NCBI RefSeq assembly: GCF_036250755.1
Contig: NZ_CP109583.1
Span: 2,790,001-2,854,000, forward strand
DNA length: 64,000 bases
From: Streptomyces uncialis
Lineage (GTDB): Bacteria; Actinomycetota; Actinomycetes; Streptomycetales; Streptomycetaceae
Direction: 5' to 3'
Under the pieces are notes generated by a model, which saw nothing but the letters and a program-made list of their open reading frames with translations, had not been told where the DNA came from and did no database searches. Every line of letters begins with the position of its first letter. The stretch's first letter is position 1. Position numbers and translations under genes: made by a program. Below are positions 1 to 64,000 of this stretch, piece after piece.

Positions 1-354
1 GCCGCCGACCCCGACGACGCGCTTGACCATCGGCAGATCGCCCCAGTCGGCCTGCTCGAAGACGACCACGTCACCGCGGCGCACCTGGTCGCCGTCGATC
101 CGCTGGGCCAGTACGCGGTCGCCCGCGCCGATGTTCGGGGACATGGAATCGGTGGGGACGGTGTAGGGGCGGTAGAGGACCGCGCCCCAGACGAAGCCGC
201 CGAGGAAGAGCACACAGCCGAGGGCGACCACCGCGCCCGCCAGCATCGCACCGCGCCGCGCGCGTGGAGCCCCGGGGGGCGGTGGCCCGACGTCCGGACC
301 GCTCGCGGTCCGCGGTCCGGCGTCGGAGCCGCCCGTACCGTCCGTCGCGCTCAT
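1..354 (-). CDS. sipZ: Type I signal peptidase SipZ (3' end outside window)
   Basis: Membrane serine protease that removes signal peptides from exported proteins. 118 residues are visible. A proline-rich cytosolic start is followed by one membrane segment (about residues 37-60), then TVPTDSM with the catalytic Ser at 70, and PMVKRVVGVGG with the catalytic Lys at 111. The C-terminal part runs off the left edge. The ATG at 354 starts an open frame in step with these motifs. It is the last of four tandem sip genes on this strand and starts 82 bp after sipY ends. The symbol follows the S. lividans sipW-X-Y-Z order after rplS. The family call is secure from the Ser/Lys boxes; the letter is by synteny. 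Confidence 0.9.
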   Translation of the reverse strand, partial: MSATDGTGGSDAGPRTASGPDVGPPPPGAPRARRGAMLAGAVVALGCVLFLGGFVWGAVLYRPYTVPTDSMSPNIGAGDRVLAQRIDGDQVRRGDVVVFEQADWGDLPMVKRVVGVGG

Positions 355-436
355 CGCACACCCCCTGTGTTCGGTGGAGCGGCCCGCCTTCCGGGCGCGT
401 GGTCGCGCGCCCGGGACCGGCGGTCCGGACGGCACC

Positions 437-1432
437 CTACCCGGCGGTACGGCCCCCGGACAGCCGCGCGGGGCGCGCGGTCACCTTGAGCACGGCCTTG
501 CGGCGCCAGAGCACGAGCGGCACCGCGCCCGCGAGACCCAGCACGCCCGGGGCGGCGCCGAGAGCGGCGTTCAGACCGGGCTGGTCGAAGGTGTCGGGGA
601 CGGGGAGCGTGGCCCAGCGGGTGGGCGGCCATGCGATGACCACGGCACGGCCGACGACACTGTCGACGGGGACGAAGCCCTTGTTCTTGTCCTGCTGGTG
701 GTACCGGGAGTCCATGGAGTCCTGCCGGTGGTCACCCATGACCCACAGCATGCCGTCGGGAACCTTGACCTTGAACTGGCCGCCGTTCTTGTCGACGGTG
801 CACGGGGTGTTGCCCGGCATGACGTACGGCTCGTCGAGGGGCTTGCCGTTGAGGCGGACCGGGCCGGTGCCGTTGCACTCGACGGTGTCACCGCCGACCC
901 CGATGACCCGCTTGATCAGGTCCTTCTCCTCGGCGGACGGCATCAGACCGATCCAGCTGAGGCCCTTCTGGACGAAGTTGGTCTCCGGGACGGGTTCACC
1001 CTCCAGCCAGCCGGCCGGATCGTGGAAGACGATGACCTCGCCGCGCTCCGGCTCCGAGCCGAACCACGGGGTCAGCTTGTCCACCAGGACCCGGTCGCCC
1101 TCCTTGAGGGTGTTCATCATCGAGGCCGACGGGATCGAGAACGCCTGTACCAGGAACGTCTTGATCAGCAGGGCCAGTACCAGGGCGATACCGATGAGCA
1201 GCGGCAGTTCCTTCCAGAAGGACCGCGGCTTCTTCGGCTGCCCGCCGCCCGCCGACTCGTCGTCCCCTGGTGTGTCCCCGCCGTCACCGTGACCGGCAGC
1301 GTGGTCCCGCTGCCGCCGCGGCTCAGGACCCGTGCCGTCCGCGCCGTCGGGCAACCCGTCCGGGCGCCCCGGGCGCTCCTCGGGGCCGTCGTGACCGGAT
1401 CGCGCGCCGAGCGCCAAATCCCCCACATCCAC
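437..1432 (-). CDS. sipY: Type I signal peptidase SipY
   Basis: Signal peptidase I, 331 residues. A long hydrophilic Gly/Asp-rich N-terminus (1-70) precedes the membrane anchor (about 76-98). Catalytic Ser104 lies in SIPSASMM and general-base Lys174 in DLIKRVIGVGGD, with the later boxes VMGDHRQDSMDSRYH. A second hydrophobic segment near the C-terminus (LNAALGAAPGVLGLAGAVPL) suggests two membrane anchors. The GTG start at 1432 places it 110 bases inside the end of sipX, so the two are probably translationally coupled; a start further in cannot be excluded because the first 70 residues are low complexity. Confidence 0.92.
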   Translation of the reverse strand: MDVGDLALGARSGHDGPEERPGRPDGLPDGADGTGPEPRRQRDHAAGHGDGGDTPGDDESAGGGQPKKPRSFWKELPLLIGIALVLALLIKTFLVQAFSIPSASMMNTLKEGDRVLVDKLTPWFGSEPERGEVIVFHDPAGWLEGEPVPETNFVQKGLSWIGLMPSAEEKDLIKRVIGVGGDTVECNGTGPVRLNGKPLDEPYVMPGNTPCTVDKNGGQFKVKVPDGMLWVMGDHRQDSMDSRYHQQDKNKGFVPVDSVVGRAVVIAWPPTRWATLPVPDTFDQPGLNAALGAAPGVLGLAGAVPLVLWRRKAVLKVTARPARLSGGRTAG

Positions 1433-2393
1433 TCCTCAGTCCGTACCGCTGCCTGCCCCACGCGCGACGCAGGCCCACCACTCCCATAACGATCGGGAGT
1501 TCCGCAGGGGTCGGGAGGGGGATCAATCCGTCGAGATCCGCGGGGGACACCCTATGCGACGTAGCTGTGGTGGACACCGGGGCGTCCGGGGCGTCGGGGA
1601 CCGAGGCGTAGGTGTCGCGCTCTTCGAGACGCTGCCAGCGGTTCAGCGGCCAGGCGATCACCAGGGCGCGGCCGACGACACCGTCCTCGGAGACCGTGCC
1701 ACCGAACTCCTTCTCGTGGTGGTAGCGGGAGTCCGCGGAATCCGCGCGGTGGTCCCCCATCACCCACAGCCGGCCTTCGGGAACCTTCACGTCGAAGGCG
1801 AGTTCGGAGGGTTTGTCACCGGGATTGACGTACGACTCCTCCAGGGGGACGCCGTTGACGGTGACCCGGCCGGACGCGTCGCAGCACTTCACGGTGTCGC
1901 CGCCGACCGCGACGACCCGCTTGATCAGGTCCTGTTCGTCGTCGGAGGGCAGCAGTCCGACGAAGGTGAGGCCCTGCTTGAGCTGTTTGACGCCCACCGG
2001 GTCGTCGTCCGGTTCGGGCTTCTCGTCACCCAGCCAGCCGCCGGGGTCCTTGAACACCACGACGTCCCCGCGCTCCGGCTTGCCGCCGAACCACGGGGTC
2101 AGCTTGTCCACCAGGACCCGGTCACCGATCTGGATGGTCTGTTCCATGGAGCCGGACGGGATCACGAACGCCTGCACCAGGAAGGTCTTCAGCACCAGGG
2201 CGATCAGGGCGGCGACCCCGATCAGCAGCGGTATCTCCCTGAGCGTCGAGCGGCGGCGGCGCCGTTTCACCTTGCGGGCGAGTTTGCGGCGTTCGGCCCG
2301 GCCGGGGCGCGGCGGGCCTGAGGTGGGCCGGGTCCCGGTCGGCAGCCGGGTGTCGACACCGGCCTCGGAGCGGGGCCGGCCCCGGTTACCCAT
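1323..2393 (-). CDS. sipX: Type I signal peptidase SipX
   Basis: Signal peptidase I, 356 residues from the ATG at 2393; a GTG lies two codons upstream at 2399. An Arg/Lys-rich cytosolic stretch precedes the anchor (about 53-78). Catalytic Ser82 is in VIPSGSMEQ and Lys158 in DLIKRVVAVGGD, followed by VMGDHRADSADSRYH. The C-terminal 60 residues include a weak hydrophobic stretch (LPIVMGVVGL) and a basic tail that reads across the start of sipY. The start overlaps the last codons of sipW. The Arg-rich tail overlapping the next gene is odd; a late frame change there is possible but not provable from one sequence. Confidence 0.9.
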   Translation of the reverse strand: MGNRGRPRSEAGVDTRLPTGTRPTSGPPRPGRAERRKLARKVKRRRRRSTLREIPLLIGVAALIALVLKTFLVQAFVIPSGSMEQTIQIGDRVLVDKLTPWFGGKPERGDVVVFKDPGGWLGDEKPEPDDDPVGVKQLKQGLTFVGLLPSDDEQDLIKRVVAVGGDTVKCCDASGRVTVNGVPLEESYVNPGDKPSELAFDVKVPEGRLWVMGDHRADSADSRYHHEKEFGGTVSEDGVVGRALVIAWPLNRWQRLEERDTYASVPDAPDAPVSTTATSHRVSPADLDGLIPLPTPAELPIVMGVVGLRRAWGRQRYGLRSGCGGFGARRAIRSRRPRGAPGAPGRVARRRGRHGS

Positions 2394-3249
2394 GCGCACC
2401 GCCGGTGGGGGCGGGGACCCGGCCGAAGGTCCCGGGCCGGTCGATACCGGTCAGCCGGTCGAAGGGCCAGGCGATCCACTCGGCGCGGCCGACGACCGCG
2501 TCCACGGGGATCATGCCGCCGCCGGGAGAGCCGAGGTGGTCCCGGGAGTCCCGGGAGCCGGAGCGGTGGTCACCGAGCAGGAAGAGCCGGCCAGGGGGCA
2601 CGACCACGTCGAAGGGCACGTGGGAAGGGGCCTCACCGGCGGGCAGATAGTCCTCGTCGACGGCTTCGCCGTTCACCTCGATCCTCCCCTGCCGGTCGCA
2701 GCAGACCACCCGGTCCCCTTCCGTGCCGACCACGCGCTTGATGTAGTCCGCGGCACCGAAGTAGCCGGTGCCGTCGAACACGACGACATCGCCGCGCCGC
2801 GGCTCCGCCCCCAGACGGTACGCCAGCTTGTTGACGAGGACCCGGTCCCCCACCCGCAGTCCGGGTTCCATGGAGGTGCTGGGGATCTCGAAGGGCTTGA
2901 GCACGAAGTTGCTCAGCAGCAGGAGGAAGAGCAGACAGAGCAGCGTGGTGAGGGTGATCCGGCCACCGGGCAGCCACTCGGCGAGCGCGGAGCGGGAACG
3001 GGAACGGGGATGGGCGTCCGGTTCCGGTTCCGGTGCGGACCCCGGCTGCGGTACGGACCCCGGTCCCGGTGCGGGCCCCGACCCGGGCTCCGGCTCGGGC
3101 GTCGGCTCCGGCTCCGGCTCGGACATCGCCTCCGGCTCATCGCAAACAGAACGCGACCGCGCCCGCGGGTCCGCCGGCTCCGGGGGCTGCCCGGGGTCGG
3201 CGGAACATGCGGGGCGGTCGCGTTCCGAGTGCTGTGCTGCGGTGTCCAT
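2386..3249 (-). CDS. sipW: Type I signal peptidase SipW
   Basis: Signal peptidase I, 287 residues. The cytosolic N-terminus carries a Pro-Glu/Pro-Gly repeat tract (about 43-80). One strongly hydrophobic anchor (99-117) precedes the catalytic domain, with Ser126 in EIPSTSMEP and Lys171 in DYIKRVVGTEGD. It ends shortly after the last catalytic box with no C-terminal membrane segment, fitting the single-anchor topology reported for S. lividans SipW. It is the first sip gene after rplS. An alternative ATG (MSEPEPEP) near 3126 would remove the first 41 residues. Confidence 0.9.
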   Translation of the reverse strand: MDTAAQHSERDRPACSADPGQPPEPADPRARSRSVCDEPEAMSEPEPEPTPEPEPGSGPAPGPGSVPQPGSAPEPEPDAHPRSRSRSALAEWLPGGRITLTTLLCLLFLLLLSNFVLKPFEIPSTSMEPGLRVGDRVLVNKLAYRLGAEPRRGDVVVFDGTGYFGAADYIKRVVGTEGDRVVCCDRQGRIEVNGEAVDEDYLPAGEAPSHVPFDVVVPPGRLFLLGDHRSGSRDSRDHLGSPGGGMIPVDAVVGRAEWIAWPFDRLTGIDRPGTFGRVPAPTGGAHG

Positions 3250-3319
3250 CGGTGCCTGATGCTATCCGGCACCGAGGGGCCATCGCGTGCGAGTCGAGCC
3301 GTGACGCACACCACCCGGA

Positions 3320-3350
3320 CCGGCCGTGGCACCAGGGGTGCGGTGGCCGG
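3320..3350 (-). terminator. Hairpin after rplS
   Basis: CCGGCC...GGCCGG outer arms enclose an inner GCACC/GGTGC stem, with a 3x3 internal loop and a 3-nt apical loop. It lies 23 bp past the rplS stop and 70 bp before sipW. There is no T-run, as is usual for high-GC actinobacteria. It could limit read-through of the ribosomal operon into the sip genes. Confidence 0.4.
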
Positions 3351-3372
3351 GGCGGACGGTGGCGCGGTGGGC

Positions 3373-3723
3373 TCAGTTGTCGCGCTTCTCCTTGATCTTC
3401 GCGGCCTTGCCGCGGAGGTCGCGCAGGTAGTAGAGCTTCGCGCGGCGCACGTCACCGCGGCTGACGAGCTCGATCTTCTCGACGATCGGGGTGTGCACCG
3501 GGAAGGTGCGCTCGACGCCTACGGAGAAGGAGACCTTGCGGACCGTGAAGGTCTCACGGACGCCCGAGCCCTGGCGACGGATGACGACACCCTTGAACTG
3601 CTGCACACGGGAGCGGTTGCCCTCGATGACACGCACGTGGACGTTGACGGTGTCACCCGGGCGGAACGACGGGAGGTCGGTACGCAGCGACGCGTTGTCG
3701 ACGACGTCGAGCAGGTGGGTCAT
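3373..3723 (-). CDS. rplS: 50S ribosomal protein L19
   Basis: Ribosomal protein L19, 116 residues, at the interface of the 30S and 50S subunits. The sequence starts [14 protein letters not shown] and contains [19 protein letters not shown] and the C-terminal [20 protein letters not shown] block typical of L19. The start at 3723 gives the standard family length; an upstream in-frame ATG at 3750 would add nine non-conserved residues. It is the last gene of the rpsP-KH-rimM-trmD-rplS cluster, separated from trmD by 135 bp and so possibly with its own promoter. Confidence 0.97.
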
Positions 3724-3858
3724 GATCGTCTGCTTCCTCGCCGATGCCACAGGTCATCAGCGGTACTAGCGGGAGGTATGGAGGATGCGGTGCTCACCGG
3801 GGCGGGCGTCGTGTCCCCCCATGGCAGGGGCGCACGCCGGGCGACGCACAACAGCGGC

Positions 3859-4680
3859 CTATTCTTCCACGGCGTACGGGGTCCGCCCAAATCGGCCGTC
3901 GGGGCCAGGGGCCCAGCCCAGCAGCGAGAGGGTCTCGCGGTCCTTCTTGTCGAAGGCGGCGGGGTCGGTGCGCTCGATGAGGTCGGGGCGGTGGCGGCTG
4001 GTGCGCCGCAGGGCCTCGTCGCGTCGCCAGCGGGCGATCCGGCCGTGATGGCCGCTGACCAGCACCTCGGGGATGCCCCGGCCCCGCCACTCGGGGGGCT
4101 TGGTGTAGACGGGGCCTTCGAGGAGGTCGGCCATGGCGCCGGGCGCGAAGGAGTCGTCGCGGTGGGACTCGGCGTTGCCGAGCACCCCGGGCAGCAGCCG
4201 GGCCACGGCCTCGGTGACGACAAGGACGGCGGCTTCCCCGCCCGCCAGCACATAGTCGCCGATGGAGACCTCGTACACCGGCATCCGGGTCGCGTACTCG
4301 TCCATGACGCGCCGGTCGATGCCCTCGTAGCGGGCGGGCGTGAAGATCAGCCAGGGCCGCTGGGAGAGTTCGACGGCGAGTTCCTGGGTGAAGGGCCGTC
4401 CGCTGGGGGTGGGGACGACGAGGACGGGGCCGTGGGCACCGGACTCGTAACCGTCGGCGACGGCGTCGTCGAGGGCCTCGCCCCACGGGTCGGTCTTCAT
4501 GACCATGCCCGGACCGCCGCCGTACGGGGTGTCGTCGACCGTGTGGTGGCGGTCGTGCGTCCAGTGCCGCAGATCGTGGACGCGCACATCGAGCTGTCCA
4601 CGGGCACGGGCCTTGCCGACCAGGGACACGTTCAGCGGTTCGAGGTACTCGGGGAAGATCGTGACGACGTCGATCCTCAT
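3859..4680 (-). CDS. trmD: tRNA (guanine37-N1)-methyltransferase
   Basis: TrmD, 273 residues, methylates G37 next to the anticodon using S-adenosylmethionine and so prevents +1 frameshifting. It starts [16 protein letters not shown] and contains the trefoil-knot segment [28 protein letters not shown] and the G37-binding region, ending with the [12 protein letters not shown] tail. Length is close to the actinobacterial norm. Its start overlaps the stop of rimM by 4 bp (ATGA), indicating coupled translation. Confidence 0.97.
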
Positions 4681-5285
4681 CGGCCGGCGTCCTCCGGGGC
4701 GCTGTCGTCACCGTCGGCGGACGCGGCGGTCTGCTCGGCCTCCGCCTCGGCGTCGCGGGCCGACGCGACCTCCGCGCGGTCGTCGATCAGACCGGGCGGC
4801 GGGTCGATGACCGCGCGCTGCTCGTCCAGGTCGATCTCGACGACGATCTCCTCGACGAACGGGACCAGCACCTCGTCGCCGTCGGGGCGCTCCACCACGA
4901 ACAGATCCTGCGACGGCAGATGCGAGACCTCGGTGATCCGGCCGATCTCCGTGCCGTCGACGGTGACCACGTCGAGGTCGATGAGCTGGTGGTCGTAGTA
5001 CTCGTCCGGTTCCTCGGGACGCTCCTCGGGGTCCACGTCCGCGATGAGGAGGGTGTTGCGCAGGGCCTCGGCCCCGCCGCGGTCACGCACCCCGGCGAAC
5101 CGCAGCAGCAGCCGGCCGCTGTGGACCCGGCCGGTCTCGATGGTGAGGGGGCCCACGGAGGACGGTTCGGTGGCGAGGACGGCACCGGGTCCGAGCCGCT
5201 TCTCCGGCTCGTCGGTGCGGACCTCGACGGTGACCTCACCCTTGATCCCGTGGGCGCGGCCGATCCGCGCGACTACGAGCTGCAC
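4677..5285 (-). CDS. rimM: 16S rRNA processing protein RimM
   Basis: RimM, 202 residues, assists maturation of the 30S head and binds S19. The N-terminal RimM beta-barrel ([25 protein letters not shown]) is followed by the PRC-barrel ([24 protein letters not shown]...[22 protein letters not shown]). The acidic Ala/Glu C-terminal tail of about 30 residues is common in Streptomyces. A GTG start at 5285 is used. It lies 159 bp after the KH-protein gene and is coupled to trmD by a 4-bp overlap. Confidence 0.96.
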
Positions 5286-5321
5286 GTGTGTTGCTCCTGG
5301 TGAGAGGACGGTACGGGGGAA

Positions 5322-5369
5322 AAGTACAAGGGCCGGGGGCGGCTCACGCCATCCCCGGCCCCAGTACTT
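5322..5369 (-). other. Intercistronic hairpin between KH gene and rimM
   Basis: Nested inverted repeats: AAGTAC...GTACTT outside and GGCCGGGG...CCCCGGCC inside, with a 14-nt apical loop. It sits in the 159-bp gap between two genes of one operon, so an attenuator or RNA-processing site fits better than a final terminator. Inferred from sequence only. Confidence 0.4.
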
Positions 5370-5444
5370 CAGCCGTCACTACGGGGAACCGCACCGGCGG
5401 CTTCGCCCCGGCCCTGGGCGGGCCGGGCCTCGCAGCCGGGCGGA

Positions 5445-5681
5445 TCAGACCTGGTCGACGTCGACCAGGTCGACGCGGATGCCGCGGCCGCCGATGGCGC
5501 CCACGACGGTCCGCAGCGCACGCGCGGTGCGGCCGTTGCGGCCGATCACCTTGCCGAGGTCGTCGGGGTGGACCCGGACCTCCAGCACACGCCCGCGGCG
5601 CAGGTTGCGAGACGCGACCTGCACGTCGTCCGGATTGTCGACGATGCCCTTCACGAGGTGCTCAAGAGCCTCCTCAAGCAT
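5445..5681 (-). CDS. khpA: KH-domain RNA-binding protein (KhpA/YlqC family)
   Basis: Small single-KH-domain RNA-binding protein, 78 residues. The GxxG loop is seen as VIGRNGRTARALRTVVG, within MLEEALEHLVKGIVDNPDDVQV...EVRVHPDDLGKVIGRNG, which matches the YlqC/KhpA family. Family members in Firmicutes pair with KhpB and affect cell elongation and small-RNA biology; whether that holds here is inference. It sits immediately downstream of rpsP (4-bp gap), the usual actinobacterial arrangement. Confidence 0.93.
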   Translation of the reverse strand: MLEEALEHLVKGIVDNPDDVQVASRNLRRGRVLEVRVHPDDLGKVIGRNGRTARALRTVVGAIGGRGIRVDLVDVDQV

Positions 5682-5685
5682 CTCG

Positions 5686-6114
5686 TCAGCCCTCGGTCGA
5701 CTCAGACTCGGCCGCGGCCTCGTCCTTCTTCTCAGCCTTGTCAGCCTTCTTCTTCTGCGTGATGGCCTCGCCCTTGCCCTCTACGTCGCCACCGAGGGCT
5801 TCGAAGGAGGGGCGCGCGGCCTTCTCGGCGGCGACGAGCAGCGGAGCCGGGGCGGGCTCGCCCTTGTACTTCTGCCAGTCGCCGGTCTTCTTGAGGATCG
5901 CGAGCACGGGCTCGGTCGGCTGGGCGCCGACACCCAGCCAGTAGGCCACGCGGTCCGCGTCGACCTCCATGCGCGAGGGGTTCTGCACCGGGTGGTACAG
6001 GCCGATCTCCTCGATGGCCCTGCCGTCACGGCGGGTACGGGAGTCGGCGACGACGATGCGGTAGTGAGGCGAACGGATCTTGCCCAGACGCTTCAGCTTG
6101 ATCTTGACTGCCAC
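5686..6114 (-). CDS. rpsP: 30S ribosomal protein S16
   Basis: Ribosomal protein S16, 142 residues from a GTG at 6114 ([19 protein letters not shown]), with AGGAG about 9 nt upstream. The core (residues 1-85) contains [20 protein letters not shown] and the Asn/Pro-rich [13 protein letters not shown] block. The Ala/Lys/Glu-rich C-terminal extension of about 55 residues is typical of actinobacterial S16. It is the first gene of the ribosome-assembly operon; its promoter must lie in the 470-bp space upstream. Confidence 0.96.
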
Positions 6115-6586
6115 GGGAGTGGTGTCTCCTGGTCTTGACGAGGTGGGCACGGGCGGGATTGCCGCGTGGGGTTGCGGTACCCGAGTTGCCCGATGGACGC
6201 GTCAGCCGGAGGAGAGAGGGGTCCTGTGCGGCCGTCGAGTACAGCTAGTCATTGTGCCATACGAGAAGGGGGCCTCCGAACGGTGTCCGGACGCCCCCAC
6301 CTGCCCGCGGCGGCGGATGCCGCGCTGCCGGGTCGCGGCCCGCCGCCCTGTGCGGCCGGCCGCGGTGACCGCGGGGCGCGGGCCGGTCGCTCCGTGCGAT
6401 CCGTCCGCGCCGCGCGCTGAATTCTGATGTGGCCCCCTGGTCGAGCCCCGGCGCCCCCAGCGTCGGGTCGGCGCGCCCCCGGTGGTCGTCCGCGACGTCC
6501 CCACGTCGCTTCCGGCACCCGGGCGCTCCGGACGGTCATCGCCGCGGCGGGTGCCGACGGGTGTCCGTCCTCATTCCGCCGTGCCG
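6115..6586. other. Non-coding gap upstream of rpsP
   Basis: 472 bp between the SprT-like gene and rpsP, both minus strand. It must contain the rpsP promoter. An imperfect hairpin at 6268-6298 (GGGGGC...GCCCCC with an inner TCCG/CGGA stem) could end transcription of the upstream gene. No protein with credible family features is visible on either strand. Confidence 0.5.
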
Positions 6587-7183
6587 CTAACTGGCCACGG
6601 CGACGGGTTCGGGGATGCGGAACGGTTTGCCGCATCCCCCGCAGACGATCGGCGCCTGCGCGAGGACCGAGGGAACCACGCGGACGTTGCGCCCGCAGTC
6701 GCAGACCGCCTTGACGCGGACACCGCCCCCGGAGGAGCCGTGCCGCGCGGCCGGTCCGCGGAAGGTACGGGCGATGTTGTCGGACTCGGTGGCCGCCGTG
6801 TGCGCCTTGAGGGCGCGCTGGAGGCGGTCGATGGTCGAGCGGTAGCGCTTCTTGGCGTCGGTGTTCAGGGTGACCAGGGAGAAGCCGCTGCTCGGGTGCG
6901 GTTCCTCCGGATGGTCGAGGCCCAGCTCCTCGGCGATCGCGAGGAACCTGCGGTTGTGATAACGGCCGGCGCGAGAGGTGTCCCGGACACCTCTCGCGGC
7001 GGCGATGCCGTGGACTGCCTCATGGAGGAGTCGTTCGAAGGAGAGTGCGTGCCCGCAGGCGGACGACGACTCCCCGATCAGGGATTCGGGCGCGGCGAGA
7101 TCTGGCAGCTCGGGGTGGTACCGCTGAATATCGGCCCACGCGGCTGCCAGCTCTGCGGCGAGAACTGGTGGTGTCGTGCTCAC
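6587..7183 (-). CDS. SprT-like zinc metalloprotease-fold protein
   Basis: 198 residues from a GTG at 7183. The central zincin motif LLHEAVHG (HExxH) is followed about 25 residues later by GRYHNRRFLAIAEELGL, the pattern of actinobacterial SprT-like proteins. A C-terminal zinc ribbon is visible as CDCG near residue 160 and CGGCG near 182. SprT/Spartan relatives act on DNA or DNA-protein crosslinks, but no substrate is known for this subfamily. Relatives are often carried on actinobacterial plasmids and integrative elements (from memory). It stands alone with 250 bp of relatively AT-rich sequence upstream. Confidence 0.75.
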   Translation of the reverse strand: MSTTPPVLAAELAAAWADIQRYHPELPDLAAPESLIGESSSACGHALSFERLLHEAVHGIAAARGVRDTSRAGRYHNRRFLAIAEELGLDHPEEPHPSSGFSLVTLNTDAKKRYRSTIDRLQRALKAHTAATESDNIARTFRGPAARHGSSGGGVRVKAVCDCGRNVRVVPSVLAQAPIVCGGCGKPFRIPEPVAVAS

Positions 7184-7435
7184 GTCGTGACAACGAGCCG
7201 GAGTGCCTCTGTGTTCCTATTCCGGGGCATCCCAAATAATTTGCACGTACCCGTCAGTTTCCGTTGTTCTGCGGCTGTTCCATAGCTGATGCACAGGGAC
7301 GCGGGCGGGTGCGCTGATCTGCGGATATCTCCGGAGATGCACCCCGCTCGCGACCACGGCGGAACGCCGCGCGCGGTACGGCGCGAAGTGGGGGGAGGGT
7401 GTGTGCGGCGGTCCGGTGGGGCCGGACCGGGGTGT
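7184..7435. promoter_or_regulatory. AT-richer upstream region of the SprT-like gene
   Basis: The segment around 7226-7290 (for example CCCAAATAATTTGCACGTAC) is much poorer in G+C than its surroundings, which suggests the promoter of the minus-strand SprT-like gene. I cannot place convincing -35 and -10 hexamers. No gene is seen in it. Confidence 0.35.
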
Positions 7436-7855
7436 TCAGCGGGCTCGGGCCAGGACGGCGATGTCACCCGGGGCCGTCGTCGGCCAGGGGTACCAAGCCG
7501 TCCTCGGCGACCGGACAGCGGACGGTCACCCGTGTCCGGCAGGCTCTCTCCCGCCGTCGGCACCGGGGGCGGCCCAGGGGATTCGGGCCCGGCTGCCTGC
7601 GGTGACGGCCTCCACGGCCCCGGCGACGCTGGTCACGTCCGGGGTACGGGAGGTCGGGCGCTCTGGTGCCTGGTCGAGCGGGAGCGCCTGGTCCCCGGCC
7701 AGGGTATCGGCTGTCACCGCGGACAGCGTGTCCGGTGCGACGGGTTCTTTCCCGCCACGGACACGGCGGACCGGCGTGCCGGTCCGGTCGGCGAGGTTCC
7801 GGCCGCGGCGGGGGAAGTCATCGGCCCGGGGCGTGGGAACGGATGCCTTTGCCAT
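7436..7855 (-). pseudogene. proS: Decayed prolyl-tRNA synthetase (internal deletion plus frameshifts)
   Basis: The minus-strand frame from the ATG at 7855 begins MAKASVPTPRADDFPR, the start of the archaeal/eukaryote-type ProRS found in actinobacteria. It then jumps directly to the C-terminal ProRS region: NLADRTGTPVRRVRGGKEPV, then DQALPLDQAPERPTSRTPDVTS and EAVTAGSRARIPWAAPGADG. After a stop at about 7526 a second frame continues VTVRCPVAEDGLVPLADDGPG and a third DIAVLARAR before TGA at 7436, matching the enzyme's C-terminus in order. Roughly 350 residues, including all class II catalytic motifs, are missing. This cannot be an active synthetase. The alignment is to family sequence recalled from memory. 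Confidence 0.78.
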
Positions 7856-8057
7856 AACGGGCATCGTACGGGGCCGGACGCGAGGAGCCGGAAGGGTCCC
7901 CCGCGCCGGGCGTGGCGGCGGGGGCCGGTCCAACTGCCGCTCACGCGAAGGGAGTCGGCGCCGCCCGGCGGGGCGGGGCCGGGACCTCCCGGCGGTACGG
8001 GGCGCGCGGCCGTGTCACCTGCGCCGGCCACGCGCCCCGGTGCCGGACGGGCCGGTG

Positions 8058-9593
8058 TCAGCCCATGAACTTCTTGAACTCGTCGGGCAGTTCGAAGTTC
8101 TGCGGGGCCTGGGGCAGGCCGGGCGCGCCGCCCTGCTCCCGCCGCGCGGCCTCGTCCTGCTCCTGCTGCTTGCGCTTCATCGGGTTGCCGGAACGCTGCT
8201 TGCCCTTCGCGGCCTTGACCTTCTTCTTCTGACGGCCGGGGCCGCCGCCCATCCCGGGGATGCCCGGCATCCCGGGCATGCCGCCGCCCTGGGCCATCCG
8301 GGACATCATCTTGCGTGCCTCGAAGAACCGCTCCACCAGGTTCTTGACGGCGCTGACCTCGACCCCGGAGCCCTTGGCGATACGGGCCCGGCGCGAGCCG
8401 TTGATGATCGTGGGGTCCTGGCGCTCGACCGGGGTCATCGACTTGATGATCGCGGCGGTGCGGTCGACGTCCCGCTCGTCCAGGTTGTTGATCTGGTCCT
8501 TGATCTGCCCCATCCCCGGCAGCATGCCGAGCAGCTTGCTGATGGAGCCCATCTTGCGGACCTGTTCCATCTGGGCGAGGAAGTCGTCCAGCGTGAAGTC
8601 CTTGCCCTTGCTGGACGCCAGCTTGGAGGCCATCTCCTCGGCCTCCGCCTGGGAGAAGGTCTGCTCGGCCTTCTCGATCAGCGTGAGGACGTCACCCATG
8701 CCCAGGATGCGCGAGGCCATCCGGTCCGGGTGGAACGCGTCGAAGTCGTCCAGCTTCTCGCCGTTGGAGGCGAACATGATCTGGCGGCCGGTGACATGCG
8801 CGACCGACAGCGCGGCACCACCGCGGGCGTCGCCGTCGAGCTTGGACAGGACGACCCCGTCGAAGCCGACGCCGTCGCGGAAGGCCTCGGCGGTGTTGAC
8901 CGCGTCCTGGCCGATCATCGCGTCGACGACGAACAGGATCTCGTCCGGGGAGACCGCGTCACGGATGTCGGCGGCCTGCCGCATCAGCTCCTGGTCGATA
9001 CCGAGCCGGCCGGCGGTGTCGACGATGACGATGTCGTACTGCTTGGCCCGCGCGTGCTCCAGGGAGTCCTTCGCGACCTGGACCGGGTCGCCCACGCCGT
9101 TGCCGGGCTCGGGGGCGTAGACGCCGACCCCGGCGCGCTCGGCGACGACGCTGAGCTGGTTGACGGCGTTGGGGCGCTGGAGGTCGCAGGCGACGAGCAG
9201 CGGTGAGTGGCCCTGGCCCTTCAGCCACTTGCCGAGCTTTCCGGCGAGGGTGGTCTTACCGGCGCCCTGGAGACCGGCGAGCATGATCACGGTCGGCGCG
9301 GTCTTGGCGAACCGCAGCCGGCGGGTCTCGCCGCCGAGGATGCCGACGAGCTCCTCGTTGACGATCTTGATGACCTGCTGGGCCGGGTTGAGGGCCTGCG
9401 ACACCTCGGCGCCGGCCGCCCGTTCCTTCACCTGCTTGATGAAGGCGCGCACGACGGGCAGCGCCACATCCGCTTCGAGCAGCGCGATCCGGATCTCCCG
9501 CGCGGTGGCGTCGATGTCCGCCTCGCTCAGGCGACCCTTGCCGCGGAGGTTCTTGAATGTCGCTGCGAGGCGATCCTGGAGAGTGTCGAACAC
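8058..9593 (-). CDS. ffh: Signal recognition particle protein Ffh
   Basis: SRP54 GTPase, 511 residues from a GTG at 9593. It binds signal sequences and 4.5S RNA and docks with FtsY at the membrane. The N domain is followed by the G domain with P-loop GLQGAGKTT, DTAGRLGID and SKLDGDARGG, then the M domain with Met/Gly-rich finger-loop sequence (KMMSRMAQGGGMPGMPGIPG). The tail is long and rich in Lys/Gln, common in Streptomyces. It is a single gene 114 bp downstream of glnD. Confidence 0.97.
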   Translation of the reverse strand: MFDTLQDRLAATFKNLRGKGRLSEADIDATAREIRIALLEADVALPVVRAFIKQVKERAAGAEVSQALNPAQQVIKIVNEELVGILGGETRRLRFAKTAPTVIMLAGLQGAGKTTLAGKLGKWLKGQGHSPLLVACDLQRPNAVNQLSVVAERAGVGVYAPEPGNGVGDPVQVAKDSLEHARAKQYDIVIVDTAGRLGIDQELMRQAADIRDAVSPDEILFVVDAMIGQDAVNTAEAFRDGVGFDGVVLSKLDGDARGGAALSVAHVTGRQIMFASNGEKLDDFDAFHPDRMASRILGMGDVLTLIEKAEQTFSQAEAEEMASKLASSKGKDFTLDDFLAQMEQVRKMGSISKLLGMLPGMGQIKDQINNLDERDVDRTAAIIKSMTPVERQDPTIINGSRRARIAKGSGVEVSAVKNLVERFFEARKMMSRMAQGGGMPGMPGIPGMGGGPGRQKKKVKAAKGKQRSGNPMKRKQQEQDEAARREQGGAPGLPQAPQNFELPDEFKKFMG

Positions 9594-9707
9594 GGCGGTC
9601 GCGAATCCTCGGGTCGAAGGGGGCGGGCAGGTCGTCCCCCAGGGTAATCGGTCCGGCCTGGGCCGGAGCCCTTCGTACGGGTACCGGGTACACCTGGTAC
9701 GGCCCGA

Positions 9708-12218
9708 CTACCCCCGCAGGGCGGCTTCCAGGGTCCCGGCGACGCCGGTGGCCCGCTCCGCGGTGAGGGGGGCGCCCGCGGTGTCGGTGACGTAGAAGGC
9801 GTCTACGGCGTTGGCCCCGAGGGTACTGATGTGCGCGCTGCGCACCCGTACCCCGGCGTCCTCCAGGGCCCGCCCGATGCGGTGCAGCAGCCCGGGGGCG
9901 TCCTGGGCGCGTACCTCGATGACGGTGGCGTGCCGGGACGCGGCGGGGGCCACCGACACCCGGGGCGCGGGCGGGGCGGCGCCCCGGCGGCGGGGGTGGG
10001 CGGCGTCCCGTTCGGCGAGCCGGGCGGCGATGTCGAGGGTGCCGTCCAGGGCCCGGACGAGATCGGCGCGCAGCCGGGCGCCCTGCGGCAATGCGCCGTA
10101 CTGGGCGGATACCCGCCAGCGCAGCAGCAGGACGGGGGCGGGGTCCGTGCCGAGGACGGCGGGGAGGGCGAGTTCGCCGAGTTCGGCGGTCCGGACGGTG
10201 AGCCGGTGGGTGGCGAGGACCCCGGCGACGGCGGGGAGCACCCCGGGCCGGTCGGGGACGGCGATCAGCAGTTCCACGCCGAGGGGTTCCGTACCGGGGT
10301 CGGCGGGGGCGGTGGGCGGGTGCTGGGCGCTGAGGGTGAGGGCGGGTCCGCCGGTGCGGTGGGCCTCGATCGCGAGGCGTTCCTGTTCGGCGGTGGGCGC
10401 GGCGGGCTCGGCGGACCACGGGCCCGCGGGGGCGGGGTCGCCGGTGAGCCGGGCGGTGACCCGGCGGGCCAGGTCGTCCACGAGGTGGCCGCGCCAGGAC
10501 GACCAGGCGGCGGGGCCGGTGGCGAGCGCGTCGGCCTCGGTGAGCGCGTGCAGCAGTTCCAGGGTCGGGACGGTGCCCACGGCGTCGGCGACGGCGTTCA
10601 CCGTGGCGGGGTCTTCGAGGTCGCGGCGGGTGGCGGTGTCGACGAGCAGCAGATGGTGGCGGACGAGGGTGGCGAGCACGTTGGTGTCGGCGGGGTCGAA
10701 GCCCATCCGTACGGCCATGTCGCGGGCGATGACGGCGCCCGCGACGCTGTGGTCGCCGGGCCAGCCCTTGCCGATGTCGTGCAGCAGCGCGGCGACGAGC
10801 AGCAGATCGGGCCGGGAGACCCGCCGGGTGAGGGCGGCGGCGCGGACGGTGGTCTCCACGAGGTGGCGGTCCACGGTCCAGGTGTGGACGGCGTTGCGCT
10901 GGGGACGGCAGCGGACCCGTTCCCAGTCGGGCAGCAGCCGGGTGATCAGGCCCTCGGCCTCCAGTGCCTCCCACACCTCGACGGTCGCCCGGCCCGCGCC
11001 GAGCAGGGTGACGAACTGTTCGCGGGCCTCGGCGGGCCAGGGGGCGGGCAGGGGCGCGGCGGTGGCGGCGAGGTGGCGTACCGCGTACGGGGAGAGCGGC
11101 AGGCCCGCCTGGGCCGCCGCGGCGGCGGCGCGCAGCGGGAGGACCGGGTCGCGTTCGGGGCGGGCGCCGCGGGCGAGTCCGGCTTCCCCGTCCTGTTCGA
11201 CGACGCCTTCGGCGAGCGGTGAGCGGACGGCCGCCGCCCGCGCGGCCCGGCCGCCGCCGAGGACGGCCCGCAGCCGGGGCCGGGCGGCGCGGGAGCGCAG
11301 CACCCGGCCGACCTCGCGCCAGGTGACGTCGCCGGCGTACGCGATGACGCGGGCGGCCTCGTACACCTGGCGGAGCAGGGTGTCCGCGTCGAGGAGGCCG
11401 AGCGCGGCGGCGACCTGGTCCTGTTCCTGGAGGGCGAGCCGGTCGGTGGCGCGGCCGGTGGTGAGGTGGAGGGCGTCGCGTACGTCGAGGAGGGTGCGGC
11501 GGGCGTCGGCGAGGCCCGCGCGGGGGGCGTCGGCGAGCCAGGAGGCGGCGACGGCGGACAGGGCGGTGGCGTCCCGCAGTCCGCCGCGGGCCTCCTTGAG
11601 GTCGGGTTCCAGGAGGTAGGCGAGTTCACCGAGGCGGGCGGCGCGGTCGGCGCACAGTTCCTGGAGGGCGGGCAGCCGGGCGGCGGCCTGGTTGCGCCAG
11701 TCGGTGAGGACGGTGGTGCGCAGGGCGGCGGTGAGGGCGGGGTCGCCCGCGAGATGGCGGGCGTCGAGCAGGCCGAGCTGGACCTTGAGGTCGTCGGCGG
11801 CGGTGCGGCGGGTCTCGGCAGGGGTGCGCACCGCGTGGTCGAGGGCGAGGCCGAGGTCCCAGACGGGGTACCAGAGGCGGTCGGCGAGGGCCGCGGTCCG
11901 CCGGGAGTCGCCGCCGCTGTGCAGCAGGAGCAGATCGAGGTCGCTGCGCGGGGACAGTTCGCCCCGGCCGTAGCCGCCGACGGCCACGAGGCTGATGCCC
12001 CGGGGCTCGTCGGCGGCGGCGTCGAAGAGGTTCCTCAGCCAGTCGTCGGTGAGGTCGGAGAGCGCCGCGCGGCGGACCGGACCGGCACTCTCCCCGCTGT
12101 GCAGCAGCCGCAGCCGGGCCGCCGCGTAGCCACTGGGCGCGCGGTCGCCGCCGGGGCCGCCGGCCCTGTCGGTGTCCTCGGGTTCCGGGGTGTCCCGGTG
12201 TGCGTCCACGGTGGTCAC
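9708..12218 (-). CDS. glnD: PII-modifying nucleotidyltransferase GlnD
   Basis: 836 residues from a GTG at 12218. The nucleotidyltransferase motif GGYGRGELSPRSDLDLLLLH is near residue 85. An HD phosphohydrolase domain (LLHDIGKGWPGDHS) is near residue 480, followed by two C-terminal ACT domains (VPDRPGVLPAVAGVLATHRL and AQDAPGLLHRIGRALEDAGV). In Streptomyces coelicolor GlnD adenylylates GlnK at Tyr51 rather than uridylylating it. It is the third gene of the amtB-glnK-glnD operon, 71 bp after glnK. Confidence 0.96.
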   Translation of the reverse strand: MTTVDAHRDTPEPEDTDRAGGPGGDRAPSGYAAARLRLLHSGESAGPVRRAALSDLTDDWLRNLFDAAADEPRGISLVAVGGYGRGELSPRSDLDLLLLHSGGDSRRTAALADRLWYPVWDLGLALDHAVRTPAETRRTAADDLKVQLGLLDARHLAGDPALTAALRTTVLTDWRNQAAARLPALQELCADRAARLGELAYLLEPDLKEARGGLRDATALSAVAASWLADAPRAGLADARRTLLDVRDALHLTTGRATDRLALQEQDQVAAALGLLDADTLLRQVYEAARVIAYAGDVTWREVGRVLRSRAARPRLRAVLGGGRAARAAAVRSPLAEGVVEQDGEAGLARGARPERDPVLPLRAAAAAAQAGLPLSPYAVRHLAATAAPLPAPWPAEAREQFVTLLGAGRATVEVWEALEAEGLITRLLPDWERVRCRPQRNAVHTWTVDRHLVETTVRAAALTRRVSRPDLLLVAALLHDIGKGWPGDHSVAGAVIARDMAVRMGFDPADTNVLATLVRHHLLLVDTATRRDLEDPATVNAVADAVGTVPTLELLHALTEADALATGPAAWSSWRGHLVDDLARRVTARLTGDPAPAGPWSAEPAAPTAEQERLAIEAHRTGGPALTLSAQHPPTAPADPGTEPLGVELLIAVPDRPGVLPAVAGVLATHRLTVRTAELGELALPAVLGTDPAPVLLLRWRVSAQYGALPQGARLRADLVRALDGTLDIAARLAERDAAHPRRRGAAPPAPRVSVAPAASRHATVIEVRAQDAPGLLHRIGRALEDAGVRVRSAHISTLGANAVDAFYVTDTAGAPLTAERATGVAGTLEAALRG

Positions 12219-12289
12219 CCGGCGGCTCCGTTCTCTCGTCCCTGCGATGGTGTCGCTTCGGCGGTCCCTGCGGTGGGGCGGACGTCCGG

Positions 12290-14440
<2,151 letters not shown>

Positions 14441-15934
14441 TCACACGGCTTCCGCACTCTCGGGCAGCTGCACAGCGAGCCGCTCGGTCAGCTCGACCAC
14501 CTCCGGCAGATGCCCGTACTCCCGCACGGCCGTGTCCACGGTCTTGCGGATACGTGTGTTCACCCGCTCGGACCGCACGCTGCTGGCCACCCCCAGCGCG
14601 TCCCCGGCCAGCCGCGCGCTCTGCTCCGGCTCCTTCTGGAGCAGATGCACCGTGGCCATCCCGATGAGGTTCAGCGCGTACGACCGCTGATGGTCCTTGT
14701 CCTGCGCGAACAGCTCCACGGCCCGGCTCATCACCGGCTCCGCGAGCGCGGCGTACGTGGGGCTGCGCCCGGCGACGTACGCGAGATCGCGGAACGAGTG
14801 CGCGTTCTCGCCGTTGAGCTCGGCCTCGGTGAAGAAGCCGATCCAGTCGGGTTCGTTCTCGTCGCCCTCCTGGGCGTCGGAGAAGCTCTCCTCGGCCATC
14901 CGTACGGCCCGCTTGACCTTGCCCGGCTGGCCCATGTTGGCGTACGCGCGGGCCTCCATCGCATACAGCATCGCCTGGGTACGCGAACCGGCGCTCTCCC
15001 GGCTGCCGTACTGGGCGAGGTGGATGAGTTCCAGGGCGTCGTCGGGGCGGCCGAGGTGGATCATCTGGCGGCTCATGCTGGACAGGATGTACGAGCCGAG
15101 GGGCTTGTCCCCCGCCTCCTTCGCCGCGTGCAGGGCGAGCACGAAGTACTTCTGGGCGGTGGGCTGAAGCCCCACGTCGTAGCTCATCCAGCCGGCCAGT
15201 TCGGCGAGTTCGGCGGCGACCTTGAAGAGCCGTTTGCTGGTGGCCTCCGGCTGGGGCTCCTGGAGCAGGTCGGTGACCTCGTGGAGCTGCCCGACGACGG
15301 CCTTGCGGCGCAGCCCGCCCCCGCACTGGGCGTCCCACTGGCGGAACATCACCGTGGTGGACTCCAGCAGGTCGAGCTCCGGCTGGGACAGCCGGTTGCC
15401 CCGGCGCAGCGACGCGGGGTCGGGTTCGGTGCGCTGGGCACCGGGCGAGGGCACCAGCCACCGCTGCATGGGTTCGATGAGGGCGGGACCGGCGGACAGC
15501 GCCAGCGAGGTGCCGAGGAAGCCGCGCCGGGCGAGCATCAGATCGCTGCGGGAGAACTCGCCGATCAGGGCGACGGTCTGGGGCGCCGTCCACGGCAGGT
15601 CCACCCCGGAGACCGAGGGCGACTGGTGGGGGGCGCGCAGCCCGAGGTCCTCGACGGCGACGACACAGCCGAAGCGCTCCGAGAACAGCTCGGAGAGGAT
15701 GCGCGGGATCGGCTCGCGCGGGTTCTCGCCGTCGAGCCAGCGGCGGACCCTGGAGGTGTCCGTGGAGATGTGGTTCGCGCCCAACTGCCGTGCTCTGCGG
15801 TTGACCTGGCGCGCCAGTTCACCCTTGGACCACCCGCTTCGGGTGAACCACGAGCCCAGCATCTCGTTCGGACGCTTCTCAGCGTTCGAACCGCCCTCGC
15901 CGTTGCCGCCCACCGGAACGCCCCCATCCGTCAT
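14441..15934 (-). CDS. nsdA: NsdA-like negative regulator of differentiation and antibiotic production
   Basis: 497 residues. The N-terminal part (about 25-110) has a helix-turn-helix-like region (GWSKGELARQVNRRARQLGANH), then a conserved block SDLMLARRGFLGTSLALSAG. TPR-like helices fill the rest (FKVAAELAELAGWMSYDVG, YANMGQPGKVKRAVRMAEES). The match to S. coelicolor NsdA (SCO5582) is by recognised sequence and by its place next to amtB. Loss of NsdA in S. coelicolor increases sporulation and actinorhodin; the molecular mechanism is not settled. ATG start at 15934. Confidence 0.88.
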   Translation of the reverse strand: MTDGGVPVGGNGEGGSNAEKRPNEMLGSWFTRSGWSKGELARQVNRRARQLGANHISTDTSRVRRWLDGENPREPIPRILSELFSERFGCVVAVEDLGLRAPHQSPSVSGVDLPWTAPQTVALIGEFSRSDLMLARRGFLGTSLALSAGPALIEPMQRWLVPSPGAQRTEPDPASLRRGNRLSQPELDLLESTTVMFRQWDAQCGGGLRRKAVVGQLHEVTDLLQEPQPEATSKRLFKVAAELAELAGWMSYDVGLQPTAQKYFVLALHAAKEAGDKPLGSYILSSMSRQMIHLGRPDDALELIHLAQYGSRESAGSRTQAMLYAMEARAYANMGQPGKVKRAVRMAEESFSDAQEGDENEPDWIGFFTEAELNGENAHSFRDLAYVAGRSPTYAALAEPVMSRAVELFAQDKDHQRSYALNLIGMATVHLLQKEPEQSARLAGDALGVASSVRSERVNTRIRKTVDTAVREYGHLPEVVELTERLAVQLPESAEAV

Positions 15935-16401
15935 GCAGTCTGCCCGTCACGTCGTCCGTGCACAGTTCTGGTCAAGCCCTATCAGCATGCCGTGCGTCAC
16001 AGCTGCTTGTCCGGTGCTTGTCACCCGTCGAACGGGAATCCGGCTCGTCCGCGTCACTCCCGCGGGCACGGAACCTCCCAGGGTTCATGCACCGAAAGTA
16101 ATCCTACGATCACCCATTTCGCGAGGCCGATCGGGGAAACGCCACCATTCGCCACCCCTTCGAATGAACCCGACTGCCTTTTCACACGCTTGACTTGACG
16201 CAGAAACGACCGCGCCGGACGAAGTGATGCACGCCGGAGCGCGTGAATCCCGGTGCGCCACCCGAAATGCTTCCGAGCGCCGTCACCATCCTTGAGTGGC
16301 GGGGCCGAGGCAAACGTACGGTCACCGTACGCATCCATATCGTGATCGATGCTTGACCGTGACGTCGTAACCACCGGCGCGCCGGAACTGTTGGAGGAGG
16401 C
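15935..16401. promoter_or_regulatory. Divergent promoter region nsdA / primase-like gene
   Basis: 467 bp between two divergent genes, with lower G+C around 16080-16200. It contains a perfect 17-bp palindrome at 16315-16331. I cannot assign reliable promoter hexamers for nsdA. No small gene with coding bias is evident. Confidence 0.5.
16315..16331. promoter_or_regulatory. Perfect palindrome CGTACGGT-C-ACCGTACG
   Basis: 8-bp arms around a single central base, 70 bp before the start of the primase-polymerase-like gene and about 380 bp upstream of nsdA. The short spacing and lack of a loop suggest a dimeric repressor operator rather than a terminator. The regulator is unknown. Confidence 0.45.
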
Positions 16402-17073
16402 ATGGACTTCACGATCGGCGGCATCCGTGACATCCGGTCGGGTTCACGCCGCCGCGGACGCACCAGTGAGTGCACCGCGGCCGCTGAGTTCACCGGACTG
16501 CGCGGCTGGGACGTCGTACCCGGTGCCCGGCTCTCGTCGGGGCGCTGCTCCTGCGGACGGACCGGCGGGGACGGCGGGGCGCGCTGCGCGGAACCCGGCG
16601 CGCATCCCCTGGACCTCGCCCCGGTGATCCCCGCCGGGGCCACCCTCGACCAGGTCGCGCGGGCCTGGGAACGGTTCCCGGCCGCCACGGTGATGCTGCC
16701 CGTGGGCCGCGCCTTCGACGTCCTGGAGGTCGGTGTCACGGCGGGGCGCCGCGCGCTGGTGCGGCTGGAGCGGATGGGCCTGCCGCTGGGACCCGTCACG
16801 GCGACCCCCGACGGCCGCGCGCAGTTCCTCGTCGCGCCGGGCGCCGCGGCGGGGCTGCCCAAGCTGCTGTACCGGACGGGCTGGGACGGCGCGGCACTCG
16901 ATCTGCGCGCACTCGGCGAGGGCGACCACATCACGGCGCCCCCGTCGGACCGCGGCGGCCTCGGTGCCGTCCGCTGGCTGCGGGCCCCCGCCCTGGACTC
17001 GGCCACCGGTCCCCCGGAGGCCCGTCTGCTGCTGGGCGTCCTCGCCTACGCGGCCCATCGCTCCCGCCCCTGA
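16402..17073 (+). CDS. Primase-polymerase (Prim-Pol)-like domain protein
   Basis: 223 residues, ATG after GGAGG (positions 16393-16399). It resembles the actinobacterial proteins annotated as bifunctional DNA primase/polymerase, N-terminal domain (seen here as RGWDVVPGARLSSGRCSCG, ATVMLPVGRAFDVLEVGVTAG, LPKLLYRTGWDGAALDLRALGEGDHITAPPS). The acidic DxD metal-binding pair of active archaeo-eukaryotic primases is not obvious; VPVGRAFDVLEV may be the remnant. It is therefore probably a Prim-Pol fold without proven polymerase activity. It lies between nsdA and ftsY, as in S. coelicolor (SCO5581, from memory). Confidence 0.7.
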   Translation: MDFTIGGIRDIRSGSRRRGRTSECTAAAEFTGLRGWDVVPGARLSSGRCSCGRTGGDGGARCAEPGAHPLDLAPVIPAGATLDQVARAWERFPAATVMLPVGRAFDVLEVGVTAGRRALVRLERMGLPLGPVTATPDGRAQFLVAPGAAAGLPKLLYRTGWDGAALDLRALGEGDHITAPPSDRGGLGAVRWLRAPALDSATGPPEARLLLGVLAYAAHRSRP

Positions 17074-17158
17074 ACGTACGAAGGGCCCGGCGGACCGGGG
17101 CGGCCACGGTGGCCGGTACCCGATACCGCCGGACCCGGTGGTCCGGCACCCGCCCGGA

Positions 17159-17181
17159 GGCGGCGTGCCCGGCACGCCGCC
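17159..17181. terminator. Bidirectional terminator between primase-like gene and ftsY
   Basis: Perfect 11-bp stem GGCGGCGTGCC / GGCACGCCGCC around one base, in the 117-bp space between convergent genes. A second weaker GC-rich inverted sequence precedes it. Confidence 0.65.
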
Positions 17182-17190
17182 CGGTCCGGG

Positions 17191-18396
17191 CTACTCCCCG
17201 ATAAGCGCATCCACGAACGCCTCGGGTTCGAAGGGGGCGAGGTCGTCCGCGCCCTCGCCGAGGCCGACGAGCTTCACGGGGACGCCGAGCTCACGCTGCA
17301 CCGCGATGACGATGCCGCCCTTCGCGGTCCCGTCGAGCTTGGTCAGCACGATGCCGGTGATGTCCACGACCTCCGCGAAGACACGGGCCTGGACGAGGCC
17401 GTTCTGCCCGGTCGTCGCGTCGAGGACGAGCAGCACCTCGTCGAGCGGCGCGTGCTTCTCGATGACGCGCTTGACCTTGCCGAGCTCGTCCATCAGCCCG
17501 GTCTTGGTGTGCAGCCGCCCGGCGGTGTCGATGAGGACGACATCGGCGCCGGTCTGGATGCCCTCCTTGACGGCGTCGAACGCGATGGACGCGGGGTCAC
17601 CGCCCTCGGGGCCGCGCACGGTACGGGCGCCGACGCGGTCGCCCCAGGTCTGGAGCTGATCGGCGGCGGCGGCCCGGAAGGTGTCGGCCGCGCCCAGCAG
17701 GACGTGCTTGCCGTCGGCGACGAGGACCCGGGCGAGCTTGCCGGTGGTGGTGGTCTTGCCGGTGCCGTTGACCCCGACGACCATCACGATGCCGGGGGTG
17801 TCGAGACCCGAGTCGGTGTTGACCGCGCGGTCGAATTCGGGGACGAGGAGGGTCAGCAGCTCCTCGCGCAGCAGGGTGCGCAGCTCGTCCGGGGTACGGG
17901 TGCCGAGGACCTTGACCCGCTCGCGCAGCCGCTCCACCAGTTCCTGCGTGGGCTGGACGCCCACGTCGGCGGTGAGAAGGGTGTCCTCGATCTCCTCCCA
18001 GGTGTCCTCGTCCAGGTGCTCACGGGACAGCAGGGCCAGCAGGCCCTTGCCCAGCGCGTTCTGGGAGCGGGACAGCCGGGTCCGGAGCCGGACGAGGCGT
18101 CCGGCGGCGGGCTCGGGTACCTCGACCTCGGGCACCGCCTCGACGGCGGGCGGGGCCTGGGTGCCGGGCTCCGCGGGGGCGCCCGGGAGGTCGACCTCCT
18201 CGATGGTGCGGCGGGGTTCGTCCCGGGGCGTCCCGGCCTCTTCGCCGACACGCGGCTCGGCCGGAGGGGCGGTGATGTCGGGCGTGGTGGGCGGCGGCGG
18301 GGGCAGGGGCTTCTTGCGGCGGCTGCCGATGATGAGTCCGCCGATGGTCCCTAGCGCGACCACGGCGATGACTACGGCGAGGATGACGATTTCCAT
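17191..18396 (-). CDS. ftsY: Signal recognition particle receptor FtsY
   Basis: SRP receptor GTPase, 401 residues from the ATG at 18396 (MEIVILAVVIAVVALGTIGG). That start puts a hydrophobic signal-anchor at the very N-terminus, followed by a basic RRKK stop and a Pro/Glu-rich linker. The NG domain has P-loop GVNGTGKTTT, DTAGRLHTK and TKLDGTAKGG. The direct N-terminal membrane anchor is typical of actinobacterial FtsY and differs from the acidic A domain of E. coli. It lies near smc, as in other Streptomyces. Confidence 0.96.
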   Translation of the reverse strand: MEIVILAVVIAVVALGTIGGLIIGSRRKKPLPPPPPTTPDITAPPAEPRVGEEAGTPRDEPRRTIEEVDLPGAPAEPGTQAPPAVEAVPEVEVPEPAAGRLVRLRTRLSRSQNALGKGLLALLSREHLDEDTWEEIEDTLLTADVGVQPTQELVERLRERVKVLGTRTPDELRTLLREELLTLLVPEFDRAVNTDSGLDTPGIVMVVGVNGTGKTTTTGKLARVLVADGKHVLLGAADTFRAAAADQLQTWGDRVGARTVRGPEGGDPASIAFDAVKEGIQTGADVVLIDTAGRLHTKTGLMDELGKVKRVIEKHAPLDEVLLVLDATTGQNGLVQARVFAEVVDITGIVLTKLDGTAKGGIVIAVQRELGVPVKLVGLGEGADDLAPFEPEAFVDALIGE

Positions 18397-19121
18397 AACC
18401 CACCCAGTATCATCCACGGGTTCTGGCGGGGGCGCCTTGACGGGTCGCTGGGCGTACTTGTCCCCGTGCGGGTCGCCTTCGCTTGCGCTTCCTAGGTCTG
18501 TCCGGCTGGACGCACTTGTCCCCGCACAGGTTGTCCGTGGGTGCGCAGTTCCCCGCGCCCCTGAGGTGCTGCCCCCTTGCGGTCGCCCTTCGGGTGCGGG
18601 CCGGTTCTCGTCTTTGCGCAGTTCCCCGCGGGTCGCCTTCGCTTGCGCTTCCTAGGTCTGTCCGGCTGAGCGCACTCGTTCCTGCACAGGTTGTCCGTGG
18701 GTGCGCAGTTCCCCGCGCCCCTGGGTGGTGCCCCCTTGCTGTCGCTCCTCGGGTGCGGGTCGGTTCTCGTCTTTTGCGCAGTTCCCCGCGCCCCTGAAGG
18801 GGCGCTCCTCTCCTCCCGCGGTCGCGGTGCTGCGGGAGGGGGTGGGCGGGAATCTCTGCTCGCAGACTCCGATGCTCTTCAGTCGAGTCACGAAACGTCG
18901 TACCGAGCGTGTCGGATCGAGGACGGAGAATCCCGACCGGCACCGACCCGAAGAACAAGCAGAACGCGCCCCAAAGGGGCGCGGGGAACTGCGCGAAACC
19001 ACCGAACGACGGCACAGGAACGAAGTACGCCCCGCACAGGAAACCCAGGGGGGGCGAGGAACCGCCCCACAGAGAAAAAACCCGAATGACCCACCCCGGG
19101 GCACCGGGTTAGCGTCGGGGA
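18397..19121. repeat. Mosaic repeat cluster B (ftsY - acetyltransferase divergent gap)
   Basis: Plus-oriented core units lie at 18543-18562, 18616-18630 (truncated and fused to the next module), 18703-18722 and 18776-18795. A minus-oriented unit lies at 18975-18994. Between the two orientations is a shared central core (about 18834-18970) that includes TCTCTGCTCGCAGACTCCG and GGACGGAGAATCCCGACC. Both neighbouring genes start outward, so their promoters must lie within or beside this element. The open frames running through it are not genes: they encode the repeat in every frame. Confidence 0.85.
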
Positions 19122-20363
19122 ATGACCGCCATGGAGTACCGCACCATCCCCGAGGCAGACCTGCAAACGGCACTGGACCTGCACTACCTCGTGTTCCTGG
19201 AGAAGGCCCCGGAGGACGACACACGGGAATCCCACCGCGATGTCCTGCTCCACTGCGACCGCGTCGGCGCGTACGAGGGCGACGACCTCGTGGGCCTGCT
19301 GGCGGCCCACCCGCTGGACCTGTCCGTACCGGGCGGCACGCTCCCCGCCGCCGGCGTCACCTTCGTCTCCGTGGCCCCCACGCACCGCCGACGGGGCGTA
19401 CTCAGCGGCATGATCGCCGAACTGTTCCGCCGCTGCGCCGACCGCGGCGTACCCCTGGCCTCGCTGTGGGTGTCGGAGGCGGCCATCTACGGCCGCTTCG
19501 GCTTCGACCCGGCGACCCACTCGTACACGGTGACCATCGACGCCACCCATCCCCTGGACCTGCGGATCACCCCGGACGAGCGGCCCCTGCGGCTGCTCCC
19601 CTTCGCGTCGGCGGCCCCAGTGATCACGCCCCGCCACGAGGCGGCCCGCCGGGACCGGGCCGGCCGGGTGGCCCGGGACGACTGGTGGTGGCGTACCCAG
19701 GTGCTGCCGGAGACGTTCGAGGAGGACGACGAGATGACGGAGCCCCGGGTGGTGGTCCTGGGCGACCCGGGCGAACCCCCGGCCGGTTATGTCGTGTACC
19801 GCACGAAGACCGACGACGAGGGCCGGGGCACGGCGCATGTCGAGGAACTGGAGGCCGAGTCCCCGGAGGTGGCCGCCGCCCTGTGGCGCTACACCGCGTC
19901 GATCGACCTGGCGGACAAGGTACGGGCGTGGGGCCGCCCGCTGGACGATCCGCTGCTGCGTTTCGCGGGCGACCGCGACCAGGTGGACGTCACCCGGGAG
20001 TTCCCCGGCCTGTGGCTGCGGCTGGTCGACGTCCCGGCCGCGCTGACGGGCCGGACCTGGTCGGCGCCGGTGGACCTGGTGCTGGAGGTCACCGACGCGG
20101 GGGTGCCGGAGAACGCGGGCCGGTACCGTCTGACGGCGAAGCCGGACGCCGGGGGCGCCCACCGCGCCGAGGTGACCCGTACGGACGACGCGCCGGACCT
20201 CACCCTCGACGTCCGGGAGCTGGCCGCCTGCTACCTCGGTGGCACGGACCCGGCGGAGCTGGTGCGGGCGGGGCTGGTCGAGGAGCACCGCCCGGGTGCC
20301 GCGGCCCTGCTGGGCCAGGCGTCCCGTACCGAACTGCTGCCGCACACCACGGACGAGTTCTGA
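19122..20363 (+). CDS. Eis-like GNAT N-acetyltransferase
   Basis: 413 residues. The N-terminal GNAT domain has the acetyl-CoA-binding signature VSVAPTHRRRGVLSGMI (about 86-102). It is followed by a second GNAT-like domain and a C-terminal SCP2-like sterol-carrier fold (VDLVLEVTDAGVPENAGRY...LDVRELAACYLGG), the three-part layout of the Eis family. Mycobacterial Eis acetylates aminoglycosides and host proteins; the substrate here is unknown. It is a lone gene after repeat cluster B. Confidence 0.88.
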   Translation: MTAMEYRTIPEADLQTALDLHYLVFLEKAPEDDTRESHRDVLLHCDRVGAYEGDDLVGLLAAHPLDLSVPGGTLPAAGVTFVSVAPTHRRRGVLSGMIAELFRRCADRGVPLASLWVSEAAIYGRFGFDPATHSYTVTIDATHPLDLRITPDERPLRLLPFASAAPVITPRHEAARRDRAGRVARDDWWWRTQVLPETFEEDDEMTEPRVVVLGDPGEPPAGYVVYRTKTDDEGRGTAHVEELEAESPEVAAALWRYTASIDLADKVRAWGRPLDDPLLRFAGDRDQVDVTREFPGLWLRLVDVPAALTGRTWSAPVDLVLEVTDAGVPENAGRYRLTAKPDAGGAHRAEVTRTDDAPDLTLDVRELAACYLGGTDPAELVRAGLVEEHRPGAAALLGQASRTELLPHTTDEF

Positions 20364-20489
20364 GCCCCGGCCCCCGCGCGAGCCGTCCACCCGGCCGCGC
20401 GGGGCGCCTCGCCACCCACGGACGGCAACGCACCCGCGACGGGACCCCGCACCGGGCGAACGGGAACAGGAACGGGAACCGCACCGGGT

Positions 20490-21902
20490 TCAGCCCATCT
20501 CCTCCAGGGCCTTGCCCTTGGTCTCCTTGACGAATTTGAGGACGAAGGGGATGGAGAGCGCGGCGAAGCAGGCGTAGATGATGTAGGTGGCGGACAGGTT
20601 CCAGTCGGCGAGCGACGGGAAGCTCGCGGTGATGGCCCAGTTGGCGATCCACTGCGCGGAGGCGGCGACACCGAGCGCCGCCGCGCGGATGCGGTTGGGG
20701 AACATCTCGCCGAGGAAGACCCAGACGACGACGCCCCAGGACATCGCGAAGAAGAACACGAACCAGTGGGCGGCGATCAGCGCCACCCAGCCCTGGGTGG
20801 CGGGCAGCTTGCCGTCCACCAGGTCGTAGCTGAACGCCCATGCCTCCAGGGCGAGTCCGATACACATACCGACCGAGCCGATCAGGGCCAGCGGCCTGCG
20901 GCCGACCCGGTCCACGAAGATCATCGCGACGACCGTACCGATGATGTTGATGATCGACGTGGTGAAGGAGTAGAAGAACGAGTCCGTCGGATTGACGCCG
21001 ACCGACTGCCACAGGGTCGACGAGTAGTAGAACGCGACATTGATGCCGACGAGCTGCTGGAACGCGGAGAGACCGATACCGACCCAGACGATCGGCAGGA
21101 ACCAGAACCGTCCGCCCAGCAGATCCTTGAACGTCGGCTTGTGCTCCCGGTGCAGATTCTCCTGGATCTCCGCGACCCGGGCGTCGAGGTCGACATGCTC
21201 GCCCTCGACCTCGCGCAGCACCGCGCGGGCGCGTTCGTCCTTGCCCGCCGAGACCAGATAGCGCGGCGACTCGGGGATGGCGAACGACAGCATCCCGTAC
21301 AGCGCGGCCGGGACGACCATCACACCCAGCATCACCTGCCAGGCCTCCAGCCCCAGCACCTCGCCGCGCTGGTCGCCGCCGGCGGCCTGGAGGATGCCCC
21401 AGTTGACCAGCTGGGACATGGCGATGCCGACGACGATCGCCGCCTGCTGGAAGGAGCCGAGCCGTCCCCGGTACGCGGGCGGGGACACCTCCGCGATGTA
21501 CGCGGGGCCGATCACGGAGGCCATGCCGATCGCGAAGCCGCCGACGATCCGCCAGAACGCCAGGTCGTACAGGGCGAACGGCAGCGCCGAGCCGATGGCG
21601 CTGACCAGGAACAGCACCGCCGCGATCTGCATGCAGCGGATACGGCCGATGCGGTCCGCGATCCGGCCCGCCGTGGCCGCGCCGATCGCACAGCCGATCA
21701 GCGCGATCGCGATGACCTGGGCGAGCGCGGCGGACCCGATGTCGTAGCGGCTGCGGATCGCCTCGACCGCGCCATTGATGACGGAGCTGTCGTAGCCGAA
21801 CAGGAATCCGCCCATCGCCGCCGACGCCGCGATGAAGATGACATGCCCGAGATTGTCGGGATGGGCTTCACGCGCTCCGGACGCGCTCGGTGTACTGGTC
21901 AC
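20490..21902 (-). CDS. glcP: Major facilitator sugar porter, glucose permease GlcP
   Basis: 470 residues with twelve predicted membrane spans. Sugar-porter signatures are FLFGYDSSVINGA near residue 37, GRIADRIGRIRC, ESPRYLV after span 6, and FVDRVGRRPLALIG. The region corresponds to S. coelicolor SCO5578, a glucose/H+ symporter that supplies glucose for carbon catabolite repression. It is convergent with the acetyltransferase and 180 bp from the smc stop. The sugar is assigned by synteny and family. Confidence 0.88.
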   Translation of the reverse strand: MTSTPSASGAREAHPDNLGHVIFIAASAAMGGFLFGYDSSVINGAVEAIRSRYDIGSAALAQVIAIALIGCAIGAATAGRIADRIGRIRCMQIAAVLFLVSAIGSALPFALYDLAFWRIVGGFAIGMASVIGPAYIAEVSPPAYRGRLGSFQQAAIVVGIAMSQLVNWGILQAAGGDQRGEVLGLEAWQVMLGVMVVPAALYGMLSFAIPESPRYLVSAGKDERARAVLREVEGEHVDLDARVAEIQENLHREHKPTFKDLLGGRFWFLPIVWVGIGLSAFQQLVGINVAFYYSSTLWQSVGVNPTDSFFYSFTTSIINIIGTVVAMIFVDRVGRRPLALIGSVGMCIGLALEAWAFSYDLVDGKLPATQGWVALIAAHWFVFFFAMSWGVVVWVFLGEMFPNRIRAAALGVAASAQWIANWAITASFPSLADWNLSATYIIYACFAALSIPFVLKFVKETKGKALEEMG

Positions 21903-22081
21903 GTATCACTCCTCGGGCCACCGGGGCGGGGCGGGCCCTTCCAGTGGCGCACAGGCGCACACGGCCCACCACCGGAGGAACCCGCGTGCCACCGGAAGGT
22001 GACGCCGCCTCACTCCATGGGGTGACCGGATACCCCGGACGCGCGCGGCCACACCGGTGCGCCGGCCGGCCGGGCGGAGGT

Positions 22082-25000
22082 TCAGCGCAGCCGCTGGCTG
22101 ATCACCTTGGAGACCCCGTCGCCCTGCATCGACACCCCGTACAGCGCGTCCGCGACCTCCATCGTCCGCTTCTGGTGCGTGATGACGATGAGCTGGGACG
22201 CCTCCTGGAGCTCCTGCATGAGCCGGATGAGCCGCTGGAGGTTGGTGTCGTCCAGGGCGGCCTCGACCTCGTCCATCACATAGAAGGGACTCGGCCGGGC
22301 CTTGAAGATGGACACGAGCAGCGCCACGGCCGTCAGGGACCGCTCACCGCCGGACAGCAGCGACAGCCGCTTGACCTTCTTGCCCGGGGGCCGGGCCTCG
22401 ACATCGATCCCGGTGGTCAGCATGTTGTCCGGGTCGGTGAGGACCAGCCGCCCCTCGCCGCCGGGGAACAGCCGGGAGAAGACCCCCTCGAACTCACGCG
22501 CGGTGTCCCGGTACGCCTCGGTGAACACCTGTTCGACCCGCTCGTCGACCTCCTTGACGACCTGGAGCAGATCGGTACGGGTCTTCTTGAGGTCCTCCAG
22601 CTGTTCGCTGAGGAACTGATGGCGTTCCTCCAGCGCCGCGAACTCCTCCAGCGCCAGCGGATTGACCTTCCCCAGCTGCTGATACGCCCGCTCGGCGGCC
22701 CGCAGCCGCTTCTCCTGCCCGGCCCGGTCGAACGGCAGCGGCTGGTTGCGGGGGTGCGCGGGGTCCTCGGGCAGTTCCTCGCCGTCGGCGGGCGGCGACG
22801 GCGGCACGGGCTGGTCGGGCCCGTACTCCGCGATCAGCCCGGCGGGCTCGACGCCCAGTTCCTCCAGCGCCTTCGTCTCCAGCTGCTCGATCCGCATCCG
22901 CTTCTCGGCGCCCAGCACTTCGCCCCGGTGCACCGAGTCGGTCAGCTTGTCGAGTTCCGCCTTCAGTACCCGGCCGGTGTCCCGGGCGGCGGCCAGGTCC
23001 CGCTCACGGACGGCCTTGGCGCTCCCGGCGGCGGACTGCTCGGCCTCGGCGCGCAGCAGGGACACCTCGGCGTGCGCGAGGAGCTGCCGGGCGCCGGAGG
23101 CGACGGCGGCGGCGACGGCCGCCTCGTGCCGCAGCCGCGCCACCCGCTGCTCGGCACGGGTCCGGGCCTCGCGTTCGGCGCGGGCGGCCCGGTCCAGGCC
23201 GTCGGCCCGGCCCACGAGCGCCTTGACCCGTTCCTCATGGGTGCGCAGCTGGAGGCGGGCCTCCATCTCGGTCTGCCGGGCGTTGGCGCCGTCGGCGGCG
23301 AGCCGGTCGCGTACCGAGGTGTCGGGTTCCTCGCCCTCGTCGGCGACGGCCGCGCTCTCCTCGGCGACGACGAGCCGTTCGGCCCGTTCCTCGACGTCCA
23401 TGAGTGCCTGCTCCAGCGCCTCCTGGGCCGCCTCGGCGGCGGCCCGGGCGCGGTCGGCCTCCCCGGCGGCGCCGCGCGCCTGCCCGGCGAGCGCTCCGAG
23501 CCGCTGGGCGACCGACGACCTGGCGCGGTCCGCGGTGCGCCGCAGGGTGTCCAGTTCCTCGGCCCGGGCGGCGTGGGTGCGGCGCAGTTCCCCGGCGGTG
23601 CGCTGCTCGTCGGCGAGTGCGGCGCAGCGCTGTTCCAGCTCGGTGAGCTCGGCCGCCGCCTCGTCCGCGGACGCCTGCACTTCGAGCAGGCTGGGTGCCC
23701 CGGCCGACCCGCCGTGCGCGAAGTGGGCGCTCAGCAGATCACCCTCGGCGGTGACGGCGGTCAGCGCGGGCCGCGCGTGGACGAGGTCCTCGGCGTCCTC
23801 CAGGGTGCCGACGACGACGAAGCCGCGCAGCAGCCGCCGGACGGCGGGCATCAGTTCCTCGGGGCCGCGCACCAGATCGGCGGCGCGCGGCGGGTGCCTG
23901 CCCGCCGGGACGGGGTCGGGGTCCGGGTCCGGGGCGTGGGTGAGCAGTATCGACGCACGGCCGCCGTCCTGCTTGCGCAGTCGCCGGATGGCCTCGGCGG
24001 CCTGCGCGGTGGAGGTCATGGCGACGGCGTCGGCGGCGGCGCCGAACGCGGCGGCGACGGCGACCTCGTGACCGGGGGTGACGGTGAGGAGTTCGGCGGC
24101 GGGGCCGAGCAGTCCGGTGAGGCTGTCCCGGGCGGCGAGCAGTGCTCCGGTGCCGTCCTTGCGGCGCAGTCCGAGGGACAGTGCCTCATGGCGGGCGGCG
24201 ACGGCGGCGCGGCGGCGTTCGACGGCGGTGGCGGCCTCGCGGGCGGTGGTGAGCGCGGTGTCGGCGGCGGCGAGCTCGGCCTTGGCGTCCTCGTAGCGGT
24301 GGCCGAGTTCCTCGTCGCCCGCGTCGAGTCCGTCGACCTCGCCCTTCAGGTTCTCGTACTCCTCCTGGGCGGTGGCGGAGCGTTCCTGCGCGGCGTCGCG
24401 GGCGGTGGCCAGCCGGTCGATCTCGGCCTGGGCGGAGGCGGCGCGGCTGCGGGCGGCGGCGACCTGGCCGCTGAGCCGGGCGAGCCCTTCGCGGCGGTCC
24501 GCGATGGCGCGGGCGACGTCCTTGAGACGGCGTTCCTCGTCGGTCAGGGCGCGTTCCAGTGCGGCGCGGTGGGTGATGGTGTCCTCCAGCGCGAACGCGG
24601 CGGCTTCGAGGGCGGCGTTGAGTTCGGCCTCCTGTTCGCGGACGCGGGCGGCCTCACGTTCCATGTCCTCGGGGTCCCGGCCGCGCCGCTCGTCGGGCGG
24701 GGCGGAGGTGGCGCTGGTGACCCGGGCGTCGGCGAGGGAGACGGTGCCACGGACGCGTTCGGTGAGCCGGGAGAGGTCGAACAGGGTCTGCTGGGCGCGC
24801 TGGAGGCGGGGGGTGAGCCGCCGGACCTGGTCCTCCAGGTCCTCCTCGCGGGCGGCGGCCGCCTTCAGTTCGGCCTCGGCGCTCTCCTTGCGGCGCTTCA
24901 GCTCGGCCTCGTCCGCGATCTCGGTACGCAGCGCCTCGCGCAGCCGCACCAGGTCGTCCGCGAGCAGCCGCAGCCGCGCGTCCCGCAGATCGGCCTGGAT

Positions 25001-25651
25001 GACGGCGGCGCGCCGGGCGACCGCGGCCTGCCGTCCCAGCGGCTTGAGCTGGCGGCGCAGTTCGTCGGTGAGGTCCTGGACGCGGGCGAGGTTGGCGCGC
25101 ATCGCGTCGAGCTTGCGCAGCGCCTTCTCCTTGCGCTTGCGATGCTTGAGGACTCCGGCGGCCTCCTCGATGAAGGCGCGGCGGCCCATCGGGTCGGCGT
25201 GCAGCACGGAGTCGAGCTGCCCCTGGCCGACGATGACATGCATCTCGCGGCCGATACCGGAGTCGGACAGCAGTTCCTGGAAGTCCAGCAGCCGGCAGGT
25301 GTCGCCGTTGATCTGGTACTCGCTGCCGCCGTTGCGGAACATGATCCGGGTGAGGGTGACCTCGGCGTACTCGATGGGCAGCGCGCCGTCGGAGTTGTCG
25401 ATGGTGAGGGAGACCTCGGCGCGGCCCAGCGGGGGGCGTCCGGTCGTCCCGGCGAAGATGACGTCCTCCATCTTGCCGCCGCGCAGGGACTTCGCGCCCT
25501 GTTCGCCCATGACCCAGCTCAGGGCGTCGACGACATTGGACTTGCCGGAGCCGTTCGGTCCGACGACGCAGGTGATGCCCGGTTCGAATCGCAGCGTCGT
25601 CGCGGACGCGAAGGATTTGAAACCGCGCAGGGTGAGGGCCTTGAGGTGCAC
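22082..25651 (-). CDS. smc: Chromosome segregation ATPase SMC
   Basis: 1189 residues from the GTG at 25651 (VHLKALTLRGFKSFASATTL); frames upstream would add a non-conserved Gly/Arg stretch. Walker A is GPNGSGKSN near residue 33. Two long Ala/Glu/Arg coiled-coil arms flank the hinge (about 510-660, including GPAAELLTVTPGHEVAVAAAFG). The C-terminal head has signature LLSGGERSLTAVALL and Walker B FYVMDEVEAALDDTN. It forms the condensin-like SMC-ScpAB complex. Reads toward glcP. Confidence 0.96.
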   Translation of the reverse strand: MHLKALTLRGFKSFASATTLRFEPGITCVVGPNGSGKSNVVDALSWVMGEQGAKSLRGGKMEDVIFAGTTGRPPLGRAEVSLTIDNSDGALPIEYAEVTLTRIMFRNGGSEYQINGDTCRLLDFQELLSDSGIGREMHVIVGQGQLDSVLHADPMGRRAFIEEAAGVLKHRKRKEKALRKLDAMRANLARVQDLTDELRRQLKPLGRQAAVARRAAVIQADLRDARLRLLADDLVRLREALRTEIADEAELKRRKESAEAELKAAAAREEDLEDQVRRLTPRLQRAQQTLFDLSRLTERVRGTVSLADARVTSATSAPPDERRGRDPEDMEREAARVREQEAELNAALEAAAFALEDTITHRAALERALTDEERRLKDVARAIADRREGLARLSGQVAAARSRAASAQAEIDRLATARDAAQERSATAQEEYENLKGEVDGLDAGDEELGHRYEDAKAELAAADTALTTAREAATAVERRRAAVAARHEALSLGLRRKDGTGALLAARDSLTGLLGPAAELLTVTPGHEVAVAAAFGAAADAVAMTSTAQAAEAIRRLRKQDGGRASILLTHAPDPDPDPVPAGRHPPRAADLVRGPEELMPAVRRLLRGFVVVGTLEDAEDLVHARPALTAVTAEGDLLSAHFAHGGSAGAPSLLEVQASADEAAAELTELEQRCAALADEQRTAGELRRTHAARAEELDTLRRTADRARSSVAQRLGALAGQARGAAGEADRARAAAEAAQEALEQALMDVEERAERLVVAEESAAVADEGEEPDTSVRDRLAADGANARQTEMEARLQLRTHEERVKALVGRADGLDRAARAEREARTRAEQRVARLRHEAAVAAAVASGARQLLAHAEVSLLRAEAEQSAAGSAKAVRERDLAAARDTGRVLKAELDKLTDSVHRGEVLGAEKRMRIEQLETKALEELGVEPAGLIAEYGPDQPVPPSPPADGEELPEDPAHPRNQPLPFDRAGQEKRLRAAERAYQQLGKVNPLALEEFAALEERHQFLSEQLEDLKKTRTDLLQVVKEVDERVEQVFTEAYRDTAREFEGVFSRLFPGGEGRLVLTDPDNMLTTGIDVEARPPGKKVKRLSLLSGGERSLTAVALLVSIFKARPSPFYVMDEVEAALDDTNLQRLIRLMQELQEASQLIVITHQKRTMEVADALYGVSMQGDGVSKVISQRLR

Positions 25652-25976
25652 GCCGCCGGACTCTACCTTCCCGCGTCGGCCCGTCCGGTGACCGCCGTGC
25701 GTCACGATCGGGGACCGTTATGTCTCCTTGCGTGAACCCCCGGTTTCGTCGATCAATGCGGAGGGCACATCAGACGGTAAGGAGAGGGGGTGCCACGGAA
25801 AAGGACCCTCCGGCGGGACGGTACGGCCCGGGTGCTTCCGGAGCGCGCGGCTGTCGGCCCCGCCCAGGAGCCGCTGATGACAGAAGGGACGCCGAAGCGT
25901 CCCTTGCGGATCGGGCGAGCGGTTGACGGTTGACAGGGCAGCCCGACCACGTCGGACAGGGGTCCGGCGGAAGTGG
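25652..25976. other. Gap upstream of smc
   Basis: 325 bp between the coiled-coil miniprotein gene and smc, both minus strand. It holds the strong hairpin at 25884-25905 and presumably the smc promoter. The open frame that crosses it lacks recognisable family features and is not called. Confidence 0.55.
25884..25905 (-). terminator. UUCG-loop hairpin after the coiled-coil miniprotein gene
   Basis: On the minus strand AAGGGACGC-TTCG-GCGTCCCTT: a perfect 9-bp stem closed by the very stable TTCG tetraloop and followed by TCTG. It lies 71 bp past the stop of the 69-residue gene and about 230 bp before smc. Confidence 0.65.
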
Positions 25977-26186
25977 TCAGGTGAGCGCAGGCTCCGCGTG
26001 GGGTACGTCGATGCTGTGCAGAAGCGAGTCGCCGTCGTGAGAAGCGGCAGCCGCGAGCGCGTCGTTCTCGGCCTGAATCCGTACGAGCTCGGACTCAAGA
26101 TCCTGGACGCGCTGCTGGAGCCGTCGCATCTCGGCGAGGAGTCGCGGGTCGGAACCGCCGACGTAACCGAGAAGCGCCTTTGCCAT
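25977..26186 (-). CDS. Small coiled-coil protein, actinobacterial conserved hypothetical
   Basis: 69 residues from the ATG at 26186, chosen because GGAGGA lies about 8 nt upstream (26194-26202) and the family begins MAKALLGYVGGSDPRLL. Residues 15-45 form a short coiled coil (LLAEMRRLQQRVQDLESELVRIQAEND). No enzymatic motif is present. Its constant position beside smc in Streptomyces suggests a link to chromosome biology, but that is only proximity. Function unknown. Confidence 0.85.
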   Translation of the reverse strand: MAKALLGYVGGSDPRLLAEMRRLQQRVQDLESELVRIQAENDALAAAASHDGDSLLHSIDVPHAEPALT

Positions 26187-26570
26187 GATGGATGGTCCTC
26201 CACAATGAGTGACCGACCGAAGCGGTGTGGGTCGTGAGGGAATCGCACCCGCGGTGCTTGGCACTCTTGAGTTGTCGCTGCCGTTCTTACATGCCAAACA
26301 GGTAAGGTGCGCGGGGCTTCCAGAGTCTCACCAAAAAGTTTGACGGTCAACACGATCACGCCCCGGGCGGCGGGCGGCCCGGGGGCTCTCGGCCGGGAGA
26401 TGTCCGGCCGGGCACCGACGGCGGGGCCCTGAGGGCGTGTCGATCATCCTTCTCCGCGCGAGCCTTCCACGGCACGGCTTTCTTGGCAACCACCAGGAAC
26501 TTTCCCTCCTCCGGGAGGGCTCGGGAGCACTCCCGGAGGGCCCTCCACAGCGCTGTCGGCCCGGTTCCGT
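26187..26570. other. Gap between acyP and the coiled-coil gene
   Basis: 384 bp with no gene. A minus-strand promoter candidate TTGACC-17 bp-GACTCT lies at 26322-26350 for the coiled-coil gene. Near acyP two small back-to-back hairpins occur (CCCTCC-TCCG-GGAGGG at 26504-26519 and CGGGAG-CA-CTCCCG at 26522-26535), which may end acyP transcription. Confidence 0.45.
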
Positions 26571-26852
26571 TCAGCGGATCGCGAAGCCGTCGTAACCGGC
26601 GCGCGGAGTGCCCCATATCTCGGTGACTCCGTCCACACGCCCCGGCGTGTCGCCGTTCCTCAGCCATTCCAGCAGCGCCGAACAGACGTGCCGTTCACCC
26701 TCCGCTACGACCTGTACGCGCCCGTCGTCCAAATTGAGAGCAAAACCACTCAGCCCGCCGAGCTCCAGCGCCTTGGCCCGCGTGTACCAGCGGAAACCCA
26801 CTCCCTGTACCCGACCGCGTACCCACGCGGTGAGGCGCACCTCTTCATCCAT
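26571..26852 (-). CDS. acyP: Acylphosphatase
   Basis: 93 residues. It hydrolyses carboxyl-phosphate bonds such as acetyl- or carbamoyl-phosphate. The signature [18 protein letters not shown] contains the catalytic Arg (about residue 20), and [17 protein letters not shown] contains the catalytic Asn with Asp in place of the usual Asn-x-Asp-Gly spacing (NLDDGRVQ, intact). Full length for the family. It is a lone gene facing away from the CAP-domain gene. Confidence 0.95.
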
Positions 26853-26988
26853 GCCCGCACGTTAACGGGCCAAATGCCCTGGACACACTTCCGCCCCGAA
26901 CGGCATGGGGTAGCGTCGCGACGCGATGGGCCTCACCCGTATGGGTGAGCCCATTGACCGTATGGGACGAGGAAGGCCAGGTCAGGAC

Positions 26989-28671
26989 ATGGGACGCCAC
27001 CGACGCTCCGACGCCGGACGTGCTTCCGGTACTGATGGTTCGGCGCGCGAGGGATCCGCCGCGGTTCCCGGCGGCCCGGCCGCCGAACCACCGACAGCCG
27101 CGTATCTGCGGGCCGACGCCCCGGGGCCGGACCCGGTGACCGGGCCGGACACCGACGCGTACCCGGGAACCACCGGGCGCCGGGCGGGCGGCGACTGGAC
27201 CACTGGCCCCGAGGCCGCCGGGCCCGCCGCCCAGGACGGTCACTCCGCGTACACGGCTCCGGTGGAGCCCGGCACGACGGCCCGCCCCTCCATACCCGGC
27301 GCCCCCGGGCACCCCTCCCCCGCAGCGACCCACGCGGAACGCTACGAGCAGCGGTACGCACACGGCGACCACGACCACTCCGGTCCCGCTGCCCCCTCCG
27401 CCCCCGGCGGCACCTTCGGGTACGACGCTTCTCCTCTGTACGACGGGACCACCACCTCCCACGAGACGGCAACCCACCGTTACGACGAGACATACGGCGG
27501 CGGCTCCGCGTACGGCCGCGGCCTCGGCGGCTACGGCACGGGGGCGGCAGCCGCGCATCCCGTGGGTCCGGGCGGTCCGGGCGGTCCGGGAGCGGGCGGT
27601 CGGAGCGCGGCCGACGGCTTCCCCGATCTGACGGCGCCGGGCGCGTTCCCGCAGGCCGCTCCCGAGCACAGCCCCTCGGACCCCGCGGAACTGGCCGCCG
27701 TCTTCGACAAGAACGACGCCGCCACGACCGCGACGATGGCGGTGCTTCCGGCCGACACCGGGACCGCGGGTACCGGCCGGAAGAGGTTCCGGCCGGGCGG
27801 CGGACGGCCCAAGGGGCGCAAGCGGTCCCGCAGGGTTCCGGTACCGGTACGCACCGGACTGCTCGGGGTCTCGGCGGCCGTCGCGATGGGCGCGGTCGCC
27901 GTGGCGGCGGGGGTGCTGCCCGGGAACGACACCTATTCGATCGGCGGCGGGTCCTCCGACAAGGTCCAGGCGGGCGGCGGTCCCACCGCCACGGAGAGCC
28001 GGGGTCCCACGGGCACGGCGCCCGCCCCGGCCCCGCCCGAGCGGCCGGGAGGCGGGGCCGGAACCGGTAAGGGCTCCGCCGGGCCCGCGTCGCCGTCACC
28101 CTCCGCGACACCGTCACGGCCGGCCACGAAGCCGGTGGCGCCGCCCGCCGCGAAGCCCATTCCGTCGCGGACCGAGCCCACCCGGTCCACACCTACGGCA
28201 CCCGAGCGGACCACGACCCCCAGCGCCTCGCCGTCCAAGGCCGCGCCGTCGACCCCCGCCGCCCCGCCCCCGGCGCCCTCCGCCCCGTCGGCGCAGGGGT
28301 CACCCGAGACGCAGGTCGTCACCCTGGTCAACCAGGAGCGGGCGAAGGTCGGGTGTTCCCCCGTCAGCGCGGACGCCGGACTGGCGCGGCTCGCCGAGGC
28401 GTTCAGCCAGGACATGGCGGCCCGGGGATTCTTCGACCACACCGATCCCGATGGTGACAGTCCGTGGGATCGCGCGGAGGCCGCGGGGATCGACGATCTC
28501 GGCGGGGAGAACATCGCGCGCGGGCAGGCGGACGCGGCGGCGGTCATGGCCGCGTGGATGGACAGCCCCGGCCACCGGGCCAACATCCTGAACTGTGAGT
28601 TCACGACACTGGGTGTCGGAGCGCACTTCGGGTCCGGGGGCCCCTGGTGGACCCAGAACTTCGGGTTCTGA
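26989..28671 (+). CDS. Secreted/membrane CAP (SCP-like) domain protein
   Basis: 560 residues from the ATG at 26989 (MGRHRRSDAGRA, a common Streptomyces N-terminus); in-frame ATGs lie upstream. Residues 1-285 are a low-complexity Gly/Pro/Ala/Tyr-rich cytosolic part. A basic stretch (GRKRFRPGGGRPKGRKRSRR) precedes one membrane span (TGLLGVSAAVAMGAVAVAAGV), then a Pro/Ser/Thr-rich linker. The C-terminal 120 residues form the CAP domain (VVTLVNQERAKVGCSPVSAD, FFDHTDPDGDSPWDR, GENIARGQ, WMDSPGHRANILNCEFTTLG) with the conserved His and Glu residues. Likely cell-surface; enzymatic role unknown. Confidence 0.88.
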   Translation: MGRHRRSDAGRASGTDGSAREGSAAVPGGPAAEPPTAAYLRADAPGPDPVTGPDTDAYPGTTGRRAGGDWTTGPEAAGPAAQDGHSAYTAPVEPGTTARPSIPGAPGHPSPAATHAERYEQRYAHGDHDHSGPAAPSAPGGTFGYDASPLYDGTTTSHETATHRYDETYGGGSAYGRGLGGYGTGAAAAHPVGPGGPGGPGAGGRSAADGFPDLTAPGAFPQAAPEHSPSDPAELAAVFDKNDAATTATMAVLPADTGTAGTGRKRFRPGGGRPKGRKRSRRVPVPVRTGLLGVSAAVAMGAVAVAAGVLPGNDTYSIGGGSSDKVQAGGGPTATESRGPTGTAPAPAPPERPGGGAGTGKGSAGPASPSPSATPSRPATKPVAPPAAKPIPSRTEPTRSTPTAPERTTTPSASPSKAAPSTPAAPPPAPSAPSAQGSPETQVVTLVNQERAKVGCSPVSADAGLARLAEAFSQDMAARGFFDHTDPDGDSPWDRAEAAGIDDLGGENIARGQADAAAVMAAWMDSPGHRANILNCEFTTLGVGAHFGSGGPWWTQNFGF

Positions 28672-28756
28672 CGGGCCTTTGGCGAGCCGGGGTCTTCCGG
28701 TGGCCGGATGCTGCCTGGCCCGGTCGCCCTTCGGGTGCGGGGCGGTTCTCGTCCTC

Positions 28757-28776
28757 GCGCGGTTCCCCGCGCCCCT
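28757..28776 (+). repeat. Mosaic repeat unit, cluster C
   Basis: A single plus-oriented copy (GCGCGGTTCCCCGCGCCCCT) in the 146-bp space between the convergent CAP-domain and mutM genes. It is preceded by the CGGTCGCCCTTCGGGTGCGG module seen in the large clusters and followed by GTCGGGGCG, giving a hairpin. It probably doubles as the terminator for both genes. Confidence 0.75.
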
Positions 28777-28817
28777 GTCGGGGCGTCGGCGTCCGTGGTC
28801 GGTAACGGGCCGGCGGG

Positions 28818-29678
28818 CTAGGCCCGTGGGGGGCGTTGGCAGTGGGGGCAGTAGTAGCTGGAGCGGTTCATCCAGGCGCGGCGGGCCATGGGCGTACCGC
28901 AGCGGTGGCAGGGCAGTCCCTCCCGTCCGTACGCGTCGAGGGACCGGTCGAAGTAGCCGGACTCGCCGTTCACATTGACGTACAGGCTGTCGAAGCTGGT
29001 GCCGCCGACGGCGAGTGCCGCGTTCATCACGTCCCGGACATGGCCGAGGAGCTCGGTGGTGCGGGGGCGGGTGAGTGTCGCGGTGGGGCGGTCGTAGTGC
29101 AGCCGGCTGCGCCACAGCGCCTCGTCGGCGTAGATGTTGCCCACTCCGCTGATCAGGGACTGGTCGAGCAGCGCCCGTTTGACCGTCGTCCGGCGGCGGC
29201 GCAGCGCGGCGTGGAACGCGTCGTCGTCGAAGAGCGGGTCGAGGGGGTCGCGGGCGATGTGCGCGATGACGTCCGGGAGGCCGTCCGGGGTGGTCTCGTG
29301 CAGGCTCAGACCGCCGAAGGTGCGCTGGTCGACGAAGCGGAGTTCCGTGCCGGTGGTGTCGGCGAACCGGACCCGGACCCGCAGATGCTTCTCGTCGGGC
29401 GTGGTGGCGGGCTGGACGAGCAGCTGCCCGCTCATCCCCAGATGCGCGAGGATCGCGACCCCGTGGTCGGCGCCCTCCAGCGGCAGCCAAAGATACTTGC
29501 CCCGGCGCTGCGGGGCACCGATCCGCTCACCGGCCAGCCGGGCGGCGAAGTCCTCGGGTCCGGCGAGATGACGCCGTACCGCGCGCGGGTGCCGGACCTC
29601 GGCCTCGGCGACGGTGCGGTGGGCGACCCAGCGGTCGAGCCCCCTGCGTACGACCTCGACCTCGGGCAGCTCGGGCAT
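28818..29678 (-). CDS. mutM: Formamidopyrimidine-DNA glycosylase
   Basis: 286 residues. It removes 8-oxoguanine and FaPy lesions and nicks abasic sites. The N-terminus [14 protein letters not shown] supplies the catalytic Pro (after Met removal) and Glu. The H2TH segment is visible ([21 protein letters not shown]), and the C-terminal zinc finger [11 protein letters not shown]...YYCPHC is complete. It follows rnc by 98 bp, as in many actinobacteria. Confidence 0.97.
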
Positions 29679-29776
29679 CGGTGTCCTCCGGGTCGGGCGC
29701 GGGGGCGGATCGGGGGGAGAGACGTGAGGAGCGCCCGCCCCGTCGGGGGTGGGCGCTCCTCACGGAACTGCTTCGC

Positions 29777-30631
29777 TCAGGCGTTCGAGGGGGTGTCGGC
29801 GTTCCCCTCGGCCAGGGCTTCCTGCTCGTCGGCTTGCTGCTCGCCGGCTTCCTGCTCGTCGGCTTCCGGTTCGGCCTCGGCGGCGGCTGCCCGCCGGTCC
29901 GCGTCCGCCCGGATCGCCCGCCAGGCCGACTCGGCGGCCTGCTGCTCCGCTTCCTTCTTGCTGCGGCCGGTACCGGTGCCGTACGAGACACCACCGACGC
30001 GGGCAGCAGCGGTGAAGGTCTTCTCGTGGTCGGGCCCGGTCTCCGTGACCAGGTACTCCGGGACCCCGAGGCCCTCGGTCGCGGTGAGTTCCTGGAGGCT
30101 GGTCTTCCAGTCCAGTCCGGCACCGAGATTCGAGGACTTCTCGATCAGCGGGTCGAAGAGCCGGTGGACAAGCTCCGCCGCCGCTTCGAGACCCTGGTCG
30201 AGATAGACGGCACCGATCACCGCTTCGAGCGTGTCGGCGAGGATCGAGGCCTTGTCACGGCCACCGGTCCCCTCCTCACCCCGCCCGAGCCGGATGAAGG
30301 CACCGAGGTCGAGTCCACGGCCCACCTCCGCCAGCGCACGCGAATTGACCACCGCGGCCCGCAGCTTGGCGAGCTGCCCTTCGGGCAGATCGGGATGGCT
30401 GCGGTACAGGGTGTCCGTGACGACGAGGCCGAGCACGGAGTCCCCGAGGAACTCCAGCCGCTCGTTCGTCGGCAGACCGCCGTTCTCGTACGCGTACGAG
30501 CGGTGGGTCAGCGCACGCACGAGAAGGGCGGACTCCAGCTGATAGCCGAGCCGCCCTTCCAGAAGCGTGTGGGACGAAGCCGTCGAGCCACCCCCGTGCA
30601 GACCGGGGTCACTCTTCTTGGCGTCTGGCAT
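29777..30631 (-). CDS. rnc: Ribonuclease III
   Basis: 284 residues from the ATG at 30631 ([14 protein letters not shown]). The catalytic domain contains the family signature [16 protein letters not shown] (about residues 60-75) and the second acidic cluster [17 protein letters not shown]-terminal double-stranded RNA-binding domain follows ([21 protein letters not shown]), then an acidic Glu/Ala/Gln tail. It processes rRNA and regulatory RNAs; in Streptomyces the orthologue (AbsB) is required for antibiotic production. Downstream of rpmF by 19 bp. Confidence 0.97.
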
Positions 30632-30650
30632 CGTGCCCCTCACCAGCCGC

Positions 30651-30824
30651 TCAGACCTCGAGGACCTGGCGCTTGTTGTACGTGCCGCAAGCGGGGCACG
30701 CGATGTGCTGCAGCTTGGGCTCGTGGCAGCGCTCGCACGCAACCAGGTTGGGGACCGCAGCCTTCCACTGCGACCGGCGGTGGCGCGTGTTGCTGCGCGA
30801 CATCTTCCGCTTCGGAACAGCCAC
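30651..30824 (-). CDS. rpmF: 50S ribosomal protein L32 (zinc-binding form)
   Basis: 57 residues from the GTG at 30824 ([21 protein letters not shown]). Two CxxC pairs (CERCHEP and CPACGTY) show the zinc-containing C+ paralogue. It ends NKRQVLEV. It lies 2 bp after yceD and 19 bp before rnc, the standard yceD-rpmF-rnc operon. Confidence 0.97.
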
Positions 30825-30826
30825 GG

Positions 30827-31480
30827 CTACTTCTCCTGCTTCTCGTCGACGCCCGCTTCGGCGCCGCTCATGTCGTCCTTCTCGCCGTCCTGGATGGAAT
30901 CAGCGAGTCCTTGCAGTGCCGCCCAACGGATGTCGACGGCGTCGTGGCGGTGGTCCGGGTTGTCCGCCAGCCGTACTCCGCATTCGGAGCACAGTCCCTG
31001 GCAGTCGTCCTGGCACACCGGCTGCATGGGCAGCGTGAGCACCACCGCGTCGCGCAGCACTGATTCGAGGTCGAACATTCCGTCCTCGATGAAGAGCCTG
31101 TCCTCGTCGTTCTCGGTGTCGTCGCCCGGTTCCGTGATCGCACGGCCCCGCTCATCGCCATCGGGGTACGAGAACATCTCCTGGAAGTCCGCTTGGAGCT
31201 CAAGCTCCAGCGACTCCAGACACCTTACGCACTCCCCTTCGGCCGTCGCATGGGCGGTGCCTGTGACAAGCACCCCTTCCATGACCGACTCAAGGCGTAT
31301 CTCCAGCCTGACCGGGGCGCCCGCGGGCACTCCGATCACACCGGGGATACCGAAGACGGCGTCCCCGGAGGGCGCGTCGATCGTGCGGGTCAGCCGCTGG
31401 AGCGCACCAGGACGCCGACCCAGCTCGTGCGTATCGAACACGAGGGGATCGCGGTGGTCGAGGCGGGCTTTCAGGGCCAT
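30827..31480 (-). CDS. yceD: YceD/DUF177 family rRNA accumulation protein
   Basis: 217 residues, ATG at 31480. DUF177 proteins assist accumulation of 23S rRNA; the gene precedes rpmF in nearly all bacteria. Visible blocks are [21 protein letters not shown] at the start, the [20 protein letters not shown] motif, and a second cysteine group [15 protein letters not shown] that likely binds zinc. The C-terminus is acidic and charged. First gene of the yceD-rpmF-rnc-mutM set. Confidence 0.92.
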
Positions 31481-31700
31481 TCCTGCTTTCGATCATTCGG
31501 AGCGGCTGCCGTAGCCCATGGCAATGGGGTCCGGCGAGCTGCGAAGGGAGCGGTCGTACGCATGCAGCACACGACCGAAGAGCCAGGATACTGGACCTTT
31601 CGCTCTCCTCCCAATCGGCCCCATGCCTCCCCGTCCGGGAGGCCGGGAGCCGGGCCGCGCGCGGGCGGCGCCCCGGGCCGCGAGGGCCCGGACCGCCGCC

Positions 31701-32822
31701 CTACGGCCGGTCCTGCTCGTACTGGCGCAGCTGCTCCGGCGTGATCATGGTCGTGTCGAAGAGGCTGGTCTCGTCCAGTGTCGTGGGCTGCGGGGCGGCC
31801 TGCTGGCCGGGCACCTCGTAGCCGCCGTGCGCCGGGGCCGCCCCCTCGTACGTCTGCGGTACGGGCTGCTGCTGCGCGTAGCCGTAGGGGTCCTGGTCCT
31901 GGTAGCCGTACGTGTGCTGCTGCTGGCCGTAGACCTGCTGGTATCCGTACGGGTCCTGCTGCTGCGCGTAGCCGTACTGCTCCTGCTCCGCGTACGCGGG
32001 CGCGGGCGCCTGGGCCGGGATGGCGGGCGCCGGGACGGCCGGAGGCGCGGGCGGGGGCCCCGGCGGGGCCGCGCGGCGGCCCCGGGAGGGTGCCGCGGCG
32101 GCCTGCTCGGAGAGCGCGGCGAGGTCCGCGAGGTAGTCGGCGTCACTGGTGGGGCGCGGGGAGTCCGCTCCCTCGCCGAGCGAGCCGAGCTCGTCCTCGA
32201 CGACCCTGCCGTGCAGCTTCTGCCGTCCCCGGCCGACCGCGTCCAGGGTCTTGGCGAGGACGGCCTCGAAGGCCCTGAGCTTGACGTCGACGTACTCGTC
32301 GGCACGGCGGCGCAGGGTCTCGGGGTCGTGGCTGCGCTCGGGGGCCTCGGCGTAGTCGGGGTCCTGGTGGTCGCCGGGAGCGGCGCCGAGGAGCTTGTCG
32401 CGGCCCCGGCCGACCGAGCCGAGGGTCTTGGTCAGGACGACCTCGAAGTTCGCGAGCTTGGAGTCGACGTAGTCGTCGGCCTCGGCGCGGATCTCGACGG
32501 CCTCCTCGCGGGCCTCGGTGAGGATGCGCTCGGCCTCGTCCTGGGAGCGGCGGGCGACCTCGGTGTCCGCGATCAGGGAGCCGCGCTCCTGGTGGGCGGC
32601 GCTGATGATCCGACCGGCCTCCTCACGGGCGCGGGCGACCACTTCCTCCTGGCCGCCGATCAGCTCACGCGCCTGGGCGAGCGAGCCGGGCAGCGCCTCG
32701 CGCACCTCTTCCAGCAGCGCGAGCAGTTCGGCCCGGTTGACCACGCACGAGGCGGACATGGGCATGGAGCGGGCGCTGCCGACCGTCGTGACGATCTCGT
32801 CGAGCTTCTTCTGCACGTCCAC
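31701..32822 (-). CDS. DivIVA/ATP-synthase-b-like coiled-coil protein with Gln/Tyr-rich tail
   Basis: 373 residues from the GTG at 32822 (VDVQKKLDEIVTTVGSARSM). Residues 35-205 are coiled coil and include an internal duplication 60 residues apart (YVDSKLANFEVVLTKTLGSV at 118-137 and YVDVKLRAFEAVLAKTLDAV at 178-197, each followed by GRGR). Residues 250-275 are Pro/Ala-rich. Residues 277-320 are a Gln/Tyr/Gly-rich low-complexity tract. Relatives are annotated as cell division initiation proteins, but no direct role is shown. It lies between yceD and coaD. Confidence 0.85.
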   Translation of the reverse strand: MDVQKKLDEIVTTVGSARSMPMSASCVVNRAELLALLEEVREALPGSLAQARELIGGQEEVVARAREEAGRIISAAHQERGSLIADTEVARRSQDEAERILTEAREEAVEIRAEADDYVDSKLANFEVVLTKTLGSVGRGRDKLLGAAPGDHQDPDYAEAPERSHDPETLRRRADEYVDVKLRAFEAVLAKTLDAVGRGRQKLHGRVVEDELGSLGEGADSPRPTSDADYLADLAALSEQAAAAPSRGRRAAPPGPPPAPPAVPAPAIPAQAPAPAYAEQEQYGYAQQQDPYGYQQVYGQQQHTYGYQDQDPYGYAQQQPVPQTYEGAAPAHGGYEVPGQQAAPQPTTLDETSLFDTTMITPEQLRQYEQDRP

Positions 32823-32931
32823 CGTGTGCTCGCCACTCCCTGTGCCTTGATGTGAGACGGACCAGGCGACTGTAAGGGCAGAGGGCACCGGCCCGACACC
32901 TGGTGACGGACCATCAGCAAGGGGGCAGGGC

Positions 32932-33456
32932 TCAGTCCCCGGCCTTCCCGCGCTCGCGCAGCCGGTCCCCCAGCTCGCCGAGGACGGTCGGCGGAACCAG
33001 GTGGGAGACATCGCCGCCCCAGGCGGCGACCTCCTTGACCAGCGACGACGACAGGAAGCTGTAGGTGGGGTTCGTGGGGACGAAGAGGGTCTCCACCCCC
33101 GAGAGGCCGATGTTCATCTGGGCCATCTGGAGCTCGTAGTCGAAATCGCTGACGGCCCGCAGCCCCTTGACGATCGCGGGGATGTCGCGCTGCTTGCAGA
33201 AGTCGACCAGGAGGCCGTGGAAGGACTCCACGACGACGTTGCCGTACTCGGCGGTGACCTCGCGGATCAGCTCGATCCGCTCCTCGATCGTGAACAGTCC
33301 CTTCTTGGACTGGTTGATCATCACCGCGACATAGATCTCGTCGTACAGCTTGGAGGCACGGGCGATGATGTCGAGATGGCCATTGGTGATGGGGTCGAAT
33401 GACCCCGGACAGACGGCGCGGCGCAACTCAGTTCCCTCGCTCTCCGGTCCGGTCAT
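32932..33456 (-). CDS. coaD: Phosphopantetheine adenylyltransferase
   Basis: 174 residues from the ATG at 33456. It makes dephospho-CoA from 4'-phosphopantetheine and ATP. The nucleotidyltransferase motif is [15 protein letters not shown] (T/HxGH) near residue 18, with [16 protein letters not shown] and the [18 protein letters not shown] block (Ser/Thr-rich ATP site). Family length is usual. The start overlaps the stop of rsmD by 4 bp (ATGA), so the two are co-translated. Confidence 0.97.
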
Positions 33457-34055
33457 GGGGCGTTTTCGCACGTGGGCGCGGTGTCGCTGATGGCGGCGGC
33501 GCGACCGTACCAAAGGGTCCCTTCGCCGTAGCGGCGGGACCGGACGGCCTCGAAACCCTCCGGCCAGGGGAACGTGCCTCCCCTGGTACCGCGTTCCACG
33601 GTGACGAGCGCGTCGCCTGTGAGCCAGCCCTGGGCACGGAGTGTGAGCAGGATCTCGCCAAGATCGCCGTCCGGGACGGCGTAGGGCGGGTCGAGGAACA
33701 CCACGTCGTAGGGCTCCTGGGGGGCCGGTCCGGCGACGGCCTGCTCGGCCTTCCCGGGCCGTACCTCGGCGCCCGGCAGCCCCAGTACGCGGACGTTCTC
33801 CTTGATCACGCGGACGGCGCGGGGGTCCGCCTCGACGAGCAGCGCGTGGGCCGCGCCGCGGGACAGCGCCTCCAGCGCGACGGCGCCGGAGCCCGCGTAC
33901 AGGTCCGCCACCCGGATGCCGTGCAGCGTGCCGAGCAGGGACTCCCAGGTCGAGAAGAGTCCTTCACGCGCGCGGTCGGAGGTGGGGCGGGTACCGGTCC
34001 CCGGGGGGACGGCCAGCCGTCGTCCTCCGGCGGCTCCGGCGATCACGCGGGTCAT
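33453..34055 (-). CDS. rsmD: 16S rRNA (guanine966-N2)-methyltransferase
   Basis: 200 residues, ATG at 34055. Rossmann-fold methyltransferase with motif [19 protein letters not shown] and the catalytic [10 protein letters not shown] (DPPY, family NPPY-like). It starts [19 protein letters not shown] with the [15 protein letters not shown] block typical of RsmD. Coupled to coaD, the common bacterial pair. Confidence 0.96.
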
Positions 34056-34740
34056 AGGTGCGTCTTGCCCTTCGGCAGCGGTCGGTCACGGTCACGCCCA
34101 CGATATGGCGTCCCCCGGGCCCCGGCAGCTCGCCTTCGCTTGCGCTTGCGAGGATTGCGGTGCGGGTCGCCTTCGCTCGCGCCCCCGGGTTTCTTGTGCT
34201 GGGCCCACTTCGTCCCTGCACGGGTCGCTCGTGGGGTGCGCGGTTCCCCGCGCCCCTGGGTCGCGCCCCTTGCGGTAGCCGCTCGGCTGCGGATGGTCCT
34301 TGGTTGCTCGCGCGGTTCCCCGCGCACCTTCGGGGGCGCCCCTTGCGGTTCCCGTTCGGGTGCGGGTGGTCCATGGTTGCTCGCGCAGTTCCCCGCGCCC
34401 CTTCGGGGGCGCCCCTTGCGGTAGCCGCTCGGCTGCGGATGGTCCTTGGTTGCTCGCGCAGTTCCCCGCGCACCTTCGGGGGCGCCCCTTGCGGTTCCCG
34501 TTCGGGTGCGGGTGGTCCATGGTTGCTCGCGCGGTTCCCCGCGCCCTTTCGGGGGCGCCCACCTGGGGCTGTTCTCGGTCTGCGGGAGGGGGTGGGTGGG
34601 ACGGAGGATCCCGACCTGCACCGACCCGAAGAACCGGCCGGACGCGTCCCGAAGGGGCGCGGGGAACTGCGCACCCACGGACGGCCCGCGCGGGAAGCAC
34701 GTACGCCCAGCACAAGAAACCCAGGGCGTGAGCGAAAGGA
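34056..34740. repeat. Mosaic repeat cluster D (recG - rsmD gap)
   Basis: Plus-oriented units at 34238-34257, 34310-34329, 34383-34402, 34456-34475 and 34529-34548; the last four are spaced exactly 73 bp. A minus-oriented unit lies at 34653-34672. Between them a short version of the shared central core is present (about 34579-34650, with GGATCCCGACCTGCACCGAC). Hairpins such as GCGCCCCTTCGGGGGCGC follow several units. No real gene; the rsmD promoter must lie at the left edge. Confidence 0.85.
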
Positions 34741-36987
34741 TCACCCCTTCTCCAGGTACCGCTCCCGCTCCGGGTCGACCAGCGCGTCCAGCGCGACCCG
34801 CAACCCCGGCAGGCTGCCGAGCTCAGGATCGGCGGCGACCAGCGCGGTCGCCTCCTCGCGGGCCTCGGCGATGATCTCCTCGTCGTCCACGACGGTGAGC
34901 ACCCGCAGCGACGAGCGCACCCCGGACTGCGCCTGCCCGAGGACATCGCCCTCGCGCCGCTGCTCCAGGTCGATCCGGGACAGCTCGAAGCCGTCGAGCG
35001 TGGAGGCCACCGCGTCGAGCCGCCCGCGCGCGGGGCTCCCCTCGGGCATCTCGCTGACGAGGAGACACAGACCCGGCGCGGAGCCACGGCCCACCCGGCC
35101 CCGGAGCTGATGGAGCTGGGAGACCCCGAAGCGGTCGGCGTCCATGATCACCATCGCGGTGGCGTTGGGCACGTTCACCCCGACCTCGATCACGGTGGTG
35201 GCGACCAGCACATCCGTGTCGCCCGCGGCGAACCGCCGCATCACCGCGTCCTTGTCGTCGGGCGGCATCCGCCCGTGCAGCACCTCGATCCGCAGCCCGC
35301 GCAGGGCACCCGCGGCGAGCTCCGCCGCGATGTCGAGGACGGCGAGCGGCGGACGCTTGTCGGCGGTGGCCTCGGCCTCCTCCTTGGCCGCGGCCTTGGC
35401 ACGGGCCTTCGCGTCGGCGGGGTCGGGCTCCTCGTCCCCGATCCGGGGGCACACCACGTACGCCTGGTGGCCCTTGCCGACCTCCTCGCGGACGCGTTCC
35501 CAGGCGCGGGCCAGGAAGTGCGGCTTGTCGGCGGCGGGGACGACATGGCTGGCGATCGGGGAGCGGCCGGCCGGGAGCTGGTCGAGGACGGAGGTCTCCA
35601 GATCGCCGAAGACGGTCATCGCGACCGTACGCGGGATGGGAGTGGCCGTCATCACCAGCAGATGCGGGGTGCGGCGGATGCCCTCCTCGCCCTGGCTGGG
35701 GCCCTTGCCGCGCAGGGCGTCGCGCTGCTCGACACCGAAGCGGTGCTGTTCGTCGACGACGACGAGGCCCAGGTCGTGGAACTGGACCTTGTCCTCGATC
35801 AGCGCGTGCGTCCCGATGACGATGCCCGCCTCGCCCGTGACCAGGTCCAGCAGGGCCTGGCGGCGGGCCGCGACGCCCATGGAGCCGGTGAGCAGGGTGA
35901 CCTTGGTGCCGTGATCGGCGCCGCCGAGCATGCCGCCCTCGGCCAGCCCGCCCATCATCTCGGTGATGGAGCGGTGGTGCTGCTGGGCGAGGACCTCGGT
36001 GGGCGCGAGCATCGCGGCCTGGCCGCCCGCGTCGACGACGGCGAGCATGGCGCGCAGCGCGACCATGGTCTTGCCGGAGCCGACCTCGCCCTGGAGCAGC
36101 CGGTGCATGGGGTGCTCGGTGGCGAGGTCGTCGAAGATCTCGGCGCTGACCTTGCGCTGGCCGTCGGTGAGGGTGAAGGGCAGCCGGTCGTCGAACGCGG
36201 CGAGGATGCCGTCGGCGGCGGGGCGGCGGGGGGTGGCGGGCAGCAGGGTGTCGCTGAAGCGGCGGCGGGCCAGGGCGACCTGGAGGACGAACGCCTCGTC
36301 CCACTTGAGGCGGGCCCGCGCGTCCTCGACGTCGCGTTTGGTGTGCGGGCGGTGGATCTTCAGCAGGGCCTCGGGCAGCGGGACGAGGGCGCGGCCCTCG
36401 CGCAGCGCGGGCGGCAGCGGGTCCACCGCGTCGGTGACGGACGGCAGGACCGCGTCGACCGCCTTGGCGATCTTCCAGGACTCCAGCTTCGCGGTGGCCG
36501 GGTAGATCGGGATGAGGGCTCCGGCCCAGGAGTCGACGGCGTCGCCCCCGGTGTCGTCCGGGGAGCGGCGCAGCAGTTCGTAGGCGGGGTGGGCGAGCTG
36601 GAGCTTGCGGTTGAACAGGGAGACCTTGCCGGCGAACATCGCGCGGGTGCCCGGCACGAGGTCCTTGTGGGGCTTGTGGACGCCGCGGCCGAAGAAGACG
36701 AGCTGGAGCCGGCCGCTGCCGTCGGTGATGACGACTTCGAGGCGCTGGCCGCTGCCGCCGTTGAACTTGAGGACGCGGGCGGTCTCCACCTGGGCGACGA
36801 CCGTGACGTGTTCGTCCAGGGGGAGGTCGGCGAGGCGGGTCAGCTCGCCCCGCTCGGCGTACCGCCGCGGGTAGTGGTGGAGGAGGTCGCCTACGGTGTG
36901 CAGGTCGAGGGACTCGGCCATCACCTTCGCGGTGGCGGGGCCGAGCACCTTCTTGAGCGGTTCTTCGAGCACGGGCACGGCATCCAT
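34741..36987 (-). CDS. recG: ATP-dependent DNA helicase RecG
   Basis: 748 residues from the ATG at 36987 (MDAVPVLEEPLKKVLGPATAK). It reverses stalled replication forks and branch-migrates Holliday junctions. The N-terminal wedge/OB domain (about 55-200) is followed by the helicase core: Walker A LLQGEVGSGKTM, Walker B VVVDEQHRFG (DEQH), TATPIPRT, and the C-terminal motifs VIEVGVNVPNATAMVIMDADRFG and LHQLRGRVGRG. An Ala/Lys-rich insert (DPADAKARAKAAAKEEAE) in the second RecA lobe is usual for actinobacteria. Divergent from the HSP90-TPR operon. Confidence 0.96.
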   Translation of the reverse strand: MDAVPVLEEPLKKVLGPATAKVMAESLDLHTVGDLLHHYPRRYAERGELTRLADLPLDEHVTVVAQVETARVLKFNGGSGQRLEVVITDGSGRLQLVFFGRGVHKPHKDLVPGTRAMFAGKVSLFNRKLQLAHPAYELLRRSPDDTGGDAVDSWAGALIPIYPATAKLESWKIAKAVDAVLPSVTDAVDPLPPALREGRALVPLPEALLKIHRPHTKRDVEDARARLKWDEAFVLQVALARRRFSDTLLPATPRRPAADGILAAFDDRLPFTLTDGQRKVSAEIFDDLATEHPMHRLLQGEVGSGKTMVALRAMLAVVDAGGQAAMLAPTEVLAQQHHRSITEMMGGLAEGGMLGGADHGTKVTLLTGSMGVAARRQALLDLVTGEAGIVIGTHALIEDKVQFHDLGLVVVDEQHRFGVEQRDALRGKGPSQGEEGIRRTPHLLVMTATPIPRTVAMTVFGDLETSVLDQLPAGRSPIASHVVPAADKPHFLARAWERVREEVGKGHQAYVVCPRIGDEEPDPADAKARAKAAAKEEAEATADKRPPLAVLDIAAELAAGALRGLRIEVLHGRMPPDDKDAVMRRFAAGDTDVLVATTVIEVGVNVPNATAMVIMDADRFGVSQLHQLRGRVGRGSAPGLCLLVSEMPEGSPARGRLDAVASTLDGFELSRIDLEQRREGDVLGQAQSGVRSSLRVLTVVDDEEIIAEAREEATALVAADPELGSLPGLRVALDALVDPERERYLEKG

Positions 36988-37301
36988 TGCACACCACGGC
37001 ACTGACATCGTCGTAGATCCCCGCGATTTCGGGGGGAAAGTCGCTGGTCAGCCGGTTCGGCCGGATGAGTTCGCCGACCGTGGGGCGCGGGTGGGACGGC
37101 TGGGTCCGCGAAGCGGTCGGGGGGCGGTCCCGGCCGGTGGGACCCGGTCCGTTCCGGCGGGCGGGGGACCGGACTTGCGTGCGGCGGACACCGGTGTGAG
37201 GACAGGGCCTAGGATGACCTGGCCCCAGCCCGCTCGCGGTCACCGGTTCGCGGGACCGCCCGACCCGCGCCGTCGTCCTTCCCCCCACCGGCGCAGCGAC
37301 G
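36988..37301. promoter_or_regulatory. Divergent region recG / HSP90 gene
   Basis: 314 bp. A plus-strand promoter candidate is TAGGAT (37210-37215) with CGGACA 19 bp upstream, about 85 bp before the HSP90 start. No CIRCE (TTAGCACTC inverted repeat) or HAIR (CTTGAGT inverted repeat) element is visible, so classic HrcA or HspR heat-shock control is not supported. Confidence 0.4.
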
Positions 37302-39275
37302 ATGGACTCTCAGACACCTCAGCCGCCCCATGTGCCCCAGGACAACCGGGCACCCCAGCCGACCCAGACCCCGCGGGCGGACCCCCCGCCCGGGGCGGAC
37401 CAGCCGTTGCCGACGGCCGGGAGACCGCATTCGTTCCAGGTCGATCTCCGGGGGCTGGTGGATCTGCTCTCGCAGCATCTGTACTCCAGCCCCAAGGTGT
37501 ATCTGCGCGAGTTGCTCCAGAACGCGGTGGACGCCGTCACGGCCCGCCGCGCCGAACAGCCGGACGCGCCCGCGCGGGTGCGGCTCACCGTGACCCCGGC
37601 GAGCGGGACGGCCGGGGCGACGCTGTGCGTGGAGGACTCCGGGATCGGGCTGACCGAGGACGACGTCCACTCGCTGCTGGCGACGATCGGGCGCAGCTCC
37701 AAGCGGTCCGGCGCCGGGATGCCGGGCGGGGCCGATCCCGTCGCGGCCCTCGGGCTGGAGTCGGCGCGTTCGCAGTTCCTGGGCCAGTTCGGCATCGGTC
37801 TGCTGGCCTGCTTCGTGGTCGCCGAGCGCATCCGGGTGGTGAGCCGTTCGGCGCGGACCCCCGGGGCGCCGCCCGTCGAGTGGACGGCCCGCGACGACGG
37901 TTCGTACACCGTGCGTGTGCTGCCGGACGAGGCCCGGCCCAAACCGGGCACCACGGTCCGTCTGGAGGCACGGGCGGGCGCGGGCGAATGGCTCGACGAG
38001 GAGCGGGTGCTGGCCCTGGCCCGTGACTTCGGCGCGCTCCTGCCGTACGACGTGCGGGTGGGCGACGTACCGGTGACGGAGCTCCCGGCGCCCTGGGACC
38101 GCCCGTACCCGAGCCCCGCCGCGCGGCGGGTGGCGCTGGCCCGGCACTGTCACGAGGTGTTCGGCTTCAGCCCGCTGGACGCGATCGACCTGGACGTACC
38201 GCTGGCCGGGGTGCGGGGGGTCGCGTACGTGCTGCCGCAGGCCCTGAGCCCGGCGCAGCGGGCGGGGCACCGGGTGCACCTCAAGGGCATGCTGCTGACC
38301 GAGCGCGCCGAACAGCTGCTGCCCGACTGGGCGTTCTTCGTGCGCTGCGTCCTCGACACGGACAGTCTGCGCCCCACCGCGTCCCGTGAGGCGCTGTACG
38401 AGGACGAGACCCTGGCGGCCGTCCGGGAGGCGCTCGGGGAGCGGGTCCGGGGCTGGCTGACCGGGCTGGCGGCCGGGGACCCGGAGCGGCTGGCCGCGTT
38501 CGTCTCGGTGCACCATCTGGGCGTCAAGTCGCTGGCGCGGCACGACCGGGACATGCTGCGCACGATGCTGCCGTGGCTGCCGTTCGAGACGACCGACGGA
38601 CGGCTGTCGCTGGACGAGTTCGCGCGGCGCCACCCGGTGGTGCACTTCACCCGGACGGTGGAGGAGTTCCGCCAGGTCTCCCCCATCGCGTCCGCGCAGG
38701 GCGTCGGGGTGGTCAACGGCGGCTACACGTACGACGCGGAGCTGCTGGAGGCGCTGCCGTCGGTGCGGCCCGGGACCGTGGTGGCGGAGCTCGACGCCGA
38801 CACGGTGACCGCGCATCTGGACTCCGTCGACCCGGCGGAGGAGCTGGCGCTGGGCGCCTTCCTCGCCGCCGCGCGCGCGAGGCTCGATCCGCTGGGCTGC
38901 GATGTGGCGCTGCGCGCGTTCCACCCGGTGTCCGTGCCCGCGCTGCACCTGGACGACCGGCAGGCGCGGCACGAGCAGGCCCGCGCGGACGCCGCGGACC
39001 AGGCCGACGACCTGTGGGCGGGCATCCTCGGCTCGCTGCGGGGCAGCGCCCCGCGCGCGCGGCTGGTGCTCAACCACCACAATCCGCTGATCCGCAGGAT
39101 CAGCGGGCTGCGGGACCCGGAACTGATCGGGACGGCGACGGAGTCGCTGTACGGGCAGGCCCTGCTGATGGCGCAGCGCCCGTTGCGGCCCGCCGACTCG
39201 GCGCTGCTGAACCGGGCGTTCATGGGGCTGCTGGAGTGGGCCACGCACACCGGTCCCGGGGAGGACGGACGATGA
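37302..39275 (+). CDS. HSP90-family ATPase/chaperone (divergent, non-HtpG type)
   Basis: 657 residues. After a 40-residue Pro-rich leader comes a complete GHKL ATP-binding domain: YLRELLQNAVDA with Glu70, Asn74 and Asp77; DSGIG at 112-116; GQFGIG at 161-166; GTTVRLEA near 216. The middle domain has LKGMLLTERAEQLLPDWAFF and SREALYED with Arg362, equivalent to the HSP90 catalytic-loop Arg. The C-terminal part (about 400-657) is little like HtpG. The start has a weak ribosome site; a later start cannot be excluded. It overlaps the next gene by 4 bp, so the TPR protein is its probable partner. Confidence 0.85.
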   Translation: MDSQTPQPPHVPQDNRAPQPTQTPRADPPPGADQPLPTAGRPHSFQVDLRGLVDLLSQHLYSSPKVYLRELLQNAVDAVTARRAEQPDAPARVRLTVTPASGTAGATLCVEDSGIGLTEDDVHSLLATIGRSSKRSGAGMPGGADPVAALGLESARSQFLGQFGIGLLACFVVAERIRVVSRSARTPGAPPVEWTARDDGSYTVRVLPDEARPKPGTTVRLEARAGAGEWLDEERVLALARDFGALLPYDVRVGDVPVTELPAPWDRPYPSPAARRVALARHCHEVFGFSPLDAIDLDVPLAGVRGVAYVLPQALSPAQRAGHRVHLKGMLLTERAEQLLPDWAFFVRCVLDTDSLRPTASREALYEDETLAAVREALGERVRGWLTGLAAGDPERLAAFVSVHHLGVKSLARHDRDMLRTMLPWLPFETTDGRLSLDEFARRHPVVHFTRTVEEFRQVSPIASAQGVGVVNGGYTYDAELLEALPSVRPGTVVAELDADTVTAHLDSVDPAEELALGAFLAAARARLDPLGCDVALRAFHPVSVPALHLDDRQARHEQARADAADQADDLWAGILGSLRGSAPRARLVLNHHNPLIRRISGLRDPELIGTATESLYGQALLMAQRPLRPADSALLNRAFMGLLEWATHTGPGEDGR

Positions 39276-42200
39276 CCGACGCGAACGCTCCCGCCATGGA
39301 TCTCGGCGCGCTGCGTGCCGCGATCGCCGAGAACGACGGCCGGCCGGAGGGACCCGCGCGCAACGCGCGCGCGGAGGCCCTGGTCGTGGCGGCGGAGGGG
39401 CTGGGTGTCCCGCTCGCGGTGATCGAGGCGCTGGGGCATCAGTTGCAGGTGTACTGCTACAGCTCCGAGAAGGACAAGATGTTCGTGCCCTTCGCGCGGC
39501 TGCTGCGCATGTGGGACGAGGGTCCGCAGGACTTCGACGAGTACGAGACGCACTCCCTGCACTGGGCGTTCAAGTGGATGTCCGCGGGGATGCTGGACCA
39601 GCCGCACATCCCGCTGGCGTCGATCGAGAAGTGGCTCGCCGAGATGGAGCACCGGTACCGGGTCGCCGGTTTCTCGGAGCGGGCGGTGCGTTCCAGCGAG
39701 CACAGTGTGGCCCTGCACATCGGTGACCTGGAGCGGGCGGAACGCGCGCATCGCGCGTGGCGGGCCGCCGACCGGGACCGGATGAGCGACTGCCACGCGT
39801 GCGAACTGCACGACCAGGCGTGGTTCGAGGCGCATCGGCGGCACGACGAGCAGGCACTGGAGCTGTGGCGTCCGGTGCTGGAGGGCGAGTACACCTGCGC
39901 CCATGAGCCGCACGCGTCGCTGGCGTCGAGCCTGTTGCCGCTGGTGCGGGTGGCGCGGCTGGACGAGGCGCGGGCCCATCATCTGCGGGGGCTGCGGCTG
40001 GTGCGCGAGATGGAGAGCATGCGCGGGGCGTACGCGCAGCACGTGGAGTTCTGCGCGCTGACCGGGAACGAGGCGCGGGCGCTCGAACTGCTGGCCGACC
40101 GTCCGGCGTACTTCACCGACGACGGGCAGCCCCGGAGCCGGATGAACTACCTGGCGGTGACGGCCCTGCTCACCGAGCGGCTGATCGAACTCGGGCTGGG
40201 CGAGCGGCCCGTCCCCGGGCCCGCCGGGCGGTCGTGGACGGCCCGGGAACTCGCCGAGCACGCGCGCGGGGAGGCCGTCGCGATCGGTGCGCGGTTCGAC
40301 GAGCGCAACGGCAGCGGCCATGTGGGCGCGGAGCTGCGCGCGCGGATGGCCCAGCGGCCGCTCGTGGAGCGGCTGCCGCTGGGGGTACGGGCGCCCCGGC
40401 TGCCGAAGGTGTCCACGCGGCAGCCGGTGCGAGCTCCCGTGGACGAGCCGTCCGGCGGCGGTCTCGACGCGCTTCTCGCGGAGGCCCGGCGGCTCACCGA
40501 GGCGCGGCATCCGGGTGCCGGGGCGGCGTGGGCGGCGGCGCTGGGCGCGGCGGACGAGGCGGGTGTCCCGCTGACCGTCCGGGACCGCGCGGAGATCGCC
40601 GACCACGAGGCCATGGCGGGCGCGGACGCGGCGCTGTTCGAGCGCGCGGCCGGGCTGTACGAGGAGGCGGGCGATCCCGACGAGGCGGTGGAGGCACGCG
40701 CGCGGGGCGCCTATGTGCGGGCGATGCGGGACGGCGCCACCGGGGCCGGGGCACTGAGCGCGCTCACGGAAGCGACCGGGCGGGCCGTCGCCCGGTACGA
40801 GGAGTCCGGCGAGGGCGCGCGGCACGCGGCGTCGATGCTGCTGTACCACGCGCGGGTGCTGATGCTGGCGCTGTACGAGGCCCCCGCGGAGCAGCCGGAG
40901 CGCACGGAGCCCGGCGGGCCCACGGAGGCGGTGGGCCCGGAGGCGGGCGACGGTACGGGGAACGAGGTCTCGCGGACGGCCGAGGCGGCCGTACTACGGC
41001 TGCTGGCGCTCACCGAGCGGCACCCCGACGACCCCCGGTTGGTCTCCCGCCGGGCGGCGGCGCACGCCATGCTCGCCGAGCTGGCCGCGTTCGGCGGTGA
41101 CACCGAGGGCTCCATGGCGGGCTTCACGCGCGCGTGGCAGGGCTATGTCGCGGCGGGCACCCCCTGGTTCGCGGCGGAGCCCGCGTCACGGCTGGCGACC
41201 CTGGCACGCCATCTGGAGGACCTGGACACCGCCACCCGCGCGGCACGCGCCGCGCTGGAGCACGGCGGGGCGTTCCTGTCGCCGTCCCACCACGCCCAGC
41301 TGCACAGTCAGCTGGCCGACGGCCTCGCCCGCCAGGGAGAGGTCGTCGAGGCGAGCGCGCACGCGCTGGAGGCGGCGCACTGGGCCGACGAGGCCGACGA
41401 GGGACCCGTCATGGGCGCGTGGGCACGGCATCAGCTGGGCGGGCTGCTGATCCAGCGCGAACGGTACGCGGAGGCGGCCGAGGTGCTGGAGGCCGCGCTG
41501 CCGGATCTGACCCAGGAGGCCCATGGGGACGGCACGCTCGTGCAGACCCGGTGGTGGCTGGGCGACTGTCTGCGGGAGCTGGGCAACCACCGGGGCGCCG
41601 CCGAGCACTGGCTGGTGGCCGCCGACCTCGCCCGTGCCTGGCCCGAGCAGCGCGACCACGCGATGCTCGCGCACATGGCCGCCGAGTCGCTGGGCCACGC
41701 GGGGCTCCCCGCCGAGGCGGACCAGGCGTACGAGCGGGCCGGTGAGCTGTGGCGGGAGCTGGGCAATCCGTACGGGTTCGTGCGCTCGCTGCGGGCCCGC
41801 GCGTGGCTGATGGTCGACGAGGACGCGGGGCATCTCGCGCAGGCCGGGGCGGCCGAGGCACGGGAGCTGATGGAGGCCGCCGTCCTGGAGTGCGTGGCCG
41901 CCCTGTCGGCCGCCGACAGGGCGACTGCCGCGCAGGGCGACGGGGACGACGAGGGTGCCGGCGCCGGCGCCCGGGAGCGGCTGGTGTCGGAACTCGCGCA
42001 GACCCGGCGGCAGTTCGCCGAGCTGCTGCTGCGCGGGCACGGCGGCGGGACGGACGAGGACCCCGCCGTCCGCGCGGTGTTCGAGGAGGCGCTCGGGCAC
42101 ATGGACCTCGCGGTCGACGCGTACACCTCGCTGGGGCCCGCCGCGCGGGACGGCGCGATGTCCGCGACGGTCGCCGCCGGGTGGCTGCTCGGGCGGCTGG

Positions 42201-42388
42201 GGCGCCGTGCGGAGGCGGAGGGCCGCGCGCGGTCGGTGCTGGCGTCGTCCGAGGGGTCCTCGGACGACGGGGCGGTCGGGCGGGCCGCCGCCGCTGTCGC
42301 CGCGGAGGAGTTGCTGGCGCATCTGGCCCAGGGGGTCGGGCCCAGGGGGCGGGTCGGCGGTAGCGGGGCGTCTTCGCTTGCGCCGTGA
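39272..42388 (+). CDS. Large TPR-like helical-repeat protein, HSP90 partner candidate
   Basis: 1038 residues; ATG at 39272 overlaps the HSP90 stop (ATGA). Residues 1-330 form a conserved helical region with Trp/His-rich blocks (SLHWAFKWMSAGMLDQPHI, ACELHDQAWFEAHRRHDEQ). From about 390 onward repeated 34-residue-like helix pairs appear (FERAAGLYEEAGDPDEAVEA, LIQRERYAEAAEVLEAALPD, QAYERAGELWRELGNPYGF). There is no enzymatic motif or export signal. Eukaryotic HSP90s use TPR co-chaperones, but this HSP90 lacks the MEEVD tail, so any contact must differ. Function is inferred from the coupling only. Confidence 0.78.
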   Translation: MTDANAPAMDLGALRAAIAENDGRPEGPARNARAEALVVAAEGLGVPLAVIEALGHQLQVYCYSSEKDKMFVPFARLLRMWDEGPQDFDEYETHSLHWAFKWMSAGMLDQPHIPLASIEKWLAEMEHRYRVAGFSERAVRSSEHSVALHIGDLERAERAHRAWRAADRDRMSDCHACELHDQAWFEAHRRHDEQALELWRPVLEGEYTCAHEPHASLASSLLPLVRVARLDEARAHHLRGLRLVREMESMRGAYAQHVEFCALTGNEARALELLADRPAYFTDDGQPRSRMNYLAVTALLTERLIELGLGERPVPGPAGRSWTARELAEHARGEAVAIGARFDERNGSGHVGAELRARMAQRPLVERLPLGVRAPRLPKVSTRQPVRAPVDEPSGGGLDALLAEARRLTEARHPGAGAAWAAALGAADEAGVPLTVRDRAEIADHEAMAGADAALFERAAGLYEEAGDPDEAVEARARGAYVRAMRDGATGAGALSALTEATGRAVARYEESGEGARHAASMLLYHARVLMLALYEAPAEQPERTEPGGPTEAVGPEAGDGTGNEVSRTAEAAVLRLLALTERHPDDPRLVSRRAAAHAMLAELAAFGGDTEGSMAGFTRAWQGYVAAGTPWFAAEPASRLATLARHLEDLDTATRAARAALEHGGAFLSPSHHAQLHSQLADGLARQGEVVEASAHALEAAHWADEADEGPVMGAWARHQLGGLLIQRERYAEAAEVLEAALPDLTQEAHGDGTLVQTRWWLGDCLRELGNHRGAAEHWLVAADLARAWPEQRDHAMLAHMAAESLGHAGLPAEADQAYERAGELWRELGNPYGFVRSLRARAWLMVDEDAGHLAQAGAAEARELMEAAVLECVAALSAADRATAAQGDGDDEGAGAGARERLVSELAQTRRQFAELLLRGHGGGTDEDPAVRAVFEEALGHMDLAVDAYTSLGPAARDGAMSATVAAGWLLGRLGRRAEAEGRARSVLASSEGSSDDGAVGRAAAAVAAEELLAHLAQGVGPRGRVGGSGASSLAP

Positions 42389-43137
42389 GGGCTTCGGCGG
42401 TCAGCACGGGTTCCCGTGCGGGGTGCTCGTGGGGTGCGCCGCTTGCTGTGTCCGCTCGGGTGCGGGTCGCCTGTGGTTGCTCGCGCAGTTCCCCGCGCCC
42501 CTACGGTCGCGCCCCTTGCTGAGTCCGCTCGGGTGCGGGTTGCCTGTGGTTGCTCGCGCTGTTCCTCGCGCCCCTGCGGTCTCGGCCCCTGGGCGTACTC
42601 GTTCCTGTGTGGGTACTTACGGGGGTGCGCAGTTCCTCGCGCCCCTGCGGTCGCGCCCCCTGCCGTGCCCGCTCGGGTGCGGGTCGTCCGTGGTTGCTCG
42701 CGCAGTTCCTCGCGCCCCTTTGGGTCGCGGCCCCTGGGCGTACTCGTTCCTGTGCCGTCGCTCGGTGGGTGCGCAGTTCCCCGCGCCCCTGCAGTCGCGC
42801 CCCTTGCCGTGCCCGCTCGGGTGCGGGTTGCCCGTGGTTGCTCGCGCAGTTCCTCGCGCCCCTTTGGGTCGCGGCCCCTGGGCGTACTCGTTCCTGTGCG
42901 GGTACTACGGGGGTGCGCAGTTCCTCGCGCCCCTGCGGTCGCGCCGCTTGCCGTGCCCTTTCGGGTGCGGGTTGCCTGTGGTTGCTCGCGCAGTTCCTCG
43001 CGCCCCTGCGGTCTCGGCCCCTGGGCGTACTCGTTCCTGTGTGGGTACTTACGGGGGTGCGCAGTTCCTCGCGCCCCTGCGGTCGCGCCGCATGCTGTGT
43101 CCGTTCGGGTGCGGCAGACCCGTCACGCCAGGGTGGG
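42389..43137 (+). repeat. Mosaic repeat cluster E, nine-copy tandem array
   Basis: Core units start at 42483, 42556, 42627, 42700, 42771, 42844, 42915, 42988 and 43059, all in plus orientation. Spacing alternates 73 and 71 bp, so the real unit is a dimer of about 144 bp. One half carries GTTGCTCGCGCAG, the other GGCGTACTCGTTCCTGTG. Most copies have TTCCTCGCGC instead of TTCCCCGCGC. The array lies between two convergent genes (TPR and DAK) and probably ends both transcripts. No core segment or inverted units, unlike clusters B, D, F and G. Confidence 0.88.
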
Positions 43138-44892
43138 TTACTCGACGCCTACCAGGAGGAGGGCCGCGTGGCGGCCGCCTCGGTAGACCACCGTGTCGAC
43201 CGCCAGGTGGGCGTCCCTGACGTGGCGTTCCAGGAGGTCGGCGACGCGGTCGGGGACCTCGTCGCCCAGGACGAGGGTGACCATCTCGCCGCCCGCCGCG
43301 AGCATCCGGTCGAGGACGGTCACCGCCGTCTCCACGAGGGTGTCCGTGGCGTCCGGGCCGGGGGTCGCCCCGATCACCGCCACGTCGCCGTCGATCAGCC
43401 CGAGCACGTCCCCGGCCTGGCAGATGCCCGCGGTGGTCCAGGACTGCCGCTCGGCGACGGCCAGTTCGGCGTACCGGGTCGCGCCGGCGGCCGAGGTCAT
43501 CGACACCACGTCCTCGTCGAAGCGGCGGCCCGGCTCGTGGACGGCGAGCGCGGCGATGCCCTGGACCGCTGACCGGGTGGGGATCAGCGCGACCCGTACC
43601 CCCTCGGTGCGGGCCTGTTCGGCCGCCGCCGCCGCGGTGTGCCGCAGTTCGGCGTCGTTCGGCAGCAGGACCACCTCACGCGCGTGCGCGCGGCGGATCG
43701 CCTGCACCAGTTCCCCGCTGGCGGGCGGCTCTCCGGGGCGGGCGAGGACCGTGGTGGCCCCGGCCTCGCCGTACAGTCCCGCGAGGCCCTCGCCGGGGAC
43801 GACGGCCACGATCGCGCGCTGCGCCGGTTCCCGTACGGGACGGGCGTCGGCCCCGCGCGCGGTGTGCGCGTCCCCGGCGCCGAAGTGGGTGATCCGGATG
43901 CGGTACGGGCGGCCCGCCTCGACCCCGGCCTCCACGGCGGCACCCGCGTCGTCGACGTGTACATGGACGTTCCAGAGCCCGTCGCCGCCGACGACCACCA
44001 GGGAGTCCCCGAGCCCGTCGAGCCGGGCCCGCAGCCGCTCGACGGCCGGGTCGGTGGCCTCCAGCAGATAGATCACCTCGTACGCGGGTCCGCCCACCCC
44101 GTCCTCGCACTCCTCTACCGATCCGACCGGCGCCATCTGCTCGGCCGACCCGACCGGTCCAGGCGACCCGGCCGCGCCGGACGGGCCCGGGAGCGCCGGA
44201 GCGGGCCGCTCCCCCGTGCACGCCTCCACCAGTGCCCCCAGGACGGCCACCAGGCCCCGTCCACCGGCGTCCACGACCCCGGCCCGCCCCAGGACGGCCA
44301 GCTGGCGTGGGGTGGCCTCCAGCGCCGTCCTGGCGCTTCGGTACGCGGCGCGTACGACGGACCGGCAGTCGTCGGCGGCTCCGGCCGCCCCGTCCGCCGC
44401 CGCCGTCGCCACCGTCAGGACCGTGCCCTCGACGGGATGCGCGACCGCCTCGTACGCCGACTCCGCGGCCCGCCGCAGCGCGCGTCGCAGCGCGCGGGCG
44501 TCCCCGGCCGCCCGCGCCGGGCCCACCGGTTCGTCGGCGGTGTCCCGCGCGTCCTCCGCCGCGAGCACCTCGGCCATCCCGCGCAGGAGCTGCGCGAGGA
44601 TCGTGCCGGAGTTGCCGCGTGCCCCGATGAGCGCGCCGTGGGCCATCGCGCGGGCGGCCTGCGCCGCCGACGGCAGCTCCGGCTCGTGCCCGGCGAACGC
44701 GGCCTCCACGGCCTGCGCCGCGGATTCCACCGTCAGATAGAGATTGGTCCCCGTGTCACCGTCCGCGACCGGGTAGACATTGATCGCGTCGATCTCCTCA
44801 CGGGCCCTGCCCAGCGCGTCGAGGGACAGCGCGCACCAGGCGCGCACCAGGGCGGCGTCGAGGATCTGCGGCACCTGTCGCTCCTTCGGCAT
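43138..44892 (-). CDS. DAK2/FakA-like kinase
   Basis: 584 residues. The N-terminal DhaL (DAK2) domain has the Mg-ATP site AINVYPVADGDTGTNLYLTV (Asp-rich, about 37-56) and GALIGARGNSGTILAQLLRG. A middle domain and a C-terminal domain similar to the DegV-like half of FakA follow (VVLLPNDAELRHTAAAAAEQ, EMVTLVLGDEVPDRVADLLERHV). FakA phosphorylates fatty acids bound to FakB; that activity here is by family only. In other actinobacteria this gene is next to recG; here the HSP90-TPR operon and repeat cluster E lie between them. Confidence 0.88.
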   Translation of the reverse strand: MPKERQVPQILDAALVRAWCALSLDALGRAREEIDAINVYPVADGDTGTNLYLTVESAAQAVEAAFAGHEPELPSAAQAARAMAHGALIGARGNSGTILAQLLRGMAEVLAAEDARDTADEPVGPARAAGDARALRRALRRAAESAYEAVAHPVEGTVLTVATAAADGAAGAADDCRSVVRAAYRSARTALEATPRQLAVLGRAGVVDAGGRGLVAVLGALVEACTGERPAPALPGPSGAAGSPGPVGSAEQMAPVGSVEECEDGVGGPAYEVIYLLEATDPAVERLRARLDGLGDSLVVVGGDGLWNVHVHVDDAGAAVEAGVEAGRPYRIRITHFGAGDAHTARGADARPVREPAQRAIVAVVPGEGLAGLYGEAGATTVLARPGEPPASGELVQAIRRAHAREVVLLPNDAELRHTAAAAAEQARTEGVRVALIPTRSAVQGIAALAVHEPGRRFDEDVVSMTSAAGATRYAELAVAERQSWTTAGICQAGDVLGLIDGDVAVIGATPGPDATDTLVETAVTVLDRMLAAGGEMVTLVLGDEVPDRVADLLERHVRDAHLAVDTVVYRGGRHAALLLVGVE

Positions 44893-45129
44893 CCGGACTG
44901 CGACGCAGCGTAGACCCCGGGCGGGGTCCCCCCGGAAGAGGGCCCGCGACCAGGGGCGGGGCGGGAGTCCGGGGGCGCTCGTGGTAGTTTCGTTGCACCG
45001 GGGCAGCCGTAGTATGCTGCTTCGGTTGCCCGATCCGCATCGGGCCTTTCCCCTGGCAGCGCCACCCGATCATTGATCCCGGCATGCCGGGATCAACCGT
45101 AAGCGCATCTGAAGTCTTTGGAGTGACCC
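44893..45129 (+). promoter_or_regulatory. rpmB leader with two perfect palindromes
   Basis: 237 bp upstream of rpmB. GCCCGAT-CCGC-ATCGGGC forms a hairpin at 45028-45045, followed by CTTTCCCC. A perfect 24-bp palindrome TTGATCCCGGCATGCCGGGATCAA lies at 45073-45096, 33 bp before the start codon. AT-rich promoter-like sequence (TAGTTTCGTTGCACC...TAGTATGCT) at 44983-45018 precedes both, so both hairpins should be in the mRNA leader. Confidence 0.55.
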
Positions 45130-45315
45130 GTGGCTGCCAACTGCGACGTCTGTGGCAAGGGGCCGAGCTTCGGCAACAGCATCTCCCACTCGCACCGCCG
45201 TACGTCCCGTCGCTGGAACCCGAACATCCAGCGCGTGCGTGCCGTGGTCGGTCGGACGCCGAAGCGGCTCAACGTCTGCACCTCGTGCATCAAGGCCGGC
45301 AAGGTCTCGCGCTGA
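45130..45315 (+). CDS. rpmB: 50S ribosomal protein L28 (zinc-binding form)
   Basis: 61 residues from a GTG at 45130 with GGAG 9 nt upstream. [29 protein letters not shown] is the L28 signature; CxxC pairs (CDVC, CTSC) mark the C+ form. Ends IKAGKVSR. It is a single gene with a structured leader and its own terminator. Confidence 0.97.
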
Positions 45316-45350
45316 CGTAAAGCTAGCGCGGCCACCTTCTGGTCGCTGCG

Positions 45351-45382
45351 AAACCGGTCCACCCTCGGGTGGGCCGGTTTTT
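45351..45382 (+). terminator. rpmB intrinsic terminator
   Basis: AAACCGGTCCACCC-TC-GGGTGGGCCGGTTT with one G-U pair, running into TTTTT. A textbook hairpin plus T-run, 36 bp after the rpmB stop. Confidence 0.92.
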
Positions 45383-45421
45383 GCGCGTGCCCATACGCGC
45401 GGCCCCCACACGCGGCTCCTA

Positions 45422-45464
45422 CGCGTGGGGGGTGTCCCCGGCCCTCGGGGGCACCCCCCACGCG
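45422..45464. terminator. Second strong hairpin between rpmB and thiD
   Basis: CGCGTGGGGGGTG / CACCCCCCACGCG perfect 13-bp stem with inner CCCCG/CGGGG pairing. Located just past the thiD stop on the opposite strand, so it likely ends thiD transcription. Confidence 0.75.
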
Positions 45465-45491
45465 CGTATGCCGTACGACGGGTCGTTGCGG

Positions 45492-46310
45492 TCAGGCGTT
45501 CCTGAGGCGCCAGCCGTGGTCCACCGGCCCTATCCCGCCGCCCAGGGCGAACCCGGCGCCGATCGCGCCGGTCACGTACTCCTTGGCCGCGGCGACCGCC
45601 TGGGGCACCCGGTCGCCGTGGGCGAGCCGGGCGGCGATCGCGCTGGCGAGGGTGCAGCCCGTGCCATGGGTGTGCCGGTTGTCCAGCCGGGGTGCCCGGA
45701 ACCAGTGCTCGGCGGCCCCGTCCGTGAGCAGGTCGACCGCGTCCCCGGCGAGATGCCCGCCCTTGACGAGTGCCCAGCGCGGCCCGAACCGCAGGATCGC
45801 CTCGGCTGCCCGGCGCATCCCGTCCTCGGACCGCACCTCGATCCCGGTGAGCTGCGCCACCTCGTCCAGATTGGGGGTGGCGACGGTCGCCGTCGGCAGC
45901 AGCTCCAGCCGGACGGCGTCCAGCGCGGAGGACGCGAGCAGCGGATCGCCGTGCTTGGACACCCCCACCGGGTCGACCACCACGGGCGCGTCGGTCGCGG
46001 CGAGCAGCCCCGCGACCGTCTCGACGAGTTCGGCGGTGGCCAGCATCCCGGTCTTCACCGCCTGGACGCCGATGTCGTCCACGACACTGCGGTACTGGGC
46101 GCGCACGGCCGCCACCGGCAGCTCCCAGGCTCCCTGGACGCCCAGGGAGTTCTGCGCGGTCACGGCGGTCAGGACGCTCATCCCGTGCGTACCGAGGGCC
46201 AGCATGGTCTTGAGGTCGGCCTGGATGCCGGCCCCGCCCCCGGAGTCGGACCCGGCGACGGTGAGCACGCGCGGCAGCGCCGGGCGGACGGGTATGGGCG
46301 GCAGGGTCAT
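45492..46310 (-). CDS. thiD: Hydroxymethylpyrimidine/phosphomethylpyrimidine kinase
   Basis: 272 residues from the ATG at 46310 ([20 protein letters not shown]). Ribokinase-fold kinase making HMP-pyrophosphate for thiamine synthesis. Motifs: [16 protein letters not shown] near residue 22, [22 protein letters not shown], and the C-terminal anion-hole [13 protein letters not shown]. Lies 86 bp after thiL, forming a small thiamine unit. Confidence 0.96.
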
Positions 46311-46396
46311 GGCGGTCGTCCCGGTCTCTCGGTTCTCGGTGCCTCGTTCCGTGTGCGGTGACGGAACCCCGCCGATTGTGCCGGTTCCGGGCCGGA

Positions 46397-47362
46397 TCAG
46401 CCCTCGATGTCGCCGAAGTGGTCCCAGCCGCCCTTGTGCGTCCAGGGCGCGCCGTCGACCGTGACCTGGGGCAGCGCCGACGGATTGAGGACCTCGCCGA
46501 TGATCCGCCAGCGCGCGGGGAGCTTCACCTCGGGCGGGAAGGTCGCCACGATGGCGTGGTCCTCGCCCCCGGTGAGCACCCACATGAGCGGGTCGACACC
46601 GACGGCGGCTGCGATGTCGTTCATCTGCGACGGCACGTCCACCGCGCCCGAACGGACGTCGATCCGGACCTTGCTGGACTCCGCGATGTGCCCGAGGTCG
46701 GCGATCAGCCCGTCGCTGACGTCGGTCATCGCGGTCGCGCCGAGTCCGGCGGCGGCGGGACCCGCGTGGTACGGGGGTTCGGGCCTGCGGTGGGCCTCCA
46801 CGAAGGCCCGCGGTGAGCGGAATCCCCGGGAGAGGACCGCGTGCCCGGCCGCCGACCAGCCCAGCCAGCCCGTGACGGCGACCACGTCACCGGGCTGTGC
46901 CCCGGCCCGGGTCACCGGTTCGTGGTTGCGCAGATCGCCGAGCGCGGTGATCGCCAGGGTGATCGTCTCGCCCCGTACGACGTCCCCGCCGACCACGGCG
47001 GCGCCCGCGACCTGGCATTCGTCGCGCAGCCCGTCCATCAGCTCGGTGGGCCAGGTCACCGGCAGTTCCGCCGGGACGACGAGCCCGAGGAGCAGCGCGG
47101 TGGGCACGGCGCCCATGGCCGCGATGTCCGCGAGGTTCTGTGCGGCGGCCTTGCGGCCCACGTCGTAGGCGGTGGACCAGTCGCGGCGGAAATGACGTCC
47201 TTCGAGCAGGACGTCGGTGCTGGCGACGACCCGCCGGTCGGGGGCGGTCACCACCGCGGCGTCGTCGCCCGGCCCCAGCCGTACCGCCGGGGTGGTGGTG
47301 AGCCGGGCCGTCATCTCTTTGATGAGCCCGAACTCGCCCAGCTCTCCCACGGTGCCCTTCAT
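46397..47362 (-). CDS. thiL: Thiamine-monophosphate kinase
   Basis: 321 residues from the ATG at 47362 ([17 protein letters not shown]). It phosphorylates thiamine monophosphate to the active diphosphate. Motifs: [10 protein letters not shown] near residue 30, [15 protein letters not shown], the [10 protein letters not shown] block and [15 protein letters not shown]. Upstream of thiD on the same strand, divergent from the RAM-domain gene. Confidence 0.96.
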
Positions 47363-47589
47363 CGTCGTACTGCCCCTTCCGCGCCGGTCCGGCTGCCGTG
47401 CCCGGCCGCGAGCGGCGTACGGGCGCGGACCGTTCCTGTCCTGGGTACGGTCGGCATGACCGTCAACGTGTGCCGTGCGTGCACCTCGTGCGCGCCACAG
47501 CCCCCGCGGGTCTCCCCGCGGCGAGCGGCGACGCGATAACGTGGCGTCTCTTCTCCCCACATGATCCTCGTGGCCGCCCTGGAGGTTCC

Positions 47590-47823
47590 GTGGTACAGGC
47601 GTACATCCTGATCCAGACGGAGGTCGGCAAAGCGTCGACCGTCGCTGACACGATCAGCAAGATCCCGGGGGTGATCCAAGCAGAGGACGTGACCGGACCG
47701 TACGACGTGATCGTGCGGGCGCAGGCCGACACCGTCGACGAGCTGGGCCGCATGGTGGTTGCCAGGGTCCAGCAGGTGGACGGCATCACCCGAACCCTGA
47801 CCTGCCCGGTCGTTCATCTGTAG
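47590..47823 (+). CDS. Stand-alone Lrp/AsnC ligand-binding (RAM) domain protein
   Basis: 77 residues from a GTG at 47590, with GGAGG 5 nt upstream. The whole protein is the RAM/ACT-like domain (VQAYILIQTEVGKASTVADT, IPGVIQAEDVTGPYDVIVRA, GITRTLTCPVV) with no helix-turn-helix. Such SraM-type proteins bind amino acids and may modulate full-length Lrp proteins; the ligand is unknown. It is followed 20 bp later by the DUF3515 gene. Confidence 0.92.
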   Translation: MVQAYILIQTEVGKASTVADTISKIPGVIQAEDVTGPYDVIVRAQADTVDELGRMVVARVQQVDGITRTLTCPVVHL

Positions 47824-47843
47824 CCCCCGTCTACCCTAGGCCG

Positions 47844-48335
47844 GTGAACATTCTCCGTCGCCGGCCCCGTTCACTCGCCGGGCCGTCCGTCCTCGCCCTG
47901 CTGTTCACCGTCACCGGTTGTTCCGTACTGGACGGACCGGCGACGGCGGCGGTGCCTTCTCCGGGCGCGGCGGCGGACCGGCTGTGCCGGGACCTGCGCG
48001 AGGAGCTCCCCGAGCGGGTGGAGGGGCTCGGCAGGCAGGACCCGGAGCCCTCGTCCGAACTGACCGCCGGATGGGGTGATCCGGCGATCATACTGCGCTG
48101 CGGTGTGCCCAAGCCCGCGGCGCTCCTCGATCCGAAGGCCGAGAGCGTGACGGCCGACGGTGTGGCCTGGCTCATCGAGCCGCAGAAGAACGGTTCCTTC
48201 CGTTTCACCACCGTGCAGCGCCGCGTGTATGTCGAGGTGTCCCTGCCGAAGTCCCGTACGGGCGGGGGCGTGAACCCGCTGCTCGACTTCGCGGAGCCGG
48301 TGAAGAAGACGGTCCCGGAGGGCATCCCCGACTGA
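47844..48335 (+). CDS. DUF3515 lipoprotein
   Basis: 163 residues from a GTG at 47844. The signal peptide ends in a lipobox-like FTVTGCS, Cys26 being the probable lipidated residue. The body matches DUF3515 (AADRLCRDLREELPERVEG, GWGDPAIILRCGVPKPAAL, VAWLIEPQKNGSFRFTTVQR, RRVYVEVSLP). Membrane-anchored; function unknown. It follows the RAM protein and is convergent with ddl. Confidence 0.88.
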   Translation: MNILRRRPRSLAGPSVLALLFTVTGCSVLDGPATAAVPSPGAAADRLCRDLREELPERVEGLGRQDPEPSSELTAGWGDPAIILRCGVPKPAALLDPKAESVTADGVAWLIEPQKNGSFRFTTVQRRVYVEVSLPKSRTGGGVNPLLDFAEPVKKTVPEGIPD

Positions 48336-48448
48336 TCCGGGGAGGTGTCCGGAGCGCCGTGCTTCACCGTCCCCTCACCTCTGCCCGCCGCCGCCCCGGC
48401 GCGGCGGCCGGCGGGCCGGGGCCGGGCGGCGGACGCGCGGGAATCGGG

Positions 48449-49600
48449 TCAGCGCAGTCCGGTGGAGCGCCGGAGCGCGGCCTGCACGAGCCGGTCCACC
48501 AGCTCCGGGTAGGGCACCCCGCTCGCCTCCCACATCCGCGGGTACATCGAGATGGGGGTGAACCCGGGCATCGTGTTGATCTCGTTGATGACGAACGTCC
48601 CGTCCTCCGTGAGGAAGAAGTCCGCGCGGACGAGCCCCTCGCAGGACGCGGCCTCGAACGCGGCGACCGCGAGCCGCTGGATCTCCGCGGTCTGCTCGGG
48701 CGTCAGCGGCGCGGGGATGATCCCGGCGGCGGAGTCGATGTACTTCGCCTCGAAGTCGTAGAAGTCATGGGCCTGGACGGGCGGGATCTCGGCGGGCACG
48801 CTCGCGCGCGGGCCGTCCTCGAACTCCAGGACACCGCACTCGATCTCCCGGCCCCGCAGCAGCGACTCGACCAGGAACTTCGGGTCGTGGCGCCGGGCCT
48901 CCTCGATCGCCTCGTCCAGCTCCTCGAAGGAACCGGCCTTGGTGATGCCCATCGAGGAGCCCGCGCGGGCGGGCTTGATGAACAGCGGCCAGCCGTGCTC
49001 GGCCGCGAAGTGGGCGATCCGCTCCCGCGCGCCCGTCTCGTCCTGCTCCCACTCCCGGGGCCGCACCACGAGATACGGGCCGACGGGCAGGCCGAAGGAC
49101 TGGAAGACGCGCTTCATGTAGTCCTTGTCCTGACCGACGGCCGAGGCGAGGACCCCGGAGCCGACGTACGGCGTCCCGGAGAGTTCGAGGAGCCCCTGAA
49201 GGGTGCCGTCCTCGCCGTACGGGCCGTGCAGGACCGGGAAGACCACATCGACGTCGCCGAGGGCCTTGGGCACGGCACCGGGCTCGGTGTAGACGACCTC
49301 GCGGTCGTTCGGGTCGACAGGGAGGACGACACTGCCCTCGGACGACTCGGCCAGCTGGTCGACGTTCGGCACCTGACGGTCGGTGATCGCCATCCGGTCC
49401 GGTTCGTCGGCGGTCAGCGCCCAGCGCCCGTCCTGGGTGATGCCGATCGGCAGCACGTCGTACTTGGTGCGGTCGATGGCACGCATGACGGCGCCCGCCG
49501 TGACGACGGAGATGCCGTGCTCGGAACTGCGGCCGCCGAACACGACGGCCACACGCGGCTTGCGGAGCCGGTGGCCCTGGGGTGAGGTCTCGCTGCTCAT
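48449..49600 (-). CDS. ddl: D-alanine--D-alanine ligase
   Basis: 383 residues from the ATG at 49600. ATP-grasp enzyme making the D-Ala-D-Ala peptidoglycan precursor. Motifs: VVFGGRSSEHGISV at the N-terminus, FPVLHGPYGEDGTLQG, KPARAGSSMGITKA, and the C-terminal EINTMPGFTPISMYPRMWEA. Neighbouring genes are housekeeping ones, so the ordinary ligase is more likely than a VanA-type resistance enzyme. Confidence 0.97.
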   Translation of the reverse strand: MSSETSPQGHRLRKPRVAVVFGGRSSEHGISVVTAGAVMRAIDRTKYDVLPIGITQDGRWALTADEPDRMAITDRQVPNVDQLAESSEGSVVLPVDPNDREVVYTEPGAVPKALGDVDVVFPVLHGPYGEDGTLQGLLELSGTPYVGSGVLASAVGQDKDYMKRVFQSFGLPVGPYLVVRPREWEQDETGARERIAHFAAEHGWPLFIKPARAGSSMGITKAGSFEELDEAIEEARRHDPKFLVESLLRGREIECGVLEFEDGPRASVPAEIPPVQAHDFYDFEAKYIDSAAGIIPAPLTPEQTAEIQRLAVAAFEAASCEGLVRADFFLTEDGTFVINEINTMPGFTPISMYPRMWEASGVPYPELVDRLVQAALRRSTGLR

Positions 49601-49716
49601 ATCGCGTTGAGCGTACCCGTTGCCCCGCCGTGGGTCAGCGCGCCCGGGCCGCGTCGTACGACGGACCGCGGCGGGTCCGCCCGGCGCGGCCCGGTGGGCG
49701 GCGCCGGGCGGCCGGC

Positions 49717-50727
49717 TCAGCGGCGTTCGGCCTTGGCGCTGCGGGACATCAGTTCCCTGAGCGCCACGACCGGCGGCTTGCCCTCGTGGACGATGTCGAC
49801 GACGGTCTCCGTGATCGGCATGTCGACCCCGTGCCGGCGGGCCAGATCGGCCACGGACTCGCAGGACTTGACGCCCTCGGCGGTCTGCCGGGTGACCGCG
49901 ATGGTCTCCTGGAGGGTCATGCCCTTGCCGAGGTTGGTGCCGAAGGTGTGGTTGCGCGACAGCGGCGACGAGCAGGTGGCGACCAGGTCCCCGAGCCCGG
50001 CGAGCCCGGAGAACGTCAGCGGGTCGGCGCCCATCGCGAGGCCGAGGCGGGTCGTCTCGGCGAGCCCCCGGGTGATCAGCGAGCCCTTGGCGTTGTCGCC
50101 GAGGCCCATCCCGTCGGCGATGCCCACGGCGAGCCCGATGACGTTCTTGACGGCCCCGCCCAGTTCGCAGCCGACGACGTCGGTGTTGGTGTACGGGCGG
50201 AAGTACGGGGTGTGGCACGCGGCCTGGAGCCGCTGGGCGACGCCCTCGTCGGCGCAGGCGACGACGGACGCGGCGGGCATCCGGGCGGCGATCTCCCGGG
50301 CGAGGTTCGGCCCGGTGACGACGGCGACGCGGTCGGCGCCGACCTTCGCGACATCCTCGACGACCTCGCTCATCCGCATCGCGGACCCCAGCTCGACGCC
50401 CTTCATCAGCGACACCAGGACGGTGCCCGGGGCGAGCAGCGGCGCCCAGTCCGCGAGATTGGCGCGCAGGGTCTGCGAAGGAACCGCGAGGACGGTGAAG
50501 TCGGCTCCGGCGGCGGCCTCGGCCGGGTCGGTGGTGGCCCGCAGGTTCGCGGGCAGTTCGACGCCCGGCAGATAGTCCGGGTTGGTCCGGGTGGAGTTGA
50601 CGGCGTCGGCGAGTCCGGCGCGGCGGCCCCACAGGGTCACGTCGCAGCCCGCGTCCGCGAGCACCATCCCGAATGCCGTTCCCCAGGAGCCGGTGCCGAA
50701 GACGGCCGCCTTCACGGTGCTGGTCAC
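49717..50727 (-). CDS. gpsA: Glycerol-3-phosphate dehydrogenase (NAD(P)+)
   Basis: 336 residues from the GTG at 50727. Supplies sn-glycerol-3-phosphate for phospholipids. The Rossmann fold starts VFGTGSWGTAFGMVLADAG; catalytic Lys region GCELGGAVKNVIGLAVGIADG and GLAGLGDLVATCSSPLSRN are intact. The start overlaps the stop of plsC by 4 bp, coupling two consecutive phospholipid steps. Confidence 0.96.
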   Translation of the reverse strand: MTSTVKAAVFGTGSWGTAFGMVLADAGCDVTLWGRRAGLADAVNSTRTNPDYLPGVELPANLRATTDPAEAAAGADFTVLAVPSQTLRANLADWAPLLAPGTVLVSLMKGVELGSAMRMSEVVEDVAKVGADRVAVVTGPNLAREIAARMPAASVVACADEGVAQRLQAACHTPYFRPYTNTDVVGCELGGAVKNVIGLAVGIADGMGLGDNAKGSLITRGLAETTRLGLAMGADPLTFSGLAGLGDLVATCSSPLSRNHTFGTNLGKGMTLQETIAVTRQTAEGVKSCESVADLARRHGVDMPITETVVDIVHEGKPPVVALRELMSRSAKAERR

Positions 50728-51491
50728 TTGCCGCCCTCGATGTCGTGGTCGATGTGTTCCGCCGCTGTCCTGCGGCGCTGTTCGACTCGCACATGGCGCG
50801 GGTCGTAGCGGGTGTGCGGGGCCTTCTCCCCGCGCAGCAGCTCCAGCTGCTCGGTGATGGCCGCCATGATGACCTCCGTGGCCTCCTTGAGGAGTTCCGG
50901 GGTCGGTTCCCGGTCGTGGAACCGGGAGAGGTCCACCGGGGGTCCCGCGAGCACATGGTGCGTCTTGCGGGGCCACAGGTCGGGCTTGCTCGCGTACGGC
51001 GGCAGCAGCAGGTTGGCGCCCCACTGGGCCACGGGGACGACCGGGCAGCCGGTGGCGAGCGCCACCCGGGCGGCGCCCGTCTTGCCGATCATGGGCCACT
51101 GGTCCGGATCGCGGGTGAGGGTGCCCTCGGGGTAGAAGGCGACGCATTCACCGCGTTCGACGGCGCCGATCGCGGCCCGGAAGGCGCTGAGCGCGTCGGT
51201 GCTCTCGCGGTAGACGGGGATCTGGCCGGTGCCACGCATCGCCGCACCCACGAAGCCCTTACGGAAAAGAGCGTGCTTGGCCAGGAAACGGGGCACTCGT
51301 CCCGTGTTGTACTGAAAGTGGGCGTAGGCAACCGGGTCCACATGCGAATTGTGGTTGACCACGGTGATGAATCCGCCCTCGGCCGGAATGTTCTCCATTC
51401 CTCGCCAGTCCCGCTTGAACAGAACCACCAGTGGCGGTTTGCACAGGACCGCCGCGAAGCGGTACCAGAAGCCGACTTTTCGGCGGGACAC
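50724..51491 (-). CDS. plsC: 1-acyl-sn-glycerol-3-phosphate acyltransferase
   Basis: 255 residues from the GTG at 51491, chosen because GAGAAAGG lies 6 nt upstream; an in-frame GTG at 51515 would overlap that site. Motif I NHNSHVDP (NHx4D) near residue 47 and motif III YPEGTLTRD near 123. Makes phosphatidic acid. A basic C-terminal tail follows. Paired with gpsA and divergent from cofC. Confidence 0.92.
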   Translation of the reverse strand: MSRRKVGFWYRFAAVLCKPPLVVLFKRDWRGMENIPAEGGFITVVNHNSHVDPVAYAHFQYNTGRVPRFLAKHALFRKGFVGAAMRGTGQIPVYRESTDALSAFRAAIGAVERGECVAFYPEGTLTRDPDQWPMIGKTGAARVALATGCPVVPVAQWGANLLLPPYASKPDLWPRKTHHVLAGPPVDLSRFHDREPTPELLKEATEVIMAAITEQLELLRGEKAPHTRYDPRHVRVEQRRRTAAEHIDHDIEGGK

Positions 51492-51670
51492 GCGAACACC
51501 TTTCTCTCGTTCCACCGGGGCCCGGTGAGCCCCTGGTCAGGCGCCCAAGTGTGGCTCCGGGGCGCCCCTCTGTCGAGGACACCGTACGCCCGGGGGGCCG
51601 GCGGTCACGTCCTGCTCAGGGCGGGTCCGGGGGTGCCCGCGCGCGGGGTCCGGACCGGGGGCAGGTCACA

Positions 51671-52393
51671 ATGGGCGCGATGAACGGGGACGGAGCGCGT
51701 GTGCGGTGGACGCTGGTCGTCCCCTTGAAGCCCTTGGCGCGGGCGAAGAGCAGGCTTTCGGACACCGCGCCGGACGCCGTACGGCCCCGGCTGGTCCTCG
51801 CCTTCGCGCAGGACACCGTGGCCGCGGCGGGTGCGAGCCCGGCGGTACGCGATGTGGTGGTCGTCACGGACGACCCGCTGGCAGGGCGGGAACTGGCCGG
51901 ACTGGGCGCGCGGATCGTCCCCGACGCGCCCCGCCGCGCGCCGGACCGCACCCGCGACCGCACGCCCGACGACGGGCTGAACGCGGCGCTGACGCACGGC
52001 GTGGCCACGGTGCGTCTGGGGCGGCCCGACGCGGCGGTGGCCGCGCTGAACGCGGATCTCCCCGCATTGCGCACCGAGGAATTGACCCGCGTTCTCGAAC
52101 AGGCCGCCCGTTTTCCGCGCGCATTCCTCGCGGATGCTGCGGGAATCGGTACGACATTGCTCACCGCGTTGTCCGGGCGTGAACTGCTGCCCCTTTTCGG
52201 GAACGCCTCCAGAATGCGGCACAGGGGTTCCGGGGCGGCCGAGATCATGCTTCCGGGTATCGATTCCGTCCGCCAGGACGTCGATACCGGTGCGGATCTG
52301 CGTACCGCCCTTTCCCTCGGCGTGGGCCCCCACACCCAAAAAGCAGCGACCCTCCTCCCCCACCCCGGACACCCCCCGCGCTCCCACCTCTGA
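51671..52393 (+). CDS. cofC: 2-phospho-L-lactate guanylyltransferase (coenzyme F420 synthesis)
   Basis: 240 residues from the ATG at 51671 (or 51680). Nucleotidyltransferase of the MobA-like fold: LVVPLKPLARAKSRLSD near residue 15, VVVVTDDPLAGRELAGLGA, AALNADLPALRTEEL with the acidic metal site, and FGNASRMRHRGSGAAEI. In mycobacteria the equivalent enzyme uses phosphoenolpyruvate; the substrate here is not shown. Followed by repeat cluster F. Confidence 0.9.
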   Translation: MGAMNGDGARVRWTLVVPLKPLARAKSRLSDTAPDAVRPRLVLAFAQDTVAAAGASPAVRDVVVVTDDPLAGRELAGLGARIVPDAPRRAPDRTRDRTPDDGLNAALTHGVATVRLGRPDAAVAALNADLPALRTEELTRVLEQAARFPRAFLADAAGIGTTLLTALSGRELLPLFGNASRMRHRGSGAAEIMLPGIDSVRQDVDTGADLRTALSLGVGPHTQKAATLLPHPGHPPRSHL

Positions 52394-52799
52394 ACACACC
52401 CCAGGTCTGTCCGGGTGGGCGCGCTTGTTCCTGTGCCGTCGTCCTGGGGTGCGCAGTTCCCCGCGCCCCTTTGGGGGCGCCTCAGCCTCCTGAGGCTGGC
52501 CGTCGTCCGCGGGCTGTCCGGAGAATCCCGACCGGCGCCGCCCCGAAGAACCCACCGGGGGTGCCCCAAAGGGGCGCGGGGAACTGCGCAAAAGACGAGA
52601 ACCGGCCCGCACCCGAAGAGCGACGGACAGGGGCAGCATCCAGGGGCGCGGGGAACTGCGCACCCACCGGGCGACGGCACAGGGACAAGCGGGCCCACCC
52701 GGACAGACCCAGAAGCGCAAGCGAAGGCGACCCGCAGGGACAAGGCGACCGCAGGAGGCAGCATCGGCCCCACGCCCGCCGGGAAGCTACCGTGTGGGG
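52394..52799. repeat. Mosaic repeat cluster F (after cofC)
   Basis: One plus-oriented unit at 52451-52470 faces two minus-oriented units at 52570-52589 and 52642-52661 (72 bp apart). Between the orientations is a short version of the central core (about 52503-52565, with GGAGAATCCCGACCGG). The unit at 52451 forms GCGCCCC-TTT-GGGGGCGC. The promoter of the 67-residue gene must be in the last 100 bp. No gene seen. Confidence 0.85.
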
Positions 52800-53003
52800 A
52801 TGCAAGCCACCGCGTACACGTACGACCAGGAGACCCGCAGCGGCAGCGTCCTCCTGGACGACGGCACCCCCGTCCCGTTCGACGCCCCCGCGTTCGACGC
52901 GGGCGGCCTCCGCCTGCTCCGCCCCGGCCAGCGTGTCCGGATCGAGGTCACCGGCGAGGCCGGGGCCCGCCGCGTCACCCTGATCACCCTCCAGACCTTC
53001 TGA
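52800..53003 (+). CDS. 67-residue conserved hypothetical protein
   Basis: ATG at 52800, with a GTG two codons upstream. The sequence (MQATAYTYDQETRSGSVLLDDGT) looks like a small beta-barrel: alternating hydrophobic strands, Gly/Asp turns, LLRPGQRVRIEVTGE, ending RRVTLITLQTF. It is reminiscent of cold-shock-type OB folds (SGSVLLDDGTPVPF) but lacks the RNP aromatic motifs. Conserved beside hupS in Streptomyces (from memory). Function unknown. Confidence 0.8.
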   Translation: MQATAYTYDQETRSGSVLLDDGTPVPFDAPAFDAGGLRLLRPGQRVRIEVTGEAGARRVTLITLQTF

Positions 53004-53032
53004 CGCCGCCGGACAGCGCCCGGACAGCCCGC

Positions 53033-53062
53033 GGGCCGGGCTCCCCGAGGGGAGTCCGGCCC
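53033..53062. terminator. Bidirectional terminator before hupS end
   Basis: GGGCCGGGCTCCCC-GA-GGGGAGTCCGGCCC: 14-bp stem with one G-U pair, between the convergent 67-residue gene and hupS. Confidence 0.85.
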
Positions 53063-53090
53063 GGCGCGTGAGTGCCTGCGAGGCCCTGCC

Positions 53091-53774
53091 CTACCGCTTG
53101 CGGGCGGTGGCCTTCTTGGCGGTCGTCGTCTTACGCGCGGTCGACTTCTTGGCCGGCGCCTTCTTCGCGGTGGTCTTCTTCGCGGGCGCGGTCTTCTTGG
53201 CCGCGGCCGTCGTCTTCTTGGCGGTGGCCGTGGTCTTCTTGGCCGCCGTCGTCTTCGCGGGGGTGGCCTTCTTCGCCGTGGCGGTGGTCTTCTTCGCCGT
53301 GGTCTTCTTGGCGGTGGCCGTGGTCTTCTTCGCGGCGGCCGTCGTCTTCCTGGCGGCGGCCGTGGTGGTGGCCTTGCGGGCCGTGGCCTTCTTGGCGGTG
53401 GCCTTCTTCGCCGCGGCCTTGGTGGTGGTCCTGGTGCCACCGGTCAGGCTGCCCTTGGGGGCCTTCTTGACGGAGACCTCGCCGCCCTTGGGGAGCTTCT
53501 TGGAACCGCTCACCAGGTCCTTGAACCCCTGGCCCGCACGGAAACGGGGCACGGAGGTCTTCTTGACCCGCACGCGCTCCCCGGTCTGCGGGTTACGGGC
53601 GTACCGCGCCGGCCGCTCGACCTTCTCGAACGAGCCGAAGCCGGTGACCGAAACACGGTCCCCACCGACAACTGCGCGCACGATGGCGTCGAGTACGGCA
53701 TCGACGGCGTCAGCGGCCTGCTGACGGCCGCCGACCTTGTCGGCAATCGCTTCTACGAGCTGCGCCTTGTTCAC
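53091..53774 (-). CDS. hupS: HU-family nucleoid protein with lysine-rich tail
   Basis: 227 residues from a GTG at 53774, GAAGGGGAAG upstream. Residues 1-93 are a standard HU fold (MNKAQLVEAIADKVGG, VTGFGSFEKVERPARYARNP, PRFRAGQGFKDLV). Residues 100-227 are an Ala/Lys/Thr tail with repeated KKTTA/AKKTT units, similar to histone H1 tails. S. coelicolor HupS compacts DNA in spores. Upstream sequence is AT-rich with a TATATAT stretch (53838-53844) that may hold the promoter. Confidence 0.96.
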   Translation of the reverse strand: MNKAQLVEAIADKVGGRQQAADAVDAVLDAIVRAVVGGDRVSVTGFGSFEKVERPARYARNPQTGERVRVKKTSVPRFRAGQGFKDLVSGSKKLPKGGEVSVKKAPKGSLTGGTRTTTKAAAKKATAKKATARKATTTAAARKTTAAAKKTTATAKKTTAKKTTATAKKATPAKTTAAKKTTATAKKTTAAAKKTAPAKKTTAKKAPAKKSTARKTTTAKKATARKR

Positions 53775-53943
53775 GTCTTCCCCTTCGGAGACATTGCCAG
53801 AACGAATCTGTTCAAGCTTTTTCGCACGTTAGGCAGATATATACCGCAAATCAAACACGAAACGGGCTAATCACCCTTGTGCCGCAACGAACTCGACCGC
53901 TGCCGGCTCGGTCGCGTCCGTCATGACCCGATGCGGCTGCCGC

Positions 53944-54171
53944 TCAGGTGTCTTCGGGGATTCGCCCCTCGTCGAGGTCCGCGTTCAATCGCTTCAGACG
54001 CCTTGCCGCATCGGCGAGGTCGTGTTTGGCCACGGCCGTAATGACCAGCAGCTTCCGGGTCAGCGCCATCCGTACGCCCTCCGGGACTTGCAGTGCGCGC
54101 ACCTTGGCGTGCGCTTCCTTCAATTGGTCCGCCACGACCCCGTAGAGCTGGAGTTGGTCGTCGCGTTCCAT
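53944..54171 (-). CDS. Small helical conserved hypothetical protein
   Basis: 75 residues from the ATG at 54171 (MERDDQLQLYGVVADQLKEA). It is predicted mostly helical and amphipathic (LKEAHAKVRALQVPEGVRMA, TRKLLVITAVAKHDLADAAR). It has no metal or catalytic motif. It lies between hupS and leuD in the usual Streptomyces order. Function unknown. Confidence 0.82.
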   Translation of the reverse strand: MERDDQLQLYGVVADQLKEAHAKVRALQVPEGVRMALTRKLLVITAVAKHDLADAARRLKRLNADLDEGRIPEDT

Positions 54172-54544
54172 GCACCGATTGTGCCATCTAGGGCGAGTTG
54201 TCGCCCCCCCAGGGTGCAACTGTGCAGCTCGGAGGGCATTTCGGGTCAGTATCCGGGTCGCTCACGCAAGTCACCTTTCGGACTCTTCTCGCTCTGGCAG
54301 CAGGGTAGTTGGCCCCGGCACCGGACCGCCATGGGCGGGCGGCGGACACCGAAAAGTGCGCACACGGATGTACCCCCAACCGTGGCACGGATGGGGGTAC
54401 ATCAAGGGGGTCGAGCGGGCGCCCGGGGCACCGGAAGGGCCCGTTCGGGGCGGTCGGGCGGGTCCCGGTCCCGGTGGCCGGGACCCGCCCGCCGGCACTG
54501 GGCCGTTCGGGCCGGTCCGGGCCTCGCGAGGGGCCGCGGCCGGG
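54172..54544. other. Gap between leuD and the 75-residue gene, with two strong hairpins
   Basis: 373 bp. GATGTACCCCC / GGGGGTACATC (perfect 11-bp stem, 15-nt loop) lies at 54367-54403. GGGCGGGTCCCGG / CCGGGACCCGCCC (perfect 13-bp stem, 9-nt loop) lies at 54456-54490. No gene with credible coding features. Confidence 0.6.
54456..54490 (-). terminator. Probable leuCD terminator
   Basis: Perfect 13-bp GC-rich stem with 9-nt loop, 54 bp past the leuD stop; no T-run, as is normal in Streptomyces. Confidence 0.7.
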
Positions 54545-55138
54545 TCAGACCGGGAGGGTGCGCGGCTTGTGGGAGGGCCGGCGTGCCTCGTACGCGGTGA
54601 TGTCCGTCTCGTTGGCGAGGGTGATGCTGATGTCGTCCAGACCGTTCAGCAGCCGCCAGCGGGCGTTCTCGTCCAGCTCGAACGGGGCGGTGAGGCCCTC
54701 GGCCCGCACCTCGCGGGCCTGGAGGTCGACGGTGATCTCGGCCTGCGGGTCGGCCTCGGTCAGCTCCTGGAGCGCGTCCACGACCTTCTGCTCGATCACT
54801 ACCGTGAGCAGGCCGTTCTTCAGCGAGTTGCCCCGGAAGATATCGGCGAAGCGCGACGAGATGACCGTCTTGAAGCCGTAGTTCTGGAGCGCCCATACGG
54901 CGTGCTCACGCGAGGAGCCGGTACCGAAGTCGGGGCCCGCGACCAGGACGCTGGCACCCTGGCGCTCGGGGCGGTTGAGGATGAAGTCGGGGTCCTTGCG
55001 CCACGCCTCGAAGAGCCCGTCCTCGAAGCCGTCGCGGGTGACCTTCTTCAGCCAGTGCGCGGGGATGATCTGGTCGGTGTCGACGTTGCTGCGGCGCAGC
55101 GGGACGGCCCGGCCGGTGTGGGTGGTGAAGGCTTCCAT
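54545..55138 (-). CDS. leuD: 3-isopropylmalate dehydratase small subunit
   Basis: 197 residues. Small subunit of isopropylmalate isomerase in leucine synthesis. Signatures: [20 protein letters not shown] near residue 19, [37 protein letters not shown]. Follows leuC by 5 bp, so the two subunits are co-expressed. Confidence 0.97.
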
Positions 55139-55143
55139 GGTCC

Positions 55144-56574
55144 TCAGACTCCTGCGGGTGTGGCGACGTCGGCCTCGGCGAGATCGGCCGGGGAGGCCAG
55201 GTGGCCCAGTACCGCGGTGGCGGCGGCGACCTGCGGGGAGACCAGATGGGTACGGCCGCCCTTGCCCTGCCGTCCCTCGAAGTTGCGGTTGGACGTGGAG
55301 GCGGAACGCTCACCGGGAGCCAGTTGGTCGGGGTTCATGCCCAGACACATGGAACAGCCCGCGTGCCGCCATTCGGCCCCGGCCTCCTTGAAGACCTTGT
55401 CCAGTCCCTCGTCCACGGCCTGGAGTCCGACCCGGGCGGAGCCGGGGACGACCAGCATCCGTACGCCGTCGGCGACTTTGCGGCCGTCCACGATGGCGGC
55501 GGCGGCGCGCAGGTCCTCGATGCGGCCGTTGGTGCATGAACCTACGAAGACGGTGTCGACCTTGATCTGCCGCAGCGGCTGTCCGGCGGTCAACCCCATG
55601 TACTCCAGGGCCTTTTCGGCGGCGAGCCGCTCCGAAGCGTCGTCGTACGAAGCCGGGTCGGGGACGTTCGAGGAGAGCGGCGCGCCCTGACCGGGGTTGG
55701 TGCCCCAGGTGACGAACGGCGCCAGCTCGGCGGCCTCGATGACGACCTCGGCGTCGAAGACGGCGTCGTCGTCGGTGCGCAGCGTCTTCCAGTACGCGAC
55801 GGCGGCGTCCCAGTCCTCGCCCTTCGGGGCGTGCGGACGGCCTTCGAGGTAGTCGAAGGTGGTCCGGTCGGGCGCGATCATGCCCGCGCGGGCCCCGGCC
55901 TCGATCGACATGTTGCAGATGGTCATCCGGGCCTCCATCGAGAGCTTCTCGATGGCCGGGCCGCGGTACTCCAGGACGTAGCCCTGGCCGCCGCCGGTGC
56001 CGATCCGGGCGATGATCGCCAGGATCAGGTCCTTCGCGGTGACCTCGTCGGGCAGTTCGCCGTCGACGGTGATGGCCATGGTCTTCGGCCGGGCCATGGG
56101 GAGGGTCTGGGTGGCCAGCACATGCTCGACCTGCGAGGTGCCGATGCCGAACGCCAGACCGCCGAAGGCGCCGTGCGTGGAGGTGTGGGAGTCACCGCAG
56201 ACCACGGTCATCCCGGGCTGGGTGAGGCCCAGCTGCGGGCCGACGACATGGACGACGCCCTGCTCGACATCGCCCAGCGGGTGCAGCCGGACACCGAACT
56301 CGGCGCAGTTCCTGCGCAGGGTCTCCAGCTGGGCGCGCGAGACGGGGTCCGCGATGGGCTTGTCGATGTCGAGGGTCGGGGTGTTGTGATCCTCGGTGGC
56401 GATGGTGAGGTCGAGGCGCCGGACCCGGCGGCCGTTCTGCCGCAGGCCGTCGAACGCCTGCGGGCTGGTCACCTCGTGCAGCAGGTGCAGATCGATGAAA
56501 AGGAGGTCGGGCTCGCCCTCGGCGCGCCGGACGACATGGTCGTCCCAGACCTTCTCCGCGAGTGTCCTACCCAT
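55144..56574 (-). CDS. leuC: 3-isopropylmalate dehydratase large subunit
   Basis: 476 residues from the ATG at 56574 with GGAGGG 7 nt upstream. The 4Fe-4S cluster cysteines are seen in [14 protein letters not shown] and [12 protein letters not shown]. Other blocks: [20 protein letters not shown] and the ATEDHNTPT active-site region. Divergent from ndgR, its known regulator in Streptomyces. Confidence 0.97.
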
Positions 56575-56703
56575 CGCTTTCCCTCCGGTCGACCGTCGTT
56601 GGCCGACCCAACTAGAGATGTGAACGCCGTCGCCCGTACCCCTCGTGCCAGGCAGCGACCGCCGGCCCGCGGTCGGCGGGGCGGCGTCTGACGTACAGGG
56701 TGA

Positions 56704-56728
56704 CAAGTTCCCCGGGGAATTGAACTTG
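56704..56728. promoter_or_regulatory. Inverted repeat in the leuC-ndgR intergenic region
   Basis: CAAGTTC-11 bp-GAACTTG, with the palindrome TTCCCCGGGGAA (56708-56719) inside its left half. It sits 33 bp before ndgR and 130 bp before leuC. A candidate binding site for NdgR itself or another regulator. Confidence 0.45.
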
Positions 56729-56748
56729 CGTTTCACAGAGTGAGACGC
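56728..56748. promoter_or_regulatory. Second inverted repeat next to the ndgR start
   Basis: GCGTTTCAC-AGA-GTGAGACGC, 9-bp arms with one mismatch, ending 13 bp before the ndgR ATG. IclR-family operators are often short palindromes of this kind; autoregulation is inferred. Confidence 0.45.
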
Positions 56749-56760
56749 GAATATCGTTGC

Positions 56761-57477
56761 ATGGACAACTCTAGTGGTGTCGGCGTACTCGACAAGGCGG
56801 CTCTCGTACTGAGCGCCCTGGAGTCCGGTCCGGCCACCCTCGCCGGGCTGGTCGCGGCGACCGGGCTCGCCCGGCCCACGGCACATCGTCTCGCGGTCGC
56901 CCTGGAGCACCACAGGATGGTCGCCCGCGACATGCAGGGGCGGTTCATCCTGGGCCCGCGGCTCGCGGAGCTGGCCGCGGCGGCCGGCGAGGACCGGCTG
57001 CTGGCCACGGCGGGGCCGGTGCTCACGCATCTGCGGGACATCACGGGAGAGAGCGCGCAGCTCTACCGGCGCCAGGGTGACATGAGGATCTGTGTGGCCG
57101 CCGCCGAGCGGCTGTCCGGACTGCGGGACACCGTGCCCGTGGGGTCCACGCTGACCATGAAGGCGGGCTCGTCCGCGCAGATCCTGATGGCCTGGGAGGA
57201 GCCGGAGCGGCTGCACCGCGGTCTCCAGGGCGCCCGTTTCACGGCCACGGCGCTGTCGGGTGTGCGCCGCCGGGGCTGGGCGCAGTCGATCGGCGAGCGG
57301 GAGCCGGGGGTCGCCTCGGTGTCCGCGCCGGTGCGCGGCCCGTCCAACCGTGTCGTCGCGGCCGTCTCGGTGTCCGGCCCGATCGAGCGGCTGACCCGCC
57401 ACCCGGGGCGGATGCACGCGCAGGCGGTCATCGACGCGGCGGCCCGGCTCTCCGAGGCCCTGCGCCGCACGGGCTGA
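56761..57477 (+). CDS. ndgR: IclR-family regulator NdgR
   Basis: 238 residues from the ATG at 56761. N-terminal winged helix ([39 protein letters not shown]), C-terminal IclR effector domain ([54 protein letters not shown]). NdgR in S. coelicolor controls leucine and other amino-acid genes, including leuCD, and affects antibiotic yield. Divergent from leuC, as there. Confidence 0.94.
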
Positions 57478-57487
57478 TCCCGTACGA

Positions 57488-57522
57488 GCGGCGCGCCGGA
57501 CCCGTCCGGCCCGGCGCGCCGC
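57488..57522. terminator. Terminator between ndgR and DUF4188 gene
   Basis: GCGGCGCGCCGG / CCGGCGCGCCGC: perfect 12-bp stem with 11-nt loop in the 95-bp convergent space. Confidence 0.85.
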
Positions 57523-57572
57523 GAAGGACCGCGACCCGGCGTACGTCACGAAGAACCGGACCGCCGGGACGG

Positions 57573-58070
57573 TCAGGCGCCGCCGGGTGCCGCGGAGCCG
57601 AACCGCTGGGCCGCACGGTCGCCCCGGCGCCCCACGGGGACCGTGCCGCGGGCGGCCCCCAGTCCGAACGCGGGCATGTCCACGTAGACGTTCTCGTAGG
57701 CGCCCGCGGGGACCAGGTAGGTCTCGTGGAAGATCCCGACGCTCCCCCGGCCGTCCCGTGCGCGGCGGTTGAACGCGGTCCAGGCCGGCCGGTGCTCGGC
57801 GTCCTGCCGTGAGGCGTACGCGAGCAGCTTCTCCTTCGACTCCCAGTACTGGACCGTGCTGAAGACACGGGGCGAGTAGAGGAAGCGGTACCCGAGCATC
57901 CCGGAGTCCGGATCGTCGGACAGCTCCTTGAGCATCGGCGGCATCGCACGCACGGTCGGCAGCCAGCTGCGCACCGCCCGCCAGTTGTTGACCCGCATCC
58001 CGATGAGGAAGACCACGATCTCCTCGTCGGCCTCGGTCGTCATCCGCCCCTTGTTCGGCTCAGCACCCAT
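57573..58070 (-). CDS. DUF4188 family protein
   Basis: 165 residues, ATG at 58070 with GGGAGA 7 nt upstream. Matches DUF4188 ([79 protein letters not shown]). The fold appears to be a dimeric alpha/beta barrel, as in small monooxygenases and dehydratases; no catalytic residue can be named. Divergent from the MerR regulator with operators between, so probably its target. Confidence 0.85.
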
Positions 58071-58095
58071 GGCGTTCTCCCAGGCAAGAGTGGTT

Positions 58096-58112
58096 GGATA
58101 GTCTCACTATCC
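58096..58112. promoter_or_regulatory. Candidate MerR operator 1
   Basis: GGATAGT-CTC-ACTATCC, perfect 7-bp arms with a 3-bp centre, 26 bp before the DUF4188 start and 43 bp before the MerR start. Confidence 0.65.
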
Positions 58113-58118
58113 TTCTTT

Positions 58119-58135
58119 GGATAGTGCCACTCTCC
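58119..58135. promoter_or_regulatory. Candidate MerR operator 2
   Basis: GGATAGT-GCC-ACTCTCC, the same palindrome with one mismatch, 23 bp centre to centre from operator 1. Confidence 0.6.
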
Positions 58136-58154
58136 AACGAAGGGTGCAAGTGCC

Positions 58155-58856
58155 ATGAGGCTCGCGGAGCTGAGCGCGCGCAGCGGGGTCCCGACCGCGA
58201 CGATCAAGTACTACCTGCGCGAGGGACTGCTTCCGGCGGGCCGCCGGATCAGCGCGACCCAGGCCGCGTACGACGACGTCCATCTGCGCCGGCTGCGGCT
58301 GGTACGGGCGATGATCCAGGTCGGACGGGTCCCGGTGGCGACGGTCCGGGAGGTGCTCGCGGCGGTGGACGACGACTCGCTGGACCACCACATGCGGCTG
58401 GGCGCGGCGGTGTGGGCGCTCCCCCATGAGCTCGGCGGGACGGATGTGACGGCGGACGACGACGGTGCGGAGGTGACCGAGGCGGCCCGTGGCGCGGTGG
58501 ACGCGCTGCTGGACCGGCTCGACTGGCCGTTCGCCCGGCTGGCGGGCGCGGATTCCCCGGCGTACCGGACGCTGGTCGGCGCGCTGGTACGGCTGGCGCA
58601 GCTCGGATACCCGTGGGACATCGACCACTTGACGCCGTACGGCCGGCTCGCGGAGCGGCTGGCGGTGGCCGATCTGGACATGGTGCAGGGGTACGGCCCG
58701 GCGGACGAGCAGGTGGAGGCGGCGATCGCGGTGACGGTGCTCTACGAGCCGGTGCTGCTGAGCCTGCGACGGCTCGCGGACGGCGAGGAGTCGTACCGCC
58801 GCTTCGGCGAGCAGGAGCACGCACCGGGGGACGACGCCCCCGAGGCGGACGGCTGA
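58155..58856 (+). CDS. MerR-family transcriptional regulator
   Basis: 233 residues, ATG at 58155. N-terminal MerR winged helix (MRLAELSARSGVPTATIKYY, LREGLLPAGRRIS, DVHLRRLRLVRAMIQVGRVP). The C-terminal 150 residues are helical and have no cysteine metal site, so the effector is not a classical metal or thiol signal. Most likely regulates itself and the divergent DUF4188 gene. Confidence 0.88.
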   Translation: MRLAELSARSGVPTATIKYYLREGLLPAGRRISATQAAYDDVHLRRLRLVRAMIQVGRVPVATVREVLAAVDDDSLDHHMRLGAAVWALPHELGGTDVTADDDGAEVTEAARGAVDALLDRLDWPFARLAGADSPAYRTLVGALVRLAQLGYPWDIDHLTPYGRLAERLAVADLDMVQGYGPADEQVEAAIAVTVLYEPVLLSLRRLADGEESYRRFGEQEHAPGDDAPEADG

Positions 58857-58893
58857 CGCGGCAGGGACCGGCCCCGGCCCCGGGGGTGCACGA

Positions 58894-58923
58894 GAAGGGC
58901 CCTCCCCGTGGGGAGGGCCCTTC
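58894..58923. terminator. Bidirectional terminator, MerR gene / tRNA operon
   Basis: GAAGGGCCCTCCCC-GT-GGGGAGGGCCCTTC: perfect 14-bp stem, followed by TTC on the plus strand and TCG on the minus strand. Ends both the MerR gene and the minus-strand tRNA transcript. Confidence 0.88.
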
Positions 58924-58939
58924 TTCGCTACAGCTCTGG

Positions 58940-59012
58940 TACCCCCGACCGGATTCGAACCGGCGCTACCGCCTTGAGAGGGCGGCGTGCTAGGCCGCTA
59001 CACAACGGGGGC
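58940..59012 (-). tRNA. tRNA-Glu(CTC), copy 1, CCA encoded
   Basis: Cloverleaf on the minus strand: acceptor GCCCCCG/CGGGGGT, anticodon loop CTCTCAA (anticodon CTC), T-arm GGTTCGAATCC. CCA is genomically encoded at 58937-58939, unlike the other Glu copies here. Last tRNA of the array. Confidence 0.95.
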
Positions 59013-59075
59013 CTGAGTCGTACTGTGCTGCCCGTCACCCACGCACGGAAGGTGCTTGGGGTGAGCGGAACCGCG

Positions 59076-59147
59076 CTGGCCTACCAGGACTCGAACCTAA
59101 ACTAACTGAACCAGAATCAGTCGTGCTGCCAATTACACCATAGGCCA
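59076..59147 (-). tRNA. tRNA-Gln(CTG), copy 1
   Basis: Acceptor TGGCCTA/TAGGCCA, anticodon stem ACTGA/TCAGT with loop TTCTGGT (anticodon CTG), T-arm GGTTCGAGTCC. 72 nt. CCA not encoded. Differs from the second Gln copy by one base, at 59102-59104 region of the variable/T arm. Confidence 0.95.
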
Positions 59148-59177
59148 TGGCTGGTCCGGATTACTGGACCGAGTGCG

Positions 59178-59250
59178 TACCCCCGACCGGATTCGAACCG
59201 GCGCTACCGCCTTGAGAGGGCGGCGTGCTAGGCCGCTACACAACGGGGGC
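59178..59250 (-). tRNA. tRNA-Glu(CTC), copy 2
   Basis: Same 73-nt sequence as copy 1, anticodon CTC. CCA is not encoded (GCG follows the acceptor on the plus strand). Confidence 0.95.
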
Positions 59251-59334
59251 CTGGCGATCCCACCCGGCTCATCACCGGGTGTTGTCACCGCTGGGTCGGC
59301 AGGAGCTACCTGGCGATCATGCGGGATGGATCAG

Positions 59335-59407
59335 TACCCCCGACCGGATTCGAACCGGCGCTACTGCCTTGAGAGGGCAGCGTGCTAGGCCGCTACACAA
59401 CGGGGGC
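59335..59407 (-). tRNA. tRNA-Glu(CTC), copy 3 with compensated anticodon stem
   Basis: Identical to the other Glu copies except that the anticodon stem is CTGCC/GGCAG instead of CCGCC/GGCGG, a compensatory pair change. Anticodon CTC. Confidence 0.95.
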
Positions 59408-59428
59408 GATGCAGATAAGCTCTGCGAG

Positions 59429-59500
59429 CTGGCCTACCAGGACTCGAACCTAGACTAACTGAACCAGAATCAGTCGTGCTGCCAATTACACCATAGGCCA
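59429..59500 (-). tRNA. tRNA-Gln(CTG), copy 2
   Basis: 72 nt, anticodon CTG, acceptor TGGCCTA/TAGGCCA. First tRNA of the minus-strand array, 91 bp from the HAD gene. Confidence 0.95.
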
Positions 59501-59590
59501 CCGCGACGCAACCCCCTCGCGGGGATCTTGTTCGGTATCGCGCTTCCCGGCCGGACCTTCTCGGCCCTCTCGGGCGGCGCAGGAAGAACA

Positions 59591-60316
59591 TTACCCGAAG
59601 GTGGACGGCGCTCCAAAACGGGTATCCGCGCGGAGCAGCGCGGGGAGTTCGGCGAGCGAGGTGATCCGGCGCAGCCCCGGCGGGACCTCCGCCGTCCACA
59701 GCCCGCGATCGAGCCATACGGAGAAGAGCCCGGCGGCCTCCGCGCCCACGGCGTCGATCTCCGGCTGATCACCCACGTACGCCACTTCGTGGGCGGGCAG
59801 TCGCAGAGCGTCACACGCGGCGTGGAACGCCTCGGCGGCGGGTTTGGCGATGCCCAGCTCGGCGGCGCACAGCACCGACTCGAAGCGGTCGTGGACGCCG
59901 AGGACCCGCAGTTTGTGGTCCTGGTTGCGCAGGGAGGAGTTCGACAGCACCGCGTGCCGGTGGCTGCCGGCCAGGGCGTCCAGGGCGGGCAGGACGTCCG
60001 GGAAGAGGGCCCAGGCGTCCTGGTAGTAGGCCACGTACCGGTGGAACCAGTCGTCCGCCTGCGCGTCGGTGAGCGGGGCGTCGAGAAAGATCCGGACGCG
60101 GTCCCGGCGCTGGTCCTCGAAGGACACCCCGCCCGCCTCGAACCGCCGCCACTGGGCGTTCGTGACCTCCCGCCACAGCGCGAGGGCCCGCTCGGCGGTC
60201 CCGTACCGCTCCAGCAGGCCCTCGGCTCTCAGATGACTCCGCATCCCGGCGCGGTCCGCCGTGGTGTAGTCGAAGATCGTGTCGTCGATGTCCCACACCA
60301 CGGCGCGGATGCTCAT
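59591..60316 (-). CDS. HAD-superfamily hydrolase
   Basis: 241 residues, ATG at 60316. Haloacid-dehalogenase phosphatase fold: motif I VWDIDDTIFDYT with nucleophile Asp near residue 9, motif II LSNSSLRN, motif III Lys in LGIAKPAAEAF and motif IV VGDQPEIDAVGA. Likely a small-metabolite phosphatase; substrate unknown. It follows gltX by 16 bp on the same strand, so they are probably co-transcribed into the tRNA array. Confidence 0.92.
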   Translation of the reverse strand: MSIRAVVWDIDDTIFDYTTADRAGMRSHLRAEGLLERYGTAERALALWREVTNAQWRRFEAGGVSFEDQRRDRVRIFLDAPLTDAQADDWFHRYVAYYQDAWALFPDVLPALDALAGSHRHAVLSNSSLRNQDHKLRVLGVHDRFESVLCAAELGIAKPAAEAFHAACDALRLPAHEVAYVGDQPEIDAVGAEAAGLFSVWLDRGLWTAEVPPGLRRITSLAELPALLRADTRFGAPSTFG

Positions 60317-60332
60317 ACGCCGACGGTAACCG

Positions 60333-61808
60333 TCAGCCCGCCAGCTTCACCAGTGCCGCGTCGATCCGGGCCAGGGCACGGTCCTTGCCCAGGACCTCCA
60401 GCGACTCGAAGAGCGGCAGGCCGACCGTACGGCCGGTGACGGCCACCCGGACCGGGGCCTGGGCCTTGCCGAGCTTGAGGCCGTGCTCCTCGCCCGCCGC
60501 GAGGACGGCTCCCTTGAGCGACTCGGGGCTGCTCCAGTCGGCGTCGGCGAGCTTGGCGCGGGCCGTGCGCAGCAGGGCGTCGGAGCCCTCCTTCATGGCC
60601 TTCTGCCAGGACGCCTCGTCCGCGACGGGCTCCTTCAGGAACAGGAAGTCGACGTTGGCGGTGATGTCCGACAGGACGGTGAGCCGGGTCTGGGCATGCG
60701 GGGCGATGGCCTCCCACGCGGTCCGGTCGAAGTCCTCGGGCGCCCAGGGGGCGTGCGGCGCGCGCAGCCACGGTTCGCAGGCCTCGGCGAAGGTCTTCAC
60801 ATCGAGCAGCCGGATGTGGTCGGCGTTGATGGACTCGGCCTTCTTGAGGTCGAAGCGCGCCGGGTTGGCGTTCACGTCGGCGATGTCGAAGGCCGCGACC
60901 ATCTGGTCGATGGAGAAGACGTCCTGGTCGGCGGAGAAGGACCAGCCGAGCAGCGAGAGGTAGTTGAGCAGTCCCTCGGGCAGGAAGCCGCGCTCACGGT
61001 AGAGGTTGAGCGAGGACTGCGGGTCACGCTTGGACAGCTTCTTGTTGCCCTCGCCCATCACGTACGGCAGGTGCCCGAACGCGGGGACGGCCTCGGCCAG
61101 GCCCAGTCCGATGAGCGCCTGGTAGAGCGCGATCTGGCGGGGGGTGGAGGACAGCAGGTCCTCGCCGCGCAGCACGTGGGTGATCCCCATGAGGGCGTCG
61201 TCGACGGGGTTGACGAGCGTGTACAGGGGGGCGCCGTTGGCACGGACGATGCCGTAGTCCGGGACGTTCTCCGGGGTGAAGGTCAGTTCGCCGCGGACCA
61301 GGTCCGTGAAGGTGATCGGCCCGTCCGGCATCCGGAACCGGGTGATCGGGGTACGGCCCTCGGCCTCGTACGCGGCCTTCCGCTCATCGGTGAGGTCACG
61401 GCAGTGGCCGTCGTACCCGGAGGGCTTGCCGGCGGCGCGGGCGGCGTCGCGGCGCGCGTCCAGCTCCTCGGTGGTGCAGTAGCAGGGGTACGCGTGACCG
61501 GCCGCGCGGAGCTTGTCCGCGACGTCGGCGTAGATGTCCATGCGCTGCGACTGCCGGTACGGGGTGTGCGGACCGCCGACCTCGGGGCCCTCGTCCCAGT
61601 CGAGCCCGAGCCAGCGCAGCGAGTCGAGGAGCTGCTCGTACGACTCCTCCGAGTCTCGGGCCGCGTCGGTGTCCTCGATGCGCAGGACGAGGGTGCCCTT
61701 CTCGTGCCGGGCGTACGCCCAGTTGAAGAGGGCGGTGCGGACCAGGCCCACATGGGGGTTGCCGGTCGGCGAGGGACAGAAACGTACACGGACGGGTCCG
61801 TTAACCAC
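60333..61808 (-). CDS. gltX: Glutamyl-tRNA synthetase
   Basis: 491 residues from a GTG at 61808. Class I synthetase with HIGH-type motif [18 protein letters not shown] near residue 10 and KMSKS-type [11 protein letters not shown] near residue 245. The C-terminal anticodon-binding domain is helical. Streptomyces lacks GlnRS, so this enzyme also charges tRNA-Gln with glutamate for GatCAB conversion. The start overlaps the FAH gene end by 8 bp. Confidence 0.97.
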
Positions 61809-62598
61809 GCGTGATCACCTTGTTGGTGAGAGTGCCGATGCCTTCGATGGAGACGGCGACCTCGTCGCCGACGTTCAGGGGGCCGACCCCGGCGGGGGTG
61901 CCCGTGAGGATGACGTCCCCGGGGAGGAGCGTCATGGCCTCGGAGACATGGACGATCAGGTCCTCGACCGACCTGACCATGTCGCTGGTGCTGCCGAGCT
62001 GGCGCTGCTGTCCGTTGACCGTGCACTGGAGGGTCAGGTTCGCCGCGGTCGCCAGGTCGATGCCGGTCTCGACCCAGGGGCCGAGCGGGCACGAGGTGTC
62101 GAAGCCCTTCGCACGCGACCACTGGTTGTCGCTGCGCTGGATGTCACGCGCGGTGACGTCGTTGGCGCAGGTGAAACCGAGGATCACGTCCTTGACCCGC
62201 TCGTGCGGGACATCGCGGCAGAGGCGTCCGATCACCACGGCCAGTTCGGCCTCGTAGTGGACCTCCTGCGAGAAGGACGGGTACGCGATGCCGTCGCCGT
62301 CGCCGATCACCGAGGTGCTCGGCTTGAGGAAGGCGACGGGGGTGGCGGGGACCTCGTTGCCCAGTTCCGCGGCGTGCTCGGCGTAGTTGCGGCCGATGCC
62401 GATGACCTTGCTGGGGAGGACCGGGGGGAGCAGACGGACCTGGTTCAGGGGGACCCTGGTGCCGGTCGTCTCGAACTCCGCGAACGGGATGCCCTTGATG
62501 ATGTTGAGGACCAGACCGTCGGTGGAGCCGGGCGGGCTGTCGCCCTCGACCACGCCGAAGGCCACATTGCCGTCGATGGAGAATCTGGCGATGCGCAC
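61801..62598 (-). CDS. Fumarylacetoacetate hydrolase (FAH) family protein
   Basis: 265 residues from a GTG at 62598, with AAAGGGG upstream. The FAH fold is shown by [27 protein letters not shown], the metal-binding [13 protein letters not shown] (Glu-x-Glu), [14 protein letters not shown] and [16 protein letters not shown]. Members hydrolyse or decarboxylate acylpyruvates and oxaloacetate; the substrate is not predictable. Translationally coupled to gltX; after repeat cluster G. Confidence 0.93.
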
Positions 62599-63690
62599 GG
62601 TGGCTGGCGCCCCTTTCTTTCCGCTGGACCGGTGAAGCCCCAGGCTAACGCTCAGGTCGCCTTCGCTCGCGCCCCCCGGGTTTCCTGCGCTGGGCGCACT
62701 TGTCCCCGCACAGGTCGTTCGTGGGTGCGCAGTTCCCCGCGCCCCTGGGGTGCTGCCCACTTGCGGTCGCTCTTCGGGTGCGGGGCCGCCCTCGCTTTTG
62801 CGCAGTTCCTCGCGCCCCTGGGGTTCCACACCTGGGCGTACCTGTTCCCGTGCGGGTCGGACGGGGGTGCGCAGTTCCCCGCGCCCCTGAGGTGCTGCCC
62901 ACTTGCGGTCGCTCTTCGGGTGCGGGGCCGTCCTCGCTTTTGCGCAGTTCCCCGCGCCCCTGGGGTTCCACACCTGGGCGTACCTGTTCCCGTGCGGGTC
63001 GGACGGGGGTGCGCAGTTCCCCGCAGGTCGCCTTCGCTCGCGCCCCCGGGTCTCCTGTGCTGGGCGCACTTGTCCCTGTGCCGTCGCTCGGTGGGTGCGC
63101 AGTTCCCCGCGCCCCTGGGGTTGCACACCTGGGCGTACCTGTTCCCGTGCGGGTCGGACGGGGGTGCGCAGTTCCCCGCGCCCCTGAGGTGCTGCCCACT
63201 TGCGGTCGCTCTTCGGGTGCGGGTCGCCCTCATTTTTGCGCAGTTCCCCGCGCCCCTGAAGGGGCACCCCCTTCCTCCCGCAGTCGCGCTGCTGCCGGAG
63301 GGGGTGGGCGGGAATCTCTGCCCGCAGACTCCGATGCTCTTCAGTAGCTCCGCTGGACGTCGTACCGAGCGCGTTGGAGCGAGGACGGAGAATCCCGACC
63401 GGCACCGACCCGAAGAACAAGCCGGACGCGCCCCAAAGGGGCGCGGGGAACTGCGCAAGAACGAGAACCGCCCCGCACCCGACCGACAACACCAGACAGG
63501 CAGCGCCCCGACAGGGGCGCGGGGAACTGCGCAAACCCACGAACGACGGCACAGGAACAAGTGCGCAAGGCCGGACAGACCTGGGAAGCGCAAGCGAAGG
63601 CGACCCGCGGGGAACCGCGAAACCACCGAGCGACCGCACAGGAACGAAGCACGCCCAGCGGGAGAAACCTCAGAAGCGCAAGCGAAGGCG
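62599..63690. repeat. Mosaic repeat cluster G, largest convergent element
   Basis: 1.09 kb. Plus-oriented units at 62727, 62800, 62869, 62942, 63011 (truncated), 63097, 63166 and 63238. Minus-oriented units at 63437-63456, 63513-63532 and a degenerate one at 63607-63619. Between them the full central core (63294-63435) is nearly identical to that of cluster B, including TCTCTGCCCGCAGACTCCG and GAATCCCGACCGGCACCGAC. Alternating 73/69-bp spacing in the left arm. No gene; the FAH promoter must lie at the left edge. Confidence 0.87.
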
Positions 63691-63885
63691 TTACGCCGGG
63701 GACGGCACGAACGGCGCGGGCGGGGTCATGAGGATGGTGCGGCGGGGGTTGGCCGTCTGGGCCGGCAGATCGAGCGAGTGCACCAGCGCCTCGCCCCCAC
63801 CCCGGAACTCCGCGACATCATCGACATGCGCCAGCGTGGTACGACGCGGATTGGCGGTGTTGCGGAGCAGCATCGTGGTCTTCAT
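63691..63885 (-). CDS. 64-residue protein with two TANPRRT motifs
   Basis: 64 residues from the ATG at 63885. TANPRRT occurs at residues 10-16 and 44-50, each followed by a short hydrophobic run (TL, ILM). Codon use is strongly G/C-ending, as in real Streptomyces genes. It has no export signal, metal site or known domain. An upstream ATG at 63957 would add 24 non-conserved residues. Not recognised; a small structural or regulatory peptide, or a precursor of a modified peptide, are both possible. Right edge of window. Confidence 0.6.
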   Translation of the reverse strand: MKTTMLLRNTANPRRTTLAHVDDVAEFRGGGEALVHSLDLPAQTANPRRTILMTPPAPFVPSPA

Positions 63886-64000
63886 CTGAGTGCGGACCCT
63901 GTCCTGATTCGGGACGCCGGGCCCGCCACATGGCGCTCCCGGCGCACGGGTTGTCATTACTGCCGACGGTGTAAAGCGTCAGGCTAAACGCGCAATTCCC
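63886..64000. other. Upstream of the 64-residue gene
   Basis: 115 bp up to the window edge. Some AT-richer sequence (TTTACACC, GTTTAGCC on the minus strand) may belong to a promoter. Nothing firm. Confidence 0.3.

Follow-up and report, generated by a model that had tools for sequence, protein, structure and literature searches.

High-copy REP-like elements are usually attributed to RAYT transposases, and the BIMEs of E. coli have been proposed as DNA sites for gyrase or nucleoid proteins between convergent genes. ERIC is an imperfect palindrome of about 127 nt. In the portions of the source drawn on here, BIMEs carry REPs in alternating orientation and most of the REPs tabulated start with GTAG or GTGG (PMC2817692). 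REPINs are REP doublets forming hairpins, described in the sections used as short palindromic repeats in inverted pairs that are extragenic, present in high copy and also found in tandem arrays (PMC3116915). A further source describes, in the part used, ERIC and bacterial MITEs as intergenic with a copy number highly variable between relatives, and the palindromic elements of Rickettsia, with a unit of ~150 nt, as in-frame insertions in protein genes (PMC10969869).

Here we analysed a 64,000-nt stretch of Streptomyces uncialis DNA (the window). Its repeats have the look of very small, non-autonomous mobile elements that belong to no named family, and in some relatives they lie inside smc, a conserved gene for chromosome packing.

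Results

A core repeat in seven intergenic spaces

The initial annotation of the window described some 30 copies of a 20-nt core in seven intergenic spaces, and this was borne out. We found 33 matches at up to 3 mismatches, all of which have at most 2 and 19 of which are exact, while 100 shuffles gave a mean of 0.05 and a maximum of 1. The cores (26 on the plus and 7 on the minus strand) lie near 14.3, 18.5-19.0, 28.8, 34.2-34.7, 42.5-43.1, 52.5-52.7 and 62.7-63.5 kb (Table 1). The span first assigned to the family, 18543..63532, holds 32 of the 33 but leaves out the minus core of cluster A, which precedes it. Spacing within clusters is mostly 68-74 nt, with some cores near 138-161 nt apart, and different clusters have nearly identical flanking modules in common; the modules and the hairpins were present as claimed.

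The whole genome contains 1,380 cores at up to 1 mismatch (706+674), with 0 control matches. In an 854-kb sample (9% of the genome, window included), where genes were called by a purpose-made codon-usage gene caller, none of the 258 cores at up to 2 mismatches lies in a called gene. Counting in other Streptomyces found the core in 25 of 61 sampled genomes, this one included, at 0 to 1,380 copies.

Table 1. Repeat clusters and stem-loops of the window, in window coordinates.
Feature	Position	Strand	Description
Cluster A	14160..14405 (limits approximate)	minus	one core, 14266-14285, with outer modules, between gene 14441-15913 and amtB (ammonium transporter)
Cluster B, complete composite element	18440..19060 (limits approximate)	plus	cores 18543+, 18703+, 18776+, 18975-
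Innermost cores and hairpins of cluster B around the centre	18776..18995	plus	-135.9 kcal/mol, z -7.0
Central stem-loop of cluster B	18838..18956	plus	model R1, 144.1 bits; in R1 training set
Cluster C	28700..28790 (limits approximate)	plus	one core, 28757-28776
Cluster D	34113..34735 (limits approximate)	plus	>>>>>< array between recG and rsmD
Remnant of central stem-loop in cluster D	34588..34634	plus	tip deleted, 42.3 bits
Cluster E	42370..43115 (limits approximate)	plus	nine plus cores, 71-73-nt spacing, without centre
Cluster F	52405..52745 (limits approximate)	plus	><< array
Weak remnant of central stem-loop in cluster F	52509..52551	plus	18.7 bits, E 0.045
Cluster G, complete composite	62650..63690 (limits approximate)	plus	>>>>>>><<
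Central stem-loop of cluster G	63300..63418	plus	142.6 bits; in R1 training set

Anatomy and polarity of the clusters

Clusters B, D, F and G do hold plus copies that face minus ones, as first reported. The orientation is nonetheless not mixed, since all 38 two-orientation clusters of the 854-kb sample read >..><..<, with plus always before minus. A hairpin accompanies the innermost core in 89 of 101 arms, compared with 23 of 157 other cores. Most two-orientation clusters also contain, between the facing arms, a conserved stem-loop of ~119 nt that the initial annotation had overlooked. We sampled 37 full copies (19 plus, 18 minus), and the genome holds at least 150. An inverted core follows 47-49 nt downstream in 37 of the 37, and the 5' arm has more cores than the other arm in 32, fewer in 4 and an equal number in 1. 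In cluster B the facing cores and the centre fold together as one long hairpin, and the minus strand of the same segment folds nearly as well (-127.7 kcal/mol, z -6.6).

Read 5' to 3' on the stem-loop strand, the composite first has n tandem, inward-facing units of ~69-73 nt, each with the 20-nt core. The innermost core bears a GGGGCGC hairpin, next come the ~119-nt stem-loop and a fixed tail, and after these one to three cores point the other way. In other species the stem-loop is followed by an inverted core at a distance of 86-90 nt, as seen at loci of G164, G165, G246, G259, G453 and part of G014, the exceptions being 36-37 nt in three G014 loci and 148 nt in one G165 locus. This nearly fixed distance in several species points to one composite element. 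Facing cores were seen at 29 of 64 centres in relatives and wrong-facing ones at 2. One relative's locus (L187, 11254-11499) has an alternating < > < > arrangement, and at a locus flanked by convergent genes in another (G032, L288) a pair of cores makes up a perfect palindrome whose loop is 4 nt long.

A conserved stem-loop with a variable tip

The stems and internal loop are near-invariant and the tip is hypervariable: columns with entropy above 0.5 number 2/37 and 6/52 on the stem sides and 17/26 in the tip, and the 37 copies carry 31 distinct tips. Among 21 relatives 95.6% of stem cells pair and 46 cells changed on both sides, compared with 16.6+-3.7 in shuffled and 0-4 in slid controls, indicating compensatory evolution. 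G.U outnumbers A.C in stem cells 23:2 in relatives and 195:0 in this genome, the latter count being partly circular. Across the genus, 75 of 246 genomes, this one among them, hold diverged homologues that show compensatory changes, and none of the 113 other genera sampled does. The searches scored 12-24 candidates per genome, or 150 in one search, which makes the copy numbers minimum values, and some genomes may be missed under the stricter filters.

The initial annotation knew of no named family, and no Rfam family matched at its gathering score; RF02136 (22.3 bits, gathering score 70) was taken as a chance hit. A literature search judged by titles and the beginnings of abstracts listed no paper on the family. 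In a text search of a paper collection none contained the core strings, and of the 12 papers with a stem-loop string none had Streptomyces in its title.

Position relative to neighbouring genes

Cores occupy 25 of 87 convergent, 32 of 276 tandem and 6 of 105 divergent spaces in the 854 kb, an enrichment of convergent spaces over the rest with P=2e-5. Between tandem genes the stem-loop has the same orientation as its neighbours in 10 cases and the opposite in 9, so that the bias relative to genes for which the initial annotation proposed a test was not seen; relatives show a mild bias only (22:13, P=0.18). Divergent genes flank 5 of the 37 centres. A T-rich tract (6 or more T among 8 nt, within 16 nt after the hairpin) follows 20 of 101 arms and is absent from 81. 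Simple termination as the full explanation was rejected on the unbiased orientation, the divergent sites and the scarcity of T-rich tracts; where present, these tracts may still serve termination after some hairpins.

Both the convergent enrichment and the T-rich tracts would be compatible as well with a function at 3' ends that is under selection. The stem-loop could be a multi-copy structured RNA maintained by the host, a regulatory or 3'-end/termination module whose facing hairpin arms would insulate or terminate transcription on both sides. The invariant stems beside a variable tip, the excess of G.U, the innermost hairpins and the place of cluster A, at which relatives seem to carry a GC-rich inverted repeat downstream of nsdA, are consistent with such a module. 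Against it stand the orientation counts, the 81 arms that lack a T-rich tract, the centres between divergent genes and the patchy occurrence in the genus at the search sensitivity used, and we consider it possible but rather doubtful. We judge it improbable that the repeats act at the level of DNA, as a site for instance for gyrase or a nucleoid protein, between convergent genes: convergent bias, very high copy number and palindromes would suit one, but an excess of G.U over A.C is unexpected for a double-stranded site, 38 of the 63 cluster-bearing spaces are not convergent, and copies range from none to over a thousand within one genus.

Sites with and without the repeat

The recG-rsmD spacer measures 685 nt here and holds 6 cores; in all 29 relatives read (from the best-scoring 30 rsmD loci among 119 genomes with a match, which are near relatives) it measures 37-244 nt and holds none. 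The box CATATCGTGG, present in this spacer in 20 of the 29, is retained here. The spacer between amtB and gene 14441-15913, which we take to be nsdA from the gene order, is 469 nt here and 0-628 nt in 75 relatives, some relatives thus having longer ones. The repeats of cluster A stand where the relatives' spacers appear to hold a GC-rich inverted repeat after nsdA. In a comparison of ftsY loci for an empty site, none of the 80 (the best-scoring of 586 confirmed, near relatives) had the adjoining GNAT gene in the search.

In smc, 12 of 80 named loci carry the core in the reading frame, which confines the earlier claim that it never falls in a called gene to the sampled part of this genome. Pfam matches to SMC_N and SMC_hinge confirm the identity of smc in this genome, in L231 and in L217. 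All 17 copies are in frame, on one strand and at one hinge position, and four of the 12 loci carry tandem 23-codon repeats from the core. Presence is patchy, with some species having the core and others lacking it; across 10 labelled rows 6 changes are needed, 3 of them forced. Since the copies share one strand and one hinge position, few old events followed by vertical inheritance fit too.

These sites bear on a reading without mobility, in which old intergenic palindromes would have been expanded in place by slippage and homogenised by gene conversion. Regular spacing, near-identical modules between clusters and the negative search for a mover (below) would accord with it. The orthologous recG-rsmD spacer free of repeats, the presence of the core within smc coding sequence in some species only and the complete composites at many genomic sites argue against it, and we give it little credence.

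Search for a mobilising enzyme

No RAYT-type transposase (Y1_Tnp) was matched in this genome, in the five with the next-highest copy numbers (G032, G014, G001, which is 79% complete, G027 and G026), or in G009, G007 and G020, with a positive E. coli control and with RAYTs and IS200-type TnpA counted together. Y1_Tnp was found in 6 of 14 core-bearing genomes (G011, G016, G022, G033, G164, G165) and 1 of 13 core-free ones (G025; Fisher P=0.08), a weak excess that would allow for a past RAYT link to the element. Other candidate partners were rejected because they do not track the element: among 13 centre-positive and 13 other genomes RVT_1 is present in 4 of each and not in this one, and IS110 (DEDD) in 10 and 11 respectively. 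The 7 IS110 loci here are free of cores over 4.5 kb. Inverted cores lie on both sides, and we established neither clean ends nor target-site duplications nor any insertion that is polymorphic between strains. Three blastn queries had no match among PLSDB plasmids or phages, in a search that possibly excluded records very near the genome.

Discussion

On balance we lean towards reading the clusters as whole or partial copies of one composite, non-autonomous dispersed element of Streptomyces that is mobile in trans. The best reading of its kind is a REPIN/ERIC-like family that a putative trans-acting enzyme would spread and tandem duplication would lengthen. Folded as RNA or as single-stranded DNA, the stem-loop and the facing palindromes may be recognised in trans by this putative enzyme, which would copy or insert the element at new sites, and the arms would later grow or shrink through tandem duplication and recombination. 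We infer that selection against insertions in coding sequence and promoters leaves most surviving copies downstream of genes. It seems a long shot that the stem-loop represents an RNA class of Streptomyces not yet described, with a tip that determines its partner (target DNA, RNA or protein) and with its own inward-facing repeats as carriers, which would make a non-autonomous, possibly RNA-guided element of a new kind. Tips show no excess of matches in the 854 kb (13 fourteen-mer matches elsewhere, 0-20 in five shuffles), and any target would therefore lie elsewhere.

The likeness to the BIME/REP elements of E. coli claimed at first holds for an intergenic, high-copy, palindrome-bearing mosaic with shuffled flanking modules but not for the architecture. 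The sampled clusters do not alternate, their inward arms mostly surround a stem-loop, the sequence is different and no RAYT-type match accompanies them. The core starts with GCGCAGTT, which can be set beside the GTAG or GTGG with which most of the tabulated REPs start. The repeat structure resembles REPINs (inverted REP doublets) or ERIC/MITEs more nearly than BIMEs. With REPINs, as far as the sections used describe them, it has in common extragenic, high-copy palindromic repeats in inverted pairs and tandem arrays, as well as the folding of an inverted pair into one hairpin (cluster B with its centre, and the palindrome in L288), and it differs in the conserved stem-loop between the inverted repeats, in arms that are tandem arrays and in the negative RAYT search here and in the next-highest-copy genomes. 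ERIC and MITEs, likened by description and not by sequence, share the intergenic position and variable copy number; the Streptomyces element is flanked by core arrays and belongs to another taxon, and the terminal inverted repeats with target duplications of MITEs are not established for it. In-frame insertion recalls the Rickettsia palindromic elements, although the unit here is about 45-69 nt and one gene is concerned (at the smc hinge), the loci examined being otherwise intergenic.

What could spread REP-like DNA of this kind is a directly testable question in a genome with 1,380 cores and neither a RAYT-type nor an RVT_1 match. The structured centre, which evolves with compensatory changes and is missing from Rfam, raises another, namely what the conserved stem-loop binds. 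A third testable question is the effect of a repeat unit in the SMC hinge on chromosome organisation. If the smc copies are insertions, they would be a second bacterial setting, beside Rickettsia, in which palindromic repeats are translated within a conserved protein.

Core repeat and composite architecture in Streptomyces uncialis

The 20-nt core matched the window 33 times at up to three mismatches (19 exact) against 0.05 expected by chance, and at up to one mismatch it matched 1,380 times (706 forward, 674 reverse) in the 9,258,615 bases (three contigs) of the S. uncialis genome, in the whole of which the reversed core, used as a control, gave no match at that threshold. The repeat described in the initial annotation stands. 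We examined 854 kb of this genome (the window, C1:2790001-2854000, plus 790 kb more) with genes called by a purpose-written codon-usage caller. In this part 63 intergenic spaces hold 258 cores (two mismatches or fewer) and none of the 258 lies inside a called gene, despite 77-83% of each segment being called coding.

In all 38 clusters with both orientations the plus cores precede the minus cores (>..><..<), so that arms of same-facing cores, mostly spaced by 68-74 nt, face inward; the proposed analogy with BIMEs was only half right, orientation in BIMEs being alternating. At the innermost core of 89 of the 101 arms the sequence goes on into GGGGCGC, which completes a hairpin; the same holds for 23 of the 157 other cores. 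A T-rich tract (at least six T in 8 nt) lies within 16 nt past the hairpin in 20 of these 101 arms. Gaps between facing innermost cores group around 199-200, 221-228, 241-243 and 252-257 nt; outside these groups are five shorter gaps of 66-171 nt and one of 272 nt.

Alignment of the 33 inter-core spacers longer than 190 nt, leaving out the five shorter ones, revealed a near-invariant centre. A motif search of the 854 kb found 37 full centres, all within clusters; 26 of the 63 clusters are without one, and in the window clusters B and G carry full centres while D and F hold remnants only. More cores lie 5' of the centre in 32 of the 37 copies (fewer in four, equal in one; P=2e-6), and each copy is followed by one or more inverted cores, the distance from a conserved CGAGGACGG being 47-49 nt in 37/37. 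The consensus fold has two stems, the first of them long, with an asymmetric internal loop between them. Its tip is hypervariable (entropy above 0.5 in 17 of 26 columns; 31 distinct tips among the 37 copies), while the stem sides hardly vary (2 of 37 and 6 of 52 columns above that value). The cores and centre of cluster B have a predicted fold of -135.9 kcal/mol on the plus strand (z -7.0) and -127.7 on the minus strand (z -6.6). R1, a covariance model trained on the S. uncialis copies, finds at least 150 centres in the genome, all 150 candidates scored being matched. A centre subfamily and other features are collected in the table.

Features located in the window and in fetched loci (L) of S. 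uncialis or relatives
Feature	Location	Remark
Five consecutive tRNA genes	window 58937-59500	Glu CTC x3, Gln CTG x2
Low-complexity repeats (CTTCTTGGCC...)	window 53097-53441	within called minus-strand gene 53091-53774
Centre subfamily with CCGACGC and different tip	L033:18241-18405, L045:8450-8615, L064:7395-7560, L070:10714-10879	no 5'-arm cores
Fifth copy of this subfamily	L061:19195-19360	three 5'-arm cores
Core translated in smc hinge region	L183, L187, L194, L217, L223, L224, L227, L228, L231, L238, L241, L247	

The stem-loop in relatives

Among the S. uncialis copies alone no stem pair changed on both sides, and support for the pairing comes from relatives. R1 gave weak matches in eight further genomes of 150 sampled in the genus, which have CCCGCAG ... 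CGAGGACGG in common and differ in their stems. With 21 of the 22 relative sequences extracted (one was left out as the same centre as another), 95.6% of cells pair under a hand-written structure, and 46 cells changed on both sides, versus 16.6 ± 3.7 after shuffling and 0-4 in slid controls. The excess was less clear for pairs altered on both sides (7 versus 5.2 shuffled, reached by 35 of 500 shuffles) and for further pair types (16 versus 14.2, reached by 83 of 500). The ratio of G.U to A.C in stem cells was 23:2 in relatives and 195:0 in S. uncialis, the latter being partly circular because that structure was predicted by a method allowing G.U and not A.C; several of the G.U pairs counted are fixed as such.

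A second model, R2, had matches in 75 of the 246 genomes searched in the genus, among them S. uncialis, whose centres it recovers at E 2.6e-7 with none of them in its training set. When 296 genomes from 114 genera were drawn across the class, R2 matched eight, all of the same genus. The core is less strictly confined: G040, which belongs to another genus, has one match with a single mismatch. A search of Rfam gave no match at gathering score.

In searches extending 700 nt 5' and 500 nt 3' of the centre, a facing core was found at 29 of 64 centres from 34 other genomes (on both sides at 17) and a wrong-facing one at two. In G164, G165, G246, G259, G453 and part of G014 the distance from the centre to the downstream inverted core is 86-90 nt; exceptions are three G014 loci (36-37 nt) and one G165 locus (148 nt). 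In three genomes (G221, G026 and G160) the stem-loop is accompanied by other, species-specific upstream repeats, and the 20 stretches read around it contain no core. Consequently, in the sample examined, the stem-loop is the wider part, with core arrays as one type of arm. Downstream of ftsY in S. mangrovisoli (L187, 11254-11499) four cores alternate in orientation (< > < >).

Gene neighbours and dispersal

Among spaces of at least 60 nt in the 854 kb, cores occur in 25 of 87 convergent, 32 of 276 tandem and 6 of 105 divergent ones (Fisher, convergent versus rest P=2e-5; divergent P=0.009). Centres, of which the same spaces hold 13, 19 and 5, respectively, show a less marked convergent excess (P=0.013). 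Tandem centres are co-oriented with the genes in 10 cases and opposed in nine, and the ratio of plus-strand to minus-strand centres is 11:9 for the left-hand segments and 8:9 for the right-hand one. The 87 centres of relatives comprise 26 convergent, 35 tandem (22 co-oriented versus 13 opposed, P=0.18) and 11 divergent, with 10 situated at the end of a contig or locus, and five overlapping a called gene.

The recG-rsmD spacer of S. uncialis measures 685 nt and holds six cores; in relatives it measures 37-244 nt and holds none (29/29 read). A box beside rsmD, CATATCGTGG, is kept in S. uncialis and found in 20 of the 29. The spacer separating amtB from the nsdA-like gene (window 13972-14440) resembles that of relatives in its amtB-side part and consists of repeat modules in its upstream part; by eye on printed spacers, relatives have a GC-rich inverted repeat at the place of these modules.

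The claim that the core never lies inside a called gene held for the 854 kb of S. uncialis examined, in which smc has no core, but not for relatives. In 12 of the 80 named ftsY loci (the best-scoring of 586 confirmed) the core occurs within smc, in 17 copies that share one strand, are all in frame and encode variants of RGAGNCATSHDEPADA. Copies are in tandem with a 69-nt (23-codon) period in S. echinatus, S. eurythermus, S. mangrovisoli and strain Ru71; the segment is missing from smc of species such as S. cupreus. The reading is open in 11 of the 12 loci, that of Ru71 having stops further on, and Pfam recognizes SMC_N and SMC_hinge in smc of S. uncialis, L231 and L217. In a tree of 59 smc rows (without L187 and L217, and with spurious long branches for Ru71 and CC228A), the 10 core-labelled rows need six changes, three of them forced by well-supported branches. 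At the same locus in the window, a GNAT-family gene (19122-20363) separates ftsY from the gene upstream of it; tblastn at 1e-20 detected this GNAT gene in 0 of the 80 ftsY loci of relatives.

Search for a partner enzyme and interpretation

Y1_Tnp, the family of the RAYTs for which the initial annotation proposed a search, has no match in S. uncialis, nor in the five next-highest-copy genomes. It matches seven of 27 other genomes (G011, G016, G022 and G033, with 45-86 cores, and G164, G165 and G025), that is 6/14 core-bearing versus 1/13 core-free (P=0.08). Reverse transcriptase, which has no match in S. uncialis, was rejected as a partner (4/13 centre-positive versus 4/13 other genomes), as was IS110 (10/13 versus 11/13); no core lies within the 4.5 kb fetched around seven IS110 loci of S. 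uncialis. Five IS110-family copies of this genome (L280-L284) have about 1.3 kb in common, in which CGCCTGACA recurs as the left edge and AGCATCC as the right one.

We consider mobility of the composite of arms and centre to be the best explanation, not a proven one, and a role as RNA or in termination to be its main rival. Novel here are the inward-facing composite and its conserved stem-loop with a hypervariable tip, together with the wide but patchy spread of this stem-loop in the genus and the in-frame copies of the core in smc.
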